Of a DNA stretch of 64,000 nt, positions 1 to 64,000 are shown one piece after another. This stretch comes from Hyphomonas jannaschiana VP2 (GTDB taxonomy: Bacteria > Pseudomonadota > Alphaproteobacteria > Caulobacterales > Hyphomonadaceae). The notes below the pieces were generated by a model that searched no databases, was not told the origin of the DNA, and saw only the letters and a list, made by a program, of their open reading frames with translations. The position numbers and the translations under genes are program-made. The stretch covers positions 186,001 to 250,000 of the forward strand of contig NZ_ARYJ01000003.1 of the NCBI RefSeq assembly GCF_000685215.1, read 5' to 3'. Within the stretch, counting starts at the first letter, position 1. The number at the start of each line of letters is the position of its first letter.

Positions 1-1202
1 AGGGCGACGTGCAGCGCGGCATCGACGTGGTCGAGTTCGCTTGCGGCATCCCGCACCTGCAGAAGGGTGAGTATACCGAGGGCGCCGGCCCGGGCATCGA
101 CGTCTATTCCATGCGCCAGCCGCTGGGCGTGGTGGCCGGTATCACGCCGTTCAACTTCCCCGCCATGATCCCGTGCTGGATGGCCGCCGTGGCGATCGCC
201 TGCGGAAACACCTTCATCCTGAAGCCGTCGGAGAAAGATCCGTCGGTGCCGATGCGCCTGGCGGAGCTGCTGCTGGAAGCCGGGGCGCCGGAAGGCGTGC
301 TGAACGTCGTCAACGGCGACAAGGTGGCCGTCGATGCCATCCTGAAGCATCCGGAGATCAAGGCCGTCAGCTTTGTCGGATCGTCCGACATCGCACAATA
401 TGTCTACGCGACCGGCACGGCGCACGGCAAACGTGTGCAGGCCATGGGCGGCGCGAAGAACCACGGCATCATCATGCCGGACGCGAACATGGAGCAGGCC
501 GTCAAGGACATCGTCGGCGCGGCCTATGGCTCGGCTGGCGAGCGCTGCATGGCGCTGCCGGTGGCCGTGACCGTGGGCAAGAAGACGGGCGACGAATTCG
601 TCGAGCGCATGCTGGACGCGGCGCGCGGCCTCAAGGTTGGCGTCTCCACCGATCCGGACGCGCATTACGGGCCGGTCGTTTCCGCCGCGCACAAGGCGAA
701 GGTGGAAAGCTACATCCAGATGGGTGTGGACGAGGGCGCAGACCTCAAGCTGGATGGCCGGGGCCTGACCATGCAGGGCGCCGAGGGCGGATACTTCATC
801 GGGCCGAACCTGTTCGACAATGTGAAGCCGCACATGCAGTCCTACAAGGAAGAGATCTTCGGGCCGGTGCTGCAGGTGGTGCGCGCGGAGTCTCTGGAAG
901 AGGCCGCGGCGCTGCCCTCCAATCACCAGTACGGAAACGGCTGCGCGATCTTCACCTCGAACGGCCGCGCGGCGCGTGAGTTTGCGGCGCAGGTGAATGT
1001 CGGCATGGTCGGCGTGAACGTGCCGATCCCGGTGCCGGTCTCCTATCACACCTTCGGGGGCTGGAAGCGCTCGGCATTCGGCGATACGAACCAGCATGGC
1101 CCGGAAGGCGTGCGGTTCTGGACGAAGATCAAGACGATCACCCAGCGCTGGCCGGAAGGCGACATCGGCGACCAGGCCTTCATCATTCCGACGATGGGAT
1201 AG
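1..1202 (+). CDS. mmsA: Methylmalonate-semialdehyde dehydrogenase (partial, 5' end outside window)
   Basis: CoA-acylating aldehyde dehydrogenase that converts methylmalonate (or malonate) semialdehyde to propionyl- (or acetyl-) CoA in valine and inositol breakdown, in the cytoplasm. The frame is open from the first base, and a GTG at position 9 is internal, so the true start lies upstream. The visible part holds the ITPFNFPAM motif of the NAD-binding fold, FVGSSDIAQYVY, and the catalytic-cysteine segment GSAGERCMALPVAV, which is typical of MmsA rather than of general aldehyde dehydrogenases. The C-terminal WPEGD is also usual for the family. It ends 6 bases before the next gene, and mmsB follows, so this is a valine-degradation operon. 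Confidence 0.95.
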   Translation, partial: GDVQRGIDVVEFACGIPHLQKGEYTEGAGPGIDVYSMRQPLGVVAGITPFNFPAMIPCWMAAVAIACGNTFILKPSEKDPSVPMRLAELLLEAGAPEGVLNVVNGDKVAVDAILKHPEIKAVSFVGSSDIAQYVYATGTAHGKRVQAMGGAKNHGIIMPDANMEQAVKDIVGAAYGSAGERCMALPVAVTVGKKTGDEFVERMLDAARGLKVGVSTDPDAHYGPVVSAAHKAKVESYIQMGVDEGADLKLDGRGLTMQGAEGGYFIGPNLFDNVKPHMQSYKEEIFGPVLQVVRAESLEEAAALPSNHQYGNGCAIFTSNGRAAREFAAQVNVGMVGVNVPIPVPVSYHTFGGWKRSAFGDTNQHGPEGVRFWTKIKTITQRWPEGDIGDQAFIIPTMG

Positions 1203-1208
1203 GATTTC

Positions 1209-1985
1209 ATGAACACCTACGACACCATAACTTTCGAACATAATGATCGCATTGCGCTGGTCACGATCAACCGGCCGGAGAGCCTCAACGCGCTGAACCA
1301 GGAAGTCATGAGCGAAGTGGCGCATGTCTTCGGCGAGATCGACCGGAACAAGGACATTGCTGTCAGTGTCCTGACGGGTGAAGGCCGGGCGTTTGCCGCG
1401 GGCGCGGACATCAAGGAGATGCAGCCGCAGAGCTTCTCCGATATGTATGTCGACGATTTCTTCGGCCTGTGGGACCGGTTCGCGGCGTGCCGCAAGCCGG
1501 TGATCGCGGCGGTGAACGGTTTCGCACTTGGCGGCGGCTGTGAGCTGGCCATGATGTGCGACATGATCATCGCGTCCGAAAAGGCGAAGTTCGGCCAGCC
1601 GGAAATCAAGCTGGGCGTGACGCCGGGCATGGGCGGCTCCATTCGCCTGACGAAAGCTGTCGGCAAGGCGAAGGCGATGGATATGGTGCTGACCGGCCGC
1701 ATGATCGACGCCGCAGAAGCCGACCGGATCGGGCTCGTTTCCCGCGTTGTGGAACACGACAAGCTGATGGACGAGGCGATGGCAGCGGCGAAGGAAATCG
1801 CCGGCTTCTCCATCCCGTCGCTGATGGCAGCGAAGGAAATGGTCGGCCGGGCGCTGGAACTGCCGACCACGGAAGGTGTGAAGTTCGAACGCCGCCTGTT
1901 CCAGGGCCTGTTCGGCACCGCCGACCAGAAGGAAGGCATGAGCGCGTTCGTTGAGAAGCGCGCGCCGGACTTCAAGGATAAGTGA
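1209..1985 (+). CDS. Enoyl-CoA hydratase/isomerase family protein
   Basis: Crotonase-fold enzyme of 258 residues, the normal length for short-chain enoyl-CoA hydratases, acting on 2-enoyl-CoA intermediates in the cytoplasm. The oxyanion-hole segment AAGADIKEM and the second conserved block GGGCELAMMCD are present, and the two usual catalytic glutamates fall in CELAM and in GQPEIKLGVTPG. It sits between mmsA and mmsB with a 6-base gap to mmsA. In this setting it most likely hydrates methacrylyl-CoA during valine catabolism; that substrate is inferred from context. A fatty-acid substrate cannot be excluded. Confidence 0.9.
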   Translation: MNTYDTITFEHNDRIALVTINRPESLNALNQEVMSEVAHVFGEIDRNKDIAVSVLTGEGRAFAAGADIKEMQPQSFSDMYVDDFFGLWDRFAACRKPVIAAVNGFALGGGCELAMMCDMIIASEKAKFGQPEIKLGVTPGMGGSIRLTKAVGKAKAMDMVLTGRMIDAAEADRIGLVSRVVEHDKLMDEAMAAAKEIAGFSIPSLMAAKEMVGRALELPTTEGVKFERRLFQGLFGTADQKEGMSAFVEKRAPDFKDK

Positions 1986-1996
1986 TGCCGGAGGAA

Positions 1997-2087
1997 CTCA
2001 TCCTGAGCGAAGTCGAAGGATGGGTTCCGGTTCGTGTGGCGGGCTCAGGAGAGCCCGCGCACATGCTTCGACTTCGCTCAGCATGAG
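1997..2087. repeat. REP-like palindromic element between ECH and mmsB
   Basis: The motif CTGAGCGAAGTCGAAG stands at 2003-2018 and returns in inverted orientation at 2066-2081. Each copy is bracketed by its own 4-base complementary ends, ATCC/GGAT on the left copy and ATGC/GCAT on the right one, so the ends differ but stay paired. Between them is a perfect 8-bp hairpin GCGGGCTC-AGGA-GAGCCCGC. This motif is a common dispersed intergenic repeat in alphaproteobacterial genomes (general knowledge). It may act as an mRNA-stability or termination element before mmsB. Confidence 0.75.
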
Positions 2088-2117
2088 CGCTCGTGAAGGG
2101 CCCAAAGGGAGAAAAAC

Positions 2118-3008
2118 ATGACAAAGATCGCATTCATCGGGCTCGGCAATATGGGCTCGGGCATGTGTGCCAATCTCTGCAATGCCGGGCACGAGGTACA
2201 CGCCTTCGACCTGAACGAGGCGGCAGTGCAGGCCGCGGCGGCGCATGGCGCTCTGCCCGCGCTGTCGCTGGCGGACGCCGTGAAGGCGGCGGATGTGGTC
2301 GTCACCATGCTGCCCGCGGGCAAGCATGTGCTGTCTGTCTATTTCGGTGACAATGGTGTCGCGGCGAATGCGAAGCCGGGCATGCTGTTCATCGATTGCT
2401 CCACCATCGCGGTGGAGGATGCGCGGGAGGCAGCCAAGCAGGCCGAGGCGGGCGGCTTCCTTATGGTCGACGCGCCGGTCTCCGGAGGCACGGCGGCGGC
2501 GGATGCGGGCACCCTCACCTTCATGGCGGGCGGCCCGGATGCGGCCTTCGCAAAGGCCAAGCCGATCCTCGACGCGATGGGCAAGAACATCTTCCATGCC
2601 GGTGGCAGCGGCAACGGGCAGGCGGCGAAGATCGCCAACAACATGCTGCTCGGCATCTCCATGATCGGCACGTGCGAGGCGTTTAACCTCGCTGAAAAGC
2701 TGGGCCTCGACGCGCAGACCTTCTTTGACATCTCGTCGGTCTCGTCCGGCCAGTGCTGGAGCATGACGAGCTATTGCCCGGCGCCGGGGCCGGTGCCGAC
2801 CTCACCTGCGAACCGGGACTACAAGCCGGGTTTTGCCGTGGCGATGATGCTTAAGGACCTGAAGCTCGCACATGAGGCCGCGGTGGCGGCTGGCGCGAAG
2901 ATCACGCTCGGCGAGATGGCCGAGAAGGTCTATGGCGACCTCGACGCGCGCGGCCATTCCGGGCTCGATTTCTCCGGTGTGATGAAGGATCTGAAGGGCG
3001 CGCTCTGA
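2118..3008 (+). CDS. mmsB: 3-hydroxyisobutyrate dehydrogenase
   Basis: NAD-dependent enzyme of 296 residues that oxidises 3-hydroxyisobutyrate to methylmalonate semialdehyde, the substrate of MmsA. The N-terminus shows the Rossmann motif FIGLGNMGSGM. The substrate-binding motif DAPVSGGTAAADAGTL is near residue 115, and the catalytic lysine lies in GQAAKIANNM near residue 175. A good ribosome-binding site (AAAGGGAGAAAAAC) precedes the ATG. A REP-like element separates it from the upstream ECH gene. It ends one base before the convergent fructokinase gene. Confidence 0.95.
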   Translation: MTKIAFIGLGNMGSGMCANLCNAGHEVHAFDLNEAAVQAAAAHGALPALSLADAVKAADVVVTMLPAGKHVLSVYFGDNGVAANAKPGMLFIDCSTIAVEDAREAAKQAEAGGFLMVDAPVSGGTAAADAGTLTFMAGGPDAAFAKAKPILDAMGKNIFHAGGSGNGQAAKIANNMLLGISMIGTCEAFNLAEKLGLDAQTFFDISSVSSGQCWSMTSYCPAPGPVPTSPANRDYKPGFAVAMMLKDLKLAHEAAVAAGAKITLGEMAEKVYGDLDARGHSGLDFSGVMKDLKGAL

Positions 3009-3009
3009 C

Positions 3010-3918
3010 CTAGAGAGTGCGTTCGTGGCGGAGGCCGCTAGCGCGGGCCTCGGCCATGTACAGGGCGCCTGTGATGCCGGACCGGTCGCCAAGAGCCGGC
3101 GGCACGAGATAGTCCGAGAGGTCCCCGCCCGCCGGGCTGCAGGAGAGGTAGTCGGCCAGCAGGGCGCGGGTTGCCGTGCGGACCCGCTCCAGCAGGCCGG
3201 GCGCTTTCATCACGCTGCCGCCGAAGATGATGCGTTCGGGCATATGGGTCAGGACGATCGTCGCGGCGAGATGGGCGAGGTAGCCTGCCTGAAGCTCGAA
3301 TGCGGGGTGGCCGCTCGGCATTTCCGACAGGGTCAGGCCCCAGCGGTCCGTGATGGCCGGTCCGCTGGCGAGGCCTTCCAGGCAGTCATTGTGAAACGGG
3401 CAACGGCCGGGGAACGGGTCGGACTCATAATCATGCGGCGGGTAGATGTGCCCCATCTCGAAATGCCCCATGCCGGACAGCGGGCGGCCATGGTTCAGAA
3501 TGCCGACGCCGATGCCTGTGCCGACCGTGACATAGGCCAGCGTGCCAAGGTCTTTCCCGGCACCGAGCTGCCACTCGCCGAGCGCTGCGCCGTTGACGTC
3601 GGTGTCGACTGCGACCGGGCAGGGCAGGCGGTTCAGCCCGTCCATCCAGTTTGCGCCGGACCAGCCCGGCTTCGGGGTACGCTTGAGGGTGCCATAGGCC
3701 GGTGAGCCGGGGTCTGTGTCGACCGGGCCGAAGGTGGCGACCCCGATTGCGGCGATCCGCCCGTGATGGGCCTGCGCCTGGTCGAAAAAGGCACACACCC
3801 GCTGGAAGGTCGCGGCCGGGTCTGCCGTCGGGACGGTTTCGCTGGCCAAAATTTGGTCATGGCTGCTTCCGACTGCACAAACGATTTTAGTGCCGCCTGC
3901 TTCGATCCCACCCAGCAT
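3010..3918 (-). CDS. ROK family fructokinase
   Basis: Sugar kinase of 302 residues that phosphorylates fructose with ATP in the cytoplasm. The N-terminal phosphate-binding motif GGIEAGGTKIVCAVG is that of bacterial fructokinases. The ROK signature appears as VGTGIGVGIL, and the zinc-binding segment has the form MGH...CPFHNDCLEG, with one His and two Cys visible. It is transcribed convergently with mmsB and divergently from the efflux genes. The family includes mak and ScrK-like enzymes; the exact sugar is inferred from the motif. Confidence 0.88.
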   Translation of the reverse strand: MLGGIEAGGTKIVCAVGSSHDQILASETVPTADPAATFQRVCAFFDQAQAHHGRIAAIGVATFGPVDTDPGSPAYGTLKRTPKPGWSGANWMDGLNRLPCPVAVDTDVNGAALGEWQLGAGKDLGTLAYVTVGTGIGVGILNHGRPLSGMGHFEMGHIYPPHDYESDPFPGRCPFHNDCLEGLASGPAITDRWGLTLSEMPSGHPAFELQAGYLAHLAATIVLTHMPERIIFGGSVMKAPGLLERVRTATRALLADYLSCSPAGGDLSDYLVPPALGDRSGITGALYMAEARASGLRHERTL

Positions 3919-4185
3919 GGTTCCTCCTAAAGTAACGCGTCCAATGCGTTCATTAGCACGTAATAGGTATGAGTTCGCCTATCTTGCAACCTTCAAGAGA
4001 AAAATGAATCCGTATAAGCCGCAAATTCACGAAAAATTGTGCAGGCGCAACAAACCTCTTCTGGACTTTGGTCTGTTTGGACTATCTTTGCAGGTACGGG
4101 CGATTTGGAGGCTGGTTGTGCAATGCATGGCCGGCCCGAACCAATATGGACAGGCGGTGTAACCGCCGGACAGGATAGAGTAATT
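3919..4185. promoter_or_regulatory. Divergent intergenic region, fructokinase / RND efflux operon
   Basis: This 267-base spacer is AT-richer than the flanking genes and must hold the promoters for both directions. A perfect 6-bp hairpin GGCGGT-GTA-ACCGCC lies at 4153-4167, about 18 bases before the efflux gene start, where it could be an operator or could influence translation. No adjacent regulator gene is visible. No coding sequence is supported here. Confidence 0.4.
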
Positions 4186-5289
4186 ATGAATTTCCGGATT
4201 TTCGGACACTGGCAGGTGGCTGCGGCTGCGCTGGCCGTGATCACCACGGCGGGTGCGCAGGTGGCAGAAGCCCAGCGCGGCCCGGGCGCGGCGAGTGTGT
4301 TCACGTCGCCCGTGCAGGAAACCGAATTCTCCATGCACATCGAAGCCCTCGGCACGCTGGAAGCGCGCGAAAGCGTGGACCTGACGCTGAACGTCGCCGA
4401 CCGTGTGACGGCCATCTATTTCGACGATGGCGACCGGGTGACCAAAGGCAAGACGCTGCTCTCCCTCGCCCAGGGTGAACAGGCTGCGCTGGTCGATGCT
4501 GCCGAGGCGACTGCCAATGAAGCCCGTCAGCGGTTTGAGCGTACCCAGCAACTGGCCAAGGAGCGCACCGTCTCCCAGTCCGCACTGGACGAGGCCGCAC
4601 GTGACTTGAGCGCCGCGAACGCCCAGCTGCGCGCCGTGCAGTCGCGCCAGAAGGACCGTGTCCTGGTCGCGCCGTTTGACGGCGTGCTCGGCTTCCGCCT
4701 TGTCAGCGTCGGCTCCTACGTCCGCGCCGGCGATGTCGTGGCCGAACTGATCGACGACAGCGAGATGAAGCTCGACTTTTCCGTGCCGTCCATTTTCCTC
4801 CGCTCCGTCCGCAAAGGCACCGAGGTGCAGGTTCAGACAGACGACCTGCCGGGCATGTCGTTCGACGGCACGGTAGACACGGTCGGCGCCAGCATCGACC
4901 CCGTGACCCGCTCGATCCGCGTGCGGGCCATCCTGCCCAATCCGGACCGGCTGCTGAAACCGGGCATGTTCATGAAAGTGACGCTGCTGGCCGATCCGCG
5001 CCGGGCCCTCTCCGTGCCGGAAGAAGCCATTGAGCCGATCGGACCGAACAGCTTCGTCTATGTCGCCGCCGACAAGAATGGCCAGCTTGTGGCCGAGCGC
5101 CGCCAGATCCAGGTCGGCCTGCGCCAGGACGGCCAGGTTGAGGTGATCGCAGGGCTGGAGCCGGGCGAGCAGATCATCACGGACGGCCTGATCCGGGTGC
5201 GCGATGGCGCACCGATCGTCGTGCGTGACCGGACTGTGCTGCAGACGGGCGGCGGCGCTGCGTCTCCTGGCGCAGCGAACGGCGGGTAA
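4186..5289 (+). CDS. RND efflux system periplasmic adaptor (membrane fusion) protein
   Basis: Adaptor subunit of 367 residues that links an inner-membrane RND pump to an outer-membrane channel. The ATG at 4186 gives an N-terminus with a basic start and a hydrophobic stretch (WQVAAAALAVITTAG) ending at an AEA-like cleavage site, as expected for an exported protein; an upstream in-frame start at 4039 would bury this signal. The barrel-sandwich half motifs (IYFDDGDRVTKG near residue 80 and VLVAPFDGVLGF near residue 160) and a central helical hairpin are visible. The pump gene starts 6 bases downstream, so they form an operon. No outer-membrane channel gene follows. Confidence 0.92.
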   Translation: MNFRIFGHWQVAAAALAVITTAGAQVAEAQRGPGAASVFTSPVQETEFSMHIEALGTLEARESVDLTLNVADRVTAIYFDDGDRVTKGKTLLSLAQGEQAALVDAAEATANEARQRFERTQQLAKERTVSQSALDEAARDLSAANAQLRAVQSRQKDRVLVAPFDGVLGFRLVSVGSYVRAGDVVAELIDDSEMKLDFSVPSIFLRSVRKGTEVQVQTDDLPGMSFDGTVDTVGASIDPVTRSIRVRAILPNPDRLLKPGMFMKVTLLADPRRALSVPEEAIEPIGPNSFVYVAADKNGQLVAERRQIQVGLRQDGQVEVIAGLEPGEQIITDGLIRVRDGAPIVVRDRTVLQTGGGAASPGAANGG

Positions 5290-5294
5290 GCGCC

Positions 5295-8200
5295 ATGCTG
5301 CTATCTGACGTTTCCATCAAGCGGCCGGTTTTTGCATCGGTCCTTTCGCTGGTCCTTGTGATTTTCGGCATCGTGTCGTTCATGCGCCTGCCGCTGCGCG
5401 AATATCCGGACATCGATGCGCCGGTGGTCAACATCCAGACCAACTATCCGGGCGCTTCGGCCGACGTGGTCGAAACGCGTATCACGCGGATCATCGAGGA
5501 TCAGATCGCCGGTGTCTCCGGGATCCGCTTCATCGATTCCAACTCCACCGACGGTCGGTCCAGTATCAGCGTCGAGTTTTCGGTGAATGTGGACATCGAT
5601 GCGGCGGCAAACGACATCCGCGACCGCGTGTCGACCGTGCTGAACAATCTGCCGACCGAAGCAGACCCGCCGGAAATCCAGAAAGCCGACAACAACGAAG
5701 ACGTCATCATGTGGCTGAACCTGGCCAGCGACAACATGACGACGCCGGAATTGTCGGACTATGCCGACCGCTACCTGGTTGACCGGTTCTCCGCGCTGGA
5801 TGGCGTGGCGCGCGTGCGGGTTGGCGGCGACCGGTCCTATGCCTTGCGCGTCTGGATCGACCGGCGGTCCCTGGCCGCTCGGAACCTGACGGTTGCCGAC
5901 ATTGAGAACGCCCTGCGGCGGGAGAATGTCGAAGCCCCGGCCGGCAGCGTCGAGTCCGGCGCGCGGAACTATACCGTCCGGATCGACCGGGCCTTCCGGA
6001 CACCGGACGAGTTTGCGAACCTCGTCATCGGGCGGGGAACCGACGGCTATCTCATCCGGCTGGGCGATGTGGCCCGGGTTGAGCGCGGCACACAGGAAGA
6101 CCGGAACCTGTTCCGGGGGAATGGCGTCCCGCAGGTCGGCCTCGGTGTCGTCAAACAGTCGACGGCGAACACGGTGTCCGTCGCTGAAGAAGCGCGGGCG
6201 CTGGCGGAACAGTTGAACACGACCCTGCCGGACGGCATGACGATTGTCGTCAACTATGACAGCTCCGTCTTCATCAGCGCCTCGATCCGTGAAGTCTGGG
6301 TCACGCTCGGCATTGCCGTTGGGCTGGTGACGCTGGTGATCTTCCTGTTCCTCGGCAGTTTCCGCTCCACCATCGTTCCGGCGATCACGGTGCCGGTGTC
6401 GATTACGGCGACCTTCATCGTCCTGTTCGCCCTTGGCTTCTCTGTGAACCTGCTGACCCTGCTGGCGCTGGTTCTGGCCATCGGCCTGGTTGTGGACGAT
6501 GCCATCGTGGTGCTGGAGAACATCCACCGCCGGATGGAGGAGTATGGCGAGACACCGCTCGTCGCGGCCTTCCGGGGCACGCGGCAGGTGGGCTTTGCCG
6601 TGGTTGCCACAACACTGGTCCTGATCGCCGTGTTCGTGCCGATCACGTTCCTTGAAGGTGACCTCGGCCGCCTGTTCACAGAGTTTGCGCTGGCGATTGC
6701 CGCGGCGGTGGCGTTCTCGGCCATCCTGGCCCTGACGCTGACGCCCATGCTGGCGTCGAAGCTGCTGACCGCTACCCCGCCGCGCGGCGTGTTCGCCATC
6801 CTGCCGAACCTGATCGATGGCGGGTTCAAGAAACTCCGGGGCGGCTATGCCGTCCTGCTGAACCAGCTCATCAAGCGCCCGATTGCCGTGGGGCTTGTCC
6901 TCGTGGCCCTGTTCGCCGGTGCCTACAGCCTGTTGCGCACCGTGCCGCAGGAATATGTGCCGCGTGAAGACCGGGGCAGTTTCTTCGTCATGGTCCGCGG
7001 CCCGGAAGGCGCCTCGTTCGATTACATGAAACAATATGTCGACGAGATCGAACGCCGGATGCTGCCCTATACCGAAGGGGAAAATCCGGAACTGCGGCGC
7101 GTGCTGGTGCGGGCGCCGGGCTTCGGCAGCAACGCCTTCAACCAGGCCTTCGTGGTCGTCTCGCTGGCAGACTGGGGCGAGCGCCGCCCCGCAGATGAAA
7201 TCATCGGGGAGATCAACCGGAAGCTCAGCGACCTGCCGGGAATCCGTGCCTTTGCCATCATGCGGCAGGGCCTGGGCGGCGGGAATGGCAAACCTGTCCA
7301 GTTTGTGCTGGGCGGCCCGGATTACCAGCAGCTGACCGAGTGGCGGGACACGTTCCTGCAGGCGCTGCGGGAGAACAATCCCGGCCTTGTGGACATCGAC
7401 TGGAACTATAAGGAAACCCAGCCGCAATACCGTGTGCAGATCGATTACAACCGGGCGGCAGACCTTGGCGTTACCGTTGCCGACATCGGCAACACGCTGC
7501 AGACCATGCTCGGCTCACGCCGGGTGACAACCTATGTCGACAATGGCGAGGAGTATGACGTCATCCTGGAGGGCCTGCGGTCTGAGCAGAATTCACCGAA
7601 TGATGTGCAGAACATCTATGTCCGGTCCTCAACGTCCGGCAGCCTGATCCCGCTTTCCAGCCTGGTGCAGATCGTTGGTATTGCCGACAGCCCGCAGCTG
7701 AACCGCTACAACCGCGTCCGCTCCATCACGATCGAGGCGGGACTCGAGGACGGGGCGTCGCTCGGCAATGTGCTGCTGGAAATGGAGCGTATCGCCCGCG
7801 ATGTGCTGCCGGCCGAAGCGCAGATCGACTTCAAGGGCCAGTCGCTGGACTTCAAGAGCTCCGGCAGCTCGATCCTGTTCGTCTTCGCCATTGGCATGAT
7901 CATCGTGTTCCTGGTTCTGGCGGCGCAGTTCGAGAGCTACCGGCACCCGATCATCATCATGCTGACGGTTCCGGCAACGCTGGCGGGTGGCCTGCTTGGC
8001 ATTTACCTGACGGGTAATTCGCTGAACATCTACACGCAGATTGGCTTGATCATGCTGATCGGCCTGTCGGCGAAGAACGGCATCCTGATCGTGGAGTTTG
8101 CGAACCAGCTGCGCGATCAGGGGATGGAGTTCCTCGATGCCCTGAAGGAAGCGGCCCTGACCCGCCTAAGGCCCATCGTCATGACCAGCCTGACCACGGC

Positions 8201-8432
8201 AGCGGGTGCGGTTCCGCTGATCCTGACCAGCGGAGCAGGGGCCGAGACCCGCCAGGCCATCGGCGTTGTGATCCTGTCCGGCGTTCTGGCCGGCATGCTG
8301 GTGACGGTGCTGATCGTGCCGACAGCCTATGCGCTGATCGCGCGCGGCTCCGGTTCACCGAGCGATGTCGCCCGGCGTCTGGAGGTTGAAGAGCAGGAAG
8401 CCGACGAAGCGGCGGCGGCCCCGGCGGAGTGA
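5295..8432 (+). CDS. RND efflux transporter permease (HAE1-type)
   Basis: Inner-membrane proton-driven pump of 1045 residues, the standard length of multidrug RND permeases. The N-terminus SIKRPVFASVLSLVLVIFG and the motif RLPLREYPDIDAP are classical. The fourth transmembrane segment carries the proton-relay pair in LAIGLVVDDAIVV, and the second half repeats with GLSAKNGILIVEFA. The two large periplasmic loops follow TM1 and TM7. It forms an operon with the adaptor gene 6 bases upstream. The substrate is unknown. A 9-bp terminator-like hairpin follows the stop. Confidence 0.95.
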   Translation: MLLSDVSIKRPVFASVLSLVLVIFGIVSFMRLPLREYPDIDAPVVNIQTNYPGASADVVETRITRIIEDQIAGVSGIRFIDSNSTDGRSSISVEFSVNVDIDAAANDIRDRVSTVLNNLPTEADPPEIQKADNNEDVIMWLNLASDNMTTPELSDYADRYLVDRFSALDGVARVRVGGDRSYALRVWIDRRSLAARNLTVADIENALRRENVEAPAGSVESGARNYTVRIDRAFRTPDEFANLVIGRGTDGYLIRLGDVARVERGTQEDRNLFRGNGVPQVGLGVVKQSTANTVSVAEEARALAEQLNTTLPDGMTIVVNYDSSVFISASIREVWVTLGIAVGLVTLVIFLFLGSFRSTIVPAITVPVSITATFIVLFALGFSVNLLTLLALVLAIGLVVDDAIVVLENIHRRMEEYGETPLVAAFRGTRQVGFAVVATTLVLIAVFVPITFLEGDLGRLFTEFALAIAAAVAFSAILALTLTPMLASKLLTATPPRGVFAILPNLIDGGFKKLRGGYAVLLNQLIKRPIAVGLVLVALFAGAYSLLRTVPQEYVPREDRGSFFVMVRGPEGASFDYMKQYVDEIERRMLPYTEGENPELRRVLVRAPGFGSNAFNQAFVVVSLADWGERRPADEIIGEINRKLSDLPGIRAFAIMRQGLGGGNGKPVQFVLGGPDYQQLTEWRDTFLQALRENNPGLVDIDWNYKETQPQYRVQIDYNRAADLGVTVADIGNTLQTMLGSRRVTTYVDNGEEYDVILEGLRSEQNSPNDVQNIYVRSSTSGSLIPLSSLVQIVGIADSPQLNRYNRVRSITIEAGLEDGASLGNVLLEMERIARDVLPAEAQIDFKGQSLDFKSSGSSILFVFAIGMIIVFLVLAAQFESYRHPIIIMLTVPATLAGGLLGIYLTGNSLNIYTQIGLIMLIGLSAKNGILIVEFANQLRDQGMEFLDALKEAALTRLRPIVMTSLTTAAGAVPLILTSGAGAETRQAIGVVILSGVLAGMLVTVLIVPTAYALIARGSGSPSDVARRLEVEEQEADEAAAAPAE

Positions 8433-8442
8433 ATGCGGATTT

Positions 8443-8466
8443 GCGGGAGGGCGCTGTCCCTCCCGC
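8443..8466. terminator. Hairpin between convergent RND and TetR genes
   Basis: A perfect 9-bp stem GCGGGAGGG / CCCTCCCGC closes a 6-base loop. It starts 10 bases after the RND stop and lies between two convergent genes, so it may terminate in both directions. There is no clear T-run, so termination efficiency is uncertain. Confidence 0.55.
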
Positions 8467-8504
8467 GGTCCTGTTTCGGAAATCATGATGCAGGGCGGCA
8501 GGCG

Positions 8505-9191
8505 TTACGCCATGGCCGGGGCGCGGACGATAGCGGCAATCGTCTGGACAAAATGTTCCAGAACGCGCTCGCTCGACCAGGTCGTGTGAGTCCGGCTTGA
8601 GTCGGCCAGGCGGGTCTCCCGGGCGGAGAGAACGCCGCCGAGATACGCCTCTATGAAAACAATCCGCTCGGTCTGGTCGCGTTCCGGAATGTGCGCCATC
8701 CAGCCGCGCAGCCATTCGATGCACCGCTGGTAGCCGGTGTTCCAGCGGTCTTCGAGCGCGCGCATGAACAAGTCCCGGTGGGCCATGGCGAAGAGAACAA
8801 CGAACCGGTTGTAACACTCTTCCGCACCGGGCGGCGCGAGGTTGATCGACGGATAGACGAGGATCCGGATGATCTCTTCCAGTTCGGCTGGCCGGTCCAT
8901 GGCGAGCAGGGCATCAAGCGCCGCGTTCCGCCGTGCGTCGATCAGGCTGGCGCCGTCAACGATCAGGACCCGTATCAGCTCTGCCTTGGAGCCGAAATGA
9001 TAGCCGACGGCGCCGTGGTTCTTCTGGCCGGCCGCCGCCGCGATTTCGCGCACGGTGACGCCATCGACCCCGCGCTCGGCAAACAGTTTCAGCGCCGCAC
9101 GCTTCAGCGCATCGACGGCATCACTCTCATTTTTTTCCTGCAGGCGGACCATGGGGAAGGCTTGCAATCCGTTCGTCTCCACGTCAACCAT
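8505..9191 (-). CDS. TetR family transcriptional regulator
   Basis: DNA-binding repressor-type protein of 228 residues from the start chosen at 9191. The N-terminal helix-turn-helix reads KLFAERGVDGVTVREIAAAAG followed by the usual GYHFGSKAELI. The C-terminal domain has no assignable ligand. An upstream start at 9332 would overlap the divergent gene and add 47 residues unlike the family. Only about 30 bases separate it from the start of the phosphotransferase/acyl-CoA dehydrogenase operon, so it probably controls both directions; an acyl-CoA or related ligand would fit that operon. Confidence 0.88.
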   Translation of the reverse strand: MVDVETNGLQAFPMVRLQEKNESDAVDALKRAALKLFAERGVDGVTVREIAAAAGQKNHGAVGYHFGSKAELIRVLIVDGASLIDARRNAALDALLAMDRPAELEEIIRILVYPSINLAPPGAEECYNRFVVLFAMAHRDLFMRALEDRWNTGYQRCIEWLRGWMAHIPERDQTERIVFIEAYLGGVLSARETRLADSSRTHTTWSSERVLEHFVQTIAAIVRAPAMA

Positions 9192-9222
9192 ATTATCCAA
9201 TTGACTTAATCGAGGGATGCGA

Positions 9223-10254
9223 ATGGACGCGCCTGTAGATCTTGACGTGCTGGCCAGCTGGATGGACGTAAACGGCCTGGGAGACGGGCCGATCGCGGAC
9301 GTCGAGCGCCTGGCCGGCGGCACGCAGAACATCCTGCTGAAATTCAGCCGGGCCGGCCGGACCTATGTGCTGCGCCGCCCGCCGCCTGTCCTGCGGGCCA
9401 ATTCCAATGAGACGATGCGCCGGGAGGCGCGCGTTCTGGCCGCGCTGAAGGGCACGAACGTGCCGCATCCGGGCCTGATCGCCGCCTGCGAGGATGAAAC
9501 CGTCCTCGGCGCCGCCTTTTACCTGATGGAGCCGGTAGACGGTTACAATGCCACACAAGGCCTGCCTGAGCCGTTCGCGCATTCACCTGAGCTGCGCCAC
9601 CAGATGGGGCTGTCTCTTGTCGACGGGATCGCCGCACTCGGCGCGGTCGACTATGTGGCCGTCGGCCTGACCGGGCTGGGCAAGCCGGAGAATTATCTCG
9701 AGCGTCAGGTCAGCCGCTGGAAGGGGCAGCTGGAGAGCTATGCCGACATTCCGGAATGGGATGGGCGCAAGGATTTGCAGGGCGTCAACCGGATCGGCGA
9801 CTGGCTGGACGATCATCGCCCGTCGGGTTTCCGCGCGGGTATCATCCATGGCGACTATCACCTCGCCAATGTGATGTTCCGGTTCGATGAACCGAGGCTC
9901 GCCGCCATTGTCGACTGGGAACTGACCACGGTCGGGGACCCGCTGCTGGACCTTGGCTGGCTGCTGGCGACCTGGCCGGACGAGGCCGAGCGCTCCGATG
10001 CCGGCACTGTCGCCGTCCAGCCCTGGGAGGGGTTCCCGGCGGCGGAAGAACTGGTTGCGCGTTACGCCTCGCAGTCGGACCGCGACCTCTCCGGCATCCA
10101 CTGGTATGGCGTGCTCGCCTGCTACAAGCTGGGCATCATCCTTGAGGGGACTTATGCGCGTGCCTGCGCCGGCAAGGCGCCGAAGGCGACGGGCGACGAT
10201 CTGCACAGACGAACCATATGGCTGCTCGAGCGCGCCCTGCGCTGGATCAGCTGA
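9223..10254 (+). CDS. Phosphotransferase (APH/ACAD10-like) family protein
   Basis: Kinase-like protein of 343 residues in the aminoglycoside-phosphotransferase fold, the subfamily that sits beside acyl-CoA dehydrogenases (ACAD10/11 N-terminal type). The catalytic loop IIHGDYHLANVMF (near residue 210) and the metal-binding IVDWELTTVGDP are intact. The start at 9223 is preferred because GAGGG ends 6 bases before it; the ATG at 9217 directly abuts that site. An acyl-CoA dehydrogenase gene follows, so it may phosphorylate a 4-hydroxy fatty acyl-CoA as in the known ACAD11 pathway. That role is inferred from family and context. Confidence 0.85.
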   Translation: MDAPVDLDVLASWMDVNGLGDGPIADVERLAGGTQNILLKFSRAGRTYVLRRPPPVLRANSNETMRREARVLAALKGTNVPHPGLIAACEDETVLGAAFYLMEPVDGYNATQGLPEPFAHSPELRHQMGLSLVDGIAALGAVDYVAVGLTGLGKPENYLERQVSRWKGQLESYADIPEWDGRKDLQGVNRIGDWLDDHRPSGFRAGIIHGDYHLANVMFRFDEPRLAAIVDWELTTVGDPLLDLGWLLATWPDEAERSDAGTVAVQPWEGFPAAEELVARYASQSDRDLSGIHWYGVLACYKLGIILEGTYARACAGKAPKATGDDLHRRTIWLLERALRWIS

Positions 10255-10283
10255 ACACAGACGAATGAGACGGAGGAAGCCGG

Positions 10284-11510
10284 ATGCTGTTCGAGCATAG
10301 CCAGAAGACCAAGGATCTGATCGCCCGCGTGGAGGCGTTCTTCGACAAATATGTGTATCCGACAGAAGAAGAATACCATGCCTGGGACGAAGACCCGGCG
10401 AACCTCTGGAAACGCTGGCCCGGGATCGACAAGATCAAGGAGCATGCAAAGGCTGAAGGCTTGTGGAACCTGTTCCTGCCGGAAGAATACGGCGAGTACA
10501 GCGCCGGCCTGACCAATATGGAATATGCGCCGCTGGCCGAGATCATGGGCCGGGTGCCGCATTCGTCGGAATTTTTCAACTGCTCTGCGCCCGATACGGG
10601 CAATATGGAAGTGCTGGCAAAGTATGGTTCCCCCGAACAGAAAGAGCGCTGGCTGAAGCCGCTGCTCGCCGGTGAAATCCGCTCCGCCTATGTCATGACC
10701 GAGCCGCAGGTAGCGTCGTCCGATGCAACCAATCTGGAGCTGACGATCCTGCCGGATGGCGATGATTATGTGATCAATGGCCGGAAGTGGTGGATCTCCG
10801 GGGCGATGAACCCGAACTGCAAGATCTGGATCGTCATGGGAAAGACGCTGCTCGACAATCCGCGTCACCAGCAGCACTCGCAGATCTTTGTGGAGCCCGA
10901 CACGCCCGGGATCACCATCGTGCGTCACCTGACCGTGTTCGGTTCGAAGAACTCCCCCGGCGGCGAGTGCGAACTGCGTTTCGAGAACGTCCGTGTTCCG
11001 AAGGAGAACATGATCCTCGGTGAAGGCCGCGGGTTCGAGATCGCGCAGGGGCGTCTTGGCCCTGGCCGGATTCACCATTGCATGCGCTCGATCGGGCAGG
11101 CTCAGCGGGCGTTGGAGATCATGTCACGCCGCGTCGAGAACCGCGTGGCCTTCGGCAAGAAACTCGCCGATCAGAGCTCCATCCGTCAGGACATCGCGCG
11201 CAGCTTCTGCGAAATCGAAATGGCGCGCCTGCTGACACTAAAGGCCGCCGACGCGATGGACCGTTTCGGCAACAAGGATGCCAAGGATCTGATCGCAGCC
11301 ATCAAGGTCGTCGCCCCGCAAATGGCACAGACCGTGTGCGACCGCGCCATTCAGGCTCATGGCGGCATGGGCGTCAGCGACGACACGCCGGTGGCGCGCT
11401 TCTTCACGCTGAACCGCTTCCTGCGCATCGCGGATGGCCCGGATGAGGTCCACATGTCCCAGCTCGGCAAGCTGAAGATCCGCGAATACAACGCCATGCC
11501 GGTTCGCTGA
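10284..11510 (+). CDS. Acyl-CoA dehydrogenase family protein
   Basis: FAD-dependent acyl-CoA dehydrogenase of 408 residues. It shows the conserved [15 protein letters not shown] block, the [16 protein letters not shown] strand region, and the C-terminal [18 protein letters not shown] motif with the FAD and CoA contacts. It is the second gene of the operon started by the APH-like kinase, with 29 bases between them, an association seen for ACAD10/11-like enzymes. The substrate is likely a medium to long branched or hydroxylated acyl-CoA, which is an inference. Confidence 0.92.
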
Positions 11511-11530
11511 GGCACGGGAGGAAGATCATC

Positions 11531-12568
11531 ATGAAAGCACTCGTCTATCGCGGACCGAAGGACATTGGTTTCGAATCCGTTCCTGACCCGGTCCTTGAGG
11601 ATGACCGAGACGCGATCATCAAGGTCGACAAATGCTCGATCTGCGGCAGCGATCTTCACATCTATCACGGGGAGACCTTCTCTGAGGATGTGGGCTATTG
11701 CGTTGGCCACGAAGCGGTCGGTGAAGTGGTCGAGATTGGCCGGTCCGTCCGCCAGCTGAAGGTTGGTGACAAGGTGATGATCTCGGCAGCGGTCGGCTGC
11801 GGGCAGTGCCGCTCCTGCCTCGCCGGGAATGTCGTCAATTGCGAAACGAATTCGGGCCGCTGCTATGGTCTCTCCAGCGCGCTGCAGGGATGCCAGGCCG
11901 AAGCCGTGCGCGTGCCCGCGGCGGACTTCAACGCGGCGCGTATTCCGGAAGGCGTCACGGCGGAGCAGGCGCTCATGCTGACAGATGCGCTTGCCACCGC
12001 CTGGTTCGGCGCGCGCAATGCGGACATCGCGCATGGTGCAACCGTCGCTGTTGTCGGGCTCGGACCGATCGGCCTGATGGCCGCAGAGGGCGCGCTTGCG
12101 ATGGGCGCGGCCCGCGTGTTTGGCATTGACCTTGTCGAGGAACGCCGCGCCATGGGGCGTGCCATCGGGCTGGAAACGCCTAATCCGGCCGAGGCACGGG
12201 AGTATATTCGCGAAGCCACGCATGGGCGCATGTGTGATAGTGTGATCGAGGCGGTGGGGCATTCCGCGACGATCCGTGCGGCGCTCGGACTTACCGGGCG
12301 CCGCGGGACTGTGTCGGTGATTGGCGTCAACCAGGACAGGTCCATGGATTTCCCGATGGCCAAGGCCTTCGCCATGGGGCTGACCTTCCGGATCGGAACC
12401 TGTTCGGTGCCGCAGGAATGGCCGGAACTCGTGCCGTTGATCCAGTCAGGCCGGATCAAGCCGGAGCGCTATATCAGCCACACGCTGGACCTCTCGGAAG
12501 GCGCGCGGGCCTATGATTTGTTCGACCGGCGGGCCGAAGGCGCCATGAAGATGGTGCTGGACATCTGA
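11531..12568 (+). CDS. Zinc-dependent alcohol dehydrogenase
   Basis: Medium-chain dehydrogenase/reductase of 345 residues. The catalytic-zinc cysteine lies in KCSICGSDLHIYHG (near residue 38) and its histidine in GHEAVGEVVEIG. The four-cysteine structural-zinc loop is complete (CGQCRSCLAGNVVNC), and the NAD-binding motif is VVGLGPIGLMAAEGAL. A good ribosome-binding site (GGGAGGAAGATCATC) precedes the ATG. It is 20 bases behind the acyl-CoA dehydrogenase, so it is probably co-transcribed. The alcohol substrate is unknown. Confidence 0.9.
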   Translation: MKALVYRGPKDIGFESVPDPVLEDDRDAIIKVDKCSICGSDLHIYHGETFSEDVGYCVGHEAVGEVVEIGRSVRQLKVGDKVMISAAVGCGQCRSCLAGNVVNCETNSGRCYGLSSALQGCQAEAVRVPAADFNAARIPEGVTAEQALMLTDALATAWFGARNADIAHGATVAVVGLGPIGLMAAEGALAMGAARVFGIDLVEERRAMGRAIGLETPNPAEAREYIREATHGRMCDSVIEAVGHSATIRAALGLTGRRGTVSVIGVNQDRSMDFPMAKAFAMGLTFRIGTCSVPQEWPELVPLIQSGRIKPERYISHTLDLSEGARAYDLFDRRAEGAMKMVLDI

Positions 12569-12588
12569 TCGGAGCAGGAGAGGGATTG

Positions 12589-12610
12589 TGGGCAGGTTCC
12601 GGCCTGCCCA
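12589..12610 (+). terminator. Hairpin downstream of the alcohol dehydrogenase gene
   Basis: A perfect 8-bp stem TGGGCAGG / CCTGCCCA closes the 6-base loop TTCCGG, 20 bases after the stop. No T-run follows. Directly after it the 12-mer CTGGCCCGAAAG occurs in tandem, followed by a partial third copy, up to the tRNA gene. Confidence 0.5.
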
Positions 12611-12655
12611 TCCGGAAAACTGGCCCGAAAGCTGGCCCGAAAGCTGGCAGGCATC

Positions 12656-12732
12656 TGGCGACCCCGGCAGGATTCGAACCTGCGACCGTCCGCTTAGAAG
12701 GCGGATGCTCTATCCAGCTGAGCTACGGGGCC
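12656..12732 (-). tRNA. tRNA-Arg(TCT)
   Basis: On the minus strand the sequence folds into a full cloverleaf of 77 bases with an encoded CCA. The acceptor stem GGCCCCG pairs with CGGGGTC (one G-U). The anticodon stem TCCGC/GCGGA closes the loop CTTCTAA, giving anticodon TCT. The T-loop GTTCGAATC is canonical. It reads AGA codons. Confidence 0.97.
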
Positions 12733-12754
12733 GAATCCGGACCCGGATGCGCGA

Positions 12755-13063
12755 CTAGTGCGTCCAGGGCTGTTTCCGGTTGGCGTCGAAATTAGCACTA
12801 TACGACTTTACAAGGCGTTTGCGCTCGTGGGTCGGTTCGACGCGGAAGGTGATGCCCTCGCGCTTGGCGAACTCGACAGCCTGCTCCTGGGTGTCGAATT
12901 CGATGCGGACCTGGCCGGACGTGTCGTCGATGCTGGTCCAGCCCATCAGCGGGTCGGCGGTGCGGTGGACGTTTTCCTTAACGAATTCAAGCACCCAAGC
13001 CTTGGTCTTGCCGCGGCCCGAGGTCATCGCGCTCTTGGAGGGCTTGTAGATTCTCGCCTGCAT
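12755..13063 (-). CDS. NADH dehydrogenase accessory subunit, NDUFS4-like (ETC complex I family)
   Basis: Small protein of 102 residues related to the 18-kDa/NDUFS4 accessory subunit of respiratory complex I, which alphaproteobacteria share with mitochondria. The N-terminus ARIYKPSKSAMTSGRGKTKAW, the central DPLMGWTSIDDT and the C-terminal KSYSANF...R..PWTH pattern are typical. The start at 13063 (MQARIYKP) is preferred because a GGACAGG site precedes it and it matches the family; a start at 13084 would add seven residues. It lies between two tRNA genes on the same strand. Confidence 0.9.
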   Translation of the reverse strand: MQARIYKPSKSAMTSGRGKTKAWVLEFVKENVHRTADPLMGWTSIDDTSGQVRIEFDTQEQAVEFAKREGITFRVEPTHERKRLVKSYSANFDANRKQPWTH

Positions 13064-13093
13064 TTGCCTGTCCCTGTGGGCCACTTAGAAAAA

Positions 13094-13170
<77 letters not shown>

Positions 13171-13231
13171 GACTCCCGGTGTAATGATCGCGCTCGCTGG
13201 TGCAAGCCCTTTTCGCGGTTGCGAACAGTGA

Positions 13232-14104
13232 TCAGCGCTTTTTCCGGGCCGGACGCATCAGGCCTTCCTGGGCCACGCTGGCGACCAGACGGCCGTCCTG
13301 AGTGTAGATCGAGCCCCGGTTGAAGCTGCGCGCACCGCCGGCATAGGGACTGTCCATGGAATAGAGGTGCCAGTCGTCGAACTTGATCGGTGCGTGGAAC
13401 CACATCGCGTGGTCGAGGCTGGCGGACATCAGCTCTCCGGTCATCCAGGAAATGCCGTGCGGGCGATTGCCGGTGCCCAGCAGGGCCATGTCGCTGGCAT
13501 AGGCCATGAGGCAGTGGTGCAGCCACGGCGCCTCGTCGATCTCGCGGGCCACGCGGAACCAGAGATTCTGCTGGTCGGAGACTTTTTCCGGCTTCAGCGG
13601 GTCCAGCGGATCGATTTCGCGCATCTCGATGGGGCGCGGGCGCAGGAAATGGCCGCGATGGCGTTCCGGCACTTTCTCAGCGAACTTGCGGCGCCACTCG
13701 ACGCGGTCACCCAGGGTTTCCGGGCCCTGGACTTCGGGCATCGGGTGCTGATGGTGCCAGCCCTCTTCGACGACCTGGAAACTGGCGGCGAGGTTGAAGA
13801 TCTGCTTGCCGTGCTGGATTGCGACGACGCGGCGGGTGGTGAAGCTGCCGCCGTCACGCGAATGGTCGACCTGGTAGATGATCGGCACATTCGGGTCACC
13901 GGGCCGGATGAAATAGCAATGCAGCGAGTGGCAGGGCCGGTCTTCCGGCACGGTGCGGTAGGCCGCGACGAGGCTCTGCGCGATGACCTGGCCGCCGAAA
14001 ACGCGCTGGCTTTCTTCCTCATCCGGGCTCTGGCCGCGGAAAAGGTCAGTTTCGAGCCGCTCGATGTCGAGCAGGGCCAGCAGATCGCCTACCGGATCAG
14101 TCAT
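13232..14104 (-). CDS. tesB: Acyl-CoA thioesterase II
   Basis: Double-hotdog thioesterase of 290 residues that hydrolyses acyl-CoA to free acid and CoA. The start at 14104 (MTDPVGDLLALLDIERLE) matches the family; an in-frame start at 14236 would add 44 unrelated residues. RVFGGQVIAQSLVAA is the first hotdog signature, HSLHCYFIRPGDPNVPI follows, and the second domain holds the catalytic aspartate and the Q/T in SLDHAMWFH and NRGSIYTQDGRLVASVAQEG. It is divergent from the long-chain acyl-CoA synthetase gene, which handles the reverse step. Confidence 0.93.
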   Translation of the reverse strand: MTDPVGDLLALLDIERLETDLFRGQSPDEEESQRVFGGQVIAQSLVAAYRTVPEDRPCHSLHCYFIRPGDPNVPIIYQVDHSRDGGSFTTRRVVAIQHGKQIFNLAASFQVVEEGWHHQHPMPEVQGPETLGDRVEWRRKFAEKVPERHRGHFLRPRPIEMREIDPLDPLKPEKVSDQQNLWFRVAREIDEAPWLHHCLMAYASDMALLGTGNRPHGISWMTGELMSASLDHAMWFHAPIKFDDWHLYSMDSPYAGGARSFNRGSIYTQDGRLVASVAQEGLMRPARKKR

Positions 14105-14293
14105 ACTTGTTTGCCTCCCATTGTGCACTGCAGCAAATACAGGACCCGGCCGCAGATGCAATCCCTGCCTGTTTTTTGGGTCCTGTGTGCGGGCAAATCG
14201 ATGAAATTTCAACGATTCCCGAACCGGCCCATTCACCCTGTTCCGCTAGAGTCCAGACAGACGACATTCTGGTGGTGTGTGAGGCGGTTGTCG

Positions 14294-16081
14294 ATGAAGG
14301 CCCTGTCAAATCTGCAGCGTGATGCGAAATTCCTGACGGGGGCGCTTAGCCTCCTGAAATGGACGAAAGGTATTTCGCCCGACAGCGATTTCCTCGTGCC
14401 GGATGATTTCGAGCGGGCGGTGGATGACCACGAGATCCGCATAGCCTTCCGTTTCGAGGGCCGGCTGACCACGTATGCCGAGTTTGACGCCCGCGCGAAC
14501 CGCTACGCCCACTGGGCGCTGCAGCGCGGCCTGAAGAAAGGTGATGTGGTTGCGCTCCTGATGGAGAACCGGCCGGATTATGTTGCCGCCTGGGTCGGCT
14601 TTTCCAAGGTCGGCGTGGTGACGGCGCTGATCAATACGAATCTCGACAGCGAAGCGCTGGCCTACAGCCTGAACATTGTTGGCGCGCAAAAACTGATTAC
14701 GGGCACCGGGTTTGAAGCGGCGGTGCACAGCGCCCAGCCATTCCTGGAGCAGCCGCTCGACGTCTGGTCCCTCAACAGCCCTGTTTTCCGCGACATCCGA
14801 ACGGATCTGAAGGACATGCCCACGCACAGGCCGACGCGCCTGCGCCGGGCGGGCCTGAAGGGCAAGGACACTTGCCTCTTCGTCTATACGTCCGGCACGA
14901 CGGGCATGCCGAAGGCGGCGAAGCTGACCCATGCGCGCGTACGGACGCTGATGCGCAATTTTATCGGCCCGTGCGAGATCACGCCGAAAGACCGTATCCT
15001 GGAGGCGCTGCCGCTCTATCACGCAACCGGCGGCGTGTGCGCGGTCGGCGCGGCCCTGATGTGCGGCGCGAGCCTGATCCTGGAGCGTAAATTCTCCGCC
15101 AGCCGGTTCTGGGACGATGCGGCGCTGAACGGTGCGACCCTGTTCGTCTATATCGGTGAGATCTGCCGCTACCTACTGAACCAGCCGGAGCGCCCTTCAG
15201 ACAAACAGCATCAGATCCGCGGCGGCTTCGGCAACGGCCTACGCGGCGATGTCTGGGCGCGTTTTGCCGACCGGTTTGGCGTATCGGATTTCAAGGAATT
15301 CTACGGCTCCACCGAAGGCAATGTCAGCCTCCTGAATATCGACGGCAAGATCGGTGCTTGCGGCCGCATTCCGCCGTGGATGAAAAAGCCGTTTGCACAT
15401 GTGGCGTTCGTGAAGCCCGACATGGAAACCGAACAGCCGGTTCGCGGCGAAGACGGGTTCTGCGTGCGGGCAGGCGTGGACGAAGTTGGCGAAGTGCTGG
15501 GCCGCATCGGCGACGACAACCGCACGCGTTTCGAAGGTTATACCGACAAACGAGATACTGCCGGCAAGGTACTGCATGATGTCTTCGAGAAAGGTGACAT
15601 GTGGTTCCGTACGGGCGACCTGATGCGGAAAGACAAGGACGGTTACGTCTATTTCGTCGACCGGATTGGCGACACGTTCCGCTGGAAGGGCGAGAACGTG
15701 GCCACGAACGAAGTTGGTGAGGCCTTCTCACGCATTCAGGGCGTGGAGACGGCAAATGTTTATGGAATTGCCGTACCCGGCGCCGATGGCAAAGCGGGCA
15801 TGGCGGCAATCACGGCGTCGGATGAACTCGACATAGCTGGTCTTCACCGGCTGTTGGCAGAACGCCTGCCGGGATATGCCATTCCGGTCTTCCTGCGTGT
15901 GCAGAAGGAACCGGAGACCACCGGCACCTTCAAGTATCGGAAGTTTGAGCTGGTAAAAGACGGGTTCGACCCACACCAGGTGCGTGACCCGCTCTATGTC
16001 TACAATGCCGAGGAAGACCGTTACGAGCCGATGACCGAAGAGGTCTACAGGAAGGTTGTCAGCGGCGGTGGCCGGTTCTAG
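14294..16081 (+). CDS. Long-chain acyl-CoA synthetase (FadD6/FATP-like)
   Basis: AMP-forming ligase of 595 residues that activates long-chain fatty acids. The P-loop-like motif VYTSGTTGMPKAAKLTHAR, the FYGSTEGN motif and the adenylate-binding WFRTGDLMRKDKDGYVYFVDRIGDTFRWKGENV-type region (blocks recognised in order) are those of the very-long-chain/FATP branch. The ATG at 14294 gives the family-like start MKALSNLQRDAKF; the much longer open frame upstream runs antisense through tesB and is not coding. The end overlaps the convergent RimK-like gene by 4 bases. Confidence 0.92.
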   Translation: MKALSNLQRDAKFLTGALSLLKWTKGISPDSDFLVPDDFERAVDDHEIRIAFRFEGRLTTYAEFDARANRYAHWALQRGLKKGDVVALLMENRPDYVAAWVGFSKVGVVTALINTNLDSEALAYSLNIVGAQKLITGTGFEAAVHSAQPFLEQPLDVWSLNSPVFRDIRTDLKDMPTHRPTRLRRAGLKGKDTCLFVYTSGTTGMPKAAKLTHARVRTLMRNFIGPCEITPKDRILEALPLYHATGGVCAVGAALMCGASLILERKFSASRFWDDAALNGATLFVYIGEICRYLLNQPERPSDKQHQIRGGFGNGLRGDVWARFADRFGVSDFKEFYGSTEGNVSLLNIDGKIGACGRIPPWMKKPFAHVAFVKPDMETEQPVRGEDGFCVRAGVDEVGEVLGRIGDDNRTRFEGYTDKRDTAGKVLHDVFEKGDMWFRTGDLMRKDKDGYVYFVDRIGDTFRWKGENVATNEVGEAFSRIQGVETANVYGIAVPGADGKAGMAAITASDELDIAGLHRLLAERLPGYAIPVFLRVQKEPETTGTFKYRKFELVKDGFDPHQVRDPLYVYNAEEDRYEPMTEEVYRKVVSGGGRF

Positions 16082-17550
16082 GCGATCCGGCCCATGCGTT
16101 GTTCAAGGCGTGTGGAGAACCAGGAAATCAGGCGGCGCCACAGTTCGTCCTTCAGGACAGCGCCTTCGACGTCATGATCGATCGACGGGTTGTCGTTGAT
16201 CTCAATGATCATCACGCCCCGGTCTGTCTCTTTCAGGTCCACCCCATAAAGACCATCGCCGATGAGGCGGGCGGAGCGGACGGCTGCGTCCACGATCGCT
16301 GGCGGGGCATCTTCCACAGCGACGGTCTTGAAACCGCCTTCGGTTGTCTTGCCGTCTGGCCCGTGTTTGACGATCTGCCAGTGACCGCGTGCCATCTTGT
16401 ACTGGCAGGCATAGAGCGGCTCGCCATTCAGCACGCCGATGCGCCAGTCGAACTTCGTGGGCACAAACTCCTGCGCAATGACGAGTGCGGTGGTCTGAAA
16501 CATCGCCTTCACGCCCTCCTTGAGTTCTTCCAGCGTCCGGGCCTTGACCATGTTGGAGCCGAAAGAGCCGTCCGGCGTTTTCAGGACGACGGGAGAGCCG
16601 AGCTTGTTGAACACGGCTTCCAGGTCTGACTTCTCGTCAAGGATCTCCGTCTGCGGAATGGGCAGGCCGGCCTTTTCCAGAATCTCTTTGAGATACACCT
16701 TGTTCGTGCAGCGGATCATGGAATGCGTGTCGTCGATGACGGGCATGCCTTCCTGCTCCGCCCGGCGGGCGAATTTGTAGGTGTAGTTGTTGATCTGCGT
16801 CGTCGCGCGGATGAACAGGGCGTCGAACTCGGCGAGGCTGGTCAGGTCCGACGGGTCGATGATCTCGACTTCCACACCCATCTTGGCGGCCACGTCGGCG
16901 AGGCGCTTGATCGAGGCGGGCTTGGACGGGGCGGTGTGTTTTTCGTTCGGGTCCACCAGAACGGCGAGGGCCCATTTGGCGGGGGCCTTGGTCTTCGGTT
17001 CGCTGATGCGGCCGCTGGTATAGGTCTCCATCGCGCGCAGGAAAAAGTCACGCCGCTCACCTTTCAGCTTTTGCGGCGGTACCATCCGCACGCGGGAGAT
17101 GCCATGCGGCGCGGCCGGATCGAACTCGACCTCCAGCGCCGGGACGCGAAACCAGTCCGAGACTTCGCGGGCGAGGCGTTCGTATCCCGCTATCTCCGGC
17201 TTCGAGAAGGCGACGAACAGGCTTTCGACTTCCGGCGCGCCCTTGGCCCGGGCTTCACGGAGGCGCTCGCCAAGGTCGGGCAGGGCGTGATTGTAGAGGC
17301 CCTTGGCCGACAGCTCGACCATGGTCTGCACGCTGGGGCTGACGCGGTGGCCGCGCGCCTCGGCCAGCAGGGAGGCGTAATAGCCTTCGGACTGATAGCC
17401 ATAGGATCGGCAGAGATTCAGGATATAGGGGCGCCGTCCGGCAAACAGGGCCGGCCGGGTGATATAGTCCGCCACGCGGAGCACTTTGTGCGGCGTCTCG
17501 GCCTGTGAAATATCGTTCGCGTTTTCAACGAGAATGACCCAGTCGGTCAT
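16078..17550 (-). CDS. RimK family ATP-grasp protein with RLAN domain
   Basis: Protein of 490 residues. The N-terminal half (about 1-190) is the RimK-like ATP-grasp N-terminal domain with ITRPALFAGRRPYILNLCRSYGYQSEGYYASLLAEARGH-type features seen in short blocks. The C-terminal half is an ATP-grasp ligase with IRCTNKVYLKEIL, VVLKTPDGSFGSNM and the metal-binding IIEINDNPSIDHDVE. Such enzymes join an amino acid or carboxylate to a peptide or small molecule using ATP; the substrates of this subfamily are not established. A GNAT gene follows after 14 bases in other orientation context, and proB lies upstream on the same strand. Confidence 0.85.
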   Translation of the reverse strand: MTDWVILVENANDISQAETPHKVLRVADYITRPALFAGRRPYILNLCRSYGYQSEGYYASLLAEARGHRVSPSVQTMVELSAKGLYNHALPDLGERLREARAKGAPEVESLFVAFSKPEIAGYERLAREVSDWFRVPALEVEFDPAAPHGISRVRMVPPQKLKGERRDFFLRAMETYTSGRISEPKTKAPAKWALAVLVDPNEKHTAPSKPASIKRLADVAAKMGVEVEIIDPSDLTSLAEFDALFIRATTQINNYTYKFARRAEQEGMPVIDDTHSMIRCTNKVYLKEILEKAGLPIPQTEILDEKSDLEAVFNKLGSPVVLKTPDGSFGSNMVKARTLEELKEGVKAMFQTTALVIAQEFVPTKFDWRIGVLNGEPLYACQYKMARGHWQIVKHGPDGKTTEGGFKTVAVEDAPPAIVDAAVRSARLIGDGLYGVDLKETDRGVMIIEINDNPSIDHDVEGAVLKDELWRRLISWFSTRLEQRMGRIA

Positions 17551-17564
17551 GAATCTGCTGTGCC

Positions 17565-18017
17565 TCAGGGTTGGATGGGCTTTTCCATCCGGGCTGCCGT
17601 TTCCCCGTCCGGATAATAAGACGGTATTTGCGCCATTACGCGGAAATCGTGGCGTTCGTAAAGCCGGATTGCAGTGGCATTGGATCGGCGCACTTCAAGG
17701 CGCACCCGGTCACAGCCGCGCGTCTGGGCATCGGTCTCCCCGGCGGCCAGAAGCGCCGACGCGATGCCTTTTCCGCGATGGCTGGGCGCGACGGTCAGGG
17801 AGTAGAGCCGCGCGACTTTCGTCCCTGTGCGGTAGAGGTAGACAGCCGCGCCGCAGATTTCACCATCGGAAACAGCGACATAGGCCATGGATTGCCCGCG
17901 CAGCAGGCGCCGCCAGGTGCGGGCGGGGAAGCGGTCTTCCTCGGGAAAGCTTTGCTCCAGCGCCACAAGGGCGGGGATGTCGGTTTCGGTAGCGGGCCTT
18001 ATCCGGACGGCTGTCAC
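17565..18017 (-). CDS. GNAT family N-acetyltransferase
   Basis: Acetyl-CoA-dependent acetyltransferase of 150 residues, related to RimI-type enzymes. The acetyl-CoA-binding motif is [19 protein letters not shown] near residue 80, and the family feature [20 protein letters not shown] follows. It starts with GTG at 18017, and this start overlaps the proB stop (GTGA), so translation is probably coupled to proB. The RimK-like gene starts 14 bases further down. RimI and RimK relatives side by side suggest a protein- or peptide-modifying pair, which is only an inference. Confidence 0.87.
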
Positions 18018-19129
18018 GCGCGGACCATGTCGTCACGGTGGACGATGGCCGGGCGGCCGCGATAGCCGAGAATCGTCTCGGTCTCTTCGCTCTGGCGTCC
18101 GGCGATGCGCTGGATGTCGGCGGCGGAGTAGGCGGTGACCCCGCGGGCGACGATATTGCCGTCCGGTGCCTTGATGGCGACGGCGGCACCCTTGTCGAAA
18201 TTGCCTTCCACGCCGGTGACGCCGACGGCCAGCAGGCTGGCGCCATCTTTCAGGGCACGCGCGGCGCCCTTGTCGACCAGGATGAAGCCTTCCGGCTGCA
18301 GGTGTCCGGCGAGCCATGCCTCACGGGCGCGTGCGGGTGTGGTATTGGCGCGGATCAGCGTTGCGCGGGCGCCTTCGGAGAGGGCCAGCAGCGGGTGCTC
18401 GCGATTGCCAATGGTGATGACTGTGGAACAGCCCGCGGCATGCGCAATGCGGGCAGCGGCCAGCTTGGTGACCATGCCGCCGGAACCGACACCGGCCGAA
18501 GCGTTCGCCCCGGTCGCCATGGCGTCGTGTTCGGGGGTCAGCGCGTCCAGCACATCAATATGTGTGGCGTCGGGGTTGCTGCGCGGGTCGGCGGTGTAGA
18601 GGCCATCAATGTCGGACAGGAGAACCAGCAGGTCTGCTCCCATCATCTGGGCGACGCGGGCAGCGAGCCGGTCATTGTCGCCATAGCGGATCTCTTCGGT
18701 GGCCACCGTGTCGTTCTCGTTGATCACCGGGACGACACCCGCTTCCAGCAGCGTTTCCAGCGTGGCGCGGGCATTGAGCCAACGGCGGCGGATCTCTGTG
18801 TCGGTCGGCGTGAGCAGCGCCTGGCCCACGGTCAGCCCATGCGGGGCGAAAGCGGCGGCGAGCGCGGCCATCAGGCGCGGCTGGCCTATCGAGGCGGCGG
18901 CCTGCTTCTGGTCCAGCCGTGCTGTGCCCGCGGAGCCGAGTTCTGCCCGGCCGAGCGCCACGGCGCCGGAAGAGACGAGAATCACATCCTGCCCGCGCGC
19001 CCGGCAAGCGGCGATGTCGGCCGCCAGCTTCTCAAGCCAGGCATGCCGGGGGTGTCCGTCCTCGGCGATCAGGGCCGAGCCGGTTTTCACGACGATGCGT
19101 CTGGCGTGGGCGAGGGCGTCAGCGGTCAT
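18014..19129 (-). CDS. proB: Glutamate 5-kinase
   Basis: First enzyme of proline synthesis; it phosphorylates glutamate with ATP. The length of 371 residues fits the two-domain form. The amino-acid-kinase domain holds [24 protein letters not shown], the [24 protein letters not shown] block and [17 protein letters not shown]. The C-terminal PUA domain spans about residues 275-371. In many alphaproteobacteria proB follows obgE; here a small zinc-ribbon gene on the other strand lies between them. Confidence 0.95.
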
Positions 19130-19230
19130 GGCGCGCAGCGATACATGAGAGCGGGCTTTCCCGGAAGGAAAAAGTCGAGCGTTGACAAGGCGGGCCGTTG
19201 CGCCTCAGTGGAGCGAAAAGAGAGGTGCCC

Positions 19231-19464
19231 ATGCCGCAGTTCAACATGATCCTGATTACGCCCGAACAGGCCGCTGGCCACGACGTGCTGGAGCACACGG
19301 CGGGCACCCCGCTGCGCGAAGGTGGCGGGGACGAGACCTATCGTTGCGGCCGGTGCAAGACGACACTGCTGGTGGACGTGGCTCATCATGATGCGCATGG
19401 CGTGATCGTTAAGTGCGGCAAGTGCGGCGCGCTGAATACCGAACCGCACCACCATCACCACTAG
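19231..19464 (+). CDS. Small zinc-ribbon protein with natural poly-His tail
   Basis: Protein of 77 residues not recognised beyond its zinc-ribbon pattern. Two knuckles, CGRC and CGKC, are about 26 residues apart and flank the segment VAHHDAHG. The last five residues are histidines (EPHHHHH), giving nine histidines in 77 residues. The ATG at 19231 follows AGAGGTGCCC; upstream in-frame starts lack this site. It is on the opposite strand to both neighbours and ends 3 bases before the obgE stop. Zinc binding or storage is an inference from composition. Confidence 0.75.
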   Translation: MPQFNMILITPEQAAGHDVLEHTAGTPLREGGGDETYRCGRCKTTLLVDVAHHDAHGVIVKCGKCGALNTEPHHHHH

Positions 19465-19467
19465 ACT

Positions 19468-20523
<1,056 letters not shown>

Positions 20524-20532
20524 TTACGTGTA

Positions 20533-21048
20533 TCAGCCGACGCGCGCCATGTCGAAATGATCGACGCGCTCGCCGCGGCCCATGCAGAAAATAGGGCGCC
20601 GGTCCGCTTTCATGAACTGCAGTTTTTCAAGCACCCGGCCGGAAGCGGGATTATCGGCCAGGTAGCCTGAAACAAAGCCACGTTCTCCCCGGTCACGCAG
20701 CCACTGGATCAGGGCGCCCGCCGCTTCGGTCATGATGCCCTTTCCCCAACTGGCGGGGGCCAGCCAGTACCCGATCTCGAACGGGAGTTGCAGCTCGTCC
20801 CGCTCTGCGCCGACAATGCCGATCAGCTCGCCATCCTGTTCAATCGCGAAGATGTGCGCCGCATTCCGATCCCGGCGGGCTGGATGCTTGGAAATCCACT
20901 CTGCCGACTGCGCCACGGTCTGGTGCGGTGGGATACGGGCGACCATGCGGTAGATCTTCGGATCGTTGACCAGGTTGGTGATGGTTGGTGCATCGTCCAC
21001 GCGGAGCCGCCTCAGGGCGAATCTGTCGGTCGTTATGGCTGCACACAT
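20533..21048 (-). CDS. GNAT family N-acetyltransferase (RimJ-like)
   Basis: Protein of 171 residues of the RimJ/RimL-like acetyltransferase group. It has the strand motif FALRRLRVDDAPTITNLVND, the acetyl-CoA-binding LAPASWGKGIMTEAAGALI and the late motif NPASGRVLEKLQF. The start at 21048 has AGGAGT 8 bases upstream; longer in-frame starts run antisense into rpmA sequence and are unlikely. It lies between rpmA and obgE on the same strand, a common arrangement in alphaproteobacteria, so it is probably part of that operon. Confidence 0.88.
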   Translation of the reverse strand: MCAAITTDRFALRRLRVDDAPTITNLVNDPKIYRMVARIPPHQTVAQSAEWISKHPARRDRNAAHIFAIEQDGELIGIVGAERDELQLPFEIGYWLAPASWGKGIMTEAAGALIQWLRDRGERGFVSGYLADNPASGRVLEKLQFMKADRRPIFCMGRGERVDHFDMARVG

Positions 21049-21179
21049 GCTGTGACTCCTTCCTGAGTCGTAAGCGGGCAGGGGAGACATGGAAAAGGGG
21101 GAGACAGTGGCCTGCCTCCCCCCGGAAACTGATCGTCTGGTGCGATCCGGCCACGTTCCCGCGGCCGCGCTGTCAGCCG

Positions 21180-21449
21180 CTATTCTGCTGCTTCCGCCAC
21201 CGGTACAATGTTTACGTAGACGCGGCCCTTGGCCTTCTTCGCAAACTCGACCTTGCCCTCGGTAAGCGCGAACAGGGTGTGATCGCGGCCCATGCCGACG
21301 CCTTTGCCCGGCCACTTCTGGGTGCCGCGCTGACGAACGAGAATGTTGCCCGGGATGACGTGCTCGCCACCGAACTTCTTCACGCCGAGGTACTTCGGAT
21401 TCGAATCGCGGCCGTTACGGGACGAACCACCTGATTTCTTATGAGCCAT
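21180..21449 (-). CDS. rpmA: 50S ribosomal protein L27
   Basis: Ribosomal protein of 89 residues. The start [19 protein letters not shown] and the block [23 protein letters not shown] are diagnostic. L27 lies near the peptidyl-transferase centre and its N-terminal tail touches the P-site tRNA. It follows rplU after 41 bases and is co-transcribed with it. Confidence 0.99.
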
Positions 21450-21490
21450 AGTCTGCTCCTGATCCTTTAGCGGAGGGCCTTATACAGGCC

Positions 21491-22105
21491 TTATGCGTCT
21501 TTTGCGAGTTCTTTTGCCTGCTCGACCCAGCCGTCCTTGGCGAAGCGGCCGGAGAGGCTGAGCTGTTCTTCCAGCTCGGCGATCTGAGCGTCGGTGAGGG
21601 CAGCGATCTGAGCGAAGGTAGTGATGCCTGCGCCGTTCAGCTTTTTCTCAAGTGCCGGGCCGATACCGGTCAGCTTCTTGAGGTTGTCAGCAGCGCCGGC
21701 TTCAGCGGCCGGGGCAGCAGCAGCCGGAGCCGCTTCAGCCTTCGGGGCGTCTTCCGTCTTGGCAGCAGCCTTCTTTGCCGGCTTCTTGGCACCGTCAGCG
21801 CTGATTCCGGTGATTTTCACCACGGTCAGGTGCTGTTTGTGGCCGATCGTGCGGCGGTAGGTCTGGCGCTGGCGCTTCTTGCGGGTGATGACTTTATCAC
21901 CGCGGGTCTGCTCAGCGACTTCACCGGTCACGGCAGCGCCGGCCACGAGGGGCGCGCCAACGGTAACATTTGCGCCTTCGCCCAGCATCAGGACGGTATC
22001 GAACACCACATCCTTGCCAGCCTCGGCATTAAGCTTTTCGACAACAATCGTATCGCCTTCAGCGACCTTGTATTGTTTGCCACCTGTCTTGATGACCGCG
22101 AACAT
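21491..22105 (-). CDS. rplU: 50S ribosomal protein L21 with C-terminal helix-hairpin-helix extension
   Basis: The first ~100 residues are a normal L21 ([18 protein letters not shown] start, [18 protein letters not shown] near residue 80). The total of 204 residues is about twice the classic bacterial length. The extra part is an alanine/proline-rich linker (about 108-142) followed by a helix-hairpin-helix-like domain ([20 protein letters not shown], then [19 protein letters not shown]). Such extensions occur in other alphaproteobacteria. It is the first gene of the rplU-rpmA-GNAT-obgE block. Confidence 0.97.
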
Positions 22106-22287
22106 GTGGTCTCATCCTTCCGGCGTGGAAATAAACGGGATATGCACGGGAGCCGTCACCGGCCCCGCGCCTGAAGCGGGGGGTAAACACTAAAGCGGCA
22201 GCGCTGTCAAATATCATCTTCAGGCGTTTTCAGGTGGTTGAAATCCGCGCGCAGTCATTATAGGTGACGGCGCTTCAACACCGGCGC

Positions 22288-22377
22288 GGAGAGGTGCTAG
22301 AGTGGTTGAATAGGCTAGTCTCGAAAACTAGTGAACTCGCAAGGGTTCCGAGGGTTCGAATCCCTCTCTCTCCGCCA
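22288..22377 (+). tRNA. tRNA-Ser(CGA), integration target
   Basis: A 90-base class II tRNA with an encoded CCA. The acceptor stem GGAGAGG pairs with TCTCTCC, the anticodon stem CTAGT/ACTAG closes the loop CTCGAAA (anticodon CGA), a long variable arm follows, and the T-loop is GTTCGAATC. It is the only tRNA in the window with a mobile element directly at its 3' end. The last ten bases, including CCA, recur at 44340-44349. The antisense strand of its 3' half encodes the C-terminus and stop codon of the element's recombinase. Confidence 0.97.
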
Positions 22378-23902
22378 TCCCTTCTTTTAGCCCTGAAATA
22401 TCCTGTAGAAGACTGAAAACGCTGGAAAAATCCGGGGTTCGAAAACCCTCATTCTTCTTGTATTTGAGAGGCGAGGAAAACACCAGTTTCAGGACGGTTT
22501 GTTTGTCCTCATAGCGCTCACTTTTCCATAGATTACAAGGGTTTGCGAGGAATGACATGGTGAGTTCGAACATTTCGCCGAATGGGCGCTTAGGCTTGCC
22601 CGTTTGAGAAAGCTTGTCGGTTAGCGCCAGCTTCTCCTTTTCCAGCTTCGTGATGCGGGTTTCATAAGCCGATACGACGCTGTCGCTTGAAGCCTTCACG
22701 ATGCGGTCAAGAAGCTGGGCAATCTGAGTCTCACATTGTGTGATCGAGCGCCGGATTGTCTGAGCCATTGCCTGGCCACTTTGGCGCTGTTGCTCCCAAG
22801 CGTTCTTGAACATGGCTTGTGTCATCGCGAAGAGCGTCTCCGATGGCTGCAGGTTTTGGAGCAGCGACTCAAACTCGCCTTCAATCTCGGCCTTACGGAT
22901 CGACTTGCCTTTGGAGGGGCAGCCCTTCGTGTAGCAGTGATAGTAAGGATGTCGCTTCCCGGTCTTGGATTTGGAGTGACTGGCGGTCAGCGGATTTTCG
23001 CAATCCGAGCACACAACACTGCCCCGAAGTGGGAAATAAGTATGGAGGTCGGCGCGGGCGGGCGCGTACTTCTTGCCGTTGAGGCGATCTTGAGCCTTCA
23101 GAAAGACATCATAGCTCACCAGTCCAGCATGCTTGCCTTTGCGAAGAGGCACACCCCATGTCGGACGTTCGACCATGCCGCCATAAAGAACCCTATTCAG
23201 AATGTGCGTGACGCGCTGAGGATGGACTTTGCCATTTGAGCCACGTGGAAATTCCGGGAAGGTTTCGAAGAAGCGGACGATCTCGGCCTTTGACTGGAAG
23301 CGCCCGCTGGCCAGTCCTTCGAAGGCGGCCTGAATGATGCTGGCGACAGGTTCGTCGCGCACGAGCACATTGCCATGACCGGGTGTGTGTTTTTGCTTGA
23401 AACCCCAAGGGGCCGCGAATGGATAATACCCGCCCAAAAAGCGCGCGCGTTGACGGTGCTTTGTCTGCTCAGCATTCTTCATACGGAAGTGTTGAGAAAC
23501 CGAAGCCATCATGTTTTCAAGAAGCTGGCTGTCGCTATCCTCACCGAATTCAAAGTTCGGGCTTTCGAGTACACCACCCGCCTTTGCAATTGCGCCGCGT
23601 AAGGCCCAGTGCGCATCCGTCCCGCGTGCGAGGCGACTGATATCGTCGATAATGACGCGGAGGTGGTGTTTGCGATTTTTGCGCAAATAGGCGAGCAATT
23701 GCTTCATGCCCGGGCGCTCAATCAATGCGCCTGAGACGGCCTTGTCCTCGAAGACCTTCTCTACGCGATAGCCCTTCATGCGGGCATACTCCTCGCACCG
23801 GACAGCTTGGCTTTCTGCGCCCTGGCCCTTGGCGACCTGAGCCGCCGAACTGACTCTCACATAGGAAACGGCGCGTTGAAGGGGTGTGAATTGTCCTGTC
23901 AT
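22328..23902 (-). CDS. Large serine recombinase (integrase of the element)
   Basis: Site-specific recombinase of 524 residues in the integrated state. The catalytic domain begins with SYVRVSS (nucleophile Ser18) and continues with IIDDISRLARG. The recombinase domain spans about 155-290. A zinc ribbon uses C298, C301, C323 and C328, and a coiled coil follows. The ATG at 23902 has AGGAGT 8 bases upstream and overlaps the preceding gene's stop (ATGA). The last 13 residues and the TAG stop lie inside the tRNA-Ser gene, so this C-terminus is borrowed from the host. In the excised circle the same frame would run on for 41 other residues (552 total); see 44216-44349. Confidence 0.93.
   Translation of the reverse strand: MTGQFTPLQRAVSYVRVSSAAQVAKGQGAESQAVRCEEYARMKGYRVEKVFEDKAVSGALIERPGMKQLLAYLRKNRKHHLRVIIDDISRLARGTDAHWALRGAIAKAGGVLESPNFEFGEDSDSQLLENMMASVSQHFRMKNAEQTKHRQRARFLGGYYPFAAPWGFKQKHTPGHGNVLVRDEPVASIIQAAFEGLASGRFQSKAEIVRFFETFPEFPRGSNGKVHPQRVTHILNRVLYGGMVERPTWGVPLRKGKHAGLVSYDVFLKAQDRLNGKKYAPARADLHTYFPLRGSVVCSDCENPLTASHSKSKTGKRHPYYHCYTKGCPSKGKSIRKAEIEGEFESLLQNLQPSETLFAMTQAMFKNAWEQQRQSGQAMAQTIRRSITQCETQIAQLLDRIVKASSDSVVSAYETRITKLEKEKLALTDKLSQTGKPKRPFGEMFELTMSFLANPCNLWKSERYEDKQTVLKLVFSSPLKYKKNEGFRTPDFSSVFSLLQDISGLKEGMAEREGFEPSEPLRVH
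22368..22377. repeat. attL core (direct repeat with 44340-44349)
   Basis: CTCTCCGCCA forms the 3' end of tRNA-Ser and is repeated exactly, in the same orientation, at 44340-44349. Taking 18 bases ending at each copy, 14 match. The exact crossover dinucleotide inside the repeat cannot be read from sequence. Confidence 0.75.
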
Positions 23903-24249
23903 GCTGAGACTCCTTCCTCGTCATCCGCGCAGGCAGACGTGACGACATTCTCGGTGATTGCATGAGAATATTCTACCCGATTATGAGCCGGAAGTGGGCT
24001 CTGATCGTGGTTTTTCGGAAGTTGTCCACAGGCCGAGCTGGCAGACGGTCTGGCGTCCAGAACCTGCTGCACAGGTGTCAGGCCGTAGCCCAGCTGGACG
24101 AATGAGACGACAATCGACCAGAGCATTTCAATGAGCTGGTGTTTGTCTTCTTCGGATATGTCTGCGCTTTCAAGGAACGGCGCATAGGCTTCAAAATTGA
24201 GTTCAAGTGTTGGGGTGTATGGTGTTGGCGGGTCTTGGCGATGGTGCAC
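23899..24249 (-). CDS. Hypothetical protein translationally coupled to the recombinase
   Basis: Protein of 116 residues with a GTG start at 24249 preceded by AAAGGACAC. Its stop overlaps the recombinase start as ATGA, so the two are made together. The middle (about 20-70) is predicted helical with a hydrophobic stretch (LIEMLWSIVVSFVQLGYGL) that is too polar at its ends to be a clear membrane anchor; the rest is polar. I do not recognise the family. Its position suggests an accessory role in recombination, for example as a directionality factor, but this is a guess from coupling alone. Confidence 0.75.
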   Translation of the reverse strand: MHHRQDPPTPYTPTLELNFEAYAPFLESADISEEDKHQLIEMLWSIVVSFVQLGYGLTPVQQVLDARPSASSACGQLPKNHDQSPLPAHNRVEYSHAITENVVTSACADDEEGVSA

Positions 24250-24267
24250 GTGTCCTTTGTCCTATCG

Positions 24268-24356
24268 TTAGCGGTTATCTTTCATGCGGGCTCCTTTCCT
24301 CCTTGAACCACAGCAAATAGGACCATATTCCTATATCAAAATTGCTTATTTTTCAA
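24268..24356 (-). promoter_or_regulatory. Leader of the recombinase operon: operator-like palindrome and 5-codon mini-ORF
   Basis: This AT-rich spacer contains the inverted repeat ATAGGA-CCATAT-TCCTAT at 24317-24334. On the minus strand TTGAAA (24356-24351) could be a -35 element, with a weak -10 overlapping the palindrome. Downstream, the strong site AAGGAGG precedes a tiny frame, ATG at 24285 to TAA at 24268, encoding MKDNR. The start of the coupled gene at 24249 follows 18 bases later. The layout resembles a regulated leader. Function is inferred. Confidence 0.45.
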
Positions 24357-24381
24357 GGAAAAACTGAATGCTGGCGAGCAA

Positions 24382-24681
24382 CTAGCGTTCTCGGCGGCCT
24401 TGGCGGCGGCTGCGTTCGGGCGGGCGATCCTGAGCCGTTCGGGACAAAGCCAGTTCGCGGCGCAGTTCATTCACGCGGTGATGAGCCTGACGCCCCAATT
24501 CACTGACGGGCAGCAGATCGCCTGCACTGAAGGCGTTGGTATCGCGCAGCTCGCCGCGCTCATCCTTGTAAGTTTTGGATAAGACCGTGATGAAAAACGG
24601 GCCGTTTTCACCTTCGTTGCGGAAGATGCTGGCCTTGAGCGGACCATCGCGCAGGGTCTCGACTGGGGGATTGTTGCTCAT
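24382..24681 (-). CDS. Conserved hypothetical protein of transfer regions
   Basis: Protein of 99 residues. It begins MSNNPPVETLRDGPLKASIFRN and contains GPFFITVLSKTYKDERGELRDTNAFS, a pattern I recognise from small proteins encoded beside conjugation genes on alphaproteobacterial plasmids, whose role is not established. The C-terminus is strongly basic (RPPERSRRQGRRER), suggesting nucleic-acid contact. It follows the coupling-protein gene after 36 bases on the same strand. Confidence 0.75.
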   Translation of the reverse strand: MSNNPPVETLRDGPLKASIFRNEGENGPFFITVLSKTYKDERGELRDTNAFSAGDLLPVSELGRQAHHRVNELRRELALSRTAQDRPPERSRRQGRRER

Positions 24682-24717
24682 ATTTTGCCTCCTTGGCTGA
24701 GCGGTTGGGTTGGTGAG

Positions 24718-26352
24718 TTAAATCTGTGGCCGGTATCCTTCGACGTAGGACCAGATGCCGGCAGCGTATTGCGGATAGTGGGCAAGTTTTGAGGGAACGG
24801 GCTCGGTGATCACACGCCGCCATTCAGGGCCGTTTGGCGTGGCGATCTGAACGAGGTCCGAGGGCGGATGATATGGATTGGGCAGGTAACGCCCCGCCAT
24901 CATTGGCTGGGCATAGTAAGGGACGCGATCCGCATAGATTGGCCGGGGAACGCCATCCATCTGAACGTACATCTTGCCGGGCGGTGTGTGCAGGATCTCG
25001 TCGGGCGCTCTTAGATGCCGCTGCTGTTTGGAGCGCATGCGGGAGACGCGGCGCTGATGCCTGTATTCCAAAGCGGACCCAAGAAAATCGCCACCGCGAA
25101 GAATTGCCTGCAAAGCGCGCTTTCCGGCCTGCCTGGCCTGCGCCTGACGCTGGGAATCGTCATATTCGAGTGTCTGTACGCCCAGTTGCTGGCTGAGGTT
25201 CTGCGCCGAGGTGATATCGCGTACAGCGAAATGGACCTGAAGCGCGGCAGATGAAGGGATAATGTGCTCGGCATCCTGACCCACGGCGCGCATTTGCTTT
25301 GCGCTCTGGAAGATCGCGACGGGGCGAATGCCAATCCCTGCGCCCACGGTGAAGGCTTCCGTGAGCAAAGGGAATTTTCCGAGCAGCGCGCATTCATCAA
25401 GTAGCCATGTCTGGCGCGGGGCGGACGGGGCGCGGGACTTGTACGTGCGCAATGTGAGCAAGATGGCCTTGATGACCATCGACCACTGGCTCAGGAATTC
25501 AATGGGTGGGCAAAGATAGATATTATAGGCTTGCTGCCCTTTGGTGACATCCGACAGCTTTGCCGTGAATGGCGGCGAGACCGAGCGCAGCAAAACCGGA
25601 TCACTCAGGCAAGCAAAGGCTTTGGATAGCTCGCCTAGAATGCCCTGAAACCCGTTGGTAGGGTTTTCACGGGCGGAGAAAATTTCGGCCTCTATGGTCT
25701 TTGCATCTTCGTTGCCGGAGCTCCGCATATGCCGGGCGAATGCGTACCATTCCTCATTCTCGCTGATGAGCCAGCCAACGATGCGTTTGACCAATGGCAA
25801 GTTGAGCGGCCCGTAGACATCCACAGCTATGCGGCAAACCGCAAACAGATACTCCCGAGCGCGCAGTTCGAAATAAGAGCTATTGGCTGCCCCCGATTGC
25901 ACGATGGTATTATCAACGAAGCGCTGGATGTCTGACTCGATCAGCGGGTTGTCCGGCGTCAGATGTTCAAGCGGATTGAGTGTGTGTGAGGGCATGCCGT
26001 TCAGGCGCGCCGGGTTCCAGTGAAGCGTGTGTTTGCAATCTTCAATCTGGTTTTGGCTGATCGGCGCGATCTCGCACTTGGGGTCAAGGATCACCTGCGT
26101 GTGGCGGCAGATGCCAGGGCATACATTGTAAGCCAGCCAGTCCCGAAGTTTTCCGCCTCTGGCCCCGGCTACGAGAATGCAGCCGCCCGCGCCATCATAC
26201 CAGAGCGGGCGGCCCTTGAAGAACCCGGTGAACAAAGCACCGGGTGTTTGCGTGAAGCCGTCCGCGCGCTCGATCATTGCAGTATTTGCAAAGCCTGCCG
26301 AGCCGAAGCGGTCCCTCGCGTTGTTGAAATCCTCGTAACCGTAGGCGTCCAC
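24718..26352 (-). CDS. Type IV coupling protein (TraG/VirD4-like), soluble form
   Basis: ATPase of 544 residues that would bring the relaxase-DNA complex to a conjugation channel. Walker B is clear (TWLLDECALLGKFP, residues about 315-328), and the adjacent QSAKQM and LQVHFAVRD motifs are those of VirD4/TraG proteins. The Walker A site at 61-69 reads VAGARGGKL and departs from the GxxxxGK[S/T] consensus. There is no N-terminal membrane segment, although typical VirD4 proteins have two. Two small membrane proteins are encoded directly upstream and could supply the anchor, which is an inference. Confidence 0.85.
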   Translation of the reverse strand: MDAYGYEDFNNARDRFGSAGFANTAMIERADGFTQTPGALFTGFFKGRPLWYDGAGGCILVAGARGGKLRDWLAYNVCPGICRHTQVILDPKCEIAPISQNQIEDCKHTLHWNPARLNGMPSHTLNPLEHLTPDNPLIESDIQRFVDNTIVQSGAANSSYFELRAREYLFAVCRIAVDVYGPLNLPLVKRIVGWLISENEEWYAFARHMRSSGNEDAKTIEAEIFSARENPTNGFQGILGELSKAFACLSDPVLLRSVSPPFTAKLSDVTKGQQAYNIYLCPPIEFLSQWSMVIKAILLTLRTYKSRAPSAPRQTWLLDECALLGKFPLLTEAFTVGAGIGIRPVAIFQSAKQMRAVGQDAEHIIPSSAALQVHFAVRDITSAQNLSQQLGVQTLEYDDSQRQAQARQAGKRALQAILRGGDFLGSALEYRHQRRVSRMRSKQQRHLRAPDEILHTPPGKMYVQMDGVPRPIYADRVPYYAQPMMAGRYLPNPYHPPSDLVQIATPNGPEWRRVITEPVPSKLAHYPQYAAGIWSYVEGYRPQI

Positions 26353-26363
26353 TCTTTAAGGCC

Positions 26364-26660
26364 TCAGTATTCTGTATCGATGTTGTCGCGATCAAGGATG
26401 AGCAGTCCAATCAAGCGCACGCCGAAGGTCATGAGGACAGTGAGACCGAAATACCCGGTCGTGAGGCATAGGCCGCAGATTGGGAGCGCCAAATATTCTG
26501 CATCCGGAATGCTTGAAGAGAGGGCGACCCAGTAGAGCCAGATGGAGAAATTCCAGATGCCGGGAAGGCAGAAGAAGAGAATGAGCGATGAAATCGCCTT
26601 GGCCAGATAGGTGCCGTTGCCTTCATGCGCATTCCCGCCGGAATTAGAATTATAGGTCAT
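26364..26660 (-). CDS. Small membrane protein
   Basis: Protein of 98 residues with a polar, asparagine/glycine-rich N-terminus (about 1-18) and two to three hydrophobic segments (about 20-50, 57-70 and 72-90). The family is not recognised. It ends 11 bases before the start of the coupling-protein gene and is transcribed in the same direction. Its location suggests it helps place the soluble coupling protein at the membrane. Confidence 0.7.
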   Translation of the reverse strand: MTYNSNSGGNAHEGNGTYLAKAISSLILFFCLPGIWNFSIWLYWVALSSSIPDAEYLALPICGLCLTTGYFGLTVLMTFGVRLIGLLILDRDNIDTEY

Positions 26661-26725
26661 CGCTTGAATATCCTGTCAGGGGTGTAAGGCCGGGCGGCGA
26701 CATATTCGCCGCCCGTGATCGGGAT

Positions 26726-27157
26726 TCAGCCAGCGGCTGCCTGGCGAAGCTTCCGGTTCGTCATCGCAACACCCAAGAAGTTCATTGCGAAGAGTGCGCT
26801 CAGGAAGAACACGGCTGAGCCGAAGCTCGAAGTCCGCTGCGCCCAGGAGGCGGCAGCCCAAAGGACATTGGAGAGCGAGAGCGCAAACAGGACCCATGCG
26901 GAGATTTCACCGCGCCTGTAGAGCGCGAGATAACCCGGAATGGCGAGCATGAGACTGCAGAACAACAAACCCGCTACGCCCCCTGTGACGTATGCGCTAA
27001 AGCTATTCAGAGCGAAGAACCCGGCGAAGGTGAGCCAGCCGCTATTGCGCTTCCTGTGCTCCTCTTGGAGCTGCCGATTAATCTCGGAGAGTGCTGAGCG
27101 ATGGCCAGCCGTCTCCGTTCCCGCATCATGCGGGTTGAAGTGTGGTGTCGATGTCAT
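26726..27157 (-). CDS. Membrane protein with four predicted helices
   Basis: Protein of 143 residues. A polar N-terminus with a charged helical stretch (SEINRQLQEEHRKRN, about 24-38) precedes four hydrophobic segments (about 41-60, 61-78, 86-106 and 113-131). The family is not recognised. It is the first gene of the minus-strand set leading to the coupling protein. A strong hairpin lies upstream at 27204-27235. Confidence 0.72.
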   Translation of the reverse strand: MTSTPHFNPHDAGTETAGHRSALSEINRQLQEEHRKRNSGWLTFAGFFALNSFSAYVTGGVAGLLFCSLMLAIPGYLALYRRGEISAWVLFALSLSNVLWAAASWAQRTSSFGSAVFFLSALFAMNFLGVAMTNRKLRQAAAG

Positions 27158-27203
27158 ATGATCAGCCCCTCCTATCGGGCTATTTCGACGGTCGCGAAGG
27201 AAT

Positions 27204-27235
27204 GGCGGTGGGGGAGCTGCAACTTCCCCACTGCC
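27204..27235 (-). terminator. Hairpin ahead of the membrane-protein/coupling-protein operon
   Basis: Arms GGCGGTGGGGGAG and CTTCCCCACTGCC pair at 11 of 13 positions around the loop CTGCAA. It lies between the small gene ending at 27249 and the gene starting at 27157, both on the minus strand. It could be a terminator or attenuator; no T-run follows on the minus strand. Confidence 0.45.
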
Positions 27236-27248
27236 GAGTTCAGAACGA

Positions 27249-27383
27249 CTAGTTTTTGCCGTTCTTCAGCTTTTTCGCTTCCATCTCGTATTCCTCACAT
27301 TGTTTCTTGTTGAAATGCGAAGGAGGTTTCGGATGCTTGCCGTTCACATGGTCTCTCCGGGCTTGTTCTGAAGCAGTACTCAT
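27249..27383 (-). CDS. Small basic hypothetical protein
   Basis: A 44-residue reading frame from the ATG at 27383, preceded by AAAGG at a workable distance. The product is hydrophilic and lysine-rich (HVNGKHPKPPSHFNKKQCEEYE, ending KKLKNGKN). A longer frame from 27557 is open but lacks a comparable ribosome-binding site. The family is not recognised. Confidence 0.4.
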   Translation of the reverse strand: MSTASEQARRDHVNGKHPKPPSHFNKKQCEEYEMEAKKLKNGKN

Positions 27384-27605
27384 TTTGATAGCCTTTCCAT
27401 TACATGGAGTTGAGGTTGCATCGTCGTCGGTAACGACGATGGTTGCAGTGTACTCATGCGCAAAACGTCGTGAGGGGATTAAGTCGATAAAAACAACACG
27501 AATGACAACTTCACTTTGAAGCTTGCAGTTATCAGTGAGCGACCTCGGAATTTGCATTCACACAACCAAAAATGGTAAAATTATCAAAACCCTATAGAGG
27601 TGTGT

Positions 27606-28373
27606 GTGGACAAGGAAATCAGCGAAAAACGGCAGATAGACGCCGATGATTTGAACGTGGAACTGGCCGGACTGAATAATGGCCGGATCGCGCGCTTCCT
27701 CGTGGGGGATGATGACCGCCCGAATGGGCAGGAATCCAAGAGAGAGAAGCGCTGGCGCGAATTCCGCACCCAGCTCGATATGCTTTTGAACGATCCCGCG
27801 TACAGGGAAGCCTGGGACCGGGCCAATAATCTGCTTTCCAATACGCAAAACAAGTTAGATGCCGCCCTCCTCAAGGTGACGGCGAACATTGAGCGTCTAA
27901 GCGAGCTGATGGAAGACTTGGAAGACAAGGCCACAAAGTTGCCGGATGGAACAGCCGTGTTCCGGGCGGCAGACGGGTCTGTCTGGACCAAAGACGGACG
28001 AAAGCTTTCGGATGAGGAAGCCTCTAGGCTTGATATTGATGAGAATGCGCCATCCTGGGAGCAGTACAAAGGCGCAAATGATGCCTTGGATAGCGCGCGT
28101 ACTCGCAGAGATAAATTGATCGGTATTCAGACCGATGTCCTTGATCCAGCGCGGCACAAGTTGAACGATCCCGACAATCCATCCAGCAAAGAAGAAATCG
28201 ATGACATCGAGAAGAACCTCAAGAAGGCTGATCACGATATCGACGTGATTTCCAATGCCTCCAGCAAGGACCTCTTCGCTTCGGTTTCAGCCGACGAGCC
28301 AGAAATGGCGAAGGAACCATTTGAATTAGATAAGTCAGTAAATAAACTCAAAATCCCAGAGCTGCCGCTGTAG
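27606..28373 (+). CDS. Coiled-coil hypothetical protein
   Basis: Protein of 255 residues from the GTG at 27606, chosen because AGAGG ends 5 bases before it; a GTG two codons earlier overlaps that site. The sequence is highly charged and mostly helical, with heptad-like patterns at about 65-105 ([34 protein letters not shown] in parts) and 155-215. The segment [29 protein letters not shown] forms a beta-rich insert. No signal peptide. It is the only rightward gene in this stretch. The family is not recognised, but similar coiled-coil proteins occur in other mobilizable elements. Confidence 0.7.
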
Positions 28374-28381
28374 GGCGAATC

Positions 28382-28735
28382 CTATTCACGCATAGCGCCG
28401 GGACACTTCATGTTGGCGACAGCCAGAACAGTCGATGATGGCCTTGCGTCCGGATAGCGGCTAAATGCTTTCTCAGTGACAGAAAATACATCGGAATTTG
28501 GCGCGGAGGCCCAATCCCATACACATTTCCCCGCACTATCCCCACGATTGACTAGGGAGGTTGCCATGGTCGTGACAGCGCCATGAATCCAATAGCGTCT
28601 TTCTGCGCTTGGCAGCTTCATCACATCGGCATTGGTTAGGCGTTCGGAGGGCGCTGAAGCACTCTGCCCAACTGCCACGCCGGGCACAGTCGCTGCAAGC
28701 AATGCGGCGCATACAATAGTATTCAGCTTTCTCAA
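28382..28735 (-). CDS. Small exported protein with TTG start
   Basis: Protein of 117 residues read from a TTG at 28735, preceded by an excellent GGAAGGAAA ribosome-binding site. This start yields a classical signal peptide (MRKLNTIVCAALLAATVPGVAVGQSA), whereas the upstream ATG at 28810 would place 25 polar residues before it and overlaps a palindrome. Two cysteines remain in the mature part (KCVWDW and MKCPG) and could form a disulphide. The family is not recognised; the size and layout resemble small periplasmic chaperone-like or immunity proteins, but nothing specific can be claimed. Confidence 0.65.
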   Translation of the reverse strand: MRKLNTIVCAALLAATVPGVAVGQSASAPSERLTNADVMKLPSAERRYWIHGAVTTMATSLVNRGDSAGKCVWDWASAPNSDVFSVTEKAFSRYPDARPSSTVLAVANMKCPGAMRE

Positions 28736-28788
28736 TTTCCTTCCGTAAAGAGACGGAATGGAGTAGGGTGAACTCACCGCCGGAAGCG

Positions 28789-28811
28789 ATTGAAATCCTA
28801 TGGATTTCAAT
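28789..28811. repeat. Perfect 10-bp inverted repeat upstream of the resolvase gene
   Basis: ATTGAAATCC and GGATTTCAAT face each other across a 3-base centre (TAT). It lies 54 bases upstream of the exported-protein start on one strand and 100 bases upstream of the resolvase start on the other. It could be an operator or part of a recombination site bound by the resolvase. Confidence 0.55.
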
Positions 28812-28911
28812 TTGCGAAGGGCTTCATAGGCACCAGTCTCGAAAGGGAAGCCTTGAGAGACGGCAATATGCAGCCGCCAGCGCTATTTTTGACAACTCGC
28901 AGGAGATCGCC

Positions 28912-29484
28912 ATGCGCATTGGCTATGCCCGTGTGTCCACGGGCGATCAGTCTCTTTCGCTCCAACTGGACGCGCTTGAAGCGTTCGGATGTGAGCGCAT
29001 CTATAAGGATCACGGTGTCAGCGCCCTGGCCAGCCGCAGGCCGGGATTGGAGCGCGCTCTCAGAAGGCTCTCGCCCGGTGATGTATTGGTCATCTGGCGG
29101 CTGGATCGCTTGGGTCGAAGCTTGCTTGATCTCCTCGATATAACCACAGCCTTGCAGAACCGGGACATCGGCCTCCACTCACTGTGCGAGAGCATCGATA
29201 CAGCCTCGGCATCCGGGCGATTGATCTTGCAGGTTATGGCCGCCGTAGCTGAGTTTGAGCGGTCTATTCTGATCGAGCGCACTCGCGCCGGGATGGAGGC
29301 GGCCAGAGCGCGCGGAGCGAAGTTCGGACGAAAACCTGCACTGGATGGCGAAGAATTGCGTGAGGCATTGTTTCTGCTGAGGCGCGGTATGAAGGTGCCG
29401 GAACTCGCAGATCATATGGGCGTCGGGAAATCCACCATGTATCGCTATATTGCCGGATCACCGGGAAGTGATCGGGCGGCTTAG
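28912..29484 (+). CDS. Small serine resolvase/invertase family recombinase
   Basis: Protein of 190 residues typical of Tn3-type resolvases and DNA invertases. The catalytic motif YARVSTGDQ has Ser9, followed by VIWRLDRLGRS and EFERSILIERTRAGMEAARARG. The C-terminal helix-turn-helix is PELADHMGVGKSTMYRYI. The ATG at 28912 has AGGAGATCGCC upstream. It may resolve multimers or have been the enzyme of a nested element; it stands at the left edge of the AT-rich cargo zone. Confidence 0.93.
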   Translation: MRIGYARVSTGDQSLSLQLDALEAFGCERIYKDHGVSALASRRPGLERALRRLSPGDVLVIWRLDRLGRSLLDLLDITTALQNRDIGLHSLCESIDTASASGRLILQVMAAVAEFERSILIERTRAGMEAARARGAKFGRKPALDGEELREALFLLRRGMKVPELADHMGVGKSTMYRYIAGSPGSDRAA

Positions 29485-29579
29485 CGTGTGGCGCGCTGGC
29501 CCTAGGATATCTTAAGGTGAGCAGTCCTATTAGTTCGTTCTGAACAAGAGGCATTCGGTTTCGGCAGTGAAGAAGTTTA

Positions 29580-30047
29580 CTAGCGAATTACTCCGGGGGC
29601 GTCCTTGATCTCGGCGATCATTTTTTCGGCATATCGTGAGAAAAGCTCCGCAACCTCATTGTTCTGAAAGTCCGCCATAGAAGAAGCAATACGTCCGGCA
29701 ATTTGCAAGGGCGTCTCGTGGGAGTGAAAGTGCAGAATTCTTTGTTCAGTATCCTTGATTTCATCATCCTCTAGGTACATTGCGCTGATTTGAGCGCGGC
29801 CCTCTGCGAAAATCTCTAAGACCATTTCGCTCATTGTACCGAATTTGTCCGGTTCTTTCATGCGTATTGTTGAGACTTGCCTGTTAGCTGGCGTATCGGT
29901 GAATCCGTCGGAGTTTTCAAGATTTGAGCCAAATTCACTACCAAGAAACGACTTTACAACCTCATCGACGTGTGAGGCGACTTCTTGCGTTCTGAACTGA
30001 TTTTGAGCGTAGCTCTCAAATACCCCGGATAAAACTTCGTTGCCCAT
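29580..30047 (-). CDS. Hypothetical protein, cargo zone
   Basis: Protein of 155 residues, mostly helical and acidic, without membrane segments or a signal peptide. The segment ILHFHSHETPLQIAGRIASSM is the most distinctive. Codon use is AT-richer than in the transfer genes. It is on the same strand as the next gene upstream, with 75 bases between them. The family is not recognised. Confidence 0.65.
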   Translation of the reverse strand: MGNEVLSGVFESYAQNQFRTQEVASHVDEVVKSFLGSEFGSNLENSDGFTDTPANRQVSTIRMKEPDKFGTMSEMVLEIFAEGRAQISAMYLEDDEIKDTEQRILHFHSHETPLQIAGRIASSMADFQNNEVAELFSRYAEKMIAEIKDAPGVIR

Positions 30048-30122
30048 TCATTCCCATAACCTTGTTGTTAAACAATTATATAGGAAATAGAATGTCCGTG
30101 CACGAAATAATATTTCGCCTGT

Positions 30123-30554
30123 TCATAACTTTATTGGGGCATTGTCATTTGCAGGGCGAACACCCCAGAGCATCGCATGCTCGGGGTACTTGGCCTTCAG
30201 GACTGTGCCTAGCACGCGGATGCGCTCCCGTGACTCCTCTCTAACGCGTGGGCGAACATTCTGATCAATTGGGCTGCACGCCCAATCGCGGAACCACTCC
30301 CGAATGTAGGGGACCTCAAAATGCTCAAGGTCAAGAAATAGCTCTCTTCCGTTCCTGTCCACAATTGAACCTGGATACTGGCAGTACATGTTATAGAGCG
30401 CCTCAAGCCACGAGTTTGGATCAACGGCGAGACCCGCGGAAAAATTTCTGACGTCTCTCACGAAGTCAGGGTTTGACAGTTCCTCGTCTGAGACAATTCT
30501 GGTCTGGATTTGCTCGCAAAATCCCTTCGACAGGCATTGAACGCACAGGTTCAT
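30123..30554 (-). CDS. Hypothetical protein with N-terminal CxxC
   Basis: Protein of 143 residues with a strong ribosome-binding site (GGAGGTG) before the ATG at 30554. The N-terminus MNLCVQCLSKGFC holds three closely spaced cysteines, which suggests metal binding. The rest is soluble and tryptophan-rich in the middle (YIREWFRDWACSP). It is divergent from the XRE regulator, with 91 bases between them, so it may be under that regulator's control. The family is not recognised. Confidence 0.65.
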   Translation of the reverse strand: MNLCVQCLSKGFCEQIQTRIVSDEELSNPDFVRDVRNFSAGLAVDPNSWLEALYNMYCQYPGSIVDRNGRELFLDLEHFEVPYIREWFRDWACSPIDQNVRPRVREESRERIRVLGTVLKAKYPEHAMLWGVRPANDNAPIKL

Positions 30555-30622
30555 GGCACACCTCCAATTAAAGCGGTTGAATTTGTTGACAGCAGTAGGC
30601 GGAAGCGACGATTTTTGAGTTC

Positions 30623-30638
30623 CGGAAAGTTACGGAAA
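30623..30638. promoter_or_regulatory. Possible XRE operator, direct CGGAAA repeats
   Basis: CGGAAA occurs at 30623-30628 and 30633-30638, ten bases (one helical turn) apart and 8 bases before the start of the XRE gene. A TTGACA at 30586-30591 could be the -35 element of that gene. Function is inferred from position. Confidence 0.35.
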
Positions 30639-30645
30639 CAGATTA

Positions 30646-31212
30646 ATGAGTTTTGGCGAGGCCTTTGGAAGGCTAATCAAACAAAAAAGAGGGGTTGAGG
30701 GACTGACACAGCAGGCGCTCGCTGTACTTGCGTTCGGCGATGAAGCTTACAAAACGCGGATTTCCGAGCTTGAAAACGGCCGAGTTCTAAACCCTCAAGC
30801 TAAGACCATAGATGCTTTGGCTGTTGCTTTGAATATTGCAGAAGATGAGATCAATCAGCTAAGCGCACAGCGCCATGATCCGTATATCGTTGACACTCTA
30901 GCTGACTATTTCGACCTCACCAAAAGAGCTGACGCCGAGCTCGAATTGCATACGATGATGGATGGAGCCGTGGCTTTGAGTTACAATTGCCCCTTAAAGG
31001 TCCGCATCGTCAGGTTTGAATACTTTGTCGATATGTGTTCACTCGTGATGCTTACCGAAAACAATTCGAGGAGACCTGTGGGAGACAAAGTTCCCGGCCA
31101 TATTTTGCGACACCTCAACAAGGTCAAATCAATTCGGGTTATTCGATGGGAGCATGGTCCTCAGCCCATGGCTCTTGAGCACACTGAATATCCATTGAAA
31201 CGAATATCATAA
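30646..31212 (+). CDS. XRE-family helix-turn-helix regulator
   Basis: Protein of 188 residues. The N-terminal helix-turn-helix (about 5-70) includes GRLIKQKRGVEGLTQQALAVLAFG and KTRISELENGRVLNPQAKTIDALAVAL. The C-terminal part (about 80-188) is not assignable and may sense a ligand or bind a partner. It faces the cargo genes on both sides: the 143-residue protein is divergent, and the 1260-residue protein is downstream behind a hairpin-rich spacer. RES toxins usually pair with Xre antitoxins, but this gene is 7 kb from the RES gene. Confidence 0.85.
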   Translation: MSFGEAFGRLIKQKRGVEGLTQQALAVLAFGDEAYKTRISELENGRVLNPQAKTIDALAVALNIAEDEINQLSAQRHDPYIVDTLADYFDLTKRADAELELHTMMDGAVALSYNCPLKVRIVRFEYFVDMCSLVMLTENNSRRPVGDKVPGHILRHLNKVKSIRVIRWEHGPQPMALEHTEYPLKRIS

Positions 31213-31765
31213 CCAAGTGGCTGTTCACACAGACCGCTCTGAGCATAGTTTTCACTTTATCCTCGTATTACGGCATTGCCGTCGGAATTACCTTATATGC
31301 GATGCGCGCAAGATGTGCGCTGTAATACAGCGCTATCTTGCCAGGGAGGCGCTGCGCCCTCCCGTGGACCCTCCAGCCATGGCGCATTCCGGCATCGAGC
31401 CTTCATGCGCCAGCCAAACGTCCGCCGTTTGATCGCGCTTAGGAAAGGGCCTCCGTGCCCCTTCCCAAGACCCATCCCAGGTGAGCGTATCGCCGCCCAA
31501 CCACTCGCAAGGAGACTTCGCTCTCCTCTGCACACCATCGACCAAGGGGCCTTCGAGCCCCTTTGGAAACCCTGACCATTTCATGGAGACGCTTTCAGCG
31601 CGACCAAGAGCCTGCCCGTGCTCTTTGGAAACATGGGCCAACCCTGCGCGGATTGGATGCCGCCAGCCTGTCTAGGCTGGACCCGATCAACGGCTTTGCT
31701 GCTGTTGTAATTGAGCTTGCTCCAAACATGGATCAGTACGCACAAGAATCTGCTATAGGTAGCAA
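31213..31765. other. Hairpin-rich intergenic region before the 1260-residue protein
   Basis: A 553-base stretch without a convincing gene. At least four short dyads lie between 31344 and 31565: GGGAGG/CCTCCC (31344-31363), GGAAAGGGC/GCCCCTTCC (31442-31465), GGAGA/TCTCC (31511-31526) and CCAAGGGGC/GCCCCTTTGG (31543-31565). Several have C-T-T-C-G-type loops, and the block is much GC-richer than the genes on both sides. It may be part of a replication or transfer region, a regulatory RNA, or a repeat family. The last ~190 bases before 31766 show no clear structure. Confidence 0.5.
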
Positions 31766-34700
31766 ATGGAATCGCCGCCCAAGTCGTTAGGTCTTGATGC
31801 CCTGTTTGCTTCTACACTGCTAGGAAGCAGTTTGACGCTTTCAAGCATATCCAATGCGCATCCAGATATCGTTTCTGGAATGGCCTCATGTCACCCAACT
31901 AAGACAGCGTCCATCTTTTCGGCATTATTGACTGAACCCCGTCTCCAGGCATCCTGCTTGTTTCTTGAGGTGCTCGTTGCTCTCTCTCTTGTTCATTGCC
32001 GGGGCACAAGAAAACCAACGCCAAAAGAAATCCGACGGTGGTTCAATGCTCTTAATGATGGTCCCTGCGGAACAATGCTTGACCCTTCAGAAGACATATT
32101 CACGAACACATTGTGCTTGGACGATGGCGAGTACACAATTTTCGAAGGCATTTGGGAAGGTGCGGGATTTTATACTCAGCTAGCGGTTCAAGCTATTTCT
32201 TTCCCCCGCTCATCAGACGAAATTTCGTCACTGCGCAAATCAATAACTGCGCTACTGAAGCTTTCTTCTGAAATTGTCCGCCGGAGGATGCTGTCTCGCT
32301 ATGAGTACGGGGCGAGCGAACCCATCAGGCAAATCAGCCTCAAAGATGCGGAATGGGGGAGACGAAACAGAAGATCCGTTTCTTTCACCCTGCAGGAACT
32401 GAAGACACTTGAGGTCGAGCTTGAGGACTTAGCCGCTTTTGGCTTTCTTCCCGATTATAAAAGCAAGCTGGTTGATAGCGTAGTTGGGAACTCTCCGCTT
32501 GATCGATACCCACTGGGATATCACAATGAAGAGGTTGTCGTTTTAGCGCCAACGGCGATCTCATCTGCTATACGATATTTTGTCATAGAATTCTTTCAGG
32601 CGAATAATGCACTAGAGCACGGGTCTGGCCTTCTCGCATATGCATATCGTGACCTGTTAGATCGTATAGGAATATTTGGAGCATCAAATCGTCCCGATTT
32701 GGAATTTGAAAAAACTGACAAAGGATTTTTCTCAAGTGTTGTTAAGGAAGTTGATCTTGGGCGGTGGCTGAACATCGTATTTGTGGTGGATGCTTTCGAT
32801 GGCTTTGAGGAAGGTGGGCTAGTTGAGCCAGCTAATGACCCTCATCGATTTGACAAAGAAATCAATGCCTCTATCGACCATGCGTATAAAATCGCTGCTA
32901 AGTCGCCGAATTTCCGGGAGATGATTACCTTAACTGTGGGGTGTGGTCTTGGTCGTGCTATCAGTCACGCCATCACGGCGAAAAATAGAGAGAAATGGCG
33001 ACAGTGCTCCCTTTCCGCCTATGACTTGGTAGTTATCAGCCAAATCGACCAGCCCGACCCATTGCTCATCTGGCAGCTGCTTGATGCTCAAGATGCTGTG
33101 CATCGCAATGGTGTCCGCCTTCAGAATATCAATGGCTTGATTAACCTTCTGGCGTGGTCGCAATCCCTAGACGGACATCTTGTTCCACATGAGTCTATGC
33201 CTGATGACTTCTTCGGCGATAACACCTTTCTCGTCATCGATCAGAATTCGCAGAAGCAACTAAGGTACGATGTTGCGGTCAAAACCGACCGTAGGTTGCT
33301 AACTAGTCCCTATGGCGAGCAGCTGGAGATGCGAAAGATCTCGGACGAGCAATTTCCGACGGAACGACACCTCCCGCTATATGGATACGAGGGCTTTCTT
33401 GATGGACGTGGAATACCCCTCGCCTATGTGATGAGTGCAGGACAGGTCTGGTGGGGCGAGGTCAACACCCCGACGGCTGAAAGACGTGACCATGCATACG
33501 CTCGCTGGCAACTTTTGAAGACGTGGCTGCCTCGACTTGCTGACATTCTTACTCGGCATCTACCTGAGGCTCGCTTGTCTTTTTTGCTGCATCTTACATT
33601 CAACGGGAATGTCGGCGATAGCGGTGGTTACGATGCGCCAGGAACGTATGATGCATCTCTGGATGCAATTTCCATCAGCACAGATGCGGATAAGAACGCT
33701 GTCTTTTTGGAAATCGGAGAAGGTTTCGAGCATGGTGTTTTTAACGCTGAGAACGTTGCCGAGCGCGCTCTTATGGTCCGTGCAATCCAAGGATTTTTTA
33801 GACTCTGTAACGAGCCGCTCCCAGAAGATTTGTTAGAGGAGATTGTATCGGGAGTTGTTCCAAACAGTGATGCACGTCAAACACACCGATATGCATCAAT
33901 GGAAATACGTGACCTGTTACGCAGTAGACTCCCAAGAAAGCTGATTAAAACAAGTAGAATTGATGAGGGAGCGTTGAAACTTGGTTTGGGCTGGCGCTTT
34001 CGAGATCGCTCAGAGGGCGCGTTGATTGAAGGTGTGGAGCCTTGCACTCAGTTTTTGAATAAGGTCACAAGAGAACTTACGAATGATTTGAGAGCAGAAA
34101 TCGGCAAGTATTCAAAAGACGCGCTCCTAAGGCTTTGCCTCACCAACCATGAGATTGCGGCAGTAGATCGGCAGCAATGGCGTAGAACCTCTAGAGCTAT
34201 CCTCGCCCTGAGGGATCAATCCCCAGACGCACGCAATGTAATTATCAACAATGAGTTCGAACTCAATGGGATATTTGCTTCGTGCAGAAATGTTGCAGAG
34301 ATGGCGGTGTGTGACGCGCTGGATGAAGGAGGTTTGCTCCCTGGCAAGCTTGATTTTGCTCGAATGCTCTCAAGAGCCATGCTCATTTTTCACCTTGGAA
34401 ACAATTCAAACTGCATGCGTTGGGGAGCGATGGAGCCAACAATTAAGATAACACCTCAAGGTGACATCCACGCTAACCACGACTTTTCAGACCAAGTAAT
34501 TCAGCCCTACGCTCACGCAGGAACGAGCAGCTCTATTGATGAGGATATCAAACGCTATCCGGAGCGGATATTTGACGGACAGCGACCCAAAAAGCAACAA
34601 GCGCGCAGCATTGATTTGGAGTTTGAAGCGGCCTTTTTAGCGGAGATGGGGGGATCAATAGAGGAGTATAAAATCCTCATTGAAAGCATAGAAGACCGTG

Positions 34701-35548
34701 CTTTTGTCCAGCAAAGCCCGATCATAACAGAACGATTGTCGGAATTATCTCAAGTATCAACAGATATAGGAAAGCTCGCCCCTGAAGTGGCGCGCAGGAT
34801 TATTCAGAGGATGATGCTAGTGCCGCGGCAAACTTGGGACACCATACCCAACGGTTGCTTGGACAAAGATATCCGCTTTTGGCGTTTTAGGCGTCAACTC
34901 TCGATTGTGCGCCGTCCATTCTTGGCGCTCAGTGAGCAGAGCGATCCAGTTGTCATGGTTGCGCCTGGCATGTTGCGGGATTCATTCGCATACCTTGTCA
35001 GCAACTACTACTCCGCCAGTTTTCCGTTGGAGCAAATTGAGAGTGTAGAAATGCGGCGCTACAAATCGCATACAGATGATATTCGGGGCAGTGAGTTTGA
35101 GATTAAGGTTCAAGAGAAATTCGATCTCTTGGGGTGGTCGACCTATCGCGGAAAAACCCTGTCGGAGATACTCGGAGCCAACCTTGACAGGGATTATGGG
35201 GATATTGATGTTCTGGCAATCTCTCCGGGGAGAGATAGAATTTTAGTAATCGAATGCAAAGACCTTCTTGAGCGCAAAACACCTGGCGAGATTGCAGAAC
35301 AGATCAGCAAATTCCAAGGAGTTTCGGCGAATGGAAAGCGGGATTTGCTGCGCAAACATTTAGACCGCTTAGAAAAGCTTCAAGCTGAATCGGGCGCTGT
35401 AAAGACGTTTTGTAATGCGGAACGGGATGCGGAAATAGAGGGCTGGCTCGTCTTCAGTAATATTGTCCCTATGCAGTGGGCATGGGGAGAACTTCAGAGT
35501 AAATCAAAAATCGTTGTATTTGACGATATTGCTAGGATTTTCCAGTAG
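31766..35548 (+). CDS. Large uncharacterised protein with C-terminal PD-(D/E)xK nuclease-like domain
   Basis: Protein of 1260 residues that I do not recognise as a whole. The last ~160 residues look like a restriction-endonuclease fold: a conserved Glu in GSEFEIKVQEKF (about 1110), Asp in DYGDIDVLAIS (about 1147) and the ExK-type triad in LVIECKDL (about 1163), followed by a helix. The long N-terminal part is soluble and mixed alpha/beta with no visible Walker or helicase motifs. Codon use is AT-rich and unlike the host. Lying in a defence cargo zone beside Septu, it is a candidate single-gene nuclease defence protein; that is an inference. The ATG at 31766 follows ATAGGTAG. Confidence 0.7.
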   Translation: MESPPKSLGLDALFASTLLGSSLTLSSISNAHPDIVSGMASCHPTKTASIFSALLTEPRLQASCLFLEVLVALSLVHCRGTRKPTPKEIRRWFNALNDGPCGTMLDPSEDIFTNTLCLDDGEYTIFEGIWEGAGFYTQLAVQAISFPRSSDEISSLRKSITALLKLSSEIVRRRMLSRYEYGASEPIRQISLKDAEWGRRNRRSVSFTLQELKTLEVELEDLAAFGFLPDYKSKLVDSVVGNSPLDRYPLGYHNEEVVVLAPTAISSAIRYFVIEFFQANNALEHGSGLLAYAYRDLLDRIGIFGASNRPDLEFEKTDKGFFSSVVKEVDLGRWLNIVFVVDAFDGFEEGGLVEPANDPHRFDKEINASIDHAYKIAAKSPNFREMITLTVGCGLGRAISHAITAKNREKWRQCSLSAYDLVVISQIDQPDPLLIWQLLDAQDAVHRNGVRLQNINGLINLLAWSQSLDGHLVPHESMPDDFFGDNTFLVIDQNSQKQLRYDVAVKTDRRLLTSPYGEQLEMRKISDEQFPTERHLPLYGYEGFLDGRGIPLAYVMSAGQVWWGEVNTPTAERRDHAYARWQLLKTWLPRLADILTRHLPEARLSFLLHLTFNGNVGDSGGYDAPGTYDASLDAISISTDADKNAVFLEIGEGFEHGVFNAENVAERALMVRAIQGFFRLCNEPLPEDLLEEIVSGVVPNSDARQTHRYASMEIRDLLRSRLPRKLIKTSRIDEGALKLGLGWRFRDRSEGALIEGVEPCTQFLNKVTRELTNDLRAEIGKYSKDALLRLCLTNHEIAAVDRQQWRRTSRAILALRDQSPDARNVIINNEFELNGIFASCRNVAEMAVCDALDEGGLLPGKLDFARMLSRAMLIFHLGNNSNCMRWGAMEPTIKITPQGDIHANHDFSDQVIQPYAHAGTSSSIDEDIKRYPERIFDGQRPKKQQARSIDLEFEAAFLAEMGGSIEEYKILIESIEDRAFVQQSPIITERLSELSQVSTDIGKLAPEVARRIIQRMMLVPRQTWDTIPNGCLDKDIRFWRFRRQLSIVRRPFLALSEQSDPVVMVAPGMLRDSFAYLVSNYYSASFPLEQIESVEMRRYKSHTDDIRGSEFEIKVQEKFDLLGWSTYRGKTLSEILGANLDRDYGDIDVLAISPGRDRILVIECKDLLERKTPGEIAEQISKFQGVSANGKRDLLRKHLDRLEKLQAESGAVKTFCNAERDAEIEGWLVFSNIVPMQWAWGELQSKSKIVVFDDIARIFQ

Positions 35549-35617
35549 AGTTAAGTGCCTTAAAGGTGCGGTCTTAGCTGGTATCGCCGATGATCAAAGC
35601 TCTGACATGCAGGCTTA

Positions 35618-36469
35618 TTAGGCTCGAAACCCACCATTGCAATACCATCCGCTTTGAGCGGCTGCCTCATACAGTGCACCTTCCCATGAATTGATACTGA
35701 ATTCACTACAGCTCAGACTTCGCGTTTCGAGATCTTGCTGTACCGCTTGTGCTCCTACCGCATCATACATGCTGGACAATGATCGGCGGATATTCTGCAG
35801 TTGCCGCCCCGCTTGTGAAGCATACAACCTAGAAAGCTTCAGTTTGTCGAAGTGGTTTTGAACTCGTCTTACGGTTACTTGGTCCCAATTGTTTGGGGGA
35901 TGAACAAAATACGTGGCTCCAGGTGGGCTGCCATTGACAATTTCTGCATACAGCCAGCGATCTGCCGTGATGTCGTCGTAGTACGCATTGAGAAATTGCG
36001 AAACTGCATCAGCGGGTGCTGAAGTTCCTTTGTTGTGATTGCAGTCTTTGCAGCAGGGGATGAGGTTAATTGGGGTGACCGCGAGTATCGGATGCCGCTT
36101 CTTTGGTAGCGTATGGTCTAGAGTAGAGACCGTATGGTGCCCGCAGAATGGGCATTGGCCATGCACAGCGCTTGCCATGATCTTATCGTACACAGAGTGA
36201 CCTCGGCTTTTTTGCCGCGCCATATGCCGCGTATAGAGCTGTTCCATCTCACTTGCAGTTACGTCTCCCGCAGCGCCGGCAATGGTATTTGTTCCGGCGG
36301 TTAGATAAATCTCTTGAGCTACCCCCCTCGCATCGAACTCGATTTCTGCTGCTGCGATTTGGGGGCGAATACCTTCCAACCGTGTTTTTTGACCCGCATC
36401 ACTGATACCCTCAATACAGGTATCGAAGGTGCTGCTAGCTGTGATTGTTGGTTTTTGAATTGTCCACAT
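35618..36469 (-). CDS. ptuB: HNH endonuclease, Septu PtuB-like
   Basis: Protein of 283 residues with an HNH nuclease core: CPFC (106-109), DHTLPKKRHP with Asp118/His119, INLIPCC at about 134-140, and CNHNKGT with Cys143 and Asn144. The four cysteines form the zinc site. It starts 2 bases after the stop of the ATPase gene, the order known for Septu (ptuA then ptuB), in which PtuA forms a ring that holds PtuB until phage infection. The flanking regions (1-100 and 165-283) are helical. Identification rests on the gene pair and motifs. Confidence 0.82.
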   Translation of the reverse strand: MWTIQKPTITASSTFDTCIEGISDAGQKTRLEGIRPQIAAAEIEFDARGVAQEIYLTAGTNTIAGAAGDVTASEMEQLYTRHMARQKSRGHSVYDKIMASAVHGQCPFCGHHTVSTLDHTLPKKRHPILAVTPINLIPCCKDCNHNKGTSAPADAVSQFLNAYYDDITADRWLYAEIVNGSPPGATYFVHPPNNWDQVTVRRVQNHFDKLKLSRLYASQAGRQLQNIRRSLSSMYDAVGAQAVQQDLETRSLSCSEFSINSWEGALYEAAAQSGWYCNGGFRA

Positions 36470-36471
36470 TG

Positions 36472-38049
36472 CTAGCGGCCCGCTCCATTTCGGGCGGCAA
36501 TTAATGACCTAGCAATCCCCCTTGCTTCGTCCCCTAGCTGCCCTCCAAAGCGCTCTAGGATTTGTTCGTATGTCAGGTTTTCGTCCACAGAATCGCTAAT
36601 CATTTTGTAGAAGCCGGAATTCGTGACTTCGAGTCCAAATATCGCGTGCGTCAGCGTGCCTACGTTTTCGCCAAATGTTTCTGCCGCGGGGCGCTCAATT
36701 TGCTTCTCAGTCCCGTTGCGCCAAAGTCGCCAAACACATGTCTTTGGGACCTCTTGTAAAATCACAGGGGAGTGCGTTGCGATGATGGCCACCCCATTTC
36801 TATTTATTAGTAAGTCTGACAAAGATCGGATGAATGCTGAAAGGAGCGGTGGGTGTAAGTGTGCTTCTGGTTCATCCAGCAGGACGAGTGAACGTTCCTC
36901 TATGGTTTCGACAAGCCGCGTTATCGTCAGCACAACAATCTTGTGACCTGAACTTAGCTTTGAATAGAGTTGTCGAGCACTTTTACGCACGAGCTCAAAC
37001 GCTTGACGACGTTCAAACTGAGTTCGTAGTTCGCCGAATTCCTCAATTAACTGCCAGATTTCTGCCTGTTTAAATATTGGGTCCGATTCCAAAAGTTCCA
37101 AAGCACGTCGCCATCTTTCCTGCTTGGAGATTTGGGTTAGGATAAGCTGTACTGACTGCCCAAAATCGGCGGCCAGGTCATCTGGTGACTTCGGCGGCTT
37201 CGCTTTGCCATCTTCGTTTTTACTGGTGTGTTTCAATCCTATATATTGATACCTAACGGCAGACAGCTTGTTTTCTCTGACAGGCAGCGGTTCGAATGGG
37301 TCAAACGCACTGAACGTCACAGAAATGATGTTGGAGAAGTTTTTTGAATCCTCGAAATCGTGATCATTTTCGTTCCAACTGAAGTCGCCAAAATTGCCAT
37401 CTTCAGGACGAACCAGTGCTTTGGTCATCTGATCGACAGTGTATGTCTTTCCGACGTTATTTCGGCCGATTAGTACGTGCACGTTTGTCGGTGGGTATGC
37501 GCCTGGTATGACTTCAAATTCAAATGTTGGGGGAACATTCCCTCTGCCCCAAGGGGGAGGTGTATATGAAAAAGAATAGTCGGTAAGCCGTGCGCCTCCC
37601 TGAGCCATCCGTCGATATTGTCCCCTTACAGATTGATCAGAAACGGACCGAAGCAGAGAGACACCAGTAACATTTTCTTCAAGAGCACGTTCGAATAGAT
37701 TTAGGTCTCTGGCCACATCTTTCATGGCCACAAGATAGGTATCTCTGAAATCATCACCCAGCTCATTGAGCGCTTGATAATAGCTGTCGTCCTGACCGAG
37801 CGAGAAATACTGTTCGTCTAGCTGCTCAAATTGAGCTGGGATGTTGGCGCGTCTTTGATCTGGCTCCATATCGAATTGGCCTATCTTGACCTCGCCTATC
37901 CGGTGCTTTTCACCCTCAGCATCAAAATAGAACACCACGTACATGGTGTTGTATTTGAACCAATCGTCCCATGCGTCTGTAAGAAGAACCACTAAGTCCT
38001 TCGCATCGCGTGGAAGCGGTCCCTGATTTGGAATCACTTGAAACTTCAT
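36472..38049 (-). CDS. ptuA: AAA/ABC-type ATPase, Septu PtuA-like
   Basis: ATPase of 525 residues of the RecF/SMC-like group. Walker A is GRNNVGKT (195-202), the ABC signature LSSGHK is at 365-370, Walker B is LVLLDEPEAHLH (388-399) and the H-loop is IIATHSP (422-428). About 165 residues precede the ATPase core. Together with the HNH gene 2 bases downstream this is the Septu type of phage-defence system. No reverse transcriptase is nearby, so it is not a retron-linked variant. OLD-family or Gabija-like nucleases are an alternative, but no TOPRIM or helicase gene is present. Confidence 0.82.
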   Translation of the reverse strand: MKFQVIPNQGPLPRDAKDLVVLLTDAWDDWFKYNTMYVVFYFDAEGEKHRIGEVKIGQFDMEPDQRRANIPAQFEQLDEQYFSLGQDDSYYQALNELGDDFRDTYLVAMKDVARDLNLFERALEENVTGVSLLRSVSDQSVRGQYRRMAQGGARLTDYSFSYTPPPWGRGNVPPTFEFEVIPGAYPPTNVHVLIGRNNVGKTYTVDQMTKALVRPEDGNFGDFSWNENDHDFEDSKNFSNIISVTFSAFDPFEPLPVRENKLSAVRYQYIGLKHTSKNEDGKAKPPKSPDDLAADFGQSVQLILTQISKQERWRRALELLESDPIFKQAEIWQLIEEFGELRTQFERRQAFELVRKSARQLYSKLSSGHKIVVLTITRLVETIEERSLVLLDEPEAHLHPPLLSAFIRSLSDLLINRNGVAIIATHSPVILQEVPKTCVWRLWRNGTEKQIERPAAETFGENVGTLTHAIFGLEVTNSGFYKMISDSVDENLTYEQILERFGGQLGDEARGIARSLIAARNGAGR

Positions 38050-38242
38050 AGCGCAAAAAGTGTATCAACTTATCATTGTATTCCCAAGCAAGAAGACGCT
38101 AAGCGGAATGCTGACATCAAGGGTCGCTTGAGGCGCTCGCTATCAAATGTTCCGCAGCCTCAAAACTAAAGGCAAATTGATCGTCGAAATTAGTGCGAAA
38201 CAACTCGACCTCTTAACCTTGCAGGTAAAATAGAGCCCGGCT

Positions 38243-39259
38243 CTAAGCGATAATGGCCGCATCGACATCAACACGGTTGACCCGGTATTCGTCGACGCTT
38301 TCGATAGTGCCGGAACTGGGCTCGAATAGCGCTATGTTCACACCATCGCTGACCGAACTTGAGTAAAGAACGCCAGCGTAACCGCACCGTTTAATGTACT
38401 CGCAAAGATACTGGCTTGGTATGTAATCTATAGCAGCAGCGTTCGGTAGGACGGGAGTTGTTAGCTCAGCCCCTAACCTTTCCAGAAATTCTATATCTCC
38501 TCGCATGAGTCCAATTTCACCTTCTCCCTCTAGGAGAAATGGTGAAATTAAAGCTCTGGGATTTCTAAGATCGATAATAGGCAGGTCATCCTCGACCCGA
38601 TATTTTGCTACACATACGTGCTCCCCAGGATGCGGTCTTACTTCAGCAATCGCTGTAAACGGCGTTGACCCCAAATAGAGGTAAGGAATGCCGGCAGGAT
38701 TGGCTCTTCCATGCGCAGCGAGTTCTCTTGGAGGGGCCCCCATTTCGGACGCTTTGTAGGCTTTTCCGTTTGTCTCAATCCGTGCACGGTACCATTCTCT
38801 TGGCCATTCATCGCGTGTTATCAGAAGGCTAGAGAAAAGCTCTTCAAGTCTATCAAGTTCAAAGTCTGTTTGCGGAAAAAATCGATTTACATGCCTTAGT
38901 TCTTCGCGAAGTGCTTCCCAGCCATCCAGATTGCGCGTTTCACACAGCTCAGATGGCACCACCAACTCGCGAACGCGTTCGCCATCATCCAGAATCTCGA
39001 CGAGAAGACTATTCGCCAATGCACGATCAAGATTGAATAAATTCCAATCTTCGATCAACCAATCGACCAAGACCCGACCGCTCTCGTCACGCTTATAGAT
39101 GCCGCATAGGACCTCGAAATAGTCGCCTAACTTCTTAGCTTCGACCAAAGGCTTATTCTGAGCATTGCATAGAGGGCAGGTTCCTGTTTGCTCCGATATT
39201 TGCGGGATAATTTCTCTTTCAAGCCCTCTGTCTCTGAAGCAATTTGGGCAGCAGAGCAT
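38243..39259 (-). CDS. RES-domain protein with zinc ribbon and HEPN-like N-terminal region
   Basis: Protein of 338 residues. An N-terminal zinc ribbon uses C4, C7, C28 and C31. A helical middle (about 40-160) resembles the HEPN-type region often found before RES domains. The RES domain follows, with WYRARI, GRANPAGIPYLYLGST, AIAEVRPHPGE and YSSSVSDGVNIALF carrying the Arg, Glu and Ser that name the family. RES toxins break down NAD+ in Xre-RES toxin-antitoxin pairs. Here the start overlaps the stop of the sce7725-like gene (TAATG), and no Xre gene is adjacent, so the partner must be different. Confidence 0.82.
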   Translation of the reverse strand: MLCCPNCFRDRGLEREIIPQISEQTGTCPLCNAQNKPLVEAKKLGDYFEVLCGIYKRDESGRVLVDWLIEDWNLFNLDRALANSLLVEILDDGERVRELVVPSELCETRNLDGWEALREELRHVNRFFPQTDFELDRLEELFSSLLITRDEWPREWYRARIETNGKAYKASEMGAPPRELAAHGRANPAGIPYLYLGSTPFTAIAEVRPHPGEHVCVAKYRVEDDLPIIDLRNPRALISPFLLEGEGEIGLMRGDIEFLERLGAELTTPVLPNAAAIDYIPSQYLCEYIKRCGYAGVLYSSSVSDGVNIALFEPSSGTIESVDEYRVNRVDVDAAIIA

Positions 39260-40209
39260 TAGTCGTCTTCCTCGAAGTACTCAGCCAACGTCTCGATGTG
39301 GTGCTTCATGGATAGTTTCTTCACATATCCAAGACCAGGATAATGACCCCGCCTGTGTAAATCTCTAAATTCTTCAATCGCACTGGTTTCAATGTACTTT
39401 GAATTTGGACCATTGAGCAGAGAAATGAGCTTTTCGAGCGCTTCCGCAAATTTACCCGCTGGGTCTTTTGGCGTATCCTGCCTATCCGACTTAAAATGCC
39501 TGATGTGCATTTCTTCGTCTTTATCGTAGTCAATGTAAGTCAGATGGATCGCAACGGTATACGCTGGTCCTCCACTTTCTCGATAGTCATCTCCGACAAT
39601 GAGATAATCCCCGAAGCCAGTCATATTCTCTAGTTCGTAGGTGGCATGAAGGTCCGAGAAGAACTCTGGCGCGTCAGGATGATCCCGATTTCGCCTTTGT
39701 TGAAATCCATCTCTAACAAGAATCTTATTTTCATGATCCGCGAAATGCCGTTGGTAGAGTTTTCCGCAAAAATCTTCCAGAAAAACGCTTGTTTTAACCT
39801 GATCAAAATCTGCTGTTTCGTCTGCTAATGCTCGTCCATCTGCAAACCCGGCATGGATGAATGCGAGGTCCTTTTCTTCAAAGTCCTCACAAAGACTGAT
39901 CACGTCCGCAACGGTCATCTCCTCTGTTAGAAGCAGTCCGTATATGAGATTCTCGCGGTCATCGAACTCTTCTTGTAGCAATTCGACGATACTCGCGCCG
40001 TCATGGCTGTGATCGCCAATTTGCGGGTTGACGATGACAATCGCTTGTCCTCCGGCGTCACAAATTTCTTGGAGAGCTTTTTTTAGGCCACTCATCTGTT
40101 CACGGACAGGCTCAATGATTGGGGTGAACCCGGCCTCCGCTAGCAATTCCGCAGTTTCTCGAATTGTGATCAGCTCATACTGCTTTCCGCGAAAATACGG
40201 ATGGTACAT
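39259..40209 (-). CDS. sce7725 family protein
   Basis: Protein of 316 residues starting MYHPYFRGKQYELI, the typical start of the sce7725/beta-protein family; the alternative TTG start at 40221 is not needed because GGGGGTAAAG precedes the ATG at 40209. The fold is expected to be an alpha/beta barrel-like protein, with IIEPVREQM, IVIVNPQIGDHSHDG and GFGDYLIVGDDYRESGGPAYTVA in short blocks. Function is not established. It lies between the sce7726-like gene (2 bases upstream) and the RES gene (1-base overlap), so the three are made as one unit. Confidence 0.8.
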   Translation of the reverse strand: MYHPYFRGKQYELITIRETAELLAEAGFTPIIEPVREQMSGLKKALQEICDAGGQAIVIVNPQIGDHSHDGASIVELLQEEFDDRENLIYGLLLTEEMTVADVISLCEDFEEKDLAFIHAGFADGRALADETADFDQVKTSVFLEDFCGKLYQRHFADHENKILVRDGFQQRRNRDHPDAPEFFSDLHATYELENMTGFGDYLIVGDDYRESGGPAYTVAIHLTYIDYDKDEEMHIRHFKSDRQDTPKDPAGKFAEALEKLISLLNGPNSKYIETSAIEEFRDLHRRGHYPGLGYVKKLSMKHHIETLAEYFEEDD

Positions 40210-40211
40210 CT

Positions 40212-41102
40212 TTACCCCCAACCCAATGCATCAACTGCTGGTGCCTGCAATGCTGCAACTAGGCGACCATGATCTTTCTGCCGCAGCCTGGATGTAAGCG
40301 AAATAGAATAAAGACTCGGCGGAATATCATCCAGAAGGGACTGAAGAGGCTGCAAATTGCGCGTGCGCTTCAGTGTACGCACCATCTCTCGGTGCGCGTA
40401 TTCCGAAGGTAATTGCACGAACAGCTCACGTAAGGCTGTGTAGCGCATTGTGTTGGGAACGTCGGGGGCGTCGATTCCAGCGCTGCTTAGTATCTGCTGC
40501 GCTTCCGTCAGATTAATCGAGTCGAATATTGCACCAGAACTTGTCCTTTGCGGCAAGTCTCGCGCTTCCCGCAAAGTGGAAATGCGGTGCCTGGGGCAAA
40601 GCAACATTATGCCAACATCTTCGGGAGTCTTTGACAAAGCCTCTTCGGCATGGTTCTCGCCAACAATAACATTTACTGACGCAAACACTGTTCGATATGC
40701 ATCAACTTGATCACTCAATCGGCTTAACGTGTCTCGCTCCGATTTGATTTCGTAAACAGTGCCGGTTCCGTTAAGAATCACGACATCCGCCTTGCAAGAA
40801 CCAACTCGAAACTCCGTTACCATCGAAGCTGTATTCAATGAGTGCGTGCCCAGAAGCACCTTGTGAGTAATGGCTGACTTATAGACATATTCATGTCGAT
40901 TGCTTTTCAATCGCAGGTGCTGAAAAGCGCGCTCAAACAGATCACCTACACGTTCACAGGCAAGTGCATCGACTGGCAGACCAGATTCTCTGATAAGGCG
41001 AGCCAGAAGCGGTGATCTGCCACTCTTCGACAGCTCTTTAAAGACGCTGGCAGAAAAGAAACGTGCAACAGCAGAGGTCTCGATGTGCTCCTTAGTTTTC
41101 AT
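40212..41102 (-). CDS. sce7726 family protein with nuclease-like core
   Basis: Protein of 296 residues that matches the sce7726 family in layout. The centre shows a PD-(D/E)xK-like arrangement: E97 in VTEFRVGSCKADVVIL, D106 in the same block and E118-x-K120 in VYEIKSERDTL, followed by a helix with DQVDAYRTVF. The C-terminal part (about 200-296) is helical. It is the first gene of the sce7726-sce7725-RES unit. Whether it cleaves nucleic acid or only binds it is unknown. Confidence 0.8.
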   Translation of the reverse strand: MKTKEHIETSAVARFFSASVFKELSKSGRSPLLARLIRESGLPVDALACERVGDLFERAFQHLRLKSNRHEYVYKSAITHKVLLGTHSLNTASMVTEFRVGSCKADVVILNGTGTVYEIKSERDTLSRLSDQVDAYRTVFASVNVIVGENHAEEALSKTPEDVGIMLLCPRHRISTLREARDLPQRTSSGAIFDSINLTEAQQILSSAGIDAPDVPNTMRYTALRELFVQLPSEYAHREMVRTLKRTRNLQPLQSLLDDIPPSLYSISLTSRLRQKDHGRLVAALQAPAVDALGWG

Positions 41103-41548
41103 ACCAATTCAATTCGGGCCAACATCATTGATGCGGCCCCTCCTTTAGCCTGATTCTATGCCACAGACGCTATGATTGAAAGAACAATTTAAGAACTTGA
41201 TAACGACTATCACATGTCTCCGCACTATTTGACCTTATGACTTTTAGCCTTGGAGAGCCTACAGTCACATCCGGGATTTTGGCGTTGTAGGCAACCCGAT
41301 TATAGCGCGCCCACCGGGCCGGGCTGTCGTGACCAGGCCCGCAAGCGGTCCCGGCCATCCGGCTTCCATCCCTCGCGCAAGACTTAGGGCTTCGCCCTCG
41401 GCGCACTTCGAGAAGAATAGACGGTCTCCCGAGGCTCAGGCTGCGCCTTGCGCCCGCCGTCGATTCTTCCCTCCGTTTGCACACCCACTGTTCGCCACGA
41501 GGCAGGGTTTCAGAAGCGAAACCCATACCCATTGGAGGGACAGAGAAG
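41103..41548. other. Structured leading region upstream of ardA (candidate oriT / single-strand promoter)
   Basis: A 446-base region without a convincing gene. A long dyad pairs 41412-41424 (GAAGAATAGACGG) with 41457-41469 at 12 of 13 positions around a 32-base GC-rich loop. AGGGCTTCGCCCT and nearby complementary GC-rich stretches lie just before it, and GGGCCGGGCTG...CAGGCCCGC lies near 41320. GGAGGG for ardA is at 41533-41538. Antirestriction genes often lie in the first-transferred region and are driven by promoters that fold in single-stranded DNA; this layout fits, but oriT cannot be proven by reading. Confidence 0.5.
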
Positions 41549-42058
41549 ATGACGGACGAGATCAGAATTTATGTGGCCTGCTTGGCCGCCTACAATAACG
41601 GCATATTGCACGGTGCTTGGATCGACGCACAGCAAGGCGTTGAGGCCATCAATGCGGACATTCAAAAGATGCTTAGAGCCTCCCCAATAGAGGGGGCGGA
41701 AGAATACGCCGTGCATGACTACGAAGGCTTCGAAGGCCTGAGCCTGTCTGAATACGAAGGTATTCAGCAGATCGTGGATAAGGCCGAGTTTATCGCCGAG
41801 CATGGCACGCTCGGTGCGGAGTTGGCGAACTATTTCGGCGATCTGGAGAGCGCACAAACGGCGCTTGAGGATCACTATGCCGGAGAGTTCCACTCGGTCT
41901 CGGAGTTTGCCGAACAGATTACGGAAGAAACGACAGAGATTCCCGAAAGCCTGCGGTTCTATATCGACTACGAACGCATGGCCCGGGACTTGGAAATCAA
42001 CGACATCATAGCGATCAAGTTGGGCTTCGACTGTGTCCATATCTTCTGGAGTCACTGA
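41549..42058 (+). CDS. ardA: Antirestriction protein ArdA
   Basis: Acidic DNA-mimic protein of 169 residues that blocks type I restriction enzymes in a new host. The start RIYVACLAAYNNGILHGAW and the block HDYEGFEGLSLSEYEGI are diagnostic for ArdA, and the acid-rich composition fits. The ATG at 41549 follows GGAGGGACAGAGAAG; an upstream in-frame start at 41477 would lie in the structured leader. It is followed at once by another small gene on the same strand. Confidence 0.93.
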   Translation: MTDEIRIYVACLAAYNNGILHGAWIDAQQGVEAINADIQKMLRASPIEGAEEYAVHDYEGFEGLSLSEYEGIQQIVDKAEFIAEHGTLGAELANYFGDLESAQTALEDHYAGEFHSVSEFAEQITEETTEIPESLRFYIDYERMARDLEINDIIAIKLGFDCVHIFWSH

Positions 42059-42060
42059 TC

Positions 42061-42483
42061 ATGGCCCGGAACTACAATCGCAATGGCTATTCGCCGGGGC
42101 ATCCTTGGTTTTACGTGCTGGGCGGTCCCGTTTTGCCGCCAAGCGTCATCTTGGCCGAAGTTGTGAGCTGCAATTATCGCGGATACATGGAGCGCGATAT
42201 TTCGCGGATCGATGCGCTGGCAGAGCCCAAGCGCTCTGAGGAGCTTCGCAAACTCCGTGGAAAGGTGCTGGTCGATTATAGGCGCGACCTTTCCGGATAC
42301 CGGAAAGCGGCGCGTGATCTAAACGCCTTTCGCAGAGAACATCCTGAAGCCGTGGACGAGCCCTTTCATGACTCCGTACACACTGCGCTGAGCCTCAAAC
42401 ACAATCATCTGTTCAACGACTTTGCTCACCTGATCGTTCTGGATGAATTACTCTCCGTTCAACCCGACCTGTTCGGAGTCTGA
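42061..42483 (+). CDS. Hypothetical protein downstream of ardA
   Basis: Protein of 140 residues starting 2 bases after the ardA stop, so it is co-translated. It begins MARNYNRNGYSPGHPWFYVLGG and has a helical, basic middle (about 55-95). No membrane segment. The family is not recognised. The tight link to ardA suggests a role early after entry into a new cell, which is inferred. Confidence 0.7.
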   Translation: MARNYNRNGYSPGHPWFYVLGGPVLPPSVILAEVVSCNYRGYMERDISRIDALAEPKRSEELRKLRGKVLVDYRRDLSGYRKAARDLNAFRREHPEAVDEPFHDSVHTALSLKHNHLFNDFAHLIVLDELLSVQPDLFGV

Positions 42484-42510
42484 GCGCGGGGAATTCCTCA
42501 GACTCTATTG

Positions 42511-43818
42511 TTACCGTTCCGGACCACGGGGCCGATCTCGCCCTGGCTCTTTGCCCCGCTCTTCTCGCCGCCGTTGTTTGAAGGCTTCGCGCCGATCTTC
42601 TCGTGACGGCTCAGTGGTTTCCCGATACCGGAGCGCATCCTGGCGGAGTTCCTGCTGCCGTTCAGCAATGTGTTCCTGCCGATGCCGTGCGCGTTGCTCT
42701 AGCAATCGCCTTTGCTCAAGCTGGCGGAACACCAGAGTGTCGCGTTCGGCGCGGTCGCGTTTGAAGCATTCATAGGCGCGGCGTTCGTTTTCTTCACGAA
42801 TGCGGGCATGCTCGCCGCGCAGTTTGTCCCATAGGCCGCGCAGTCCGGCAGAAAAGCGCGCTTGGCGCTCGCGGGCTTCTATTGCCTCACGCTGAGCGAT
42901 CCGTTCGAAGGCTGCCGCCCGTTCGGCGCGCTGGCGCTCGATGAGGATTTGTTTCTGGCGCTGATGTTCTGCTTTGGCCTGTGCAGCACGTGCATCGAGT
43001 TCCTGCTGGAACTGGCTGAGCTTGCCCTGCATTTCGCGCGCAGTATCCCGTTTCGCCTGTTCGAGGCTGGGAAGCTCTTGAGCATCGCCAACTCTATCGC
43101 GTATTTGTTTGGGCTTGATGCCGGCCCATCGGGACAGCGAGTAAACCTCGCCCCGATAATCCGTCACTACGAAGCCGCGCCGATCACCGCGCGCCAGCTT
43201 GAAGCCGCGCTCCTGCAAAGCATGTCCGAGCGATGCAGCGGAATCGGATATGGCCCACGCATCCTGAATGGCGGCCTTGATGTCCTTCGGATCGCGTTCC
43301 ACACGCTTGGCTTGCTGCCATTCTTCCAGCGTAAAACTTCTCGGGTCGCGCTCGCGCGAGTTCACCAATCCGCGCGGCATTTGCCAACCATGTTCGAGGT
43401 AGAGGTCGCGGGAGAGTTCCTGCATCTTGCGCTTGGAGAATGAGAGCTGCACCGCTTTTAGGTTTTCCGCATCAATGCGGGACCATACCGCATGTGCATG
43501 GCGACGACCTTCTTTTTCGTGGAAGACAATAGCGCGCGGTTGTCCTGTCAGGCCCAGCCGCTCCTCAGCTTGCTCAATGGCGGCTTCGAACATTTCCACC
43601 GTGACCTCTTTCTGTGGTGGCGGGTTGAAGCTCATGGAGAAGAGAAACTGCTTGCAGCGCGTCCCCCGGCTGAGGGCGTAGGCTTCCTGGAACGCTTCAT
43701 CAAGGTCATCGCTCGCGAAACCCCGCACCTCGTGGACATGCACATGGTCGTTCTCATCTTTGAGGAGATGGCGGGCGAGATCACGCGCCCCGCCGCGCTG
43801 GTTGCCAACGAGGATCAC
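42511..43818 (-). CDS. Relaxase/mobilization nuclease (MobA/VirD2-like)
   Basis: DNA-nicking transfer enzyme of 435 residues. The relaxase domain (about 1-200) starts MILVGNQRGGARDLA and carries the metal-binding histidine motif HEKEGRRHAHAVW (H100, H108, H110). The remaining C-terminal part is a long charged coiled-coil helix rich in Arg, Glu and Gln (about 260-420), probably binding DNA or partner proteins. Its start overlaps the mobC stop by 4 bases. In the integrated element these two genes lack an obvious promoter immediately upstream; see the finding at the right end. Confidence 0.9.
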   Translation of the reverse strand: MILVGNQRGGARDLARHLLKDENDHVHVHEVRGFASDDLDEAFQEAYALSRGTRCKQFLFSMSFNPPPQKEVTVEMFEAAIEQAEERLGLTGQPRAIVFHEKEGRRHAHAVWSRIDAENLKAVQLSFSKRKMQELSRDLYLEHGWQMPRGLVNSRERDPRSFTLEEWQQAKRVERDPKDIKAAIQDAWAISDSAASLGHALQERGFKLARGDRRGFVVTDYRGEVYSLSRWAGIKPKQIRDRVGDAQELPSLEQAKRDTAREMQGKLSQFQQELDARAAQAKAEHQRQKQILIERQRAERAAAFERIAQREAIEARERQARFSAGLRGLWDKLRGEHARIREENERRAYECFKRDRAERDTLVFRQLEQRRLLEQRARHRQEHIAERQQELRQDALRYRETTEPSREDRREAFKQRRREERGKEPGRDRPRGPER

Positions 43819-44219
43819 GGCTTGAGCCCCATCTGCCTGATGAGCATGAGGCGCATACGCTTGATGTCTGCGCAGGCGTCATGGAGTTCCTGTTGCAATT
43901 CCGGTGTGACGGGCAGTGCGCCTTGATGGGCCAGCTTGGCAATCTGGTTGAGATTGGAAGCCAGCCGCGATTGACCGAGCCCAGCCAGCGCCTGCGCCCA
44001 TGCCTTATCGCTTTCGCTCGGGCTGCGGGCCGAAGACTTGCGCGGCGTGGCATCATCGCCCAGCAGCTTGTGGCGAATGTAGGAGCCCAGAGGCTTAGAG
44101 CCCGCCTTACGCTTGAGAGACGCACGCTCAGCTTCCGTTAGCCGGATCGAAAACGGTCTGGCCTGTTCGCCAGGATTACGGGGCGCATTGAAGCTTTGTT
44201 TGAGGGAAGGGGCACTCAT
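43815..44219 (-). CDS. MobC-like relaxosome protein
   Basis: Accessory transfer protein of 134 residues. The N-terminal part has a ribbon-helix-helix-like core (RPFSIRLTEAERASLKRKAG), and the C-terminal region LASNLNQIAKLAHQGALP is the MobC-family signature. Such proteins bind oriT and help the relaxase nick. It overlaps the relaxase gene by 4 bases. Its start codon overlaps, as ATGA, the stop codon of an open frame coming from the element's right end, which is the displaced 3' part of the recombinase gene. Confidence 0.88.
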   Translation of the reverse strand: MSAPSLKQSFNAPRNPGEQARPFSIRLTEAERASLKRKAGSKPLGSYIRHKLLGDDATPRKSSARSPSESDKAWAQALAGLGQSRLASNLNQIAKLAHQGALPVTPELQQELHDACADIKRMRLMLIRQMGLKP

Positions 44220-44349
44220 AGCTCCGGCCCTCCCAATTCATCCCCAATGGATTCGGGGCGGTTTTGCTCCAGATGTTGAAGCTGATGTTCCCAATCGGCT
44301 AGGGTTTCGAACAATTCGGAGTGTGAAGGAAGTCCTCCACTCTCCGCCA
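44216..44349 (-). other. Displaced 3' end of the recombinase gene (attR side)
   Basis: Read on the minus strand from the ten-base repeat, the recombinase frame continues as MAE then 41 further codons to a TGA at 44218-44216. The predicted tail is soluble and helical (LFETLADWEHQLQHLEQ, then PESIGDELGGPEL). Its stop overlaps the mobC start as ATGA. In the chromosome this fragment has no start of its own and is cut off from the recombinase by integration; in the circular form it would be the recombinase C-terminus. Frame, length and overlap were worked out base by base. Confidence 0.8.
44340..44349. repeat. attR core (direct repeat with 22368-22377)
   Basis: Exact second copy of CTCTCCGCCA, 21,972 bases from the first and in the same orientation. 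It stands 121 bases outside the mobC start. Sequence to the right is what should have followed tRNA-Ser before integration. Confidence 0.75.
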
Positions 44350-44510
44350 GTTTTGCCTTTCAGTGCATTGTTATTGCTTGGTTTGTTTGGTTGCCGCCAA
44401 GGGCATTATGCAATTCTGCCCACAAACAGGAATTCTGCTCTTATGGTTGGTAGGGCATTGTCAAAGGAACCGACCTTGAGGTGGGCAATTCTGACGTTTA
44501 GCGTCCGGAA

Positions 44511-45215
44511 ATGACGAAATCACCCTTCCGCTACTTCAAGACGTCGCCGGAGATTATCCAGCTCGCGGTGATGATGTAAGTCCGATTTCCTCTGTCTCTG
44601 CGGAATGTCGAAGACCTGCTGCACGAGCGAGGCATCGATATTTGTCATGAAACGGTCCGCCACTGGGTGGATCGCTTCGGGACTTACTTCGCTCACAAGA
44701 TCCGGAAGCGGAGGTCCGAGGCGATGCGGCAGAGTCCTCAATGGCAATGGCACCTGGATGAGGTCTTCGTGAAGATCCGTGGGGAGACTCACTATTTGTG
44801 GCGCGCCGTGGATCACGAAGGGGAAGTATTGGAATCCTATGTGACGAAGAGGCGCGATAAGGCTGCTGCGTTGAAATTCCTCAAGAAAGCGATGAGGCGA
44901 TTTGGAAATCCACATATCGTGGTGACGGATAAATGCCCGTCCTATAGGGCCGCGATGAAAGTTATTGGGAACGAAGGTCGCCAGGAAACAGGGCGCCATC
45001 TTAATAACCGGGCCGAAAATTCACACTTGCCATTTCGACGGCGGGAGCGAGCTATGTCCAGATTTCGCAGGATGCGAAGTTTGCAGAAGTTCGTCTCAAT
45101 CCATTCGTCAGTGTACAATCACTTTAACTTCGAAAGGCATATCAACTCCCGAATACGGTTCAAACAAAAACGAGACGCCGCGCTTCGCTAATGGCGCGAC
45201 CTTCTCGTCGCTTAG
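44511..45215 (+). pseudogene. IS6-family transposase, two in-frame stops
   Basis: The frame from ATG 44511 reads MTKSPFRYFKTSPEIIQLAVMM and meets TAA at 44577-44579 where relatives have tyrosine, then continues with VRFPLSLRNVEDLLHERGI. The catalytic residues remain: Asp in WHLDEVFVKI, Asp in VVTDKCPSY and Glu in NRAENSH. A second TAA at 45189-45191 replaces the glutamate expected in the AALxEW motif, and WRDLLVA then a TAG follow in frame. Two point nonsense changes and no frameshift indicate an old, dead but slowly decaying copy. Confidence 0.88.
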
Positions 45216-45246
45216 GATCTGCTCGTCCGCGAAAGACGGAGACTGT

Positions 45247-45290
45247 TTCGAGTTTGTCTGACACCACCGGTTCGAAGTAGTCTGACACCA
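45247..45290. repeat. Two 20-base direct repeats at the IS right end
   Basis: Two copies sharing 17 of 20 bases lie at 45247-45266 and 45271-45290; both end GTCTGACACCA, and a shorter TCTGACA follows at 45295-45301. Tandem transposase-binding repeats of this kind are known from ends of other IS families such as IS21, so this may be a remnant of a second element. Confidence 0.5.
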
Positions 45291-45332
45291 GCCCTCTGAC
45301 AATACCTTTATTCTGGCGCCCGCGCTCTGTGA

Positions 45333-46289
45333 TCAGACTGTTCGGGCGGTGAGCTGGTGAAAGGCAAATTCGGCGATGGCGGCGTCGAGGGCGCCGATGC
45401 CTGTCAGGTCTGCCACGGCGATGGCTTCCGGCGGCAGGTTCAAACAGAACGCGTTGTTCAGCGCCTGGCCAATCTCCTGTATCCGCTCCCGGTCCACGAT
45501 GCCTCTGGCCAGGGCCGATGCGGTGTCGCCGTATTCAGAGCATTGGTCGAAGGAGTCGACGAGTATGGCGTCGGCAGCCGCCATGACTTCATCTGAGACT
45601 TCCTGCTTGCCGGGCGTGTCTGTGCCAATCGCGACGACACGAAGACCGGGCCGGATCATCGCCTTGGTAATGAGCGGGGTACGGCTTGGCGTTGTTGTGA
45701 CGACGAGATCGCAATCCGCGCACAAGGCTTCCATCGAGGCCTGAGGCGTTGCCGAGAGGCCGTTTTCGCTGAGCGTTGTCGCCAGTGTGGAGGCTTTTTC
45801 CATGTCGCGCGCCCAGATCTGAACGTCGCGGATGCCGAGAACGCGTGCGATCCATTCTGCTTGGACCCGGGCCTGCGTGCCCGATCCGATGACGCCTAGG
45901 CGCTCTGGGTTTGCGGGGGCGATCAGCCGGGCAGCAACGGCGCCGGCAATGGCGGTCCGCATATCAGTCAGGGCGCCTTCGTCGAGCAGGACGCCTTCGG
46001 GGTGCCCTGTCGCCGCATCGAAGACCATCATGATCCCGTTGCTGGAGGGCACGCCTCTGGACGGGTTCTCGTAAAAGCTGCTGGCCATCTTCACCACAAA
46101 CACCGGCGCTCCGGCCAGATGGGCGGACTTTATATGAAAGTCGCCCGGTGGATCTGTGAATGCCAGATGCACGACGGTGCCCGATTGGACGGTTTTGTCT
46201 GAATAGCTCTGAAAGGCCTTTTCGATGACGCTGATAATGTCAGGTGAGTTGACCACCCGCAGGATATTCTCGCGATTATAGAGTCTCAC
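45333..46289 (-). CDS. Ornithine cyclodeaminase/mu-crystallin family protein
   Basis: NAD(P)-binding protein of 318 residues. The family features include VVKMASSFYENP, LLDEGALTDMRTAIAGAVAARLIAP in parts, the Rossmann motif GVIGSGTQARVQAE near residue 135 and GADC-like DCDLVVTTTPSRTP. Members act as cyclodeaminases, imine reductases or amino-acid dehydrogenases. It forms an operon with the YheO-type regulator (4-base overlap) and is divergent from a PLP-dependent dehydratase. OCD-like and dehydratase-like pairs also occur in hydroxyectoine use (EutB/EutC), but no other genes of that pathway are seen. Confidence 0.88.
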   Translation of the reverse strand: MRLYNRENILRVVNSPDIISVIEKAFQSYSDKTVQSGTVVHLAFTDPPGDFHIKSAHLAGAPVFVVKMASSFYENPSRGVPSSNGIMMVFDAATGHPEGVLLDEGALTDMRTAIAGAVAARLIAPANPERLGVIGSGTQARVQAEWIARVLGIRDVQIWARDMEKASTLATTLSENGLSATPQASMEALCADCDLVVTTTPSRTPLITKAMIRPGLRVVAIGTDTPGKQEVSDEVMAAADAILVDSFDQCSEYGDTASALARGIVDRERIQEIGQALNNAFCLNLPPEAIAVADLTGIGALDAAIAEFAFHQLTARTV

Positions 46290-46960
46290 GTCGAGCTGCT
46301 GCCTTGTTTCAGGGCGGCGAGTTCGTTGTACACGGTTGCGCGGCTGACGCCGAGAATGCGGGCGATGTAGGCAGACGCGCGGCGCTGTTCCAGCGCGCCG
46401 CTATCGCGCAGGGCACTGATCAGCTCACGGCGAGAGGCCTTGTCGATCTGCTCGATGCGGATATCGCGCGTGGCGCACCATTCCGCCACGAACTGGTTGA
46501 TCTTCTCATGCCAGTCGTGAACGAACAGGGCCTGGACGCCTTCATTGCGCGGCTCAGAGCCCAGAAATCCGTCGAGCGCGCGCCGGACCAGGTCAAACTG
46601 GGTGACGTCCACGTTCAGGCACATCAGGCCGATCGGCGTATCGTTTTCGCGAATGACGATCGAAATGCATTTCATGCGCCGGCCGTCCCAGTTCGTTTTC
46701 TGGTAGGGGCCAATGACGCGAAGGCTCGGGTCGAAGCTTATTTCGTCGAGTTGCGACGGGTCGCCTGCAACGCGGCGGGATAGATCATTGGAAATATAGG
46801 CGACTTCTTCCGTCGCCAGATCATGGATCACCACTTCTACATAAGGCGCGAACAGGGCGGCAATGCCATCGGCGATTGCAAAATGCGCCTCAAGGCCCGG
46901 AGTGAATGCCTGGGAGTCGGACAGTTCGGTCAAAAGTCTCTCCTGAATCGTGGTTGACAA
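46286..46960 (-). CDS. YheO/DauR-type transcriptional regulator (PAS-like domain plus HTH)
   Basis: Regulator of 224 residues. The N-terminal YheO-like PAS domain (about 20-130) has VEVVIHDLATEEVAYISN and RMKCISIVIRENDTPIGLMCLNVD in short blocks. The C-terminal helix-turn-helix (about 175-220) is RRASAYIARILGVSRATVYNELA. DauR, a family member, controls D-arginine use through an amino-acid signal. It overlaps the OCD-like gene by 4 bases and is divergent from the dehydratase gene, so it probably controls both. Confidence 0.88.
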   Translation of the reverse strand: MSTTIQERLLTELSDSQAFTPGLEAHFAIADGIAALFAPYVEVVIHDLATEEVAYISNDLSRRVAGDPSQLDEISFDPSLRVIGPYQKTNWDGRRMKCISIVIRENDTPIGLMCLNVDVTQFDLVRRALDGFLGSEPRNEGVQALFVHDWHEKINQFVAEWCATRDIRIEQIDKASRRELISALRDSGALEQRRASAYIARILGVSRATVYNELAALKQGSSST

Positions 46961-46975
46961 AAAATCTAATTTAGA
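46954..46975. promoter_or_regulatory. Promoter/operator candidate in the divergent spacer
   Basis: TTGACA at 46954-46959 could be a rightward -35 element for the dehydratase gene. The palindrome TCTAA-T-TTAGA at 46965-46975 lies in the spacer region and is a plausible site for the adjacent regulator. The 51-base gap is AT-rich compared with its surroundings. Confidence 0.4.
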
Positions 46976-47011
46976 AATATCGTCAATTCATCAGCGAGGC
47001 AAGCCGGAATC

Positions 47012-48061
47012 ATGACCACGACCAAACAGGACAAAACAGAGGGCGGGAAGGGCGGCGCAGCACCCGCTGCTGACACCCTGTCTCTTGATGTTGTGGCCGC
47101 TCTTGCTCGCGGCGCGGTGGCCCGTTTGCGAGATCGCGCGCTGCCCAGCCCATTGGTCGAAAGCGAATTCCTGTCACAGCGTTTCGGCTGCCGCGTGTTG
47201 CTTAAGTGCGAGCAATTCCTGCCGACGGGCTCTTTCAAGTTCCGCGGCGCCTACAACAAGCTTTCCAACATGTCGGCCAGCCAGAAAGCGCTTGGTATCG
47301 TGACGGCTTCGACGGGCAATCATGGCCTGGCTCTGGCGACTGTGGCGTCGGAGGAAGGCATTCCGATTACAGTGCATGCGACGCAGAATGCTTCACCCCG
47401 GAAGATCGAAGCGATCCGGTCGCTGGGGGCGAAAGTCGAACTGCACGATGCGGACCCGCTGACGGTCGAGCTTCTGGCGCGCCGGCTGGCTTCTGAAAGT
47501 GGCGCCGTTTACGTGTCACCTTACAATGATGTGGACGTCATCGCCGGACAGGGTGGCTGCGTCGCCGAGATCCTTGATGATGGCCGCAAAGTCGATGCGG
47601 TCGTGGTGTCCGTTGGTGGTGGCGGTCTGCTCTCGGGCATCGGCGCTGTCCTGCGCAAGGAAGCACCGGATGTCGAAGTGATTGCCGCCTGGCCTGAGAA
47701 TGCGCAGAGCCTGCTGCATTCGATGCGCGCCGGGCGGGCGGTTGATTTCGACGAGACGCCAACACTGGCAGATGGCACGGCGGGCGGCGTTGAGCCGGGC
47801 GCCATCACGATCAACCTGGCACACACACTCGACCCCACACCTGTACTGGTGAGTGAAGCGGAAATTGCCCGCTCCATGAAAGATCTCGCCATGGGCGACG
47901 GGCTCATTGTCGAAGGCTCGGCAGCTCTGGCTCTGGCGGCACTTGAAAAATGTGCTCCGCGGCTTGCGGGCAAAACAGCCGTGGTCGTGCTTTGCGGAAA
48001 GAATATCGCGCTGGAGAAATTCAAGGCGATCCTGGCCGCTGACGCGGGAGGCGGAGCGTGA
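47012..48061 (+). CDS. Threonine/serine dehydratase-like PLP enzyme
   Basis: Fold-type II PLP enzyme of 349 residues. The PLP lysine lies in PTGSFKFRGAYNKL (near residue 75), the serine/asparagine loop is STGNHGLALA, and the phosphate-binding glycine loop is VSVGGGGLLSGIG (near residue 205). The C-terminal regulatory domain of biosynthetic IlvA is absent, so it is a catabolic dehydratase or racemase. It is divergent from the regulator and OCD-like gene. The likely substrate is a hydroxy-amino acid. Confidence 0.9.
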   Translation: MTTTKQDKTEGGKGGAAPAADTLSLDVVAALARGAVARLRDRALPSPLVESEFLSQRFGCRVLLKCEQFLPTGSFKFRGAYNKLSNMSASQKALGIVTASTGNHGLALATVASEEGIPITVHATQNASPRKIEAIRSLGAKVELHDADPLTVELLARRLASESGAVYVSPYNDVDVIAGQGGCVAEILDDGRKVDAVVVSVGGGGLLSGIGAVLRKEAPDVEVIAAWPENAQSLLHSMRAGRAVDFDETPTLADGTAGGVEPGAITINLAHTLDPTPVLVSEAEIARSMKDLAMGDGLIVEGSAALALAALEKCAPRLAGKTAVVVLCGKNIALEKFKAILAADAGGGA

Positions 48062-48119
48062 CGCAGGCAAGAGACGTTCTGTTTACGAATAATATTGCTG
48101 GCCTCGGGAGGCTTTCATC

Positions 48120-49181
48120 ATGCCAATCACTCGAATGTTCCAAATCGGGCTGGCTGCAGCAACGGTGGCCGTCATGACTGCGTGCGCTACCCCACCGGCA
48201 GAAAGCCCGGAGGCCTCAAAGGCTGACGCGCTCTGGATCGCTGATAGCGTGTCTCCGGAGGCGAAAACGGCCATGACGGCCCTGCTTTCGCTTGTCGGCA
48301 CGACGCAGCCATCATCCGATTATCCGAAAACGCCAGCCGAGTGGGCCGCCAATCGTGAGCAGGTCGAGCAGTTCACGCTGGCCTTCACACAGCCGCTTGT
48401 TGAAACGCTGTCTCCGGATGTTTCAGAAATTGAACTTGGCGGCGTGCCCGCCCTGAAAGTTGTTCCAAAAGGCGGGGCGACGAAGTCCGGCGTACTGATC
48501 TATGTGCACGGTGGCGGATTTACCAATCTGTCGGCCAGGTCGACGCTGTCGGGGGCTGCGCTTATGGCGGCCAAGACCGGGCGCGTGATCTACTCGCTCG
48601 ACTATACGCGGGCGCCAGATGCCAAGTGGGACGAGATCACGGATCAGGTTCTCTCCGCGTATGCGGCGTTGCTGGCAGAAGGGAATTCTGCAGATCAGAT
48701 CGGGATTTTCGGAGACTCTGCCGGCGGCACGATTGTCGCGGCGAGCATGTTGAAACTGAGAGACAAAGGCGGGCCGATGCCGGCGGCAATCCTGCTCCAG
48801 TCTCCGGTGACAGACCTGAAACTGGCGGGCGATACGATCCGGACGGTGGCAGCGTTCGACCCGGCGCTGGATGTCGGCTATGCGCGAGCGCGATTTGCAC
48901 AATATGCGTCCCCATCCGAATTCACGAACCCGTATGTGTCTCCCGTCTACGGAATATATACTGCTGAGTTTCCTCCAGTTCTGATTCAGGCCGGGACGCG
49001 GGAAATCGTTCTCAGCGACTCTGTCAGGCTGTATCGGCAGATCAGCAAAGGCGGAGGTGATGTGGTCCTCGATGTCTATGAGGGCATGCCCCACGTCTTT
49101 CAGTCCCTACTGCCCGGAACACCGGAATCGGACACCGCTTATGCGCGCTCCGAAGCCTTCTGGGATGAATACATCGAATAA
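48120..49181 (+). CDS. Alpha/beta hydrolase (hormone-sensitive-lipase type), predicted lipoprotein
   Basis: Esterase of 353 residues. The N-terminus ends in a lipobox-like VAVMTACATP, so it is probably a membrane-anchored lipoprotein. The oxyanion-hole motif is YVHGGGF (near residue 125), the nucleophile is in GDSAGGT (near residue 200), and a late DVYEGMPHVF holds the catalytic histidine. It follows the dehydratase gene and precedes a TonB-dependent receptor, so it may cleave an ester at the cell surface before or after uptake. Confidence 0.88.
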   Translation: MPITRMFQIGLAAATVAVMTACATPPAESPEASKADALWIADSVSPEAKTAMTALLSLVGTTQPSSDYPKTPAEWAANREQVEQFTLAFTQPLVETLSPDVSEIELGGVPALKVVPKGGATKSGVLIYVHGGGFTNLSARSTLSGAALMAAKTGRVIYSLDYTRAPDAKWDEITDQVLSAYAALLAEGNSADQIGIFGDSAGGTIVAASMLKLRDKGGPMPAAILLQSPVTDLKLAGDTIRTVAAFDPALDVGYARARFAQYASPSEFTNPYVSPVYGIYTAEFPPVLIQAGTREIVLSDSVRLYRQISKGGGDVVLDVYEGMPHVFQSLLPGTPESDTAYARSEAFWDEYIE

Positions 49182-49390
49182 CAAAAAGAGCGGGTGAAAA
49201 TCCGTCGAAAAAGGTCCCCCGGTCAGGGGAGGTCAGTCGAGAAATGTGTGCCGTCCATTGGGAAAATTCCCGGACCGGCCGCCGGAATGAGGAGGAAGAT
49301 TGTTTCGTGAAGCAGAGCTTCAGAGCCTCGCGTGCAGGTGCTCGCAAGAATGAACAAATAGCCCAGATTCAAAAAAGGGGGAGAGTGGCA

Positions 49391-51613
49391 ATGAAAGTAT
49401 TCAACATGTCAAAGACCAAACTATTTCTGACGACAGCGATGCTGCCGGCAATCGCGCTGATTGCGACCTCGCAGGTCGCGCAGGCACAGGAAGATTCGAG
49501 CACGGAAAATCCTGCCGATGAGAGATATGTCCTGCAAAGCGTCACAGTGACGGCGAGCAAGCGCGAAGAAGACATTCTCGACGCGCCGTATTCCATCTCG
49601 GCGCTGACCGGCGACGCGCTGGAAAAGATCGGCGCCAACGAATACCGCGACTATCTGACGACAGTGCCCGGCGTGGCGCTCGTTGATGGCGGCATCGGGA
49701 TCAGCAACGTTATCATTCGCGGGCTCGCAACCACACCGGGCGGCAGCAATCTCGGCGGTACCGTTGTGACGTATTTCGATGAGGTCGCCCTGAATGGGGG
49801 GCTTCGGGCAATCGAGGTCGAGCCGGTTGATATTGACCGGATTGAGGTCCTCCGTGGTCCGCAAGGAACATATTATGGCGCCGGGTCTCTGGGCGGCACG
49901 CTGCGTGTGCTCCCCAAGCATCCGGACCTCGACACTTACTCTGCAGAACTTTCCGGCACCGTCAGCTCCGTCGATGGGGCAGATGATCTCGGCACGAACG
50001 TGGTTGGCACGGTAAACCTTCCGATCGCCGCAGGAAAAGCCGCTCTGCGTGGCAGCCTGTTCCAGCGTGACGAGGCGGCCTATGTCAAGAATCTTGAGAC
50101 CGGACAGAAGGTCGGCAGCGGCACGATTGAAGGCGGACGTATCGCGCTCAAGATGGAGCCGACGGACAATCTCGACATCCTGCTTCAGGCCGTCACACAG
50201 AGCACGGTTGCCGATGGGCGCCGGGTGCGTGAGCCGTATGAAAATGCCGGCAATGCTCAACGTCGTCGCGGCGACGAGCGGGACGATACGGACCTGACGC
50301 TGTACAACGCCAATGTCGGATACGACTTTGGAAAAGTTCGCCTCGACTCTGCTTCCGGCTATTACCAGACGCAATATCAGGGCCGTCAGGACGCCAGCCT
50401 GTTCGATGGAAACGTCATCGCGCTTGCCGGACCTCCGGGGCTCTATGGCCTGTCGAACTATGACCTTTACTCCGACGACCATGTCGACAGTGAGGTGTTC
50501 TCACAGGAACTGCGGCTGACGTCCGAAACAGACTCCCCGGTGCAGTGGATCATCGGTGCCTATTACCGGCACGAAGACTCCGTACGTCAGACTGTGTTCA
50601 CGGAAGGGGCTCTGTTCGGCCCGATCCTGGTGATCGACCGGACCAATGAGACGACGCAATGGTCGGGCTTCGGTGAAGCCAATATCGACCTTCCGGGCGC
50701 CTGGGGGCTCGATGTCGGCCTGCGGTACTCTGACTACAAGCAGGATATCACGGTCGACAGTGAAGCGGGTAATCAGTCCGAGAAGGTCTGGACGCCGCGG
50801 GTCAACCTGCGGTTCGAGCCGAATGAAGACCAGCTCTACTATTTCCAGATTTCCAAGGGCTTCCGTCTCGGCGGTTTCAATGGCGGCCCGCCGAACCTGC
50901 CTGGTATCAACATCCCGAATGTTGACCAGTACCTGGCGTACAAGTCTGACTCCCTCTGGAACTATGAAGCAGGCACCAAGCTTGTGCTGGCCGATGGCAG
51001 GGCAAATCTCAGCGGCGCAGTCTTCTATGCGGACTGGACCGAGATCCCTGTGTTCCTCACCCTCGCAGGGGGCGCCTATACGCCGCTCGTCAACCTGGGT
51101 GACGCCACGAGCAAAGGCGTCGAGGCGGAATACTCCGTCGCTGTCAACGAAAACCTCACACTGTCGGTCAACGGATCTTATACGAAGACCGAATTGCAGG
51201 GGAACGCACAGTACCAGAAACAACGCCTCCCGGCTTCACCTGAAACCATGCTGAACGTTTCCATGTCTTATGAGCGTCCGCTCAAGAATGGCTGGCAGGT
51301 CTATGCCAACGGCAACGCGAACTATGTCGGCCCGTACAAATCCACGTTGATTGAAGAGTTCACAGACAACGTGGCTGCGAACGAACTGGATACAAGGTTC
51401 GGCATAACGAAAGACGAGGAAGTCGGCGACTATGTACTCGTCAATCTCCGCATCGGCCTCAGCACCGATGCCTGGGATGTGTCTGCATTCGCAAAGAACG
51501 TGTTTGGGGAAGATGCGGCAACGCTGTCAAACACGTTCTCGTATGCAGGGGCGCCTTCTGAGTCCTTCGTGACCCCTCGGACTGTAGGCGTAAGCCTGAA
51601 GCGGTCCTTCTAG
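49391..51613 (+). CDS. TonB-dependent outer-membrane receptor
   Basis: Outer-membrane transporter of 740 residues. The start at 49391, behind GGGGGAGAGTGGCA, gives a signal peptide ending AQAQ; a start at 49244 would add 49 unrelated residues. The mature protein has a TonB-box-like LQSVTVTASKREEDILDAP, a plug domain with VPGVALVDGG and VLRGPQGTYYGAGSLGGTLR in parts, and a beta-barrel ending in the C-terminal aromatic SLKRSF. The barrel type (FRLGGFNGG, SKGVEAEYS) is common in sphingomonad- and Hyphomonas-like species for uptake of unusual carbon sources. It is followed by a strong terminator. Confidence 0.95.
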   Translation: MKVFNMSKTKLFLTTAMLPAIALIATSQVAQAQEDSSTENPADERYVLQSVTVTASKREEDILDAPYSISALTGDALEKIGANEYRDYLTTVPGVALVDGGIGISNVIIRGLATTPGGSNLGGTVVTYFDEVALNGGLRAIEVEPVDIDRIEVLRGPQGTYYGAGSLGGTLRVLPKHPDLDTYSAELSGTVSSVDGADDLGTNVVGTVNLPIAAGKAALRGSLFQRDEAAYVKNLETGQKVGSGTIEGGRIALKMEPTDNLDILLQAVTQSTVADGRRVREPYENAGNAQRRRGDERDDTDLTLYNANVGYDFGKVRLDSASGYYQTQYQGRQDASLFDGNVIALAGPPGLYGLSNYDLYSDDHVDSEVFSQELRLTSETDSPVQWIIGAYYRHEDSVRQTVFTEGALFGPILVIDRTNETTQWSGFGEANIDLPGAWGLDVGLRYSDYKQDITVDSEAGNQSEKVWTPRVNLRFEPNEDQLYYFQISKGFRLGGFNGGPPNLPGINIPNVDQYLAYKSDSLWNYEAGTKLVLADGRANLSGAVFYADWTEIPVFLTLAGGAYTPLVNLGDATSKGVEAEYSVAVNENLTLSVNGSYTKTELQGNAQYQKQRLPASPETMLNVSMSYERPLKNGWQVYANGNANYVGPYKSTLIEEFTDNVAANELDTRFGITKDEEVGDYVLVNLRIGLSTDAWDVSAFAKNVFGEDAATLSNTFSYAGAPSESFVTPRTVGVSLKRSF

Positions 51614-51623
51614 GTCACTACCT

Positions 51624-51662
51624 GTCAGGCGGAGCGGAGGGGTGTGACCCGCTCCGCCTGAC
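51624..51662 (+). terminator. Rho-independent terminator after the TonB-dependent receptor
   Basis: A perfect 14-bp stem (GTCAGGCGGAGCGG paired with its complement at 51649-51662) closes an 11-base loop. It is followed by CATTTTCTTTCTT. It starts 11 bases after the stop codon and is the best terminator in the window. Confidence 0.9.
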
Positions 51663-51734
51663 CATTTTCTTTCTTGCGTGAGATCAGACGCATGTGAAAC
51701 CTGCCATGAGGATTGGCGAGCACTGGGAATTCTT

Positions 51735-53204
51735 ATGCACAACGAAACCAAGCGTGGCGGCGATCTCCCTCAGCTCTGGCAAGGCGCCATACCCTTGCTG
51801 GTCCTGTTCGTGGGTCTGTTTCTCGCTGTTATGACTTTCGGCGATGAGGCGACCGGTGGGTCTGTTCAGATCGTCCTGATGTGTGCCGGTCTGGTGGCCG
51901 GCATCGTGGGGTTGAGCAACGGGCTTGGCTGGGGAACGCTCGAGAAGGCGGTGTCTGAGTTTTCCAGCATGGTCATCATTCCCATCATGCTGTTGTTTTC
52001 AATCGGGGGGCTGATCGGTGTCTGGCTGGCATCGGGTGTCATCCCGACACTGATCGTGTATGGATCGGAGATCCTGCACCCTTCCATTTTTTACGCTGCA
52101 GTTCTTGTGCTTTGTTCGGTTGTGGCCATGTCCAGCGGCAGCGCCTGGACGACCGCCGGCACGATTGGTGTTGCCCTGATGGGCATTTCGCAGGCATCGG
52201 ACCTGTCGCTGCCGATCACTGCCGGGGCGATCATCTCGGGCGTGTATTTCGGTGACAAGCTGTCGCCGCTTTCCGATACAACCAACCTGGCATCCGGCAT
52301 GGCGGGGGCGGAATTGTTCGTGCATGTGCGCTATATGCTGTGGACGACGGTTCCGGCATTCCTGATCGCGCTGGCCGTCTTTCTTTTTCTCAGCCTGCGG
52401 GCAGGTCAGCAGGTTGATACGGCGCAACTGGCCCTGTTGACCGGAACGCTCAGCAGTAACTTTACGATCAGTTGGGCCTTGCTGTTGCCCATGGCAATCC
52501 TGATCGGTCTGGCGATCGCGCGCGTACCACCTCTGCTGGCAATTGTCATTTCGATCATTGTGGGCGTGGCGTTCGGGCTCGCCTTCCAACGCGGGGACCA
52601 GGTGTCCTTGCCCCAGCTCATGGTCGACTATTGGCGCACGGCGGCGACTGGCTATGAGGCGCATACAGGCGTGGCGGATGCGGATGAGCTGCTGTCCCGT
52701 GGCGGTATGGCGAGCATGATGACGACCGTCTGGCTGATCCTGTCTGCTATGTTCTTCAGCGGGATGATGGAGCGGACGGGCTGCCTTCAGCGTATCCTGA
52801 CGTCCGTTCTGGGCCTGATGCGGAAAGACCGGAGCATTTTTTTCGGCGTAGCTGCGACCGCCCTGTTCGGCAACATTGTCGCGGCCGATCAGTATCTCTC
52901 AATTGTTCTGTCGACACGCATGTATGCAGACGAAGTTCACGCGCGGGGATTTCGTCCGGAAATGCTGTCAAGGACAGCCGAGGATTTCGGCACGGTGACA
53001 TCGCCGCTTGTGCCCTGGAACACGTGCGGCGCCTTCATGGCTGCAACGCTTGGGGTCAGCACGATGGTGTATCTGCCATTCTGTATCTTCAATATCGCGA
53101 GCCCGCTGGTGGCCTGCATCTATATCGGATCCGGCATCGCCCTGCGGCGCCGGGCAGTCTCGCCCAAACCGGACCTGATTCCTGGCCAGCAAAAGGCCAT
53201 CTGA
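51735..53204 (+). CDS. NhaC-family Na+/H+ antiporter
   Basis: Integral inner-membrane transporter of 489 residues with about twelve hydrophobic segments. The family blocks GTIGVALMGISQA, GAIISGVYFGDKLSPLSDTTNLA and the late LVPWNTCGAFMAATLGV are present. The start at 51735 (MHNETKRGGDLPQLW) puts a normal short cytoplasmic tail before the first helix. NhaC-like carriers also include antiporters for amino acids or organic acids, so in this cluster it could move a substrate rather than only sodium; this is an inference. Confidence 0.9.
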   Translation: MHNETKRGGDLPQLWQGAIPLLVLFVGLFLAVMTFGDEATGGSVQIVLMCAGLVAGIVGLSNGLGWGTLEKAVSEFSSMVIIPIMLLFSIGGLIGVWLASGVIPTLIVYGSEILHPSIFYAAVLVLCSVVAMSSGSAWTTAGTIGVALMGISQASDLSLPITAGAIISGVYFGDKLSPLSDTTNLASGMAGAELFVHVRYMLWTTVPAFLIALAVFLFLSLRAGQQVDTAQLALLTGTLSSNFTISWALLLPMAILIGLAIARVPPLLAIVISIIVGVAFGLAFQRGDQVSLPQLMVDYWRTAATGYEAHTGVADADELLSRGGMASMMTTVWLILSAMFFSGMMERTGCLQRILTSVLGLMRKDRSIFFGVAATALFGNIVAADQYLSIVLSTRMYADEVHARGFRPEMLSRTAEDFGTVTSPLVPWNTCGAFMAATLGVSTMVYLPFCIFNIASPLVACIYIGSGIALRRRAVSPKPDLIPGQQKAI

Positions 53205-53256
53205 GCTGGACCCGTCACGATAGAAAAGTACGTATACATAGCATTGGAGTAACCTC

Positions 53257-54507
53257 ATGTTTTCGGGAAATAAGTATCGCAAGGCGCTGGTTGCGCTTGC
53301 CTTGATGGGCGGGGCCTTTATTGCGCCCGGCTGTTCAACAGCTGAGCCTGTGAGGTTTGATGTGACGGATGGGCGGGTTTCAGACTTCTATGTCTTGAAC
53401 GAAGAGATCCCAACCACGCCAGGCGTGCTTCTGCGCCAGGAAAAACTGCCGGAACCGTTCATGATTCCGGGTGCCGCGAAGGCCGAGCGCATCCTGTACT
53501 CCTCTGCCAGCGGCGTGGATAAGACACCTGTTACCGTATCTGGCGCACTGTTTGTTCCTGAAGGCGATATGCCTGAGGGCGGTTGGCCTGTTATCTCTTT
53601 CGGGCATGGTACAGTCGGGATCGCGGATATTTGTGCGCCGTCCTGGGCCGGGCGGTCGTGGCGCGATGTGGCCTACATTTCACGTTGGTTGTCTGAGGGG
53701 TTTGCAGTCGTCGCTTCCGACTATCAGGGAATTGGGACGCCGGGGCGCCACCCCTATATCGACGGGCTATCCGGAGGCTACTCCATCATTGATGCGGCAC
53801 GCGCCATCATTGGTGAAGGAACGGACTTCAGCAATCAGGTCGTTTTCGTCGGACAGTCTCAGGGCGGGCCTGCGGTTCTCACGGCGTCAGCACTGGCGGG
53901 CGACTACGCACCAGATCTCAACGTTCTCGGTACAGTGGCGACAGGCGCCGCATTGATCGACGTTTCTTTGATCGCCGATATCGGGGGGACGCGGCCGGAG
54001 ATAGAGGATGAGCCGGATCCGGTCTCTGCTGTGCTTCTCTATATGGCCCTGGCATTGGATGGGCTTCCTGAGCCGGTCTCGCCAGAAACGACCCTGACGG
54101 AGAAGGCTCTGCCAGTGCTGGAACTTGCCAAATTCCACTGCGTGTACGCGCTGGAATACGATACGCTCATGGCGGACCTGTCGATGAAAGACACGCTGAC
54201 GCCGGAAGGCTGGAAGGCTCTGGCCGCGCAGAGGGATACACTGGTTCCTCCGCCGACTGGCTATACAACGCCGATCTTTCTCGGGACGGGCGACATGGAT
54301 ATCGATGCCGCGCCTGAATTGCAGGAGGCCATGTATGATATGCTCTGCGCAGGCGGCGCAGCGGTTCAGCATCACATCTACAAAGGCTTCGATCACAGCA
54401 CGGCTGTGAATGAGTCGCTGAAGGATTCCGTCCCGTTCGTCAGGCGCCTGATGCAGGGGGAGCCGGAGCCGGGAACCTGTAAGGCGCGACCTGCCAGCCT
54501 CGACTAG
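53257..54507 (+). CDS. Secretory-lipase-like alpha/beta hydrolase, predicted lipoprotein
   Basis: Protein of 416 residues. The signal peptide ends in AFIAPGCSTAEP, giving a lipobox cysteine. The mature part resembles secretory lipases (LIP family): FGHGTVGIADICAPS near residue 113, the nucleophile in VGQSQGGPAVLTAS near residue 195, and a late HHIYKGFDHSTAV with the catalytic histidine. Substrate is unknown. It is the second exported hydrolase of the cluster and follows the NhaC-like gene by 52 bases. Confidence 0.85.
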   Translation: MFSGNKYRKALVALALMGGAFIAPGCSTAEPVRFDVTDGRVSDFYVLNEEIPTTPGVLLRQEKLPEPFMIPGAAKAERILYSSASGVDKTPVTVSGALFVPEGDMPEGGWPVISFGHGTVGIADICAPSWAGRSWRDVAYISRWLSEGFAVVASDYQGIGTPGRHPYIDGLSGGYSIIDAARAIIGEGTDFSNQVVFVGQSQGGPAVLTASALAGDYAPDLNVLGTVATGAALIDVSLIADIGGTRPEIEDEPDPVSAVLLYMALALDGLPEPVSPETTLTEKALPVLELAKFHCVYALEYDTLMADLSMKDTLTPEGWKALAAQRDTLVPPPTGYTTPIFLGTGDMDIDAAPELQEAMYDMLCAGGAAVQHHIYKGFDHSTAVNESLKDSVPFVRRLMQGEPEPGTCKARPASLD

Positions 54508-54552
54508 TCACGTCTGATACTGCGCGACTTAATCCTACAGATGGGAGATAAC

Positions 54553-56073
54553 ATGAACGAACAGTCAAGTGGCTGGGATTCAGAAGCCCCTCTCACGCTG
54601 CTTCTGAACGAAGCAGATGATGTGGTCATCGCGCTTCGCGATATTGCTGCAGGGGAACAACTCCTGGAGGGGTTGTTCGCAAGAGATCCGATCCAGCCGG
54701 GGCACAAGATTGCGCGTCATGCTATCCCGGAGGGTGGGGCGGTGCGTCGCTACAACTCACTCATCGGAAGGGCAACAGCGCCGATCGCTCAGGGGGAACA
54801 TGTTCACACCCACAATCTGGACATGGTCGATTTTGCCCGGGACTATGACTATTGTGCTGAGGTCCGCCCAACGCCAGTGCCGCAAGTTCACAGGACCTTC
54901 AATGGATTTGTGCGGGCTGACGGTCGAATAGCCACCCGGAACTACATTGGTGTTCTGTCGAGTGTGAACTGTTCAGCAACCGTTGCTCGCGCAATCGCTG
55001 ACCATTTCAGAGGGCGGCTATCAGAATATCCGGGCATTGATGGCGTTGTTCCACTGACGCACAAGCGCGGGTGCGGACTCGATGCCAGAGTTGAAGGCGT
55101 TGAATCCTTACGAAGATGCATTGCGGGATATGCCGCTCATCCCAATTTCAGCAAAGTCCTGATGATCGGGCTGGGGTGTGAGGTCGGGAATCTCGATGAT
55201 GTGCTTGGCGGTGCGGAAGGAGATGCGCTGGTTATCCAGCAAACAGGTGGAACAGCAGCGACGATCCGTGCGGGCATAGAGCGTGTTGAGGCCTGCCTTG
55301 AAGAGGCAAATAACGTTCGTAGACAGCCGGTTCCGGTCAGTGAACTAAAGCTTGCATTGCAATGTGGTGGATCGGATGGATATTCCGGTGTCAGCGTCAA
55401 TGCCGCATTGGGTGTGGCTGTTGACCTTCTTGTCTCGCATGGCGGTACGGCAATCCTTTCTGAAACCACGGAATGCTATGGTGCAGAACACGTTCTCACG
55501 CGGAGAGCGATCTCACGAGATGTGGCAGAAAAATTCGTGAGCAGAATTAAGTGGTGGGAAGAGTTCGCCGCCAAGAATGGAATGAAGATAAACAATAATC
55601 CATCGCCCGGAAATAAGGCTGGTGGATTGACGACCATTGCCGAGAAGTCGCTTGGCTCAATTGCCAAGTCTGGCACATCAAATCTGATGGCGGTCTATGA
55701 GTATGCAGAGTTCGTTGCAGAAAAGGGACTGGTCTTCATGGATGCGCCCGCGTTCGATCCGGTTGGCGCGACTGCGCAGGTCGCAGGTGGTGCAAACATA
55801 ATGTGCTTTACGACCGGGCGCGGGTCGGCCTTCGGATGCAAGCCTGTCCCGTCTTTGAAGCTCGCGAGCAATACAGCGCTTTATGAGCGTATGCGGGATG
55901 ATATGGACATAAATTGCGGAACAATACTGGACGGGCAGGAGGTCCTGGAAGAGGCGGGAGAGCGCATCTTTGAGGAGATCATTGCAACGGCATCCGGGAA
56001 AATGACCGCGAGCGAACGTTTGGGGTATGGGGACGAGGAATTTGCTCCCTGGGATATGGGTGTGATGCTTTAG
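54553..56073 (+). CDS. UxaA family hydrolyase (altronate/galactarate dehydratase type)
   Basis: Iron-dependent dehydratase of 506 residues. The N-terminal SAF domain (about 10-90) starts TLLLNEADDVVIALRDIAAGE. The large domain holds NYIGVLSSVNCSATVARAIADHF in parts, THKRGCGLD with a likely metal-site cysteine, CGGSDGYSGVSVNAALG and CFTTGRGSAFGCKPVPSLK. Both domains in one chain is the altronate-dehydratase form. GGGAGATAAC precedes the ATG at 54553. It removes water from a sugar acid or related hydroxy acid; the actual substrate is unknown. Confidence 0.9.
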   Translation: MNEQSSGWDSEAPLTLLLNEADDVVIALRDIAAGEQLLEGLFARDPIQPGHKIARHAIPEGGAVRRYNSLIGRATAPIAQGEHVHTHNLDMVDFARDYDYCAEVRPTPVPQVHRTFNGFVRADGRIATRNYIGVLSSVNCSATVARAIADHFRGRLSEYPGIDGVVPLTHKRGCGLDARVEGVESLRRCIAGYAAHPNFSKVLMIGLGCEVGNLDDVLGGAEGDALVIQQTGGTAATIRAGIERVEACLEEANNVRRQPVPVSELKLALQCGGSDGYSGVSVNAALGVAVDLLVSHGGTAILSETTECYGAEHVLTRRAISRDVAEKFVSRIKWWEEFAAKNGMKINNNPSPGNKAGGLTTIAEKSLGSIAKSGTSNLMAVYEYAEFVAEKGLVFMDAPAFDPVGATAQVAGGANIMCFTTGRGSAFGCKPVPSLKLASNTALYERMRDDMDINCGTILDGQEVLEEAGERIFEEIIATASGKMTASERLGYGDEEFAPWDMGVML

Positions 56074-56220
56074 GTGCGCATCCGTGCAGCATCACATCCA
56101 TAAACGATGCCGTCCCGTTGTCCGGGGCTTCATTTCGAGCGCCGCCCTGTCGATTTTCCGCTTCATGCCGGTGGCTTTGTGACGCCTCGCAAAGGTGGCT
56201 GAGGAACTTTATGCTTGCCG

Positions 56221-56258
56221 AACCGGGCGCTGATCGACAAGACAGCGCCAATCCGGTT
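56221..56258. promoter_or_regulatory. Operator-like inverted repeat upstream of TetR gene
   Basis: AACCGG-GCGCTG at 56221-56232 is mirrored by CAGCGC at 56243-56248 and CCGGTT at 56253-56258, so two nested pairs of 6 bases each share a centre. It lies 30 bases before the TetR start, where autoregulators usually bind. Confidence 0.45.
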
Positions 56259-56287
56259 GTGCAACATACTGTCCGTAGGTCGATGCG

Positions 56288-56878
56288 ATGAAAGAAACGA
56301 CGACGCCGATTATCTCGACACGCGAGCGGCTATTGCTCGCGGCGCAGGACATCATGGCCGAGTCCGGGCTCGAGGCGTTGAATTCCAACGCGATTGTCGA
56401 GCGCGCGGGTGTGACGCCGCCCTCTTTCTATCACTATTTCCAGAACAAGCACGCCCTGCTGCGTGAACTTGGCACCCGCATGATGCTGGCGCAGAGCGAA
56501 GCGTTACGGGCCGATACCGGCCTGCGGATCACCAGGGAAGCGGACCTTCACGCCGCTTCCCTGCGCACGCTGCGCGAGTCCTTCAATATGACGCGCGCGT
56601 TTCGCGGCGGCTATGCCCTGCTTGTCTCACTCCGCGCCATCCCTGAGCTTCGCGATGTGCGCCTGGAGTCGCACGCGGACATGTCCATTCTCATAGCGGA
56701 ATACCTGAAGGGGCAGGGCCTGTCGGACAATTTCGACGACCTGGTTGTCCGCGCCCGTCTGGCTCTCGAGCTTAGCTATGCGGCCATTGAGATGCTGTTC
56801 GAAACGAACTTCAAAAATCAGGACGCCATATTGTCTTATACGGCTGACGGATTGGTGAAGATCTACGACCTGTTCTGA
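56288..56878 (+). CDS. TetR family transcriptional regulator
   Basis: Regulator of 196 residues. The helix-turn-helix is ALNSNAIVERAGVTPPSFYHYFQNKHALL (read in two blocks, about 30-58). The C-terminal ligand domain is not assignable. It is followed by a convergent MFS carrier that starts its stop codon at the next base, with no space for a terminator. A nested inverted repeat lies just upstream of its start. It probably controls itself and part of the catabolic cluster. Confidence 0.88.
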   Translation: MKETTTPIISTRERLLLAAQDIMAESGLEALNSNAIVERAGVTPPSFYHYFQNKHALLRELGTRMMLAQSEALRADTGLRITREADLHAASLRTLRESFNMTRAFRGGYALLVSLRAIPELRDVRLESHADMSILIAEYLKGQGLSDNFDDLVVRARLALELSYAAIEMLFETNFKNQDAILSYTADGLVKIYDLF

Positions 56879-58237
56879 TCAGGAGATGCCCGACCGTTCA
56901 GGGCCGCGGACGCTGAGCATGATCAGACTGCCTGCCAGAAACAGGATGATGAGACTGCTGAAGCCCAGTTTCTGACTATGTGTTGCGAACGTTACCGATG
57001 CCACCAGTGCCGGGCCGATCCACACTGTTACCGTGCTGATCATGGCGTAAATTCCGAAGAATTGGCCAAGCTTGTCGGGTGGGCTGAGAAAGACCAGCAG
57101 CGAGCGGCATGAACTGTACGCCCCGATGATGAAGGCGCTGAGCGGGATGATCGTTGCGAGATAGATCACATCTATGCTGCGCGGCATGATCTCCCAGCCT
57201 GTGGCGGCTGCAGGTGCGCTGAGCAGGCCAAAGAGCAGGGCGTCCTGCGAGATGCTGATCTGAAAACAGAAAATCGCCGTGATCGAGAACAGCTCGATGA
57301 GAATGGCATTTCGCGGACCGAAAGACCGGTCCAGAAGGCCGCCCATGAACCCGCCGGCGACCGCCGAGACGGTTGCGACAACGCCCATCAGTGCCGTCTG
57401 GCCTTGTGACCATCCCAGCGTGCCGGCGACGTAAACCGCGCCGATTGCGAACAGGGCTGTCAGTCCGTCCATGAAGATCATGCGGGCCATCAGGAAGCGC
57501 ATGATGGCCGGATAGTCCCGGAACAGCTGGCGCGTGTTGCGCAGCGGTGACCAGGATTCCGGAAGGCGGCGGGCGCCTTTCCAGGTCGCGCCTTCGCGGA
57601 AAAGATCGGGCATGCCCAGCCAGAACGGGATCAGGAACACCAGCATCCATATCGCGCAGATCAGGCCTGAGCCGCGTGCGATGTCGTGCGTTTCCAATCC
57701 GAATGGTGGGGTGTCGACGAGATGAATCACCAGAAGCAGCACCACGACGGCTGCCAGACTGCCCATGGAAAGCCCGAGCCCCGATATGAGAGGGATCTGG
57801 CGGTTGTTTCCCGCCGCCGGCAACAGGGCATTGTGAATGAGTTCCGATACGGAATAGGAGCATCCTGCGATCACGAGCAGCGTCATGCCAAGCGGGACAG
57901 AATAGAACGCCCCGGGAATGACGAAGACCAGGGCAGCACTCGATATTGCAAGGACAAGCATCAGGAAGAAAAGCACGGGCTTCTTGGCACCGCCTCTGTC
58001 CATGTATCCTCCGAGCAGTGGCGCGATGAGCGCCATGATCAGGCCACCGATCGTAACGGTCGTGCTGACAATCGCCTGACCCCTGGCGCTATCGCCGATC
58101 ACGGTCTCGGCAAAATAGGTCGTGAACACATAGATGATGACGACATAGTAGAACGGGCTTCGTGCCCAGTCGAAGCTGGCCCACCAGACTCCCGAAAGCG
58201 GTAATCCGCGTCTGCTTTCCGTCGTCAGGTTTGTCAT
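56879..58237 (-). CDS. MFS transporter (UMF1/Atg22-like)
   Basis: Inner-membrane carrier of 452 residues with about twelve hydrophobic segments. The start at 58237 gives a short N-terminus and the block GVWWASFDWARSPFYYVVIIYVF seen at the start of UMF1-type MFS proteins; an upstream start at 58294 adds 19 polar residues. Motif A appears as LGGYMDRGGAKKP. It is convergent with the TetR gene and divergent from the amidohydrolase gene. It may import or export a cluster substrate; family members in bacteria are mostly uncharacterised. Confidence 0.87.
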   Translation of the reverse strand: MTNLTTESRRGLPLSGVWWASFDWARSPFYYVVIIYVFTTYFAETVIGDSARGQAIVSTTVTIGGLIMALIAPLLGGYMDRGGAKKPVLFFLMLVLAISSAALVFVIPGAFYSVPLGMTLLVIAGCSYSVSELIHNALLPAAGNNRQIPLISGLGLSMGSLAAVVVLLLVIHLVDTPPFGLETHDIARGSGLICAIWMLVFLIPFWLGMPDLFREGATWKGARRLPESWSPLRNTRQLFRDYPAIMRFLMARMIFMDGLTALFAIGAVYVAGTLGWSQGQTALMGVVATVSAVAGGFMGGLLDRSFGPRNAILIELFSITAIFCFQISISQDALLFGLLSAPAAATGWEIMPRSIDVIYLATIIPLSAFIIGAYSSCRSLLVFLSPPDKLGQFFGIYAMISTVTVWIGPALVASVTFATHSQKLGFSSLIILFLAGSLIMLSVRGPERSGIS

Positions 58238-58344
58238 GCATGTCTCACTTTTTGCGGCTCGTATAGTATTTACTATAGACATCTTCCGACGCACCTGTCA
58301 TCTCTTTCTGCAGACGCAGGCGTGGGTAATGCGAGGGACGAGTC

Positions 58345-59943
58345 GTGGAGGCCTATCTTTTTCACAACGGCTCTATTGTGACGATGGCGAAGGACGGGGA
58401 CGTTCCGGAATGCCTCGTGACGGAGGGCGGACGGATCGGTTTTGTGGGTGGACTGGAGGCAGGCCGCCAATGGGCCGCCAGTCGCGAGATTCAACCAATC
58501 GATATCGATCTTGCCGGGGCGGCGATCCTTCCGGGTTTTATTGACGCTCATCTCCATCCTTTGCCGATGATCTTCTTCGCGATGAGCGCCGACCTCGACG
58601 GTGCAACGGATATGTCTGACATCAGCCACCGCTTGCTGCAGCACGCGGAACGCGTGGACAGGTCCGAATGGGTCGTCGGTGTGCAGTTCGAAAGCAAAAG
58701 ATTGCCGCAGGGCGAACAGCTTACGCGGTATGAGCTGGATGCGCTCTTTCCTGGCCGGCCGGTGCTGATCTATGCGCGCGACGGCCATTGCGTCGTGGCG
58801 AACACATGCCTTCTTGAGGGCGCAGGCATCGGGCCGGAGACGCAAAGCCCCGAAGGGGGCGAAATCAGTTACTATGCCGACGGAACGCTCAGCGGCGTCT
58901 TCAACGAAAAGGCCGTTGGCCTACCACTCGCGCACATGCCGACACCGTCGCCCGCCCGTATGATTGAAGCGAGCCAGGGTCTGTTCGACACGCTGGCGCG
59001 CAATGGAATCACCTCCATCGGTGCGATGCTTCAGAGCGATGAAGAAGGCCCCGGTGGCGCCTCCGCCAGTATGGAGAGCATGGTGGTTCAGGCACTGCGG
59101 GAAAATATTCCGCAGTCGATCTATGCCATTGTCATTGGCAAGACCCTGGACGGGATTAATGCCCTGATCCAGAGCCCGCTGAATGCACCGGATAACAAGG
59201 CGAAGACGCGCGCGTTCAAGATATTCGCGGATGGAACTTTCGGCTCCTGCACCGCCTGCATGAGCGAGCCTTACACCGACAAGGCCTGTACGCATGGCTA
59301 CATGACGCTGGACGAGGATGAGATTTACAGCCGGATGTGTTCGGCGCATCTGGCGGGATTTCAGGTTTGCATTCACGCGGTGGGGGATCAGGGGATCGCG
59401 AACTGTGTGCGCCTGTTCGAGCGTCTCCTGACGGAGCATCCAATGCCGGATCACCGCCATCGTATAGAACACGCCTCGATAGCGCCTAAGGATCTCGTCG
59501 CGCGAATTGCTGAGCTTGGTCTGCAAATTTGCACCCAGCCGCTGTTCATCCGGTCAGAGAAAGACTGGCTGCCGGCACGTCTTGGGCCAGGCAGGTCGGG
59601 CATGGCGTATCCGTTGCGTGACTTTTTTGATGCAGGCGTCCCGGTAGCTGGATCGTCAGATGCGCCGATTGAACCAACGGATGTGATCGCGGCTTTGGAC
59701 TATGCCGTCAATCGTGGTGGCTTTCACCCGGAGCAGGGGCTGACGCCAGAGGAAGCGCTGGCGATGTTTACGCGCAATGCGGCCTTTATCCAGTTTGAAG
59801 AGGCTGAAAAAGGCACGCTGGAAGTGGGCAAGGCGGCAGACATCGTGATGCTGGATCAGAACCCGCTGGCTGTCCCCGCTTCTCAGATACCGGACCTGAA
59901 AGTCCTCCGCACCATGATTGGCGGCGCTTTCTTTAGTGCCTGA
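58345..59943 (+). CDS. Amidohydrolase family 3 (YtcJ-like) protein
   Basis: Metal-dependent hydrolase of 532 residues. The first metal motif is GFIDAHLHPLP (near residue 70), a carboxylated-lysine-type region and ICIHAVGDQGI-like QVCIHAVGDQGIA follow, then HRIEHASIAPKD and the late SSDAPIEPTDV with the metal-binding aspartate. It starts with GTG at 58345 behind GAGGGA. YtcJ-like enzymes release acids or amines from N-acyl or related compounds. It is followed after 49 bases by a DUF2817 gene, so both may act on the same amide. Confidence 0.9.
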   Translation: MEAYLFHNGSIVTMAKDGDVPECLVTEGGRIGFVGGLEAGRQWAASREIQPIDIDLAGAAILPGFIDAHLHPLPMIFFAMSADLDGATDMSDISHRLLQHAERVDRSEWVVGVQFESKRLPQGEQLTRYELDALFPGRPVLIYARDGHCVVANTCLLEGAGIGPETQSPEGGEISYYADGTLSGVFNEKAVGLPLAHMPTPSPARMIEASQGLFDTLARNGITSIGAMLQSDEEGPGGASASMESMVVQALRENIPQSIYAIVIGKTLDGINALIQSPLNAPDNKAKTRAFKIFADGTFGSCTACMSEPYTDKACTHGYMTLDEDEIYSRMCSAHLAGFQVCIHAVGDQGIANCVRLFERLLTEHPMPDHRHRIEHASIAPKDLVARIAELGLQICTQPLFIRSEKDWLPARLGPGRSGMAYPLRDFFDAGVPVAGSSDAPIEPTDVIAALDYAVNRGGFHPEQGLTPEEALAMFTRNAAFIQFEEAEKGTLEVGKAADIVMLDQNPLAVPASQIPDLKVLRTMIGGAFFSA

Positions 59944-59992
59944 GGGGGGCGTGACGCTCAACACGGCAAAGACTCAATACAGGGAGTGAAAC

Positions 59993-61084
59993 GTGTCTTC
60001 ATATTTTTCATCGGACTATCGGTCCGCCAGGAATCTGCTCTTGGCTCACACAGAGAAGGCCGGCGGCTGGCAGCATGCGAGCCATGAGCACCCTCTCAAG
60101 GGACTGGATGGTCTTCCCATCTACATCGATACGTTCTGGAAGGGGCCTGAAACGGCATCGCGCGTTCTGGTCATTTGCAGCGGAACCCACGGCGCTGAAG
60201 GGCTTTGTGGGTCTGCGCTCCAGAGCCAGTTTGTCGAGCAAGTGCCGACCCTGCCGGACGATGTCGCAGTTCTTCTGATCCACGGTATCAATCCGCACGG
60301 GTTCTCCCATGTGCGGCGCGTAACAGAAGACAATGTCGATCTGAACCGGAACTTTATCGACTTCTCGAATGACTTGCCGGCCAATGAGGCCTACCGGGAT
60401 CTCGATGCCTTGCTGAACCCTGTCGACATGCCGCCCGGCGCGATTGAGGCGATCATGGAGAAGGTCCAGGCGCTGCAACGCTCCATGGATTTCCTGAGTT
60501 TCATGAAGGCCATTTCGGGCGGTCAGTACGAGTTCCCGCAGGGCGTTCAGTATGGTGGCGCCGCGCCTGTCTGGTCGCGCCGCACAATCGAAGCCATCTG
60601 GCAGGACTTACTCGGTCAGGCGAACATCGTTGTTCAGATCGATGTGCATACAGGCCTCGGACCGTCCGGCTACGGCGCGCTTATGATGGCCGCCAATCCG
60701 GACGAGCCCCACAAGAAAGTCACCACCGAATGGTTCGGTGACATGTTGGTGACGCCGCGCCCTGTCAGCCAGGCTGACACGATCCTGGGCGGCTATCTGA
60801 ATGGCGGATTGGAACAGCAGCTGGATAAGGCCTGGGTCATCCCAATGACGCTGGAATATGGCACGGAGCCGCCGGAAATCGTGTTGCGGGCAATGATCGA
60901 AGACAACTGGCTGGTGCATCATGGGGATGTGAACAGCGCGCTTGGGGCAGAGATCAAAGGGCGCGTCATGAGCGCATTTTATCCGGACAGCGACACGTGG
61001 CGAGACGCAGTTCTGACGCGGGGTGAACAGGTTTTCAGCCAGGCGCTCGGCGGTCTGGCAGAACTTCAAAGGGAAGAGGCATAA
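59993..61084 (+). CDS. DUF2817 (M14-like metallopeptidase/amidase) protein
   Basis: Zinc hydrolase of 363 residues, related to carboxypeptidase A-type and succinylglutamate desuccinylase-like enzymes. The zinc ligands are in SGTHGAEGLCGS (His and Glu, near residue 64) and VVQIDVHTGLGPSGYG (His, near residue 216). NPHGFSHVRRVTEDNVDLNRNF is the family block with the substrate-binding Arg and Asn. It starts with GTG at 59993 behind AGGGAG. It ends 4 bases before the next gene, so the two are co-translated. A role in removing an acyl or aminoacyl group is likely from the family. Confidence 0.88.
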   Translation: MSSYFSSDYRSARNLLLAHTEKAGGWQHASHEHPLKGLDGLPIYIDTFWKGPETASRVLVICSGTHGAEGLCGSALQSQFVEQVPTLPDDVAVLLIHGINPHGFSHVRRVTEDNVDLNRNFIDFSNDLPANEAYRDLDALLNPVDMPPGAIEAIMEKVQALQRSMDFLSFMKAISGGQYEFPQGVQYGGAAPVWSRRTIEAIWQDLLGQANIVVQIDVHTGLGPSGYGALMMAANPDEPHKKVTTEWFGDMLVTPRPVSQADTILGGYLNGGLEQQLDKAWVIPMTLEYGTEPPEIVLRAMIEDNWLVHHGDVNSALGAEIKGRVMSAFYPDSDTWRDAVLTRGEQVFSQALGGLAELQREEA

Positions 61085-61088
61085 GATC

Positions 61089-62267
61089 ATGAGTACATCA
61101 CAGGATCCGATCCGGAAGGTAGAGCTTTTCACGGTCTTTGTTCCTTTCAAGGAATATATCCGCGACATGCTGCAAGGTGGCAGCGGTAAGGTCGCCATGG
61201 GGCTCAAGGTGGATGACCACTGGCTCGGCGGAGATTTTCTCGTCTGCCGGATGACGACTGAAAACGGCGTCGTGGGGATCGGGGATTCCTATTCCTGGCT
61301 GGTCGAAAGCGCGGCCTCGCCCGCCATGATGGCGGAGGTGATCCGGGACCACCTTGCGCGGTTTGTGCTGGGCCGGTCCGCCTTCGACATGGAGCTGATC
61401 AATGACAAGATGGACAACAATGTCGCCCGGAATGAAATGGCGAAGGGCGTACTGGACCTGGCGCTGTATGACGTTGCAGCCCGGACGATCAACCGTCCGG
61501 TTCATGACCTGTGCGGCGGTAAACAAATAGACCGCATTCCGATGAGCATGGTGTTGCCGCTCACCAATGTGGACACCATTCGGCATCTGGTCGGGCTTGG
61601 CCTTGAGGCAGGCATCAAGTCATTCCGTTGCAAGCTTGGTGATGGGGCGCACAAGGACGTCGAGATCATCAAGGCCGTTCGGGAACTGATCGGGCCGGAA
61701 GCCGGGCTGCGGGTTGACTACAATCAGGCCTACAATGCGAACGAAGCCCTGGCGGCGATTGAAGCCATTGCGCCATATGGGATCGACTATGCGGAACAGC
61801 CGGTCAAAGGCGATGATTTTGTCGGCATGGCGTGGGTCCAGTCCCGCACCAATGTGCCGCTGATGGCCCATGAAAGCGGTTTCGGTCTGCGCGATATCGT
61901 GACGCTGGCAGAAATGGGGGCGGTGCGAACCTTCGGCATCAATCCGGAACGCCCGGGCGGCATGACGGGCGCATTGAAAGCCATTGACTATGCGGCGGCG
62001 AAAGGCCTTGATGTCGTGCTGCACAACCAGCCCTCAGGCATTGGCAGCGCAGTGATCCTGCACATGCATGCGGCCCGAGCCCGCAACATCTGTCACGCGA
62101 CGGAGCTGCAGGGCCATATCATGATGGAAGACGATCTGATCAAGGACGAGATCGTCTATGAAGATGGCTTCGCGCATCTTCCCGAAGGGCCTGGCTGGGG
62201 CGTGGAACTCGATGAAGACGCGATCGACAAGTACCAGATCCAGGACACGATCGTGATCGAGGCCTGA
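61089..62267 (+). CDS. Mandelate racemase/muconate lactonizing enzyme family protein
   Basis: Enolase-superfamily enzyme of 392 residues. The start at 61089 is 4 bases after the upstream stop; a start at 61023 would lie inside that gene. The barrel shows the lysine motif FRCKLG, the metal ligands in RVDYNQAY, YAEQPV and AHESGFG, and a late VLHNQPSGIG histidine. These enzymes abstract a proton next to a carboxylate and then racemise, dehydrate or cycloisomerise. The cap domain (about 1-130) does not reveal the substrate. It is the third gene of the amidohydrolase operon. Confidence 0.9.
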   Translation: MSTSQDPIRKVELFTVFVPFKEYIRDMLQGGSGKVAMGLKVDDHWLGGDFLVCRMTTENGVVGIGDSYSWLVESAASPAMMAEVIRDHLARFVLGRSAFDMELINDKMDNNVARNEMAKGVLDLALYDVAARTINRPVHDLCGGKQIDRIPMSMVLPLTNVDTIRHLVGLGLEAGIKSFRCKLGDGAHKDVEIIKAVRELIGPEAGLRVDYNQAYNANEALAAIEAIAPYGIDYAEQPVKGDDFVGMAWVQSRTNVPLMAHESGFGLRDIVTLAEMGAVRTFGINPERPGGMTGALKAIDYAAAKGLDVVLHNQPSGIGSAVILHMHAARARNICHATELQGHIMMEDDLIKDEIVYEDGFAHLPEGPGWGVELDEDAIDKYQIQDTIVIEA

Positions 62268-62336
62268 TTTCCGGCGTGGGCTGGCAGACGGGAAGCTCCC
62301 TCATGGAGGCCACTCTCCCGATGCCAGCCCCGCTGC

Positions 62337-63779
62337 TTACCGAAGGCTGGAGGGGGCCACTTGCGAGGCCTGCGGCCAGGCGCAATAGTCCGCCGCATAA
62401 TAGGCGCCCGGACGGAAGTTTCCTGAAGCGCCCGGTCCACCGAAAGGCATCTGGCCACTGGCCCCGACGGTCGGCCGGTTCAGGTTGAGGATGCCGGCGC
62501 GAAGCCGGCCTTTAACCCCTTCCCATGTCGGCAGGTCGTCACAGACAAGTCCGCCCGCCAGTCCGAACCGCGTTGCATTTGCCAGCGCGATAGCCTGATC
62601 GATATCACCGGCGCGGTAAACCTGCAGCAGTGGACCGAACATTTCCTCATCCACTGGGGCTGCCCCCGACATGTCGATCAGCCCGGCGGAGACAAAGCCG
62701 AGATTTTCGTCTTTCTGTTCCAGAGGGAGGATGGCGCGCGCGCCTTCCGAGATCAGCTTGTTCTGGAACGTCACGGCCTGCGCCGCCGCATGTGCACTGA
62801 CGAGCGGGCCCATGAAGGCGGTGTCGTCATTCCATGGGCCGACGGCGAGATGCCTCGCGCGCTCTGCGATAGATTCCACAAGCTGATCTCCGAAACGCCC
62901 TTCAGGCAGGATGAGGCGTCTTGCGCAGGAACATCTCTGCCCCGTGGTCAGATAGGCGGACTGTATCGCGATCTCGGCCGCCGCTTCCACATCCGTTGGT
63001 TCCCAGATGATCAGGGGATTGTTGCCACCCATCTCCAGCGCCAAGATGACCTCGGGGCGGCCCGCAAAGTAGCGGTGAAACATGCGGCCGGTGTGTTCAG
63101 AGCCTGTGAACAGGAGGCCGTTGATATCCGCCGCGAGCAAGTCCGCGCCGGTATCCCGTCCGCCCTGAACAAGGTTGACGCAGCCAGCCGGGAGGCCCGC
63201 TGCCTGGAAGGCGTCCATCATGAGGGGGGCAACGGACGGCGCCAGTTCCGACGCTTTGAACACGCACGTATTTCCGGCCAGAAGGGCAGGAACAATATGA
63301 CCATTCGGCAGGTGGCCAGGGAAGTTGTAAGGCCCGAAAACAGCCATCACGCCGTGGGGCCTGTGTGTCAGATCCAGATGTCCGAAGTCGGCCGGCAGGC
63401 TGTGCTCACCTGCGCGGTCGGCCTGGGCTTTGATCGAGACGGCAATCTTGGCGACCATTGTGTCGACTTCGATGCGGGCTTCTTTGAGCAGCTTGCCCAT
63501 GTCGCGGCTGATGGCGAGCGCCATGGCTTCTTTGCGGAGGCGCAGTTCCTCAGCATACCGTTCAAGCACGGCCTGCCGGGTGGAGAGGTTCGTTTGCTCC
63601 CATGCATCGAATGCGGCGCGAGCAGCCTCGGCGGCCTGTCCTGTCTGCGCGGCGGAAGCCGCCCGGCCCGTCCAGACCACCTCGCCGCTGGCCGAGCAGG
63701 TCTTCTGGAAAGGTGCGCCGTCTCCCGGCACCCATTTGCCATTGATATAGCAGTCGCCTGAATGGGGCTGAGCGGTCAT
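62337..63779 (-). CDS. Aldehyde dehydrogenase, AstD-like (succinylglutamate semialdehyde type)
   Basis: NAD(P)-dependent enzyme of 480 residues. The NAD-binding PYNFPGHLPNGH, the glutamate in LALEMGGNNPLI and the catalytic cysteine in TTGQRCSCARRL are in place. The signature DEEMFGPLLQVYR and ATRFGLAGGLV match AstD, which oxidises N-succinylglutamate semialdehyde in arginine breakdown. No other ast genes are visible, so its true substrate may be a related semialdehyde. Its start overlaps the stop of the upstream oxidase gene by 4 bases. Confidence 0.88.
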   Translation of the reverse strand: MTAQPHSGDCYINGKWVPGDGAPFQKTCSASGEVVWTGRAASAAQTGQAAEAARAAFDAWEQTNLSTRQAVLERYAEELRLRKEAMALAISRDMGKLLKEARIEVDTMVAKIAVSIKAQADRAGEHSLPADFGHLDLTHRPHGVMAVFGPYNFPGHLPNGHIVPALLAGNTCVFKASELAPSVAPLMMDAFQAAGLPAGCVNLVQGGRDTGADLLAADINGLLFTGSEHTGRMFHRYFAGRPEVILALEMGGNNPLIIWEPTDVEAAAEIAIQSAYLTTGQRCSCARRLILPEGRFGDQLVESIAERARHLAVGPWNDDTAFMGPLVSAHAAAQAVTFQNKLISEGARAILPLEQKDENLGFVSAGLIDMSGAAPVDEEMFGPLLQVYRAGDIDQAIALANATRFGLAGGLVCDDLPTWEGVKGRLRAGILNLNRPTVGASGQMPFGGPGASGNFRPGAYYAADYCAWPQASQVAPSSLR

Positions 63780-64000
63780 TGTGTTTGCTCCGGGGAGAAG
63801 TGGACGCGGCCCAGGCGCTTTCCGGAGGTCACAGCCTCCAGTGCGGCGGAGAAGCGTCTCGTTTCAGCAGATGCGTAAGTGTCAAAGTAGCGGAAGTTTA
63901 CCGGGCCGATGCCATGTTCCGCGCTATAGCTGCCGTCAAAATCCTCGACGGCGGTTTTGATCACGGTGTCGCGGATCATCCGCTCACGGTCCGGAGTCCA
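63776..64000 (-). CDS. FAD-linked oxidase/dehydrogenase C-terminal part (partial, 5' end outside window)
   Basis: The last 74 residues of a larger protein, running off the right edge. The motif GSYSAEHGIGPVNFRYF is that of the C-terminal domain of FAD-linked oxidases such as D-lactate and D-2-hydroxyacid dehydrogenases, where the histidine lies at the active site. The end SGKRLGRVHF replaces the usual NPGKVL. It overlaps the AstD-like gene as ATGA, so both are co-translated; the oxidase may form the oxo- or semialdehyde compound used by the next enzyme. Confidence 0.8.
   Translation of the reverse strand, partial: WTPDRERMIRDTVIKTAVEDFDGSYSAEHGIGPVNFRYFDTYASAETRRFSAALEAVTSGKRLGRVHFSPEQTQ

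Follow-up and report, generated by a model that had tools for sequence, protein, structure and literature searches.

A mobilizable element with its attachment site inside its own serine recombinase gene, and a conserved enzyme tail predicted to be exchanged on integration into tRNA genes

We found that a probable integrative mobilizable element carries its attachment site within its own large serine recombinase gene, at the 3' end. In the window (the whole 64-kb stretch of DNA that was analysed), the integrated recombinase (524 aa; 22328..23902, minus strand; Pfam Resolvase and Zn_ribbon_recom) stops inside a tRNA-Ser gene, from which its last 13 residues are derived. When the repeats at the two ends of the element were joined in silico, as in the predicted circle, the recombinase was lengthened from 524 to 552 aa and its TGA (44218-44216) overlapped the mobC ATG (44219) as ATGA; mobC in turn overlaps the relaxase gene by 4 bases. 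An earlier note on this DNA had proposed both this position of the attachment site and the single overlapping run of recombinase, mobC and relaxase on the excised circle. Both are borne out as gene layout, and the layout recurs across Alphaproteobacteria. The observation is right and general across the family, and the interpretation placed on it, that excision could switch on the transfer genes and alter the recombinase, is partly supported. Our preferred reading, to which we assign a probability of roughly 0.7, is that attP lies inside the recombinase 3' end, that the circle encodes a full-length enzyme overlapping mobC, that the integrated gene encodes a tail-less enzyme of altered activity with the transfer genes cut from their promoter, and that the gene itself in this way keeps a record of the DNA's state and alters its product to match.

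The 3' end of the tRNA-Ser (CGA) gene (22288..22377, plus strand; ARAGORN) is the integration target and now forms attL. Comparison of the core repeat placed the 10-bp core CTCTCCGCCA at attL (22368..22377, plus strand) and attR (44340..44349, plus strand), its only two copies in the window. A small partner gene (23899..24249, minus strand) shares 4 bases with the start of the recombinase gene, and its 116-aa product is without a Pfam or NCBIfam match; relatives of this gene lie upstream of the recombinase in 87/93 loci examined, and it is a candidate directionality or accessory factor. Upstream of the recombinase there is also a VirD4/TraG-like coupling protein gene (24718..26352, minus strand; Pfam T4SS-DNA_transf), the only type IV secretion part recognised in the subset of the element's ORFs that was scanned. 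The other end carries genes for a MobA/VirD2-type relaxase (42511..43818, minus strand; Pfam PF03432, with NCBIfam TraI_MobP below its cut-off) and a MobC/NikA-like accessory protein (43815..44219, minus strand; Pfam matches below cut-off), followed by the recombinase tail with the core (44216..44349, minus strand; ...SHSELFETLADWEHQL...GGPEL), which is joined to the recombinase in the circle only. The cargo comprises a Upx-like anti-phage protein (31766..35548, plus strand; PADLOC; NCBIfam E 4e-246, with a score of 819 that is below the family cut-off of 1900), a two-gene PtuA/PDC-M01A and PDC-M01B pair (35618..38049, minus strand; PADLOC), and RES-domain, sce7725 and sce7726 family genes (38243..41102, minus strand; family matches). 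With its own recombinase, its own relaxase and defined ends, the element is probably an integrative mobilizable element.

Taken alone, the window case is only suggestive, because an open run of 41 codons has a chance probability of P ~0.16 at the local GC. The argument that frame match, open tail and ATGA are unlikely to coincide by chance was therefore not secured by this single locus; the relatives decide the matter. Among 18 elements picked by recombinase similarity that have mobC at the far end, 17 have a circle-joined recombinase frame whose end overlaps the start of mobC (as the core we manually took the match located at the 3' end of the tRNA, and equally long chance matches are present elsewhere). 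The overlaps measure 4 nt (ATGA) in 12 of these joins, 7 nt in two, 8 nt in two and 17 nt in one, whereas the two other frames of the joins overlapped the mobC start in 0/34 trials. The expectation that relatives would carry the tail and the overlap with mobC, with ends at the same place rather than elsewhere, agrees with these 17 of 18 cases; in the other element (G129), the sequence read upstream of mobC showed no tail. When integrated, recombinase and mobC/relaxase are separated by 20.7-35.4 kb in 16/17 elements and by 4.4 kb in one. Empty sites with a different junction had also been considered in the earlier note: at five of the ten sites read in the same genus, the tRNA directly adjoins a native flank common to these sites, but the exact empty site of the window insertion was not seen, as another island lies to the right of the insertion.

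A further 17 pairs were picked for having a tail match and are excluded from the 17/18 count. In the 15 resolved by motif, for which the core was sought in the expected phase and which are thus no test of phase, the stop lies in ATGA in 11 and in GTGA in two, the ATG being the candidate mobC start. The two other pairs, G110b and G058b, carry the tail motif and fall outside these 15 joins. An overlapping start is absent at the tail stop of G455; G570 has none either, its next ATG coming just after the stop. Matches to mobC and relaxase follow the tail in 15/17 of the extra loci and are absent in L178 (G570) and L185 (G488). One scan found 352 recombinase relatives, 80 of which were inspected. 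Plasmid and phage collections yielded no close full-length relative, the matches with at least 80% query coverage showing ~21-26% identity among the matches listed; partial plasmid matches, again among the matches listed, reach up to 43.5% identity.

The upstream coupling gene and the recombinase-mobC-relaxase overlaps show the transfer genes to be a single run that the attachment site interrupts. At the sequence level, integration into the tRNA 3' end swaps the tail for residues encoded by the antisense strand of the tRNA and moves mobC and the relaxase gene to the far end. Under our preferred reading, the circle would produce a complete, integration-competent recombinase, and the integrated gene a tail-less enzyme of changed activity, either locked in integration or biased towards excision, for which the 116-aa partner is perhaps a directionality factor. 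The mobC and relaxase genes would lose their promoter upon integration and regain it upon excision. From the gene order we infer that integration may alter recombinase activity or silence transfer, a layout that could let a mobilizable element with anti-phage genes keep its relaxase off while integrated. Circle-dependent promoters have also been published for ICEclc and Tn4451. The gene order here fits that of Tn916, in which the integrated transfer genes are cut off from their promoter and are transcribed through the junction of the two ends once the element has excised; a protein-coding join across the attachment site, present here, is not mentioned in the passages on Tn916 that we draw on (PMC11658703, citing Celli and Trieu-Cuot 1998).

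What sets the direction in which serine integrases act is a question of central importance to phage biology and genome engineering. With a conserved segment of the enzyme being swapped at every step, the contribution of the C-terminus can be tested directly. We tentatively put forward, at less than even odds, a self-rewriting recombinase in which the circle enzyme with its tail favours integration and the integrated product favours excision or is locked. Direction would then be built into the gene and not come from a separate factor alone, family-wide in mobilizable elements and some phages, with the tRNA T-loop as landing motif and with that one cut also switching the transfer genes.

Somewhat more doubtful is a suicidal or self-locking integrase, which would be inactivated by loss of its tail; the element would then remain stuck unless a complete copy came in or a neighbour in tandem provided the tail. 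Such logic is that of SSV-type integrases (PMC8371274), and it was suggested for Dehalococcoides by McMurdie et al. (2011), who considered that dsiB may be complete or fully functional only on the circle or beside an island giving the 3' piece (PMC3146451). An apparent tandem array that would restore the tail also exists: in G036, recombinase, tail, ATGA, mobC and relaxase run on beside an adjoining copy that ends in tRNA-Thr, and the joined recombinase has a frameshift further upstream in the gene. However, the integrated form retains the resolvase and zinc-ribbon domains, and in an AlphaFold model of a relative (L280, from Cerasicoccus) the helices where a coiled coil would be expected precede the core; complete loss of activity is therefore no obvious expectation. 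The same model draws the tail as a helix with pLDDT ~40-50, too low to use. It aligns with the LI, Bxb1, SPbeta and phiC31 integrases in alignments that barely test the tail; because of both, we rest no structural claim on the tail.

The tail itself is conserved. A profile of joined C-termini matches recombinases as far as the core and gives separate matches to tails located elsewhere, in many cases on the same contig; the exchanged segment carries the motif LFExLxDWExQL. We collected 34 tails and dropped five near-identical ones; in the 29 non-redundant tails, codon mismatch at positions 1/2/3 is 0.445/0.271/0.66, and pN and pS are 0.364 and 0.84 in the recombinase frame, the two remaining frames giving 0.447/0.503 and 0.509/0.244. 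Column shuffles reached the observed pN/pS in 0/300 cases. Fifteen tails found without any tail search gave mismatches of 0.446/0.269/0.688 and a pN/pS of 0.457, again with 0/300 shuffles. This codon pattern indicates that the tail is under purifying selection in the recombinase frame. In some close tail pairs, replacements exceed silent changes (G130a/G673, 5 silent and 12 replaced codons; G140/G097, 16 and 21).

Naturally uncut genes in which recombinase and tail are continuous occur in a phage contig (L318) and in Cerasicoccus (L280), both with resolvase and zinc-ribbon domains and both keeping the tail without an overlapping mobC. No mobC match was found within the stretch of the phage contig examined. 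In L280, the tail and a mobC-like gene are set apart by ~300 nt and a sequence that looks by eye like a terminator, so the operon join is not universal. Given these two forms, the tail is not solely a device for coupling to mobC. The profile match stops at the core in 11/12 viral records, and further viral scans did not find a second phage with an uncut gene. Two other candidates for a contiguous recombinase and tail were set aside, G134 having an ordinary tRNA-Arg end and G212 a weak, distant match.

Compact packing would be a simpler account, with attP at the recombinase 3' end, a dispensable tail, ordinary overlaps and no regulatory effect of integration. ATGA overlaps are indeed common in operons, and the recognised domains of large serine recombinases are still in the integrated enzyme. 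We nevertheless consider this account improbable, as the tail motif is kept across wide recombinase divergence with constraint at the codon level, and the tail is also present in the phage form. Since many right ends retain an ATG where the core lies (AAAATGG), independent translation of the tail is also conceivable, but a separate short leader ORF outside the recombinase that couples translation to mobC is very improbable despite the stop-start overlap in 17/18 elements, as the 17 joins are open in the recombinase frame while other frames never reach mobC, and in L318 and L280 the tail is continuous with an intact recombinase.

Among known systems, a close likeness is to the ssrA islands of Dehalococcoides, in which the serine recombinase gene dsiB, like the gene here, overlaps attL with its 3' end. 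In dsiB this overlap is invariable, and the frame runs on into either the targeted RNA gene or an adjacent island (PMC3146451). The dsiB target is tmRNA (ssrA), whereas the window element uses tRNA-Ser and its relatives other tRNAs; the partner of dsiB is the small serine recombinase DsiA, and the text drawn on here describes alignments that diverge at this end, with no conserved tail described and no mobC overlap mentioned (PMC3146451). Beyond the dsiB suggestion, the tail, its conservation and the predicted operon join are shown here for many tRNAs. SSV-type archaeal integrases likewise have attP inside the integrase gene, which is split on integration, but they are tyrosine recombinases whose N- and C-terminal parts are separated, the C-terminal one being catalytic (PMC8371274). 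The window recombinase falls outside this type, being a serine enzyme that keeps its catalytic domain in the main part of the gene and exchanges the C-terminal tail alone. In the integration-dependent immunity of mycobacteriophage BPs, attP also cuts a coding gene, and the integrated product is 33 residues shorter and behaves differently; that gene encodes the repressor, the longer form of which is degraded via an ssrA-like tag, whereas here it encodes the recombinase (PMC4557955).

Homologous recombinases do not normally stop short of the repeat. They run antisense into many different tRNAs: of 92 loci, 73 end within or directly at a called tRNA and a further 11 in a tRNA-like peptide (84/92 together), with six ends unexplained. 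The odd, GFEPS-like C-termini of the inspected recombinases are thereby explained as antisense tRNA in 84/92 loci. To our knowledge, none of the LI, Bxb1, phiC31 and SPbeta integrases has attP inside its coding sequence. They share with this family their domains, the fold modelled for L280 and a 5-bp shift of a motif between attP and attB, the attP motif of LI integrase lying 5 bp further from the core than the attB motif (PMC3783163). Here the motif is TTCGAAC, found in attP and attB and offset by 5 bp between the two. In attB its offset is 17-18 in 14/17 cases by pattern, the other three being CTCGAAC by eye, and in attP the best offset is 22 in 25/29, the window's own attP being among the four exceptions. 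The shared T-loop suggests how one recombinase family may use many tRNAs.

The large serine recombinase gene of the element (recombinase, 22328-23902, minus strand; element, 22328-44349) runs leftward across a 10-bp core repeat into the antisense strand of tRNA-Ser, and re-inspection of the sequence bore out the repeat, the reading frame and the overlap claimed in the earlier note. The recombinase has 524 residues in the integrated state versus 552 with the two repeats joined as in the predicted circle, where the TGA of the joined frame (44218-44216) forms part of an ATGA at mobC, which in turn overlaps the relaxase gene by 4 bases. The repeat occurs twice, and nowhere else in the whole window. 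The same note had held a chance coincidence of frame match, open tail and ATGA overlap to be unlikely; the open tail by itself is not rare (P ~0.16 for 41 open codons, window tail taken alone), so relatives were needed to decide, and it was the same join in 17 of 18 elements that upheld the claim.

A homologue search with the 508 residues common to both recombinase forms gave matches in 79 of 150 genomes (E <= 0.001; the window's genome and weak matches counted). Of the first 30 loci (L004-L033, the window's own included), 27 have an ARAGORN-predicted tRNA lying antisense to the end of the recombinase gene; none was called at this end in L017, L019 and L025. Longer stretches were taken for relatives with room on the contig, and 25 were assembled, including the window's and one with two elements. 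Eighteen elements in these stretches carry mobC and relaxase at the end away from the recombinase and on its strand; the other stretches are mostly interrupted by contig ends, and in genome G061 the relaxase match is on the opposite strand and mobC has no match. A core of 9-12 bp lies immediately upstream of mobC in 11 elements, and a shorter core of 3-7 bp, positioned by hand, is present in six more. The survey of related elements for tail and mobC overlap suggested in the earlier note gave the same join: the recombinase frame is open across the core and its end overlaps the mobC start in 17 of the 18 elements (17/17 with a core). The overlap is ATGA in 12 of them, 7 nt long in two, 8 nt in two and 17 nt in one, with two pairs of close duplicates among the elements (G114a/G114b and G130b/G017). 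None of 34 trials with the remaining two frames reached the mobC start, and no tail of this kind was found in the stretch read for G129. Further support comes from 17 extra pairs that were chosen because a tail matched: in 15 of them the tail is followed by mobC and relaxase, and the 15 stops worked out include 11 within ATGA and two within GTGA.

The tail sits apart from the recombinase gene in the integrated state. An alignment of fourteen of the 17 joined C-termini shows a common motif, SNxLFExLxDWExQL, and a profile of these 14 matched in at least 77 of the 299 genomes searched in the order and at least 30 of the 385 in the class, each count including the window's own genome; among the matches listed, those on recombinases mostly end at the core, and tails match separately elsewhere. 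Across 29 non-redundant tails, mismatch at codon positions 1, 2 and 3 is 0.445, 0.271 and 0.66, and the pN/pS ratio, with pS at saturation, is 0.43, a value reached by none of 300 column shuffles. Since some of these tails had been found through the profile, the codon test was rerun on 15 found by position alone, with similar results (0.446/0.269/0.688; pN/pS 0.457; shuffles 0/300). Close pairs are mixed, with three silent and no replaced codons in G114a/G114b and five silent and twelve replaced in G130a/G673. This codon-position and pN/pS pattern indicates that the tail is translated and under selection in the recombinase frame. By eye, two right ends (L162 in G278 and L180 in G673) show two attP-like tail pieces in succession, possible relics of earlier integration rounds.

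Some recombinase genes are contiguous with their tail. L318, a linear viral contig of 27 kb, encodes an intact 533-aa recombinase with the tail at its end, followed by a minor-tail-protein gene, and carries a gpA-type terminase; we found no relaxase match in the whole record and no mobC match within the part examined. The recombinase of Cerasicoccus frondis (L280) is likewise intact with its tail attached, and a mobC match (32%, E 2e-6) and then a relaxase match (26%) follow ~300 nt after the tail, beyond a terminator-like sequence identified by eye. In G036, a recombinase in two pieces, with a mid-gene frameshift, reads into the tail and overlaps mobC by ATGA, with the relaxase next, and another recombinase 30 kb off terminates in tRNA-Thr; we read this arrangement as a probable tandem of elements, and the 18.5 kb examined before the first recombinase gave no mobC match. 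G105 is a decayed contiguous case that lacks a mobC match.

At the level of sequence, these comparisons establish the gene structure in the integrated and predicted circular states, the conservation and selection of the tail, and the placement of the transfer genes at opposite ends. In the proposed mechanism, joining of the tail would change recombinase activity or direction, and the transfer genes would be silent while integrated. The closest known case is dsiB of Dehalococcoides, a recombinase gene whose overlap with attL was noted by its authors, who suggested that it might be complete on the circle (PMC3146451). Parts of the same logic appear in SSV-type integrases, the mycobacteriophage BPs repressor and Tn916, and a review describes specific serine-recombinase IMEs that integrate within genes (PMC5704250). 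We found no description of the conserved tail or of the join with mobC in the parts of the literature searched, with subscription papers mostly outside that search.

Scanning named genomes turned up 352 relatives, of which the best 80 were combined with 12 viral contigs into 92 loci, some duplicating earlier genomes or one another. The recombinase ends in or at a called tRNA in 73 (40 Arg, 24 Ser, 3 Ala, 2 Leu and one each of Thr, Glu, Val and Met), counting L239, where it stops slightly before the tRNA; 11 others end in a tRNA-like peptide without a called tRNA, six end otherwise and two are uncut. The recombinases of G017 and G130b are 99% identical over 500 residues, yet their ends, in a tRNA-Arg and in an uncalled tRNA remnant, differ in sequence, and that of G439, 85% identical, terminates in tRNA-Val. 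By pattern match, 14 of 17 targets have the tRNA T-loop motif at a distance of 17-18 bases from the core; in the other three it reads CTCGAAC, by eye. Of 29 tails, 25 have a TTCGAAC-like motif 22 bases away from the core, and the window's tail is among the four exceptions. This 5-bp shift between the tRNA and tail sites matches the one described for the LI integrase (PMC3783163), and it offers an explanation for the variety of tRNAs used as targets. In 10 of 17 elements, another TTCGAA-like motif lies inside the recombinase gene, 65-66 bp from the core (~22443 in the window, at the C-terminus); it is translated in two different frames, giving GFRTP or GFSNP, which hints at conservation at the DNA level.

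Ten same-genus tRNA-Ser sites besides the window's own were read, from 42 genomes matched, and in five a common flank directly follows CTCTCCGCCA. This native flank lies ~34 kb right of the element in the window's genome; the 22-kb element is therefore bordered by the tRNA on one side and by another island on the other. The second island at this tRNA-Ser spans 44350-64000 and continues to position 264326 of the contig (G000:C3), with an IS240-type transposase gene near its border. In a genome of the same genus, this tRNA-Ser carries a recombinase fragment (L213, G017:C3) with 90% identity to the window's recombinase.

A gene related to the 116-aa partner (23899-24249, minus strand) lies upstream of the recombinase at 87 of the 93 loci, counting those on viral contigs; the window copy has no Pfam or NCBIfam match, and we propose it as a candidate accessory or directionality factor. 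The cargo at 31766-41102 comprises a Upx-like gene, a PtuA/PDC-M01 pair, and sce7725/sce7726 and RES genes, and has the look of a defence island. The element also contains a gene for a small resolvase at 28768-29484 (Resolvase and HTH_7 domains).
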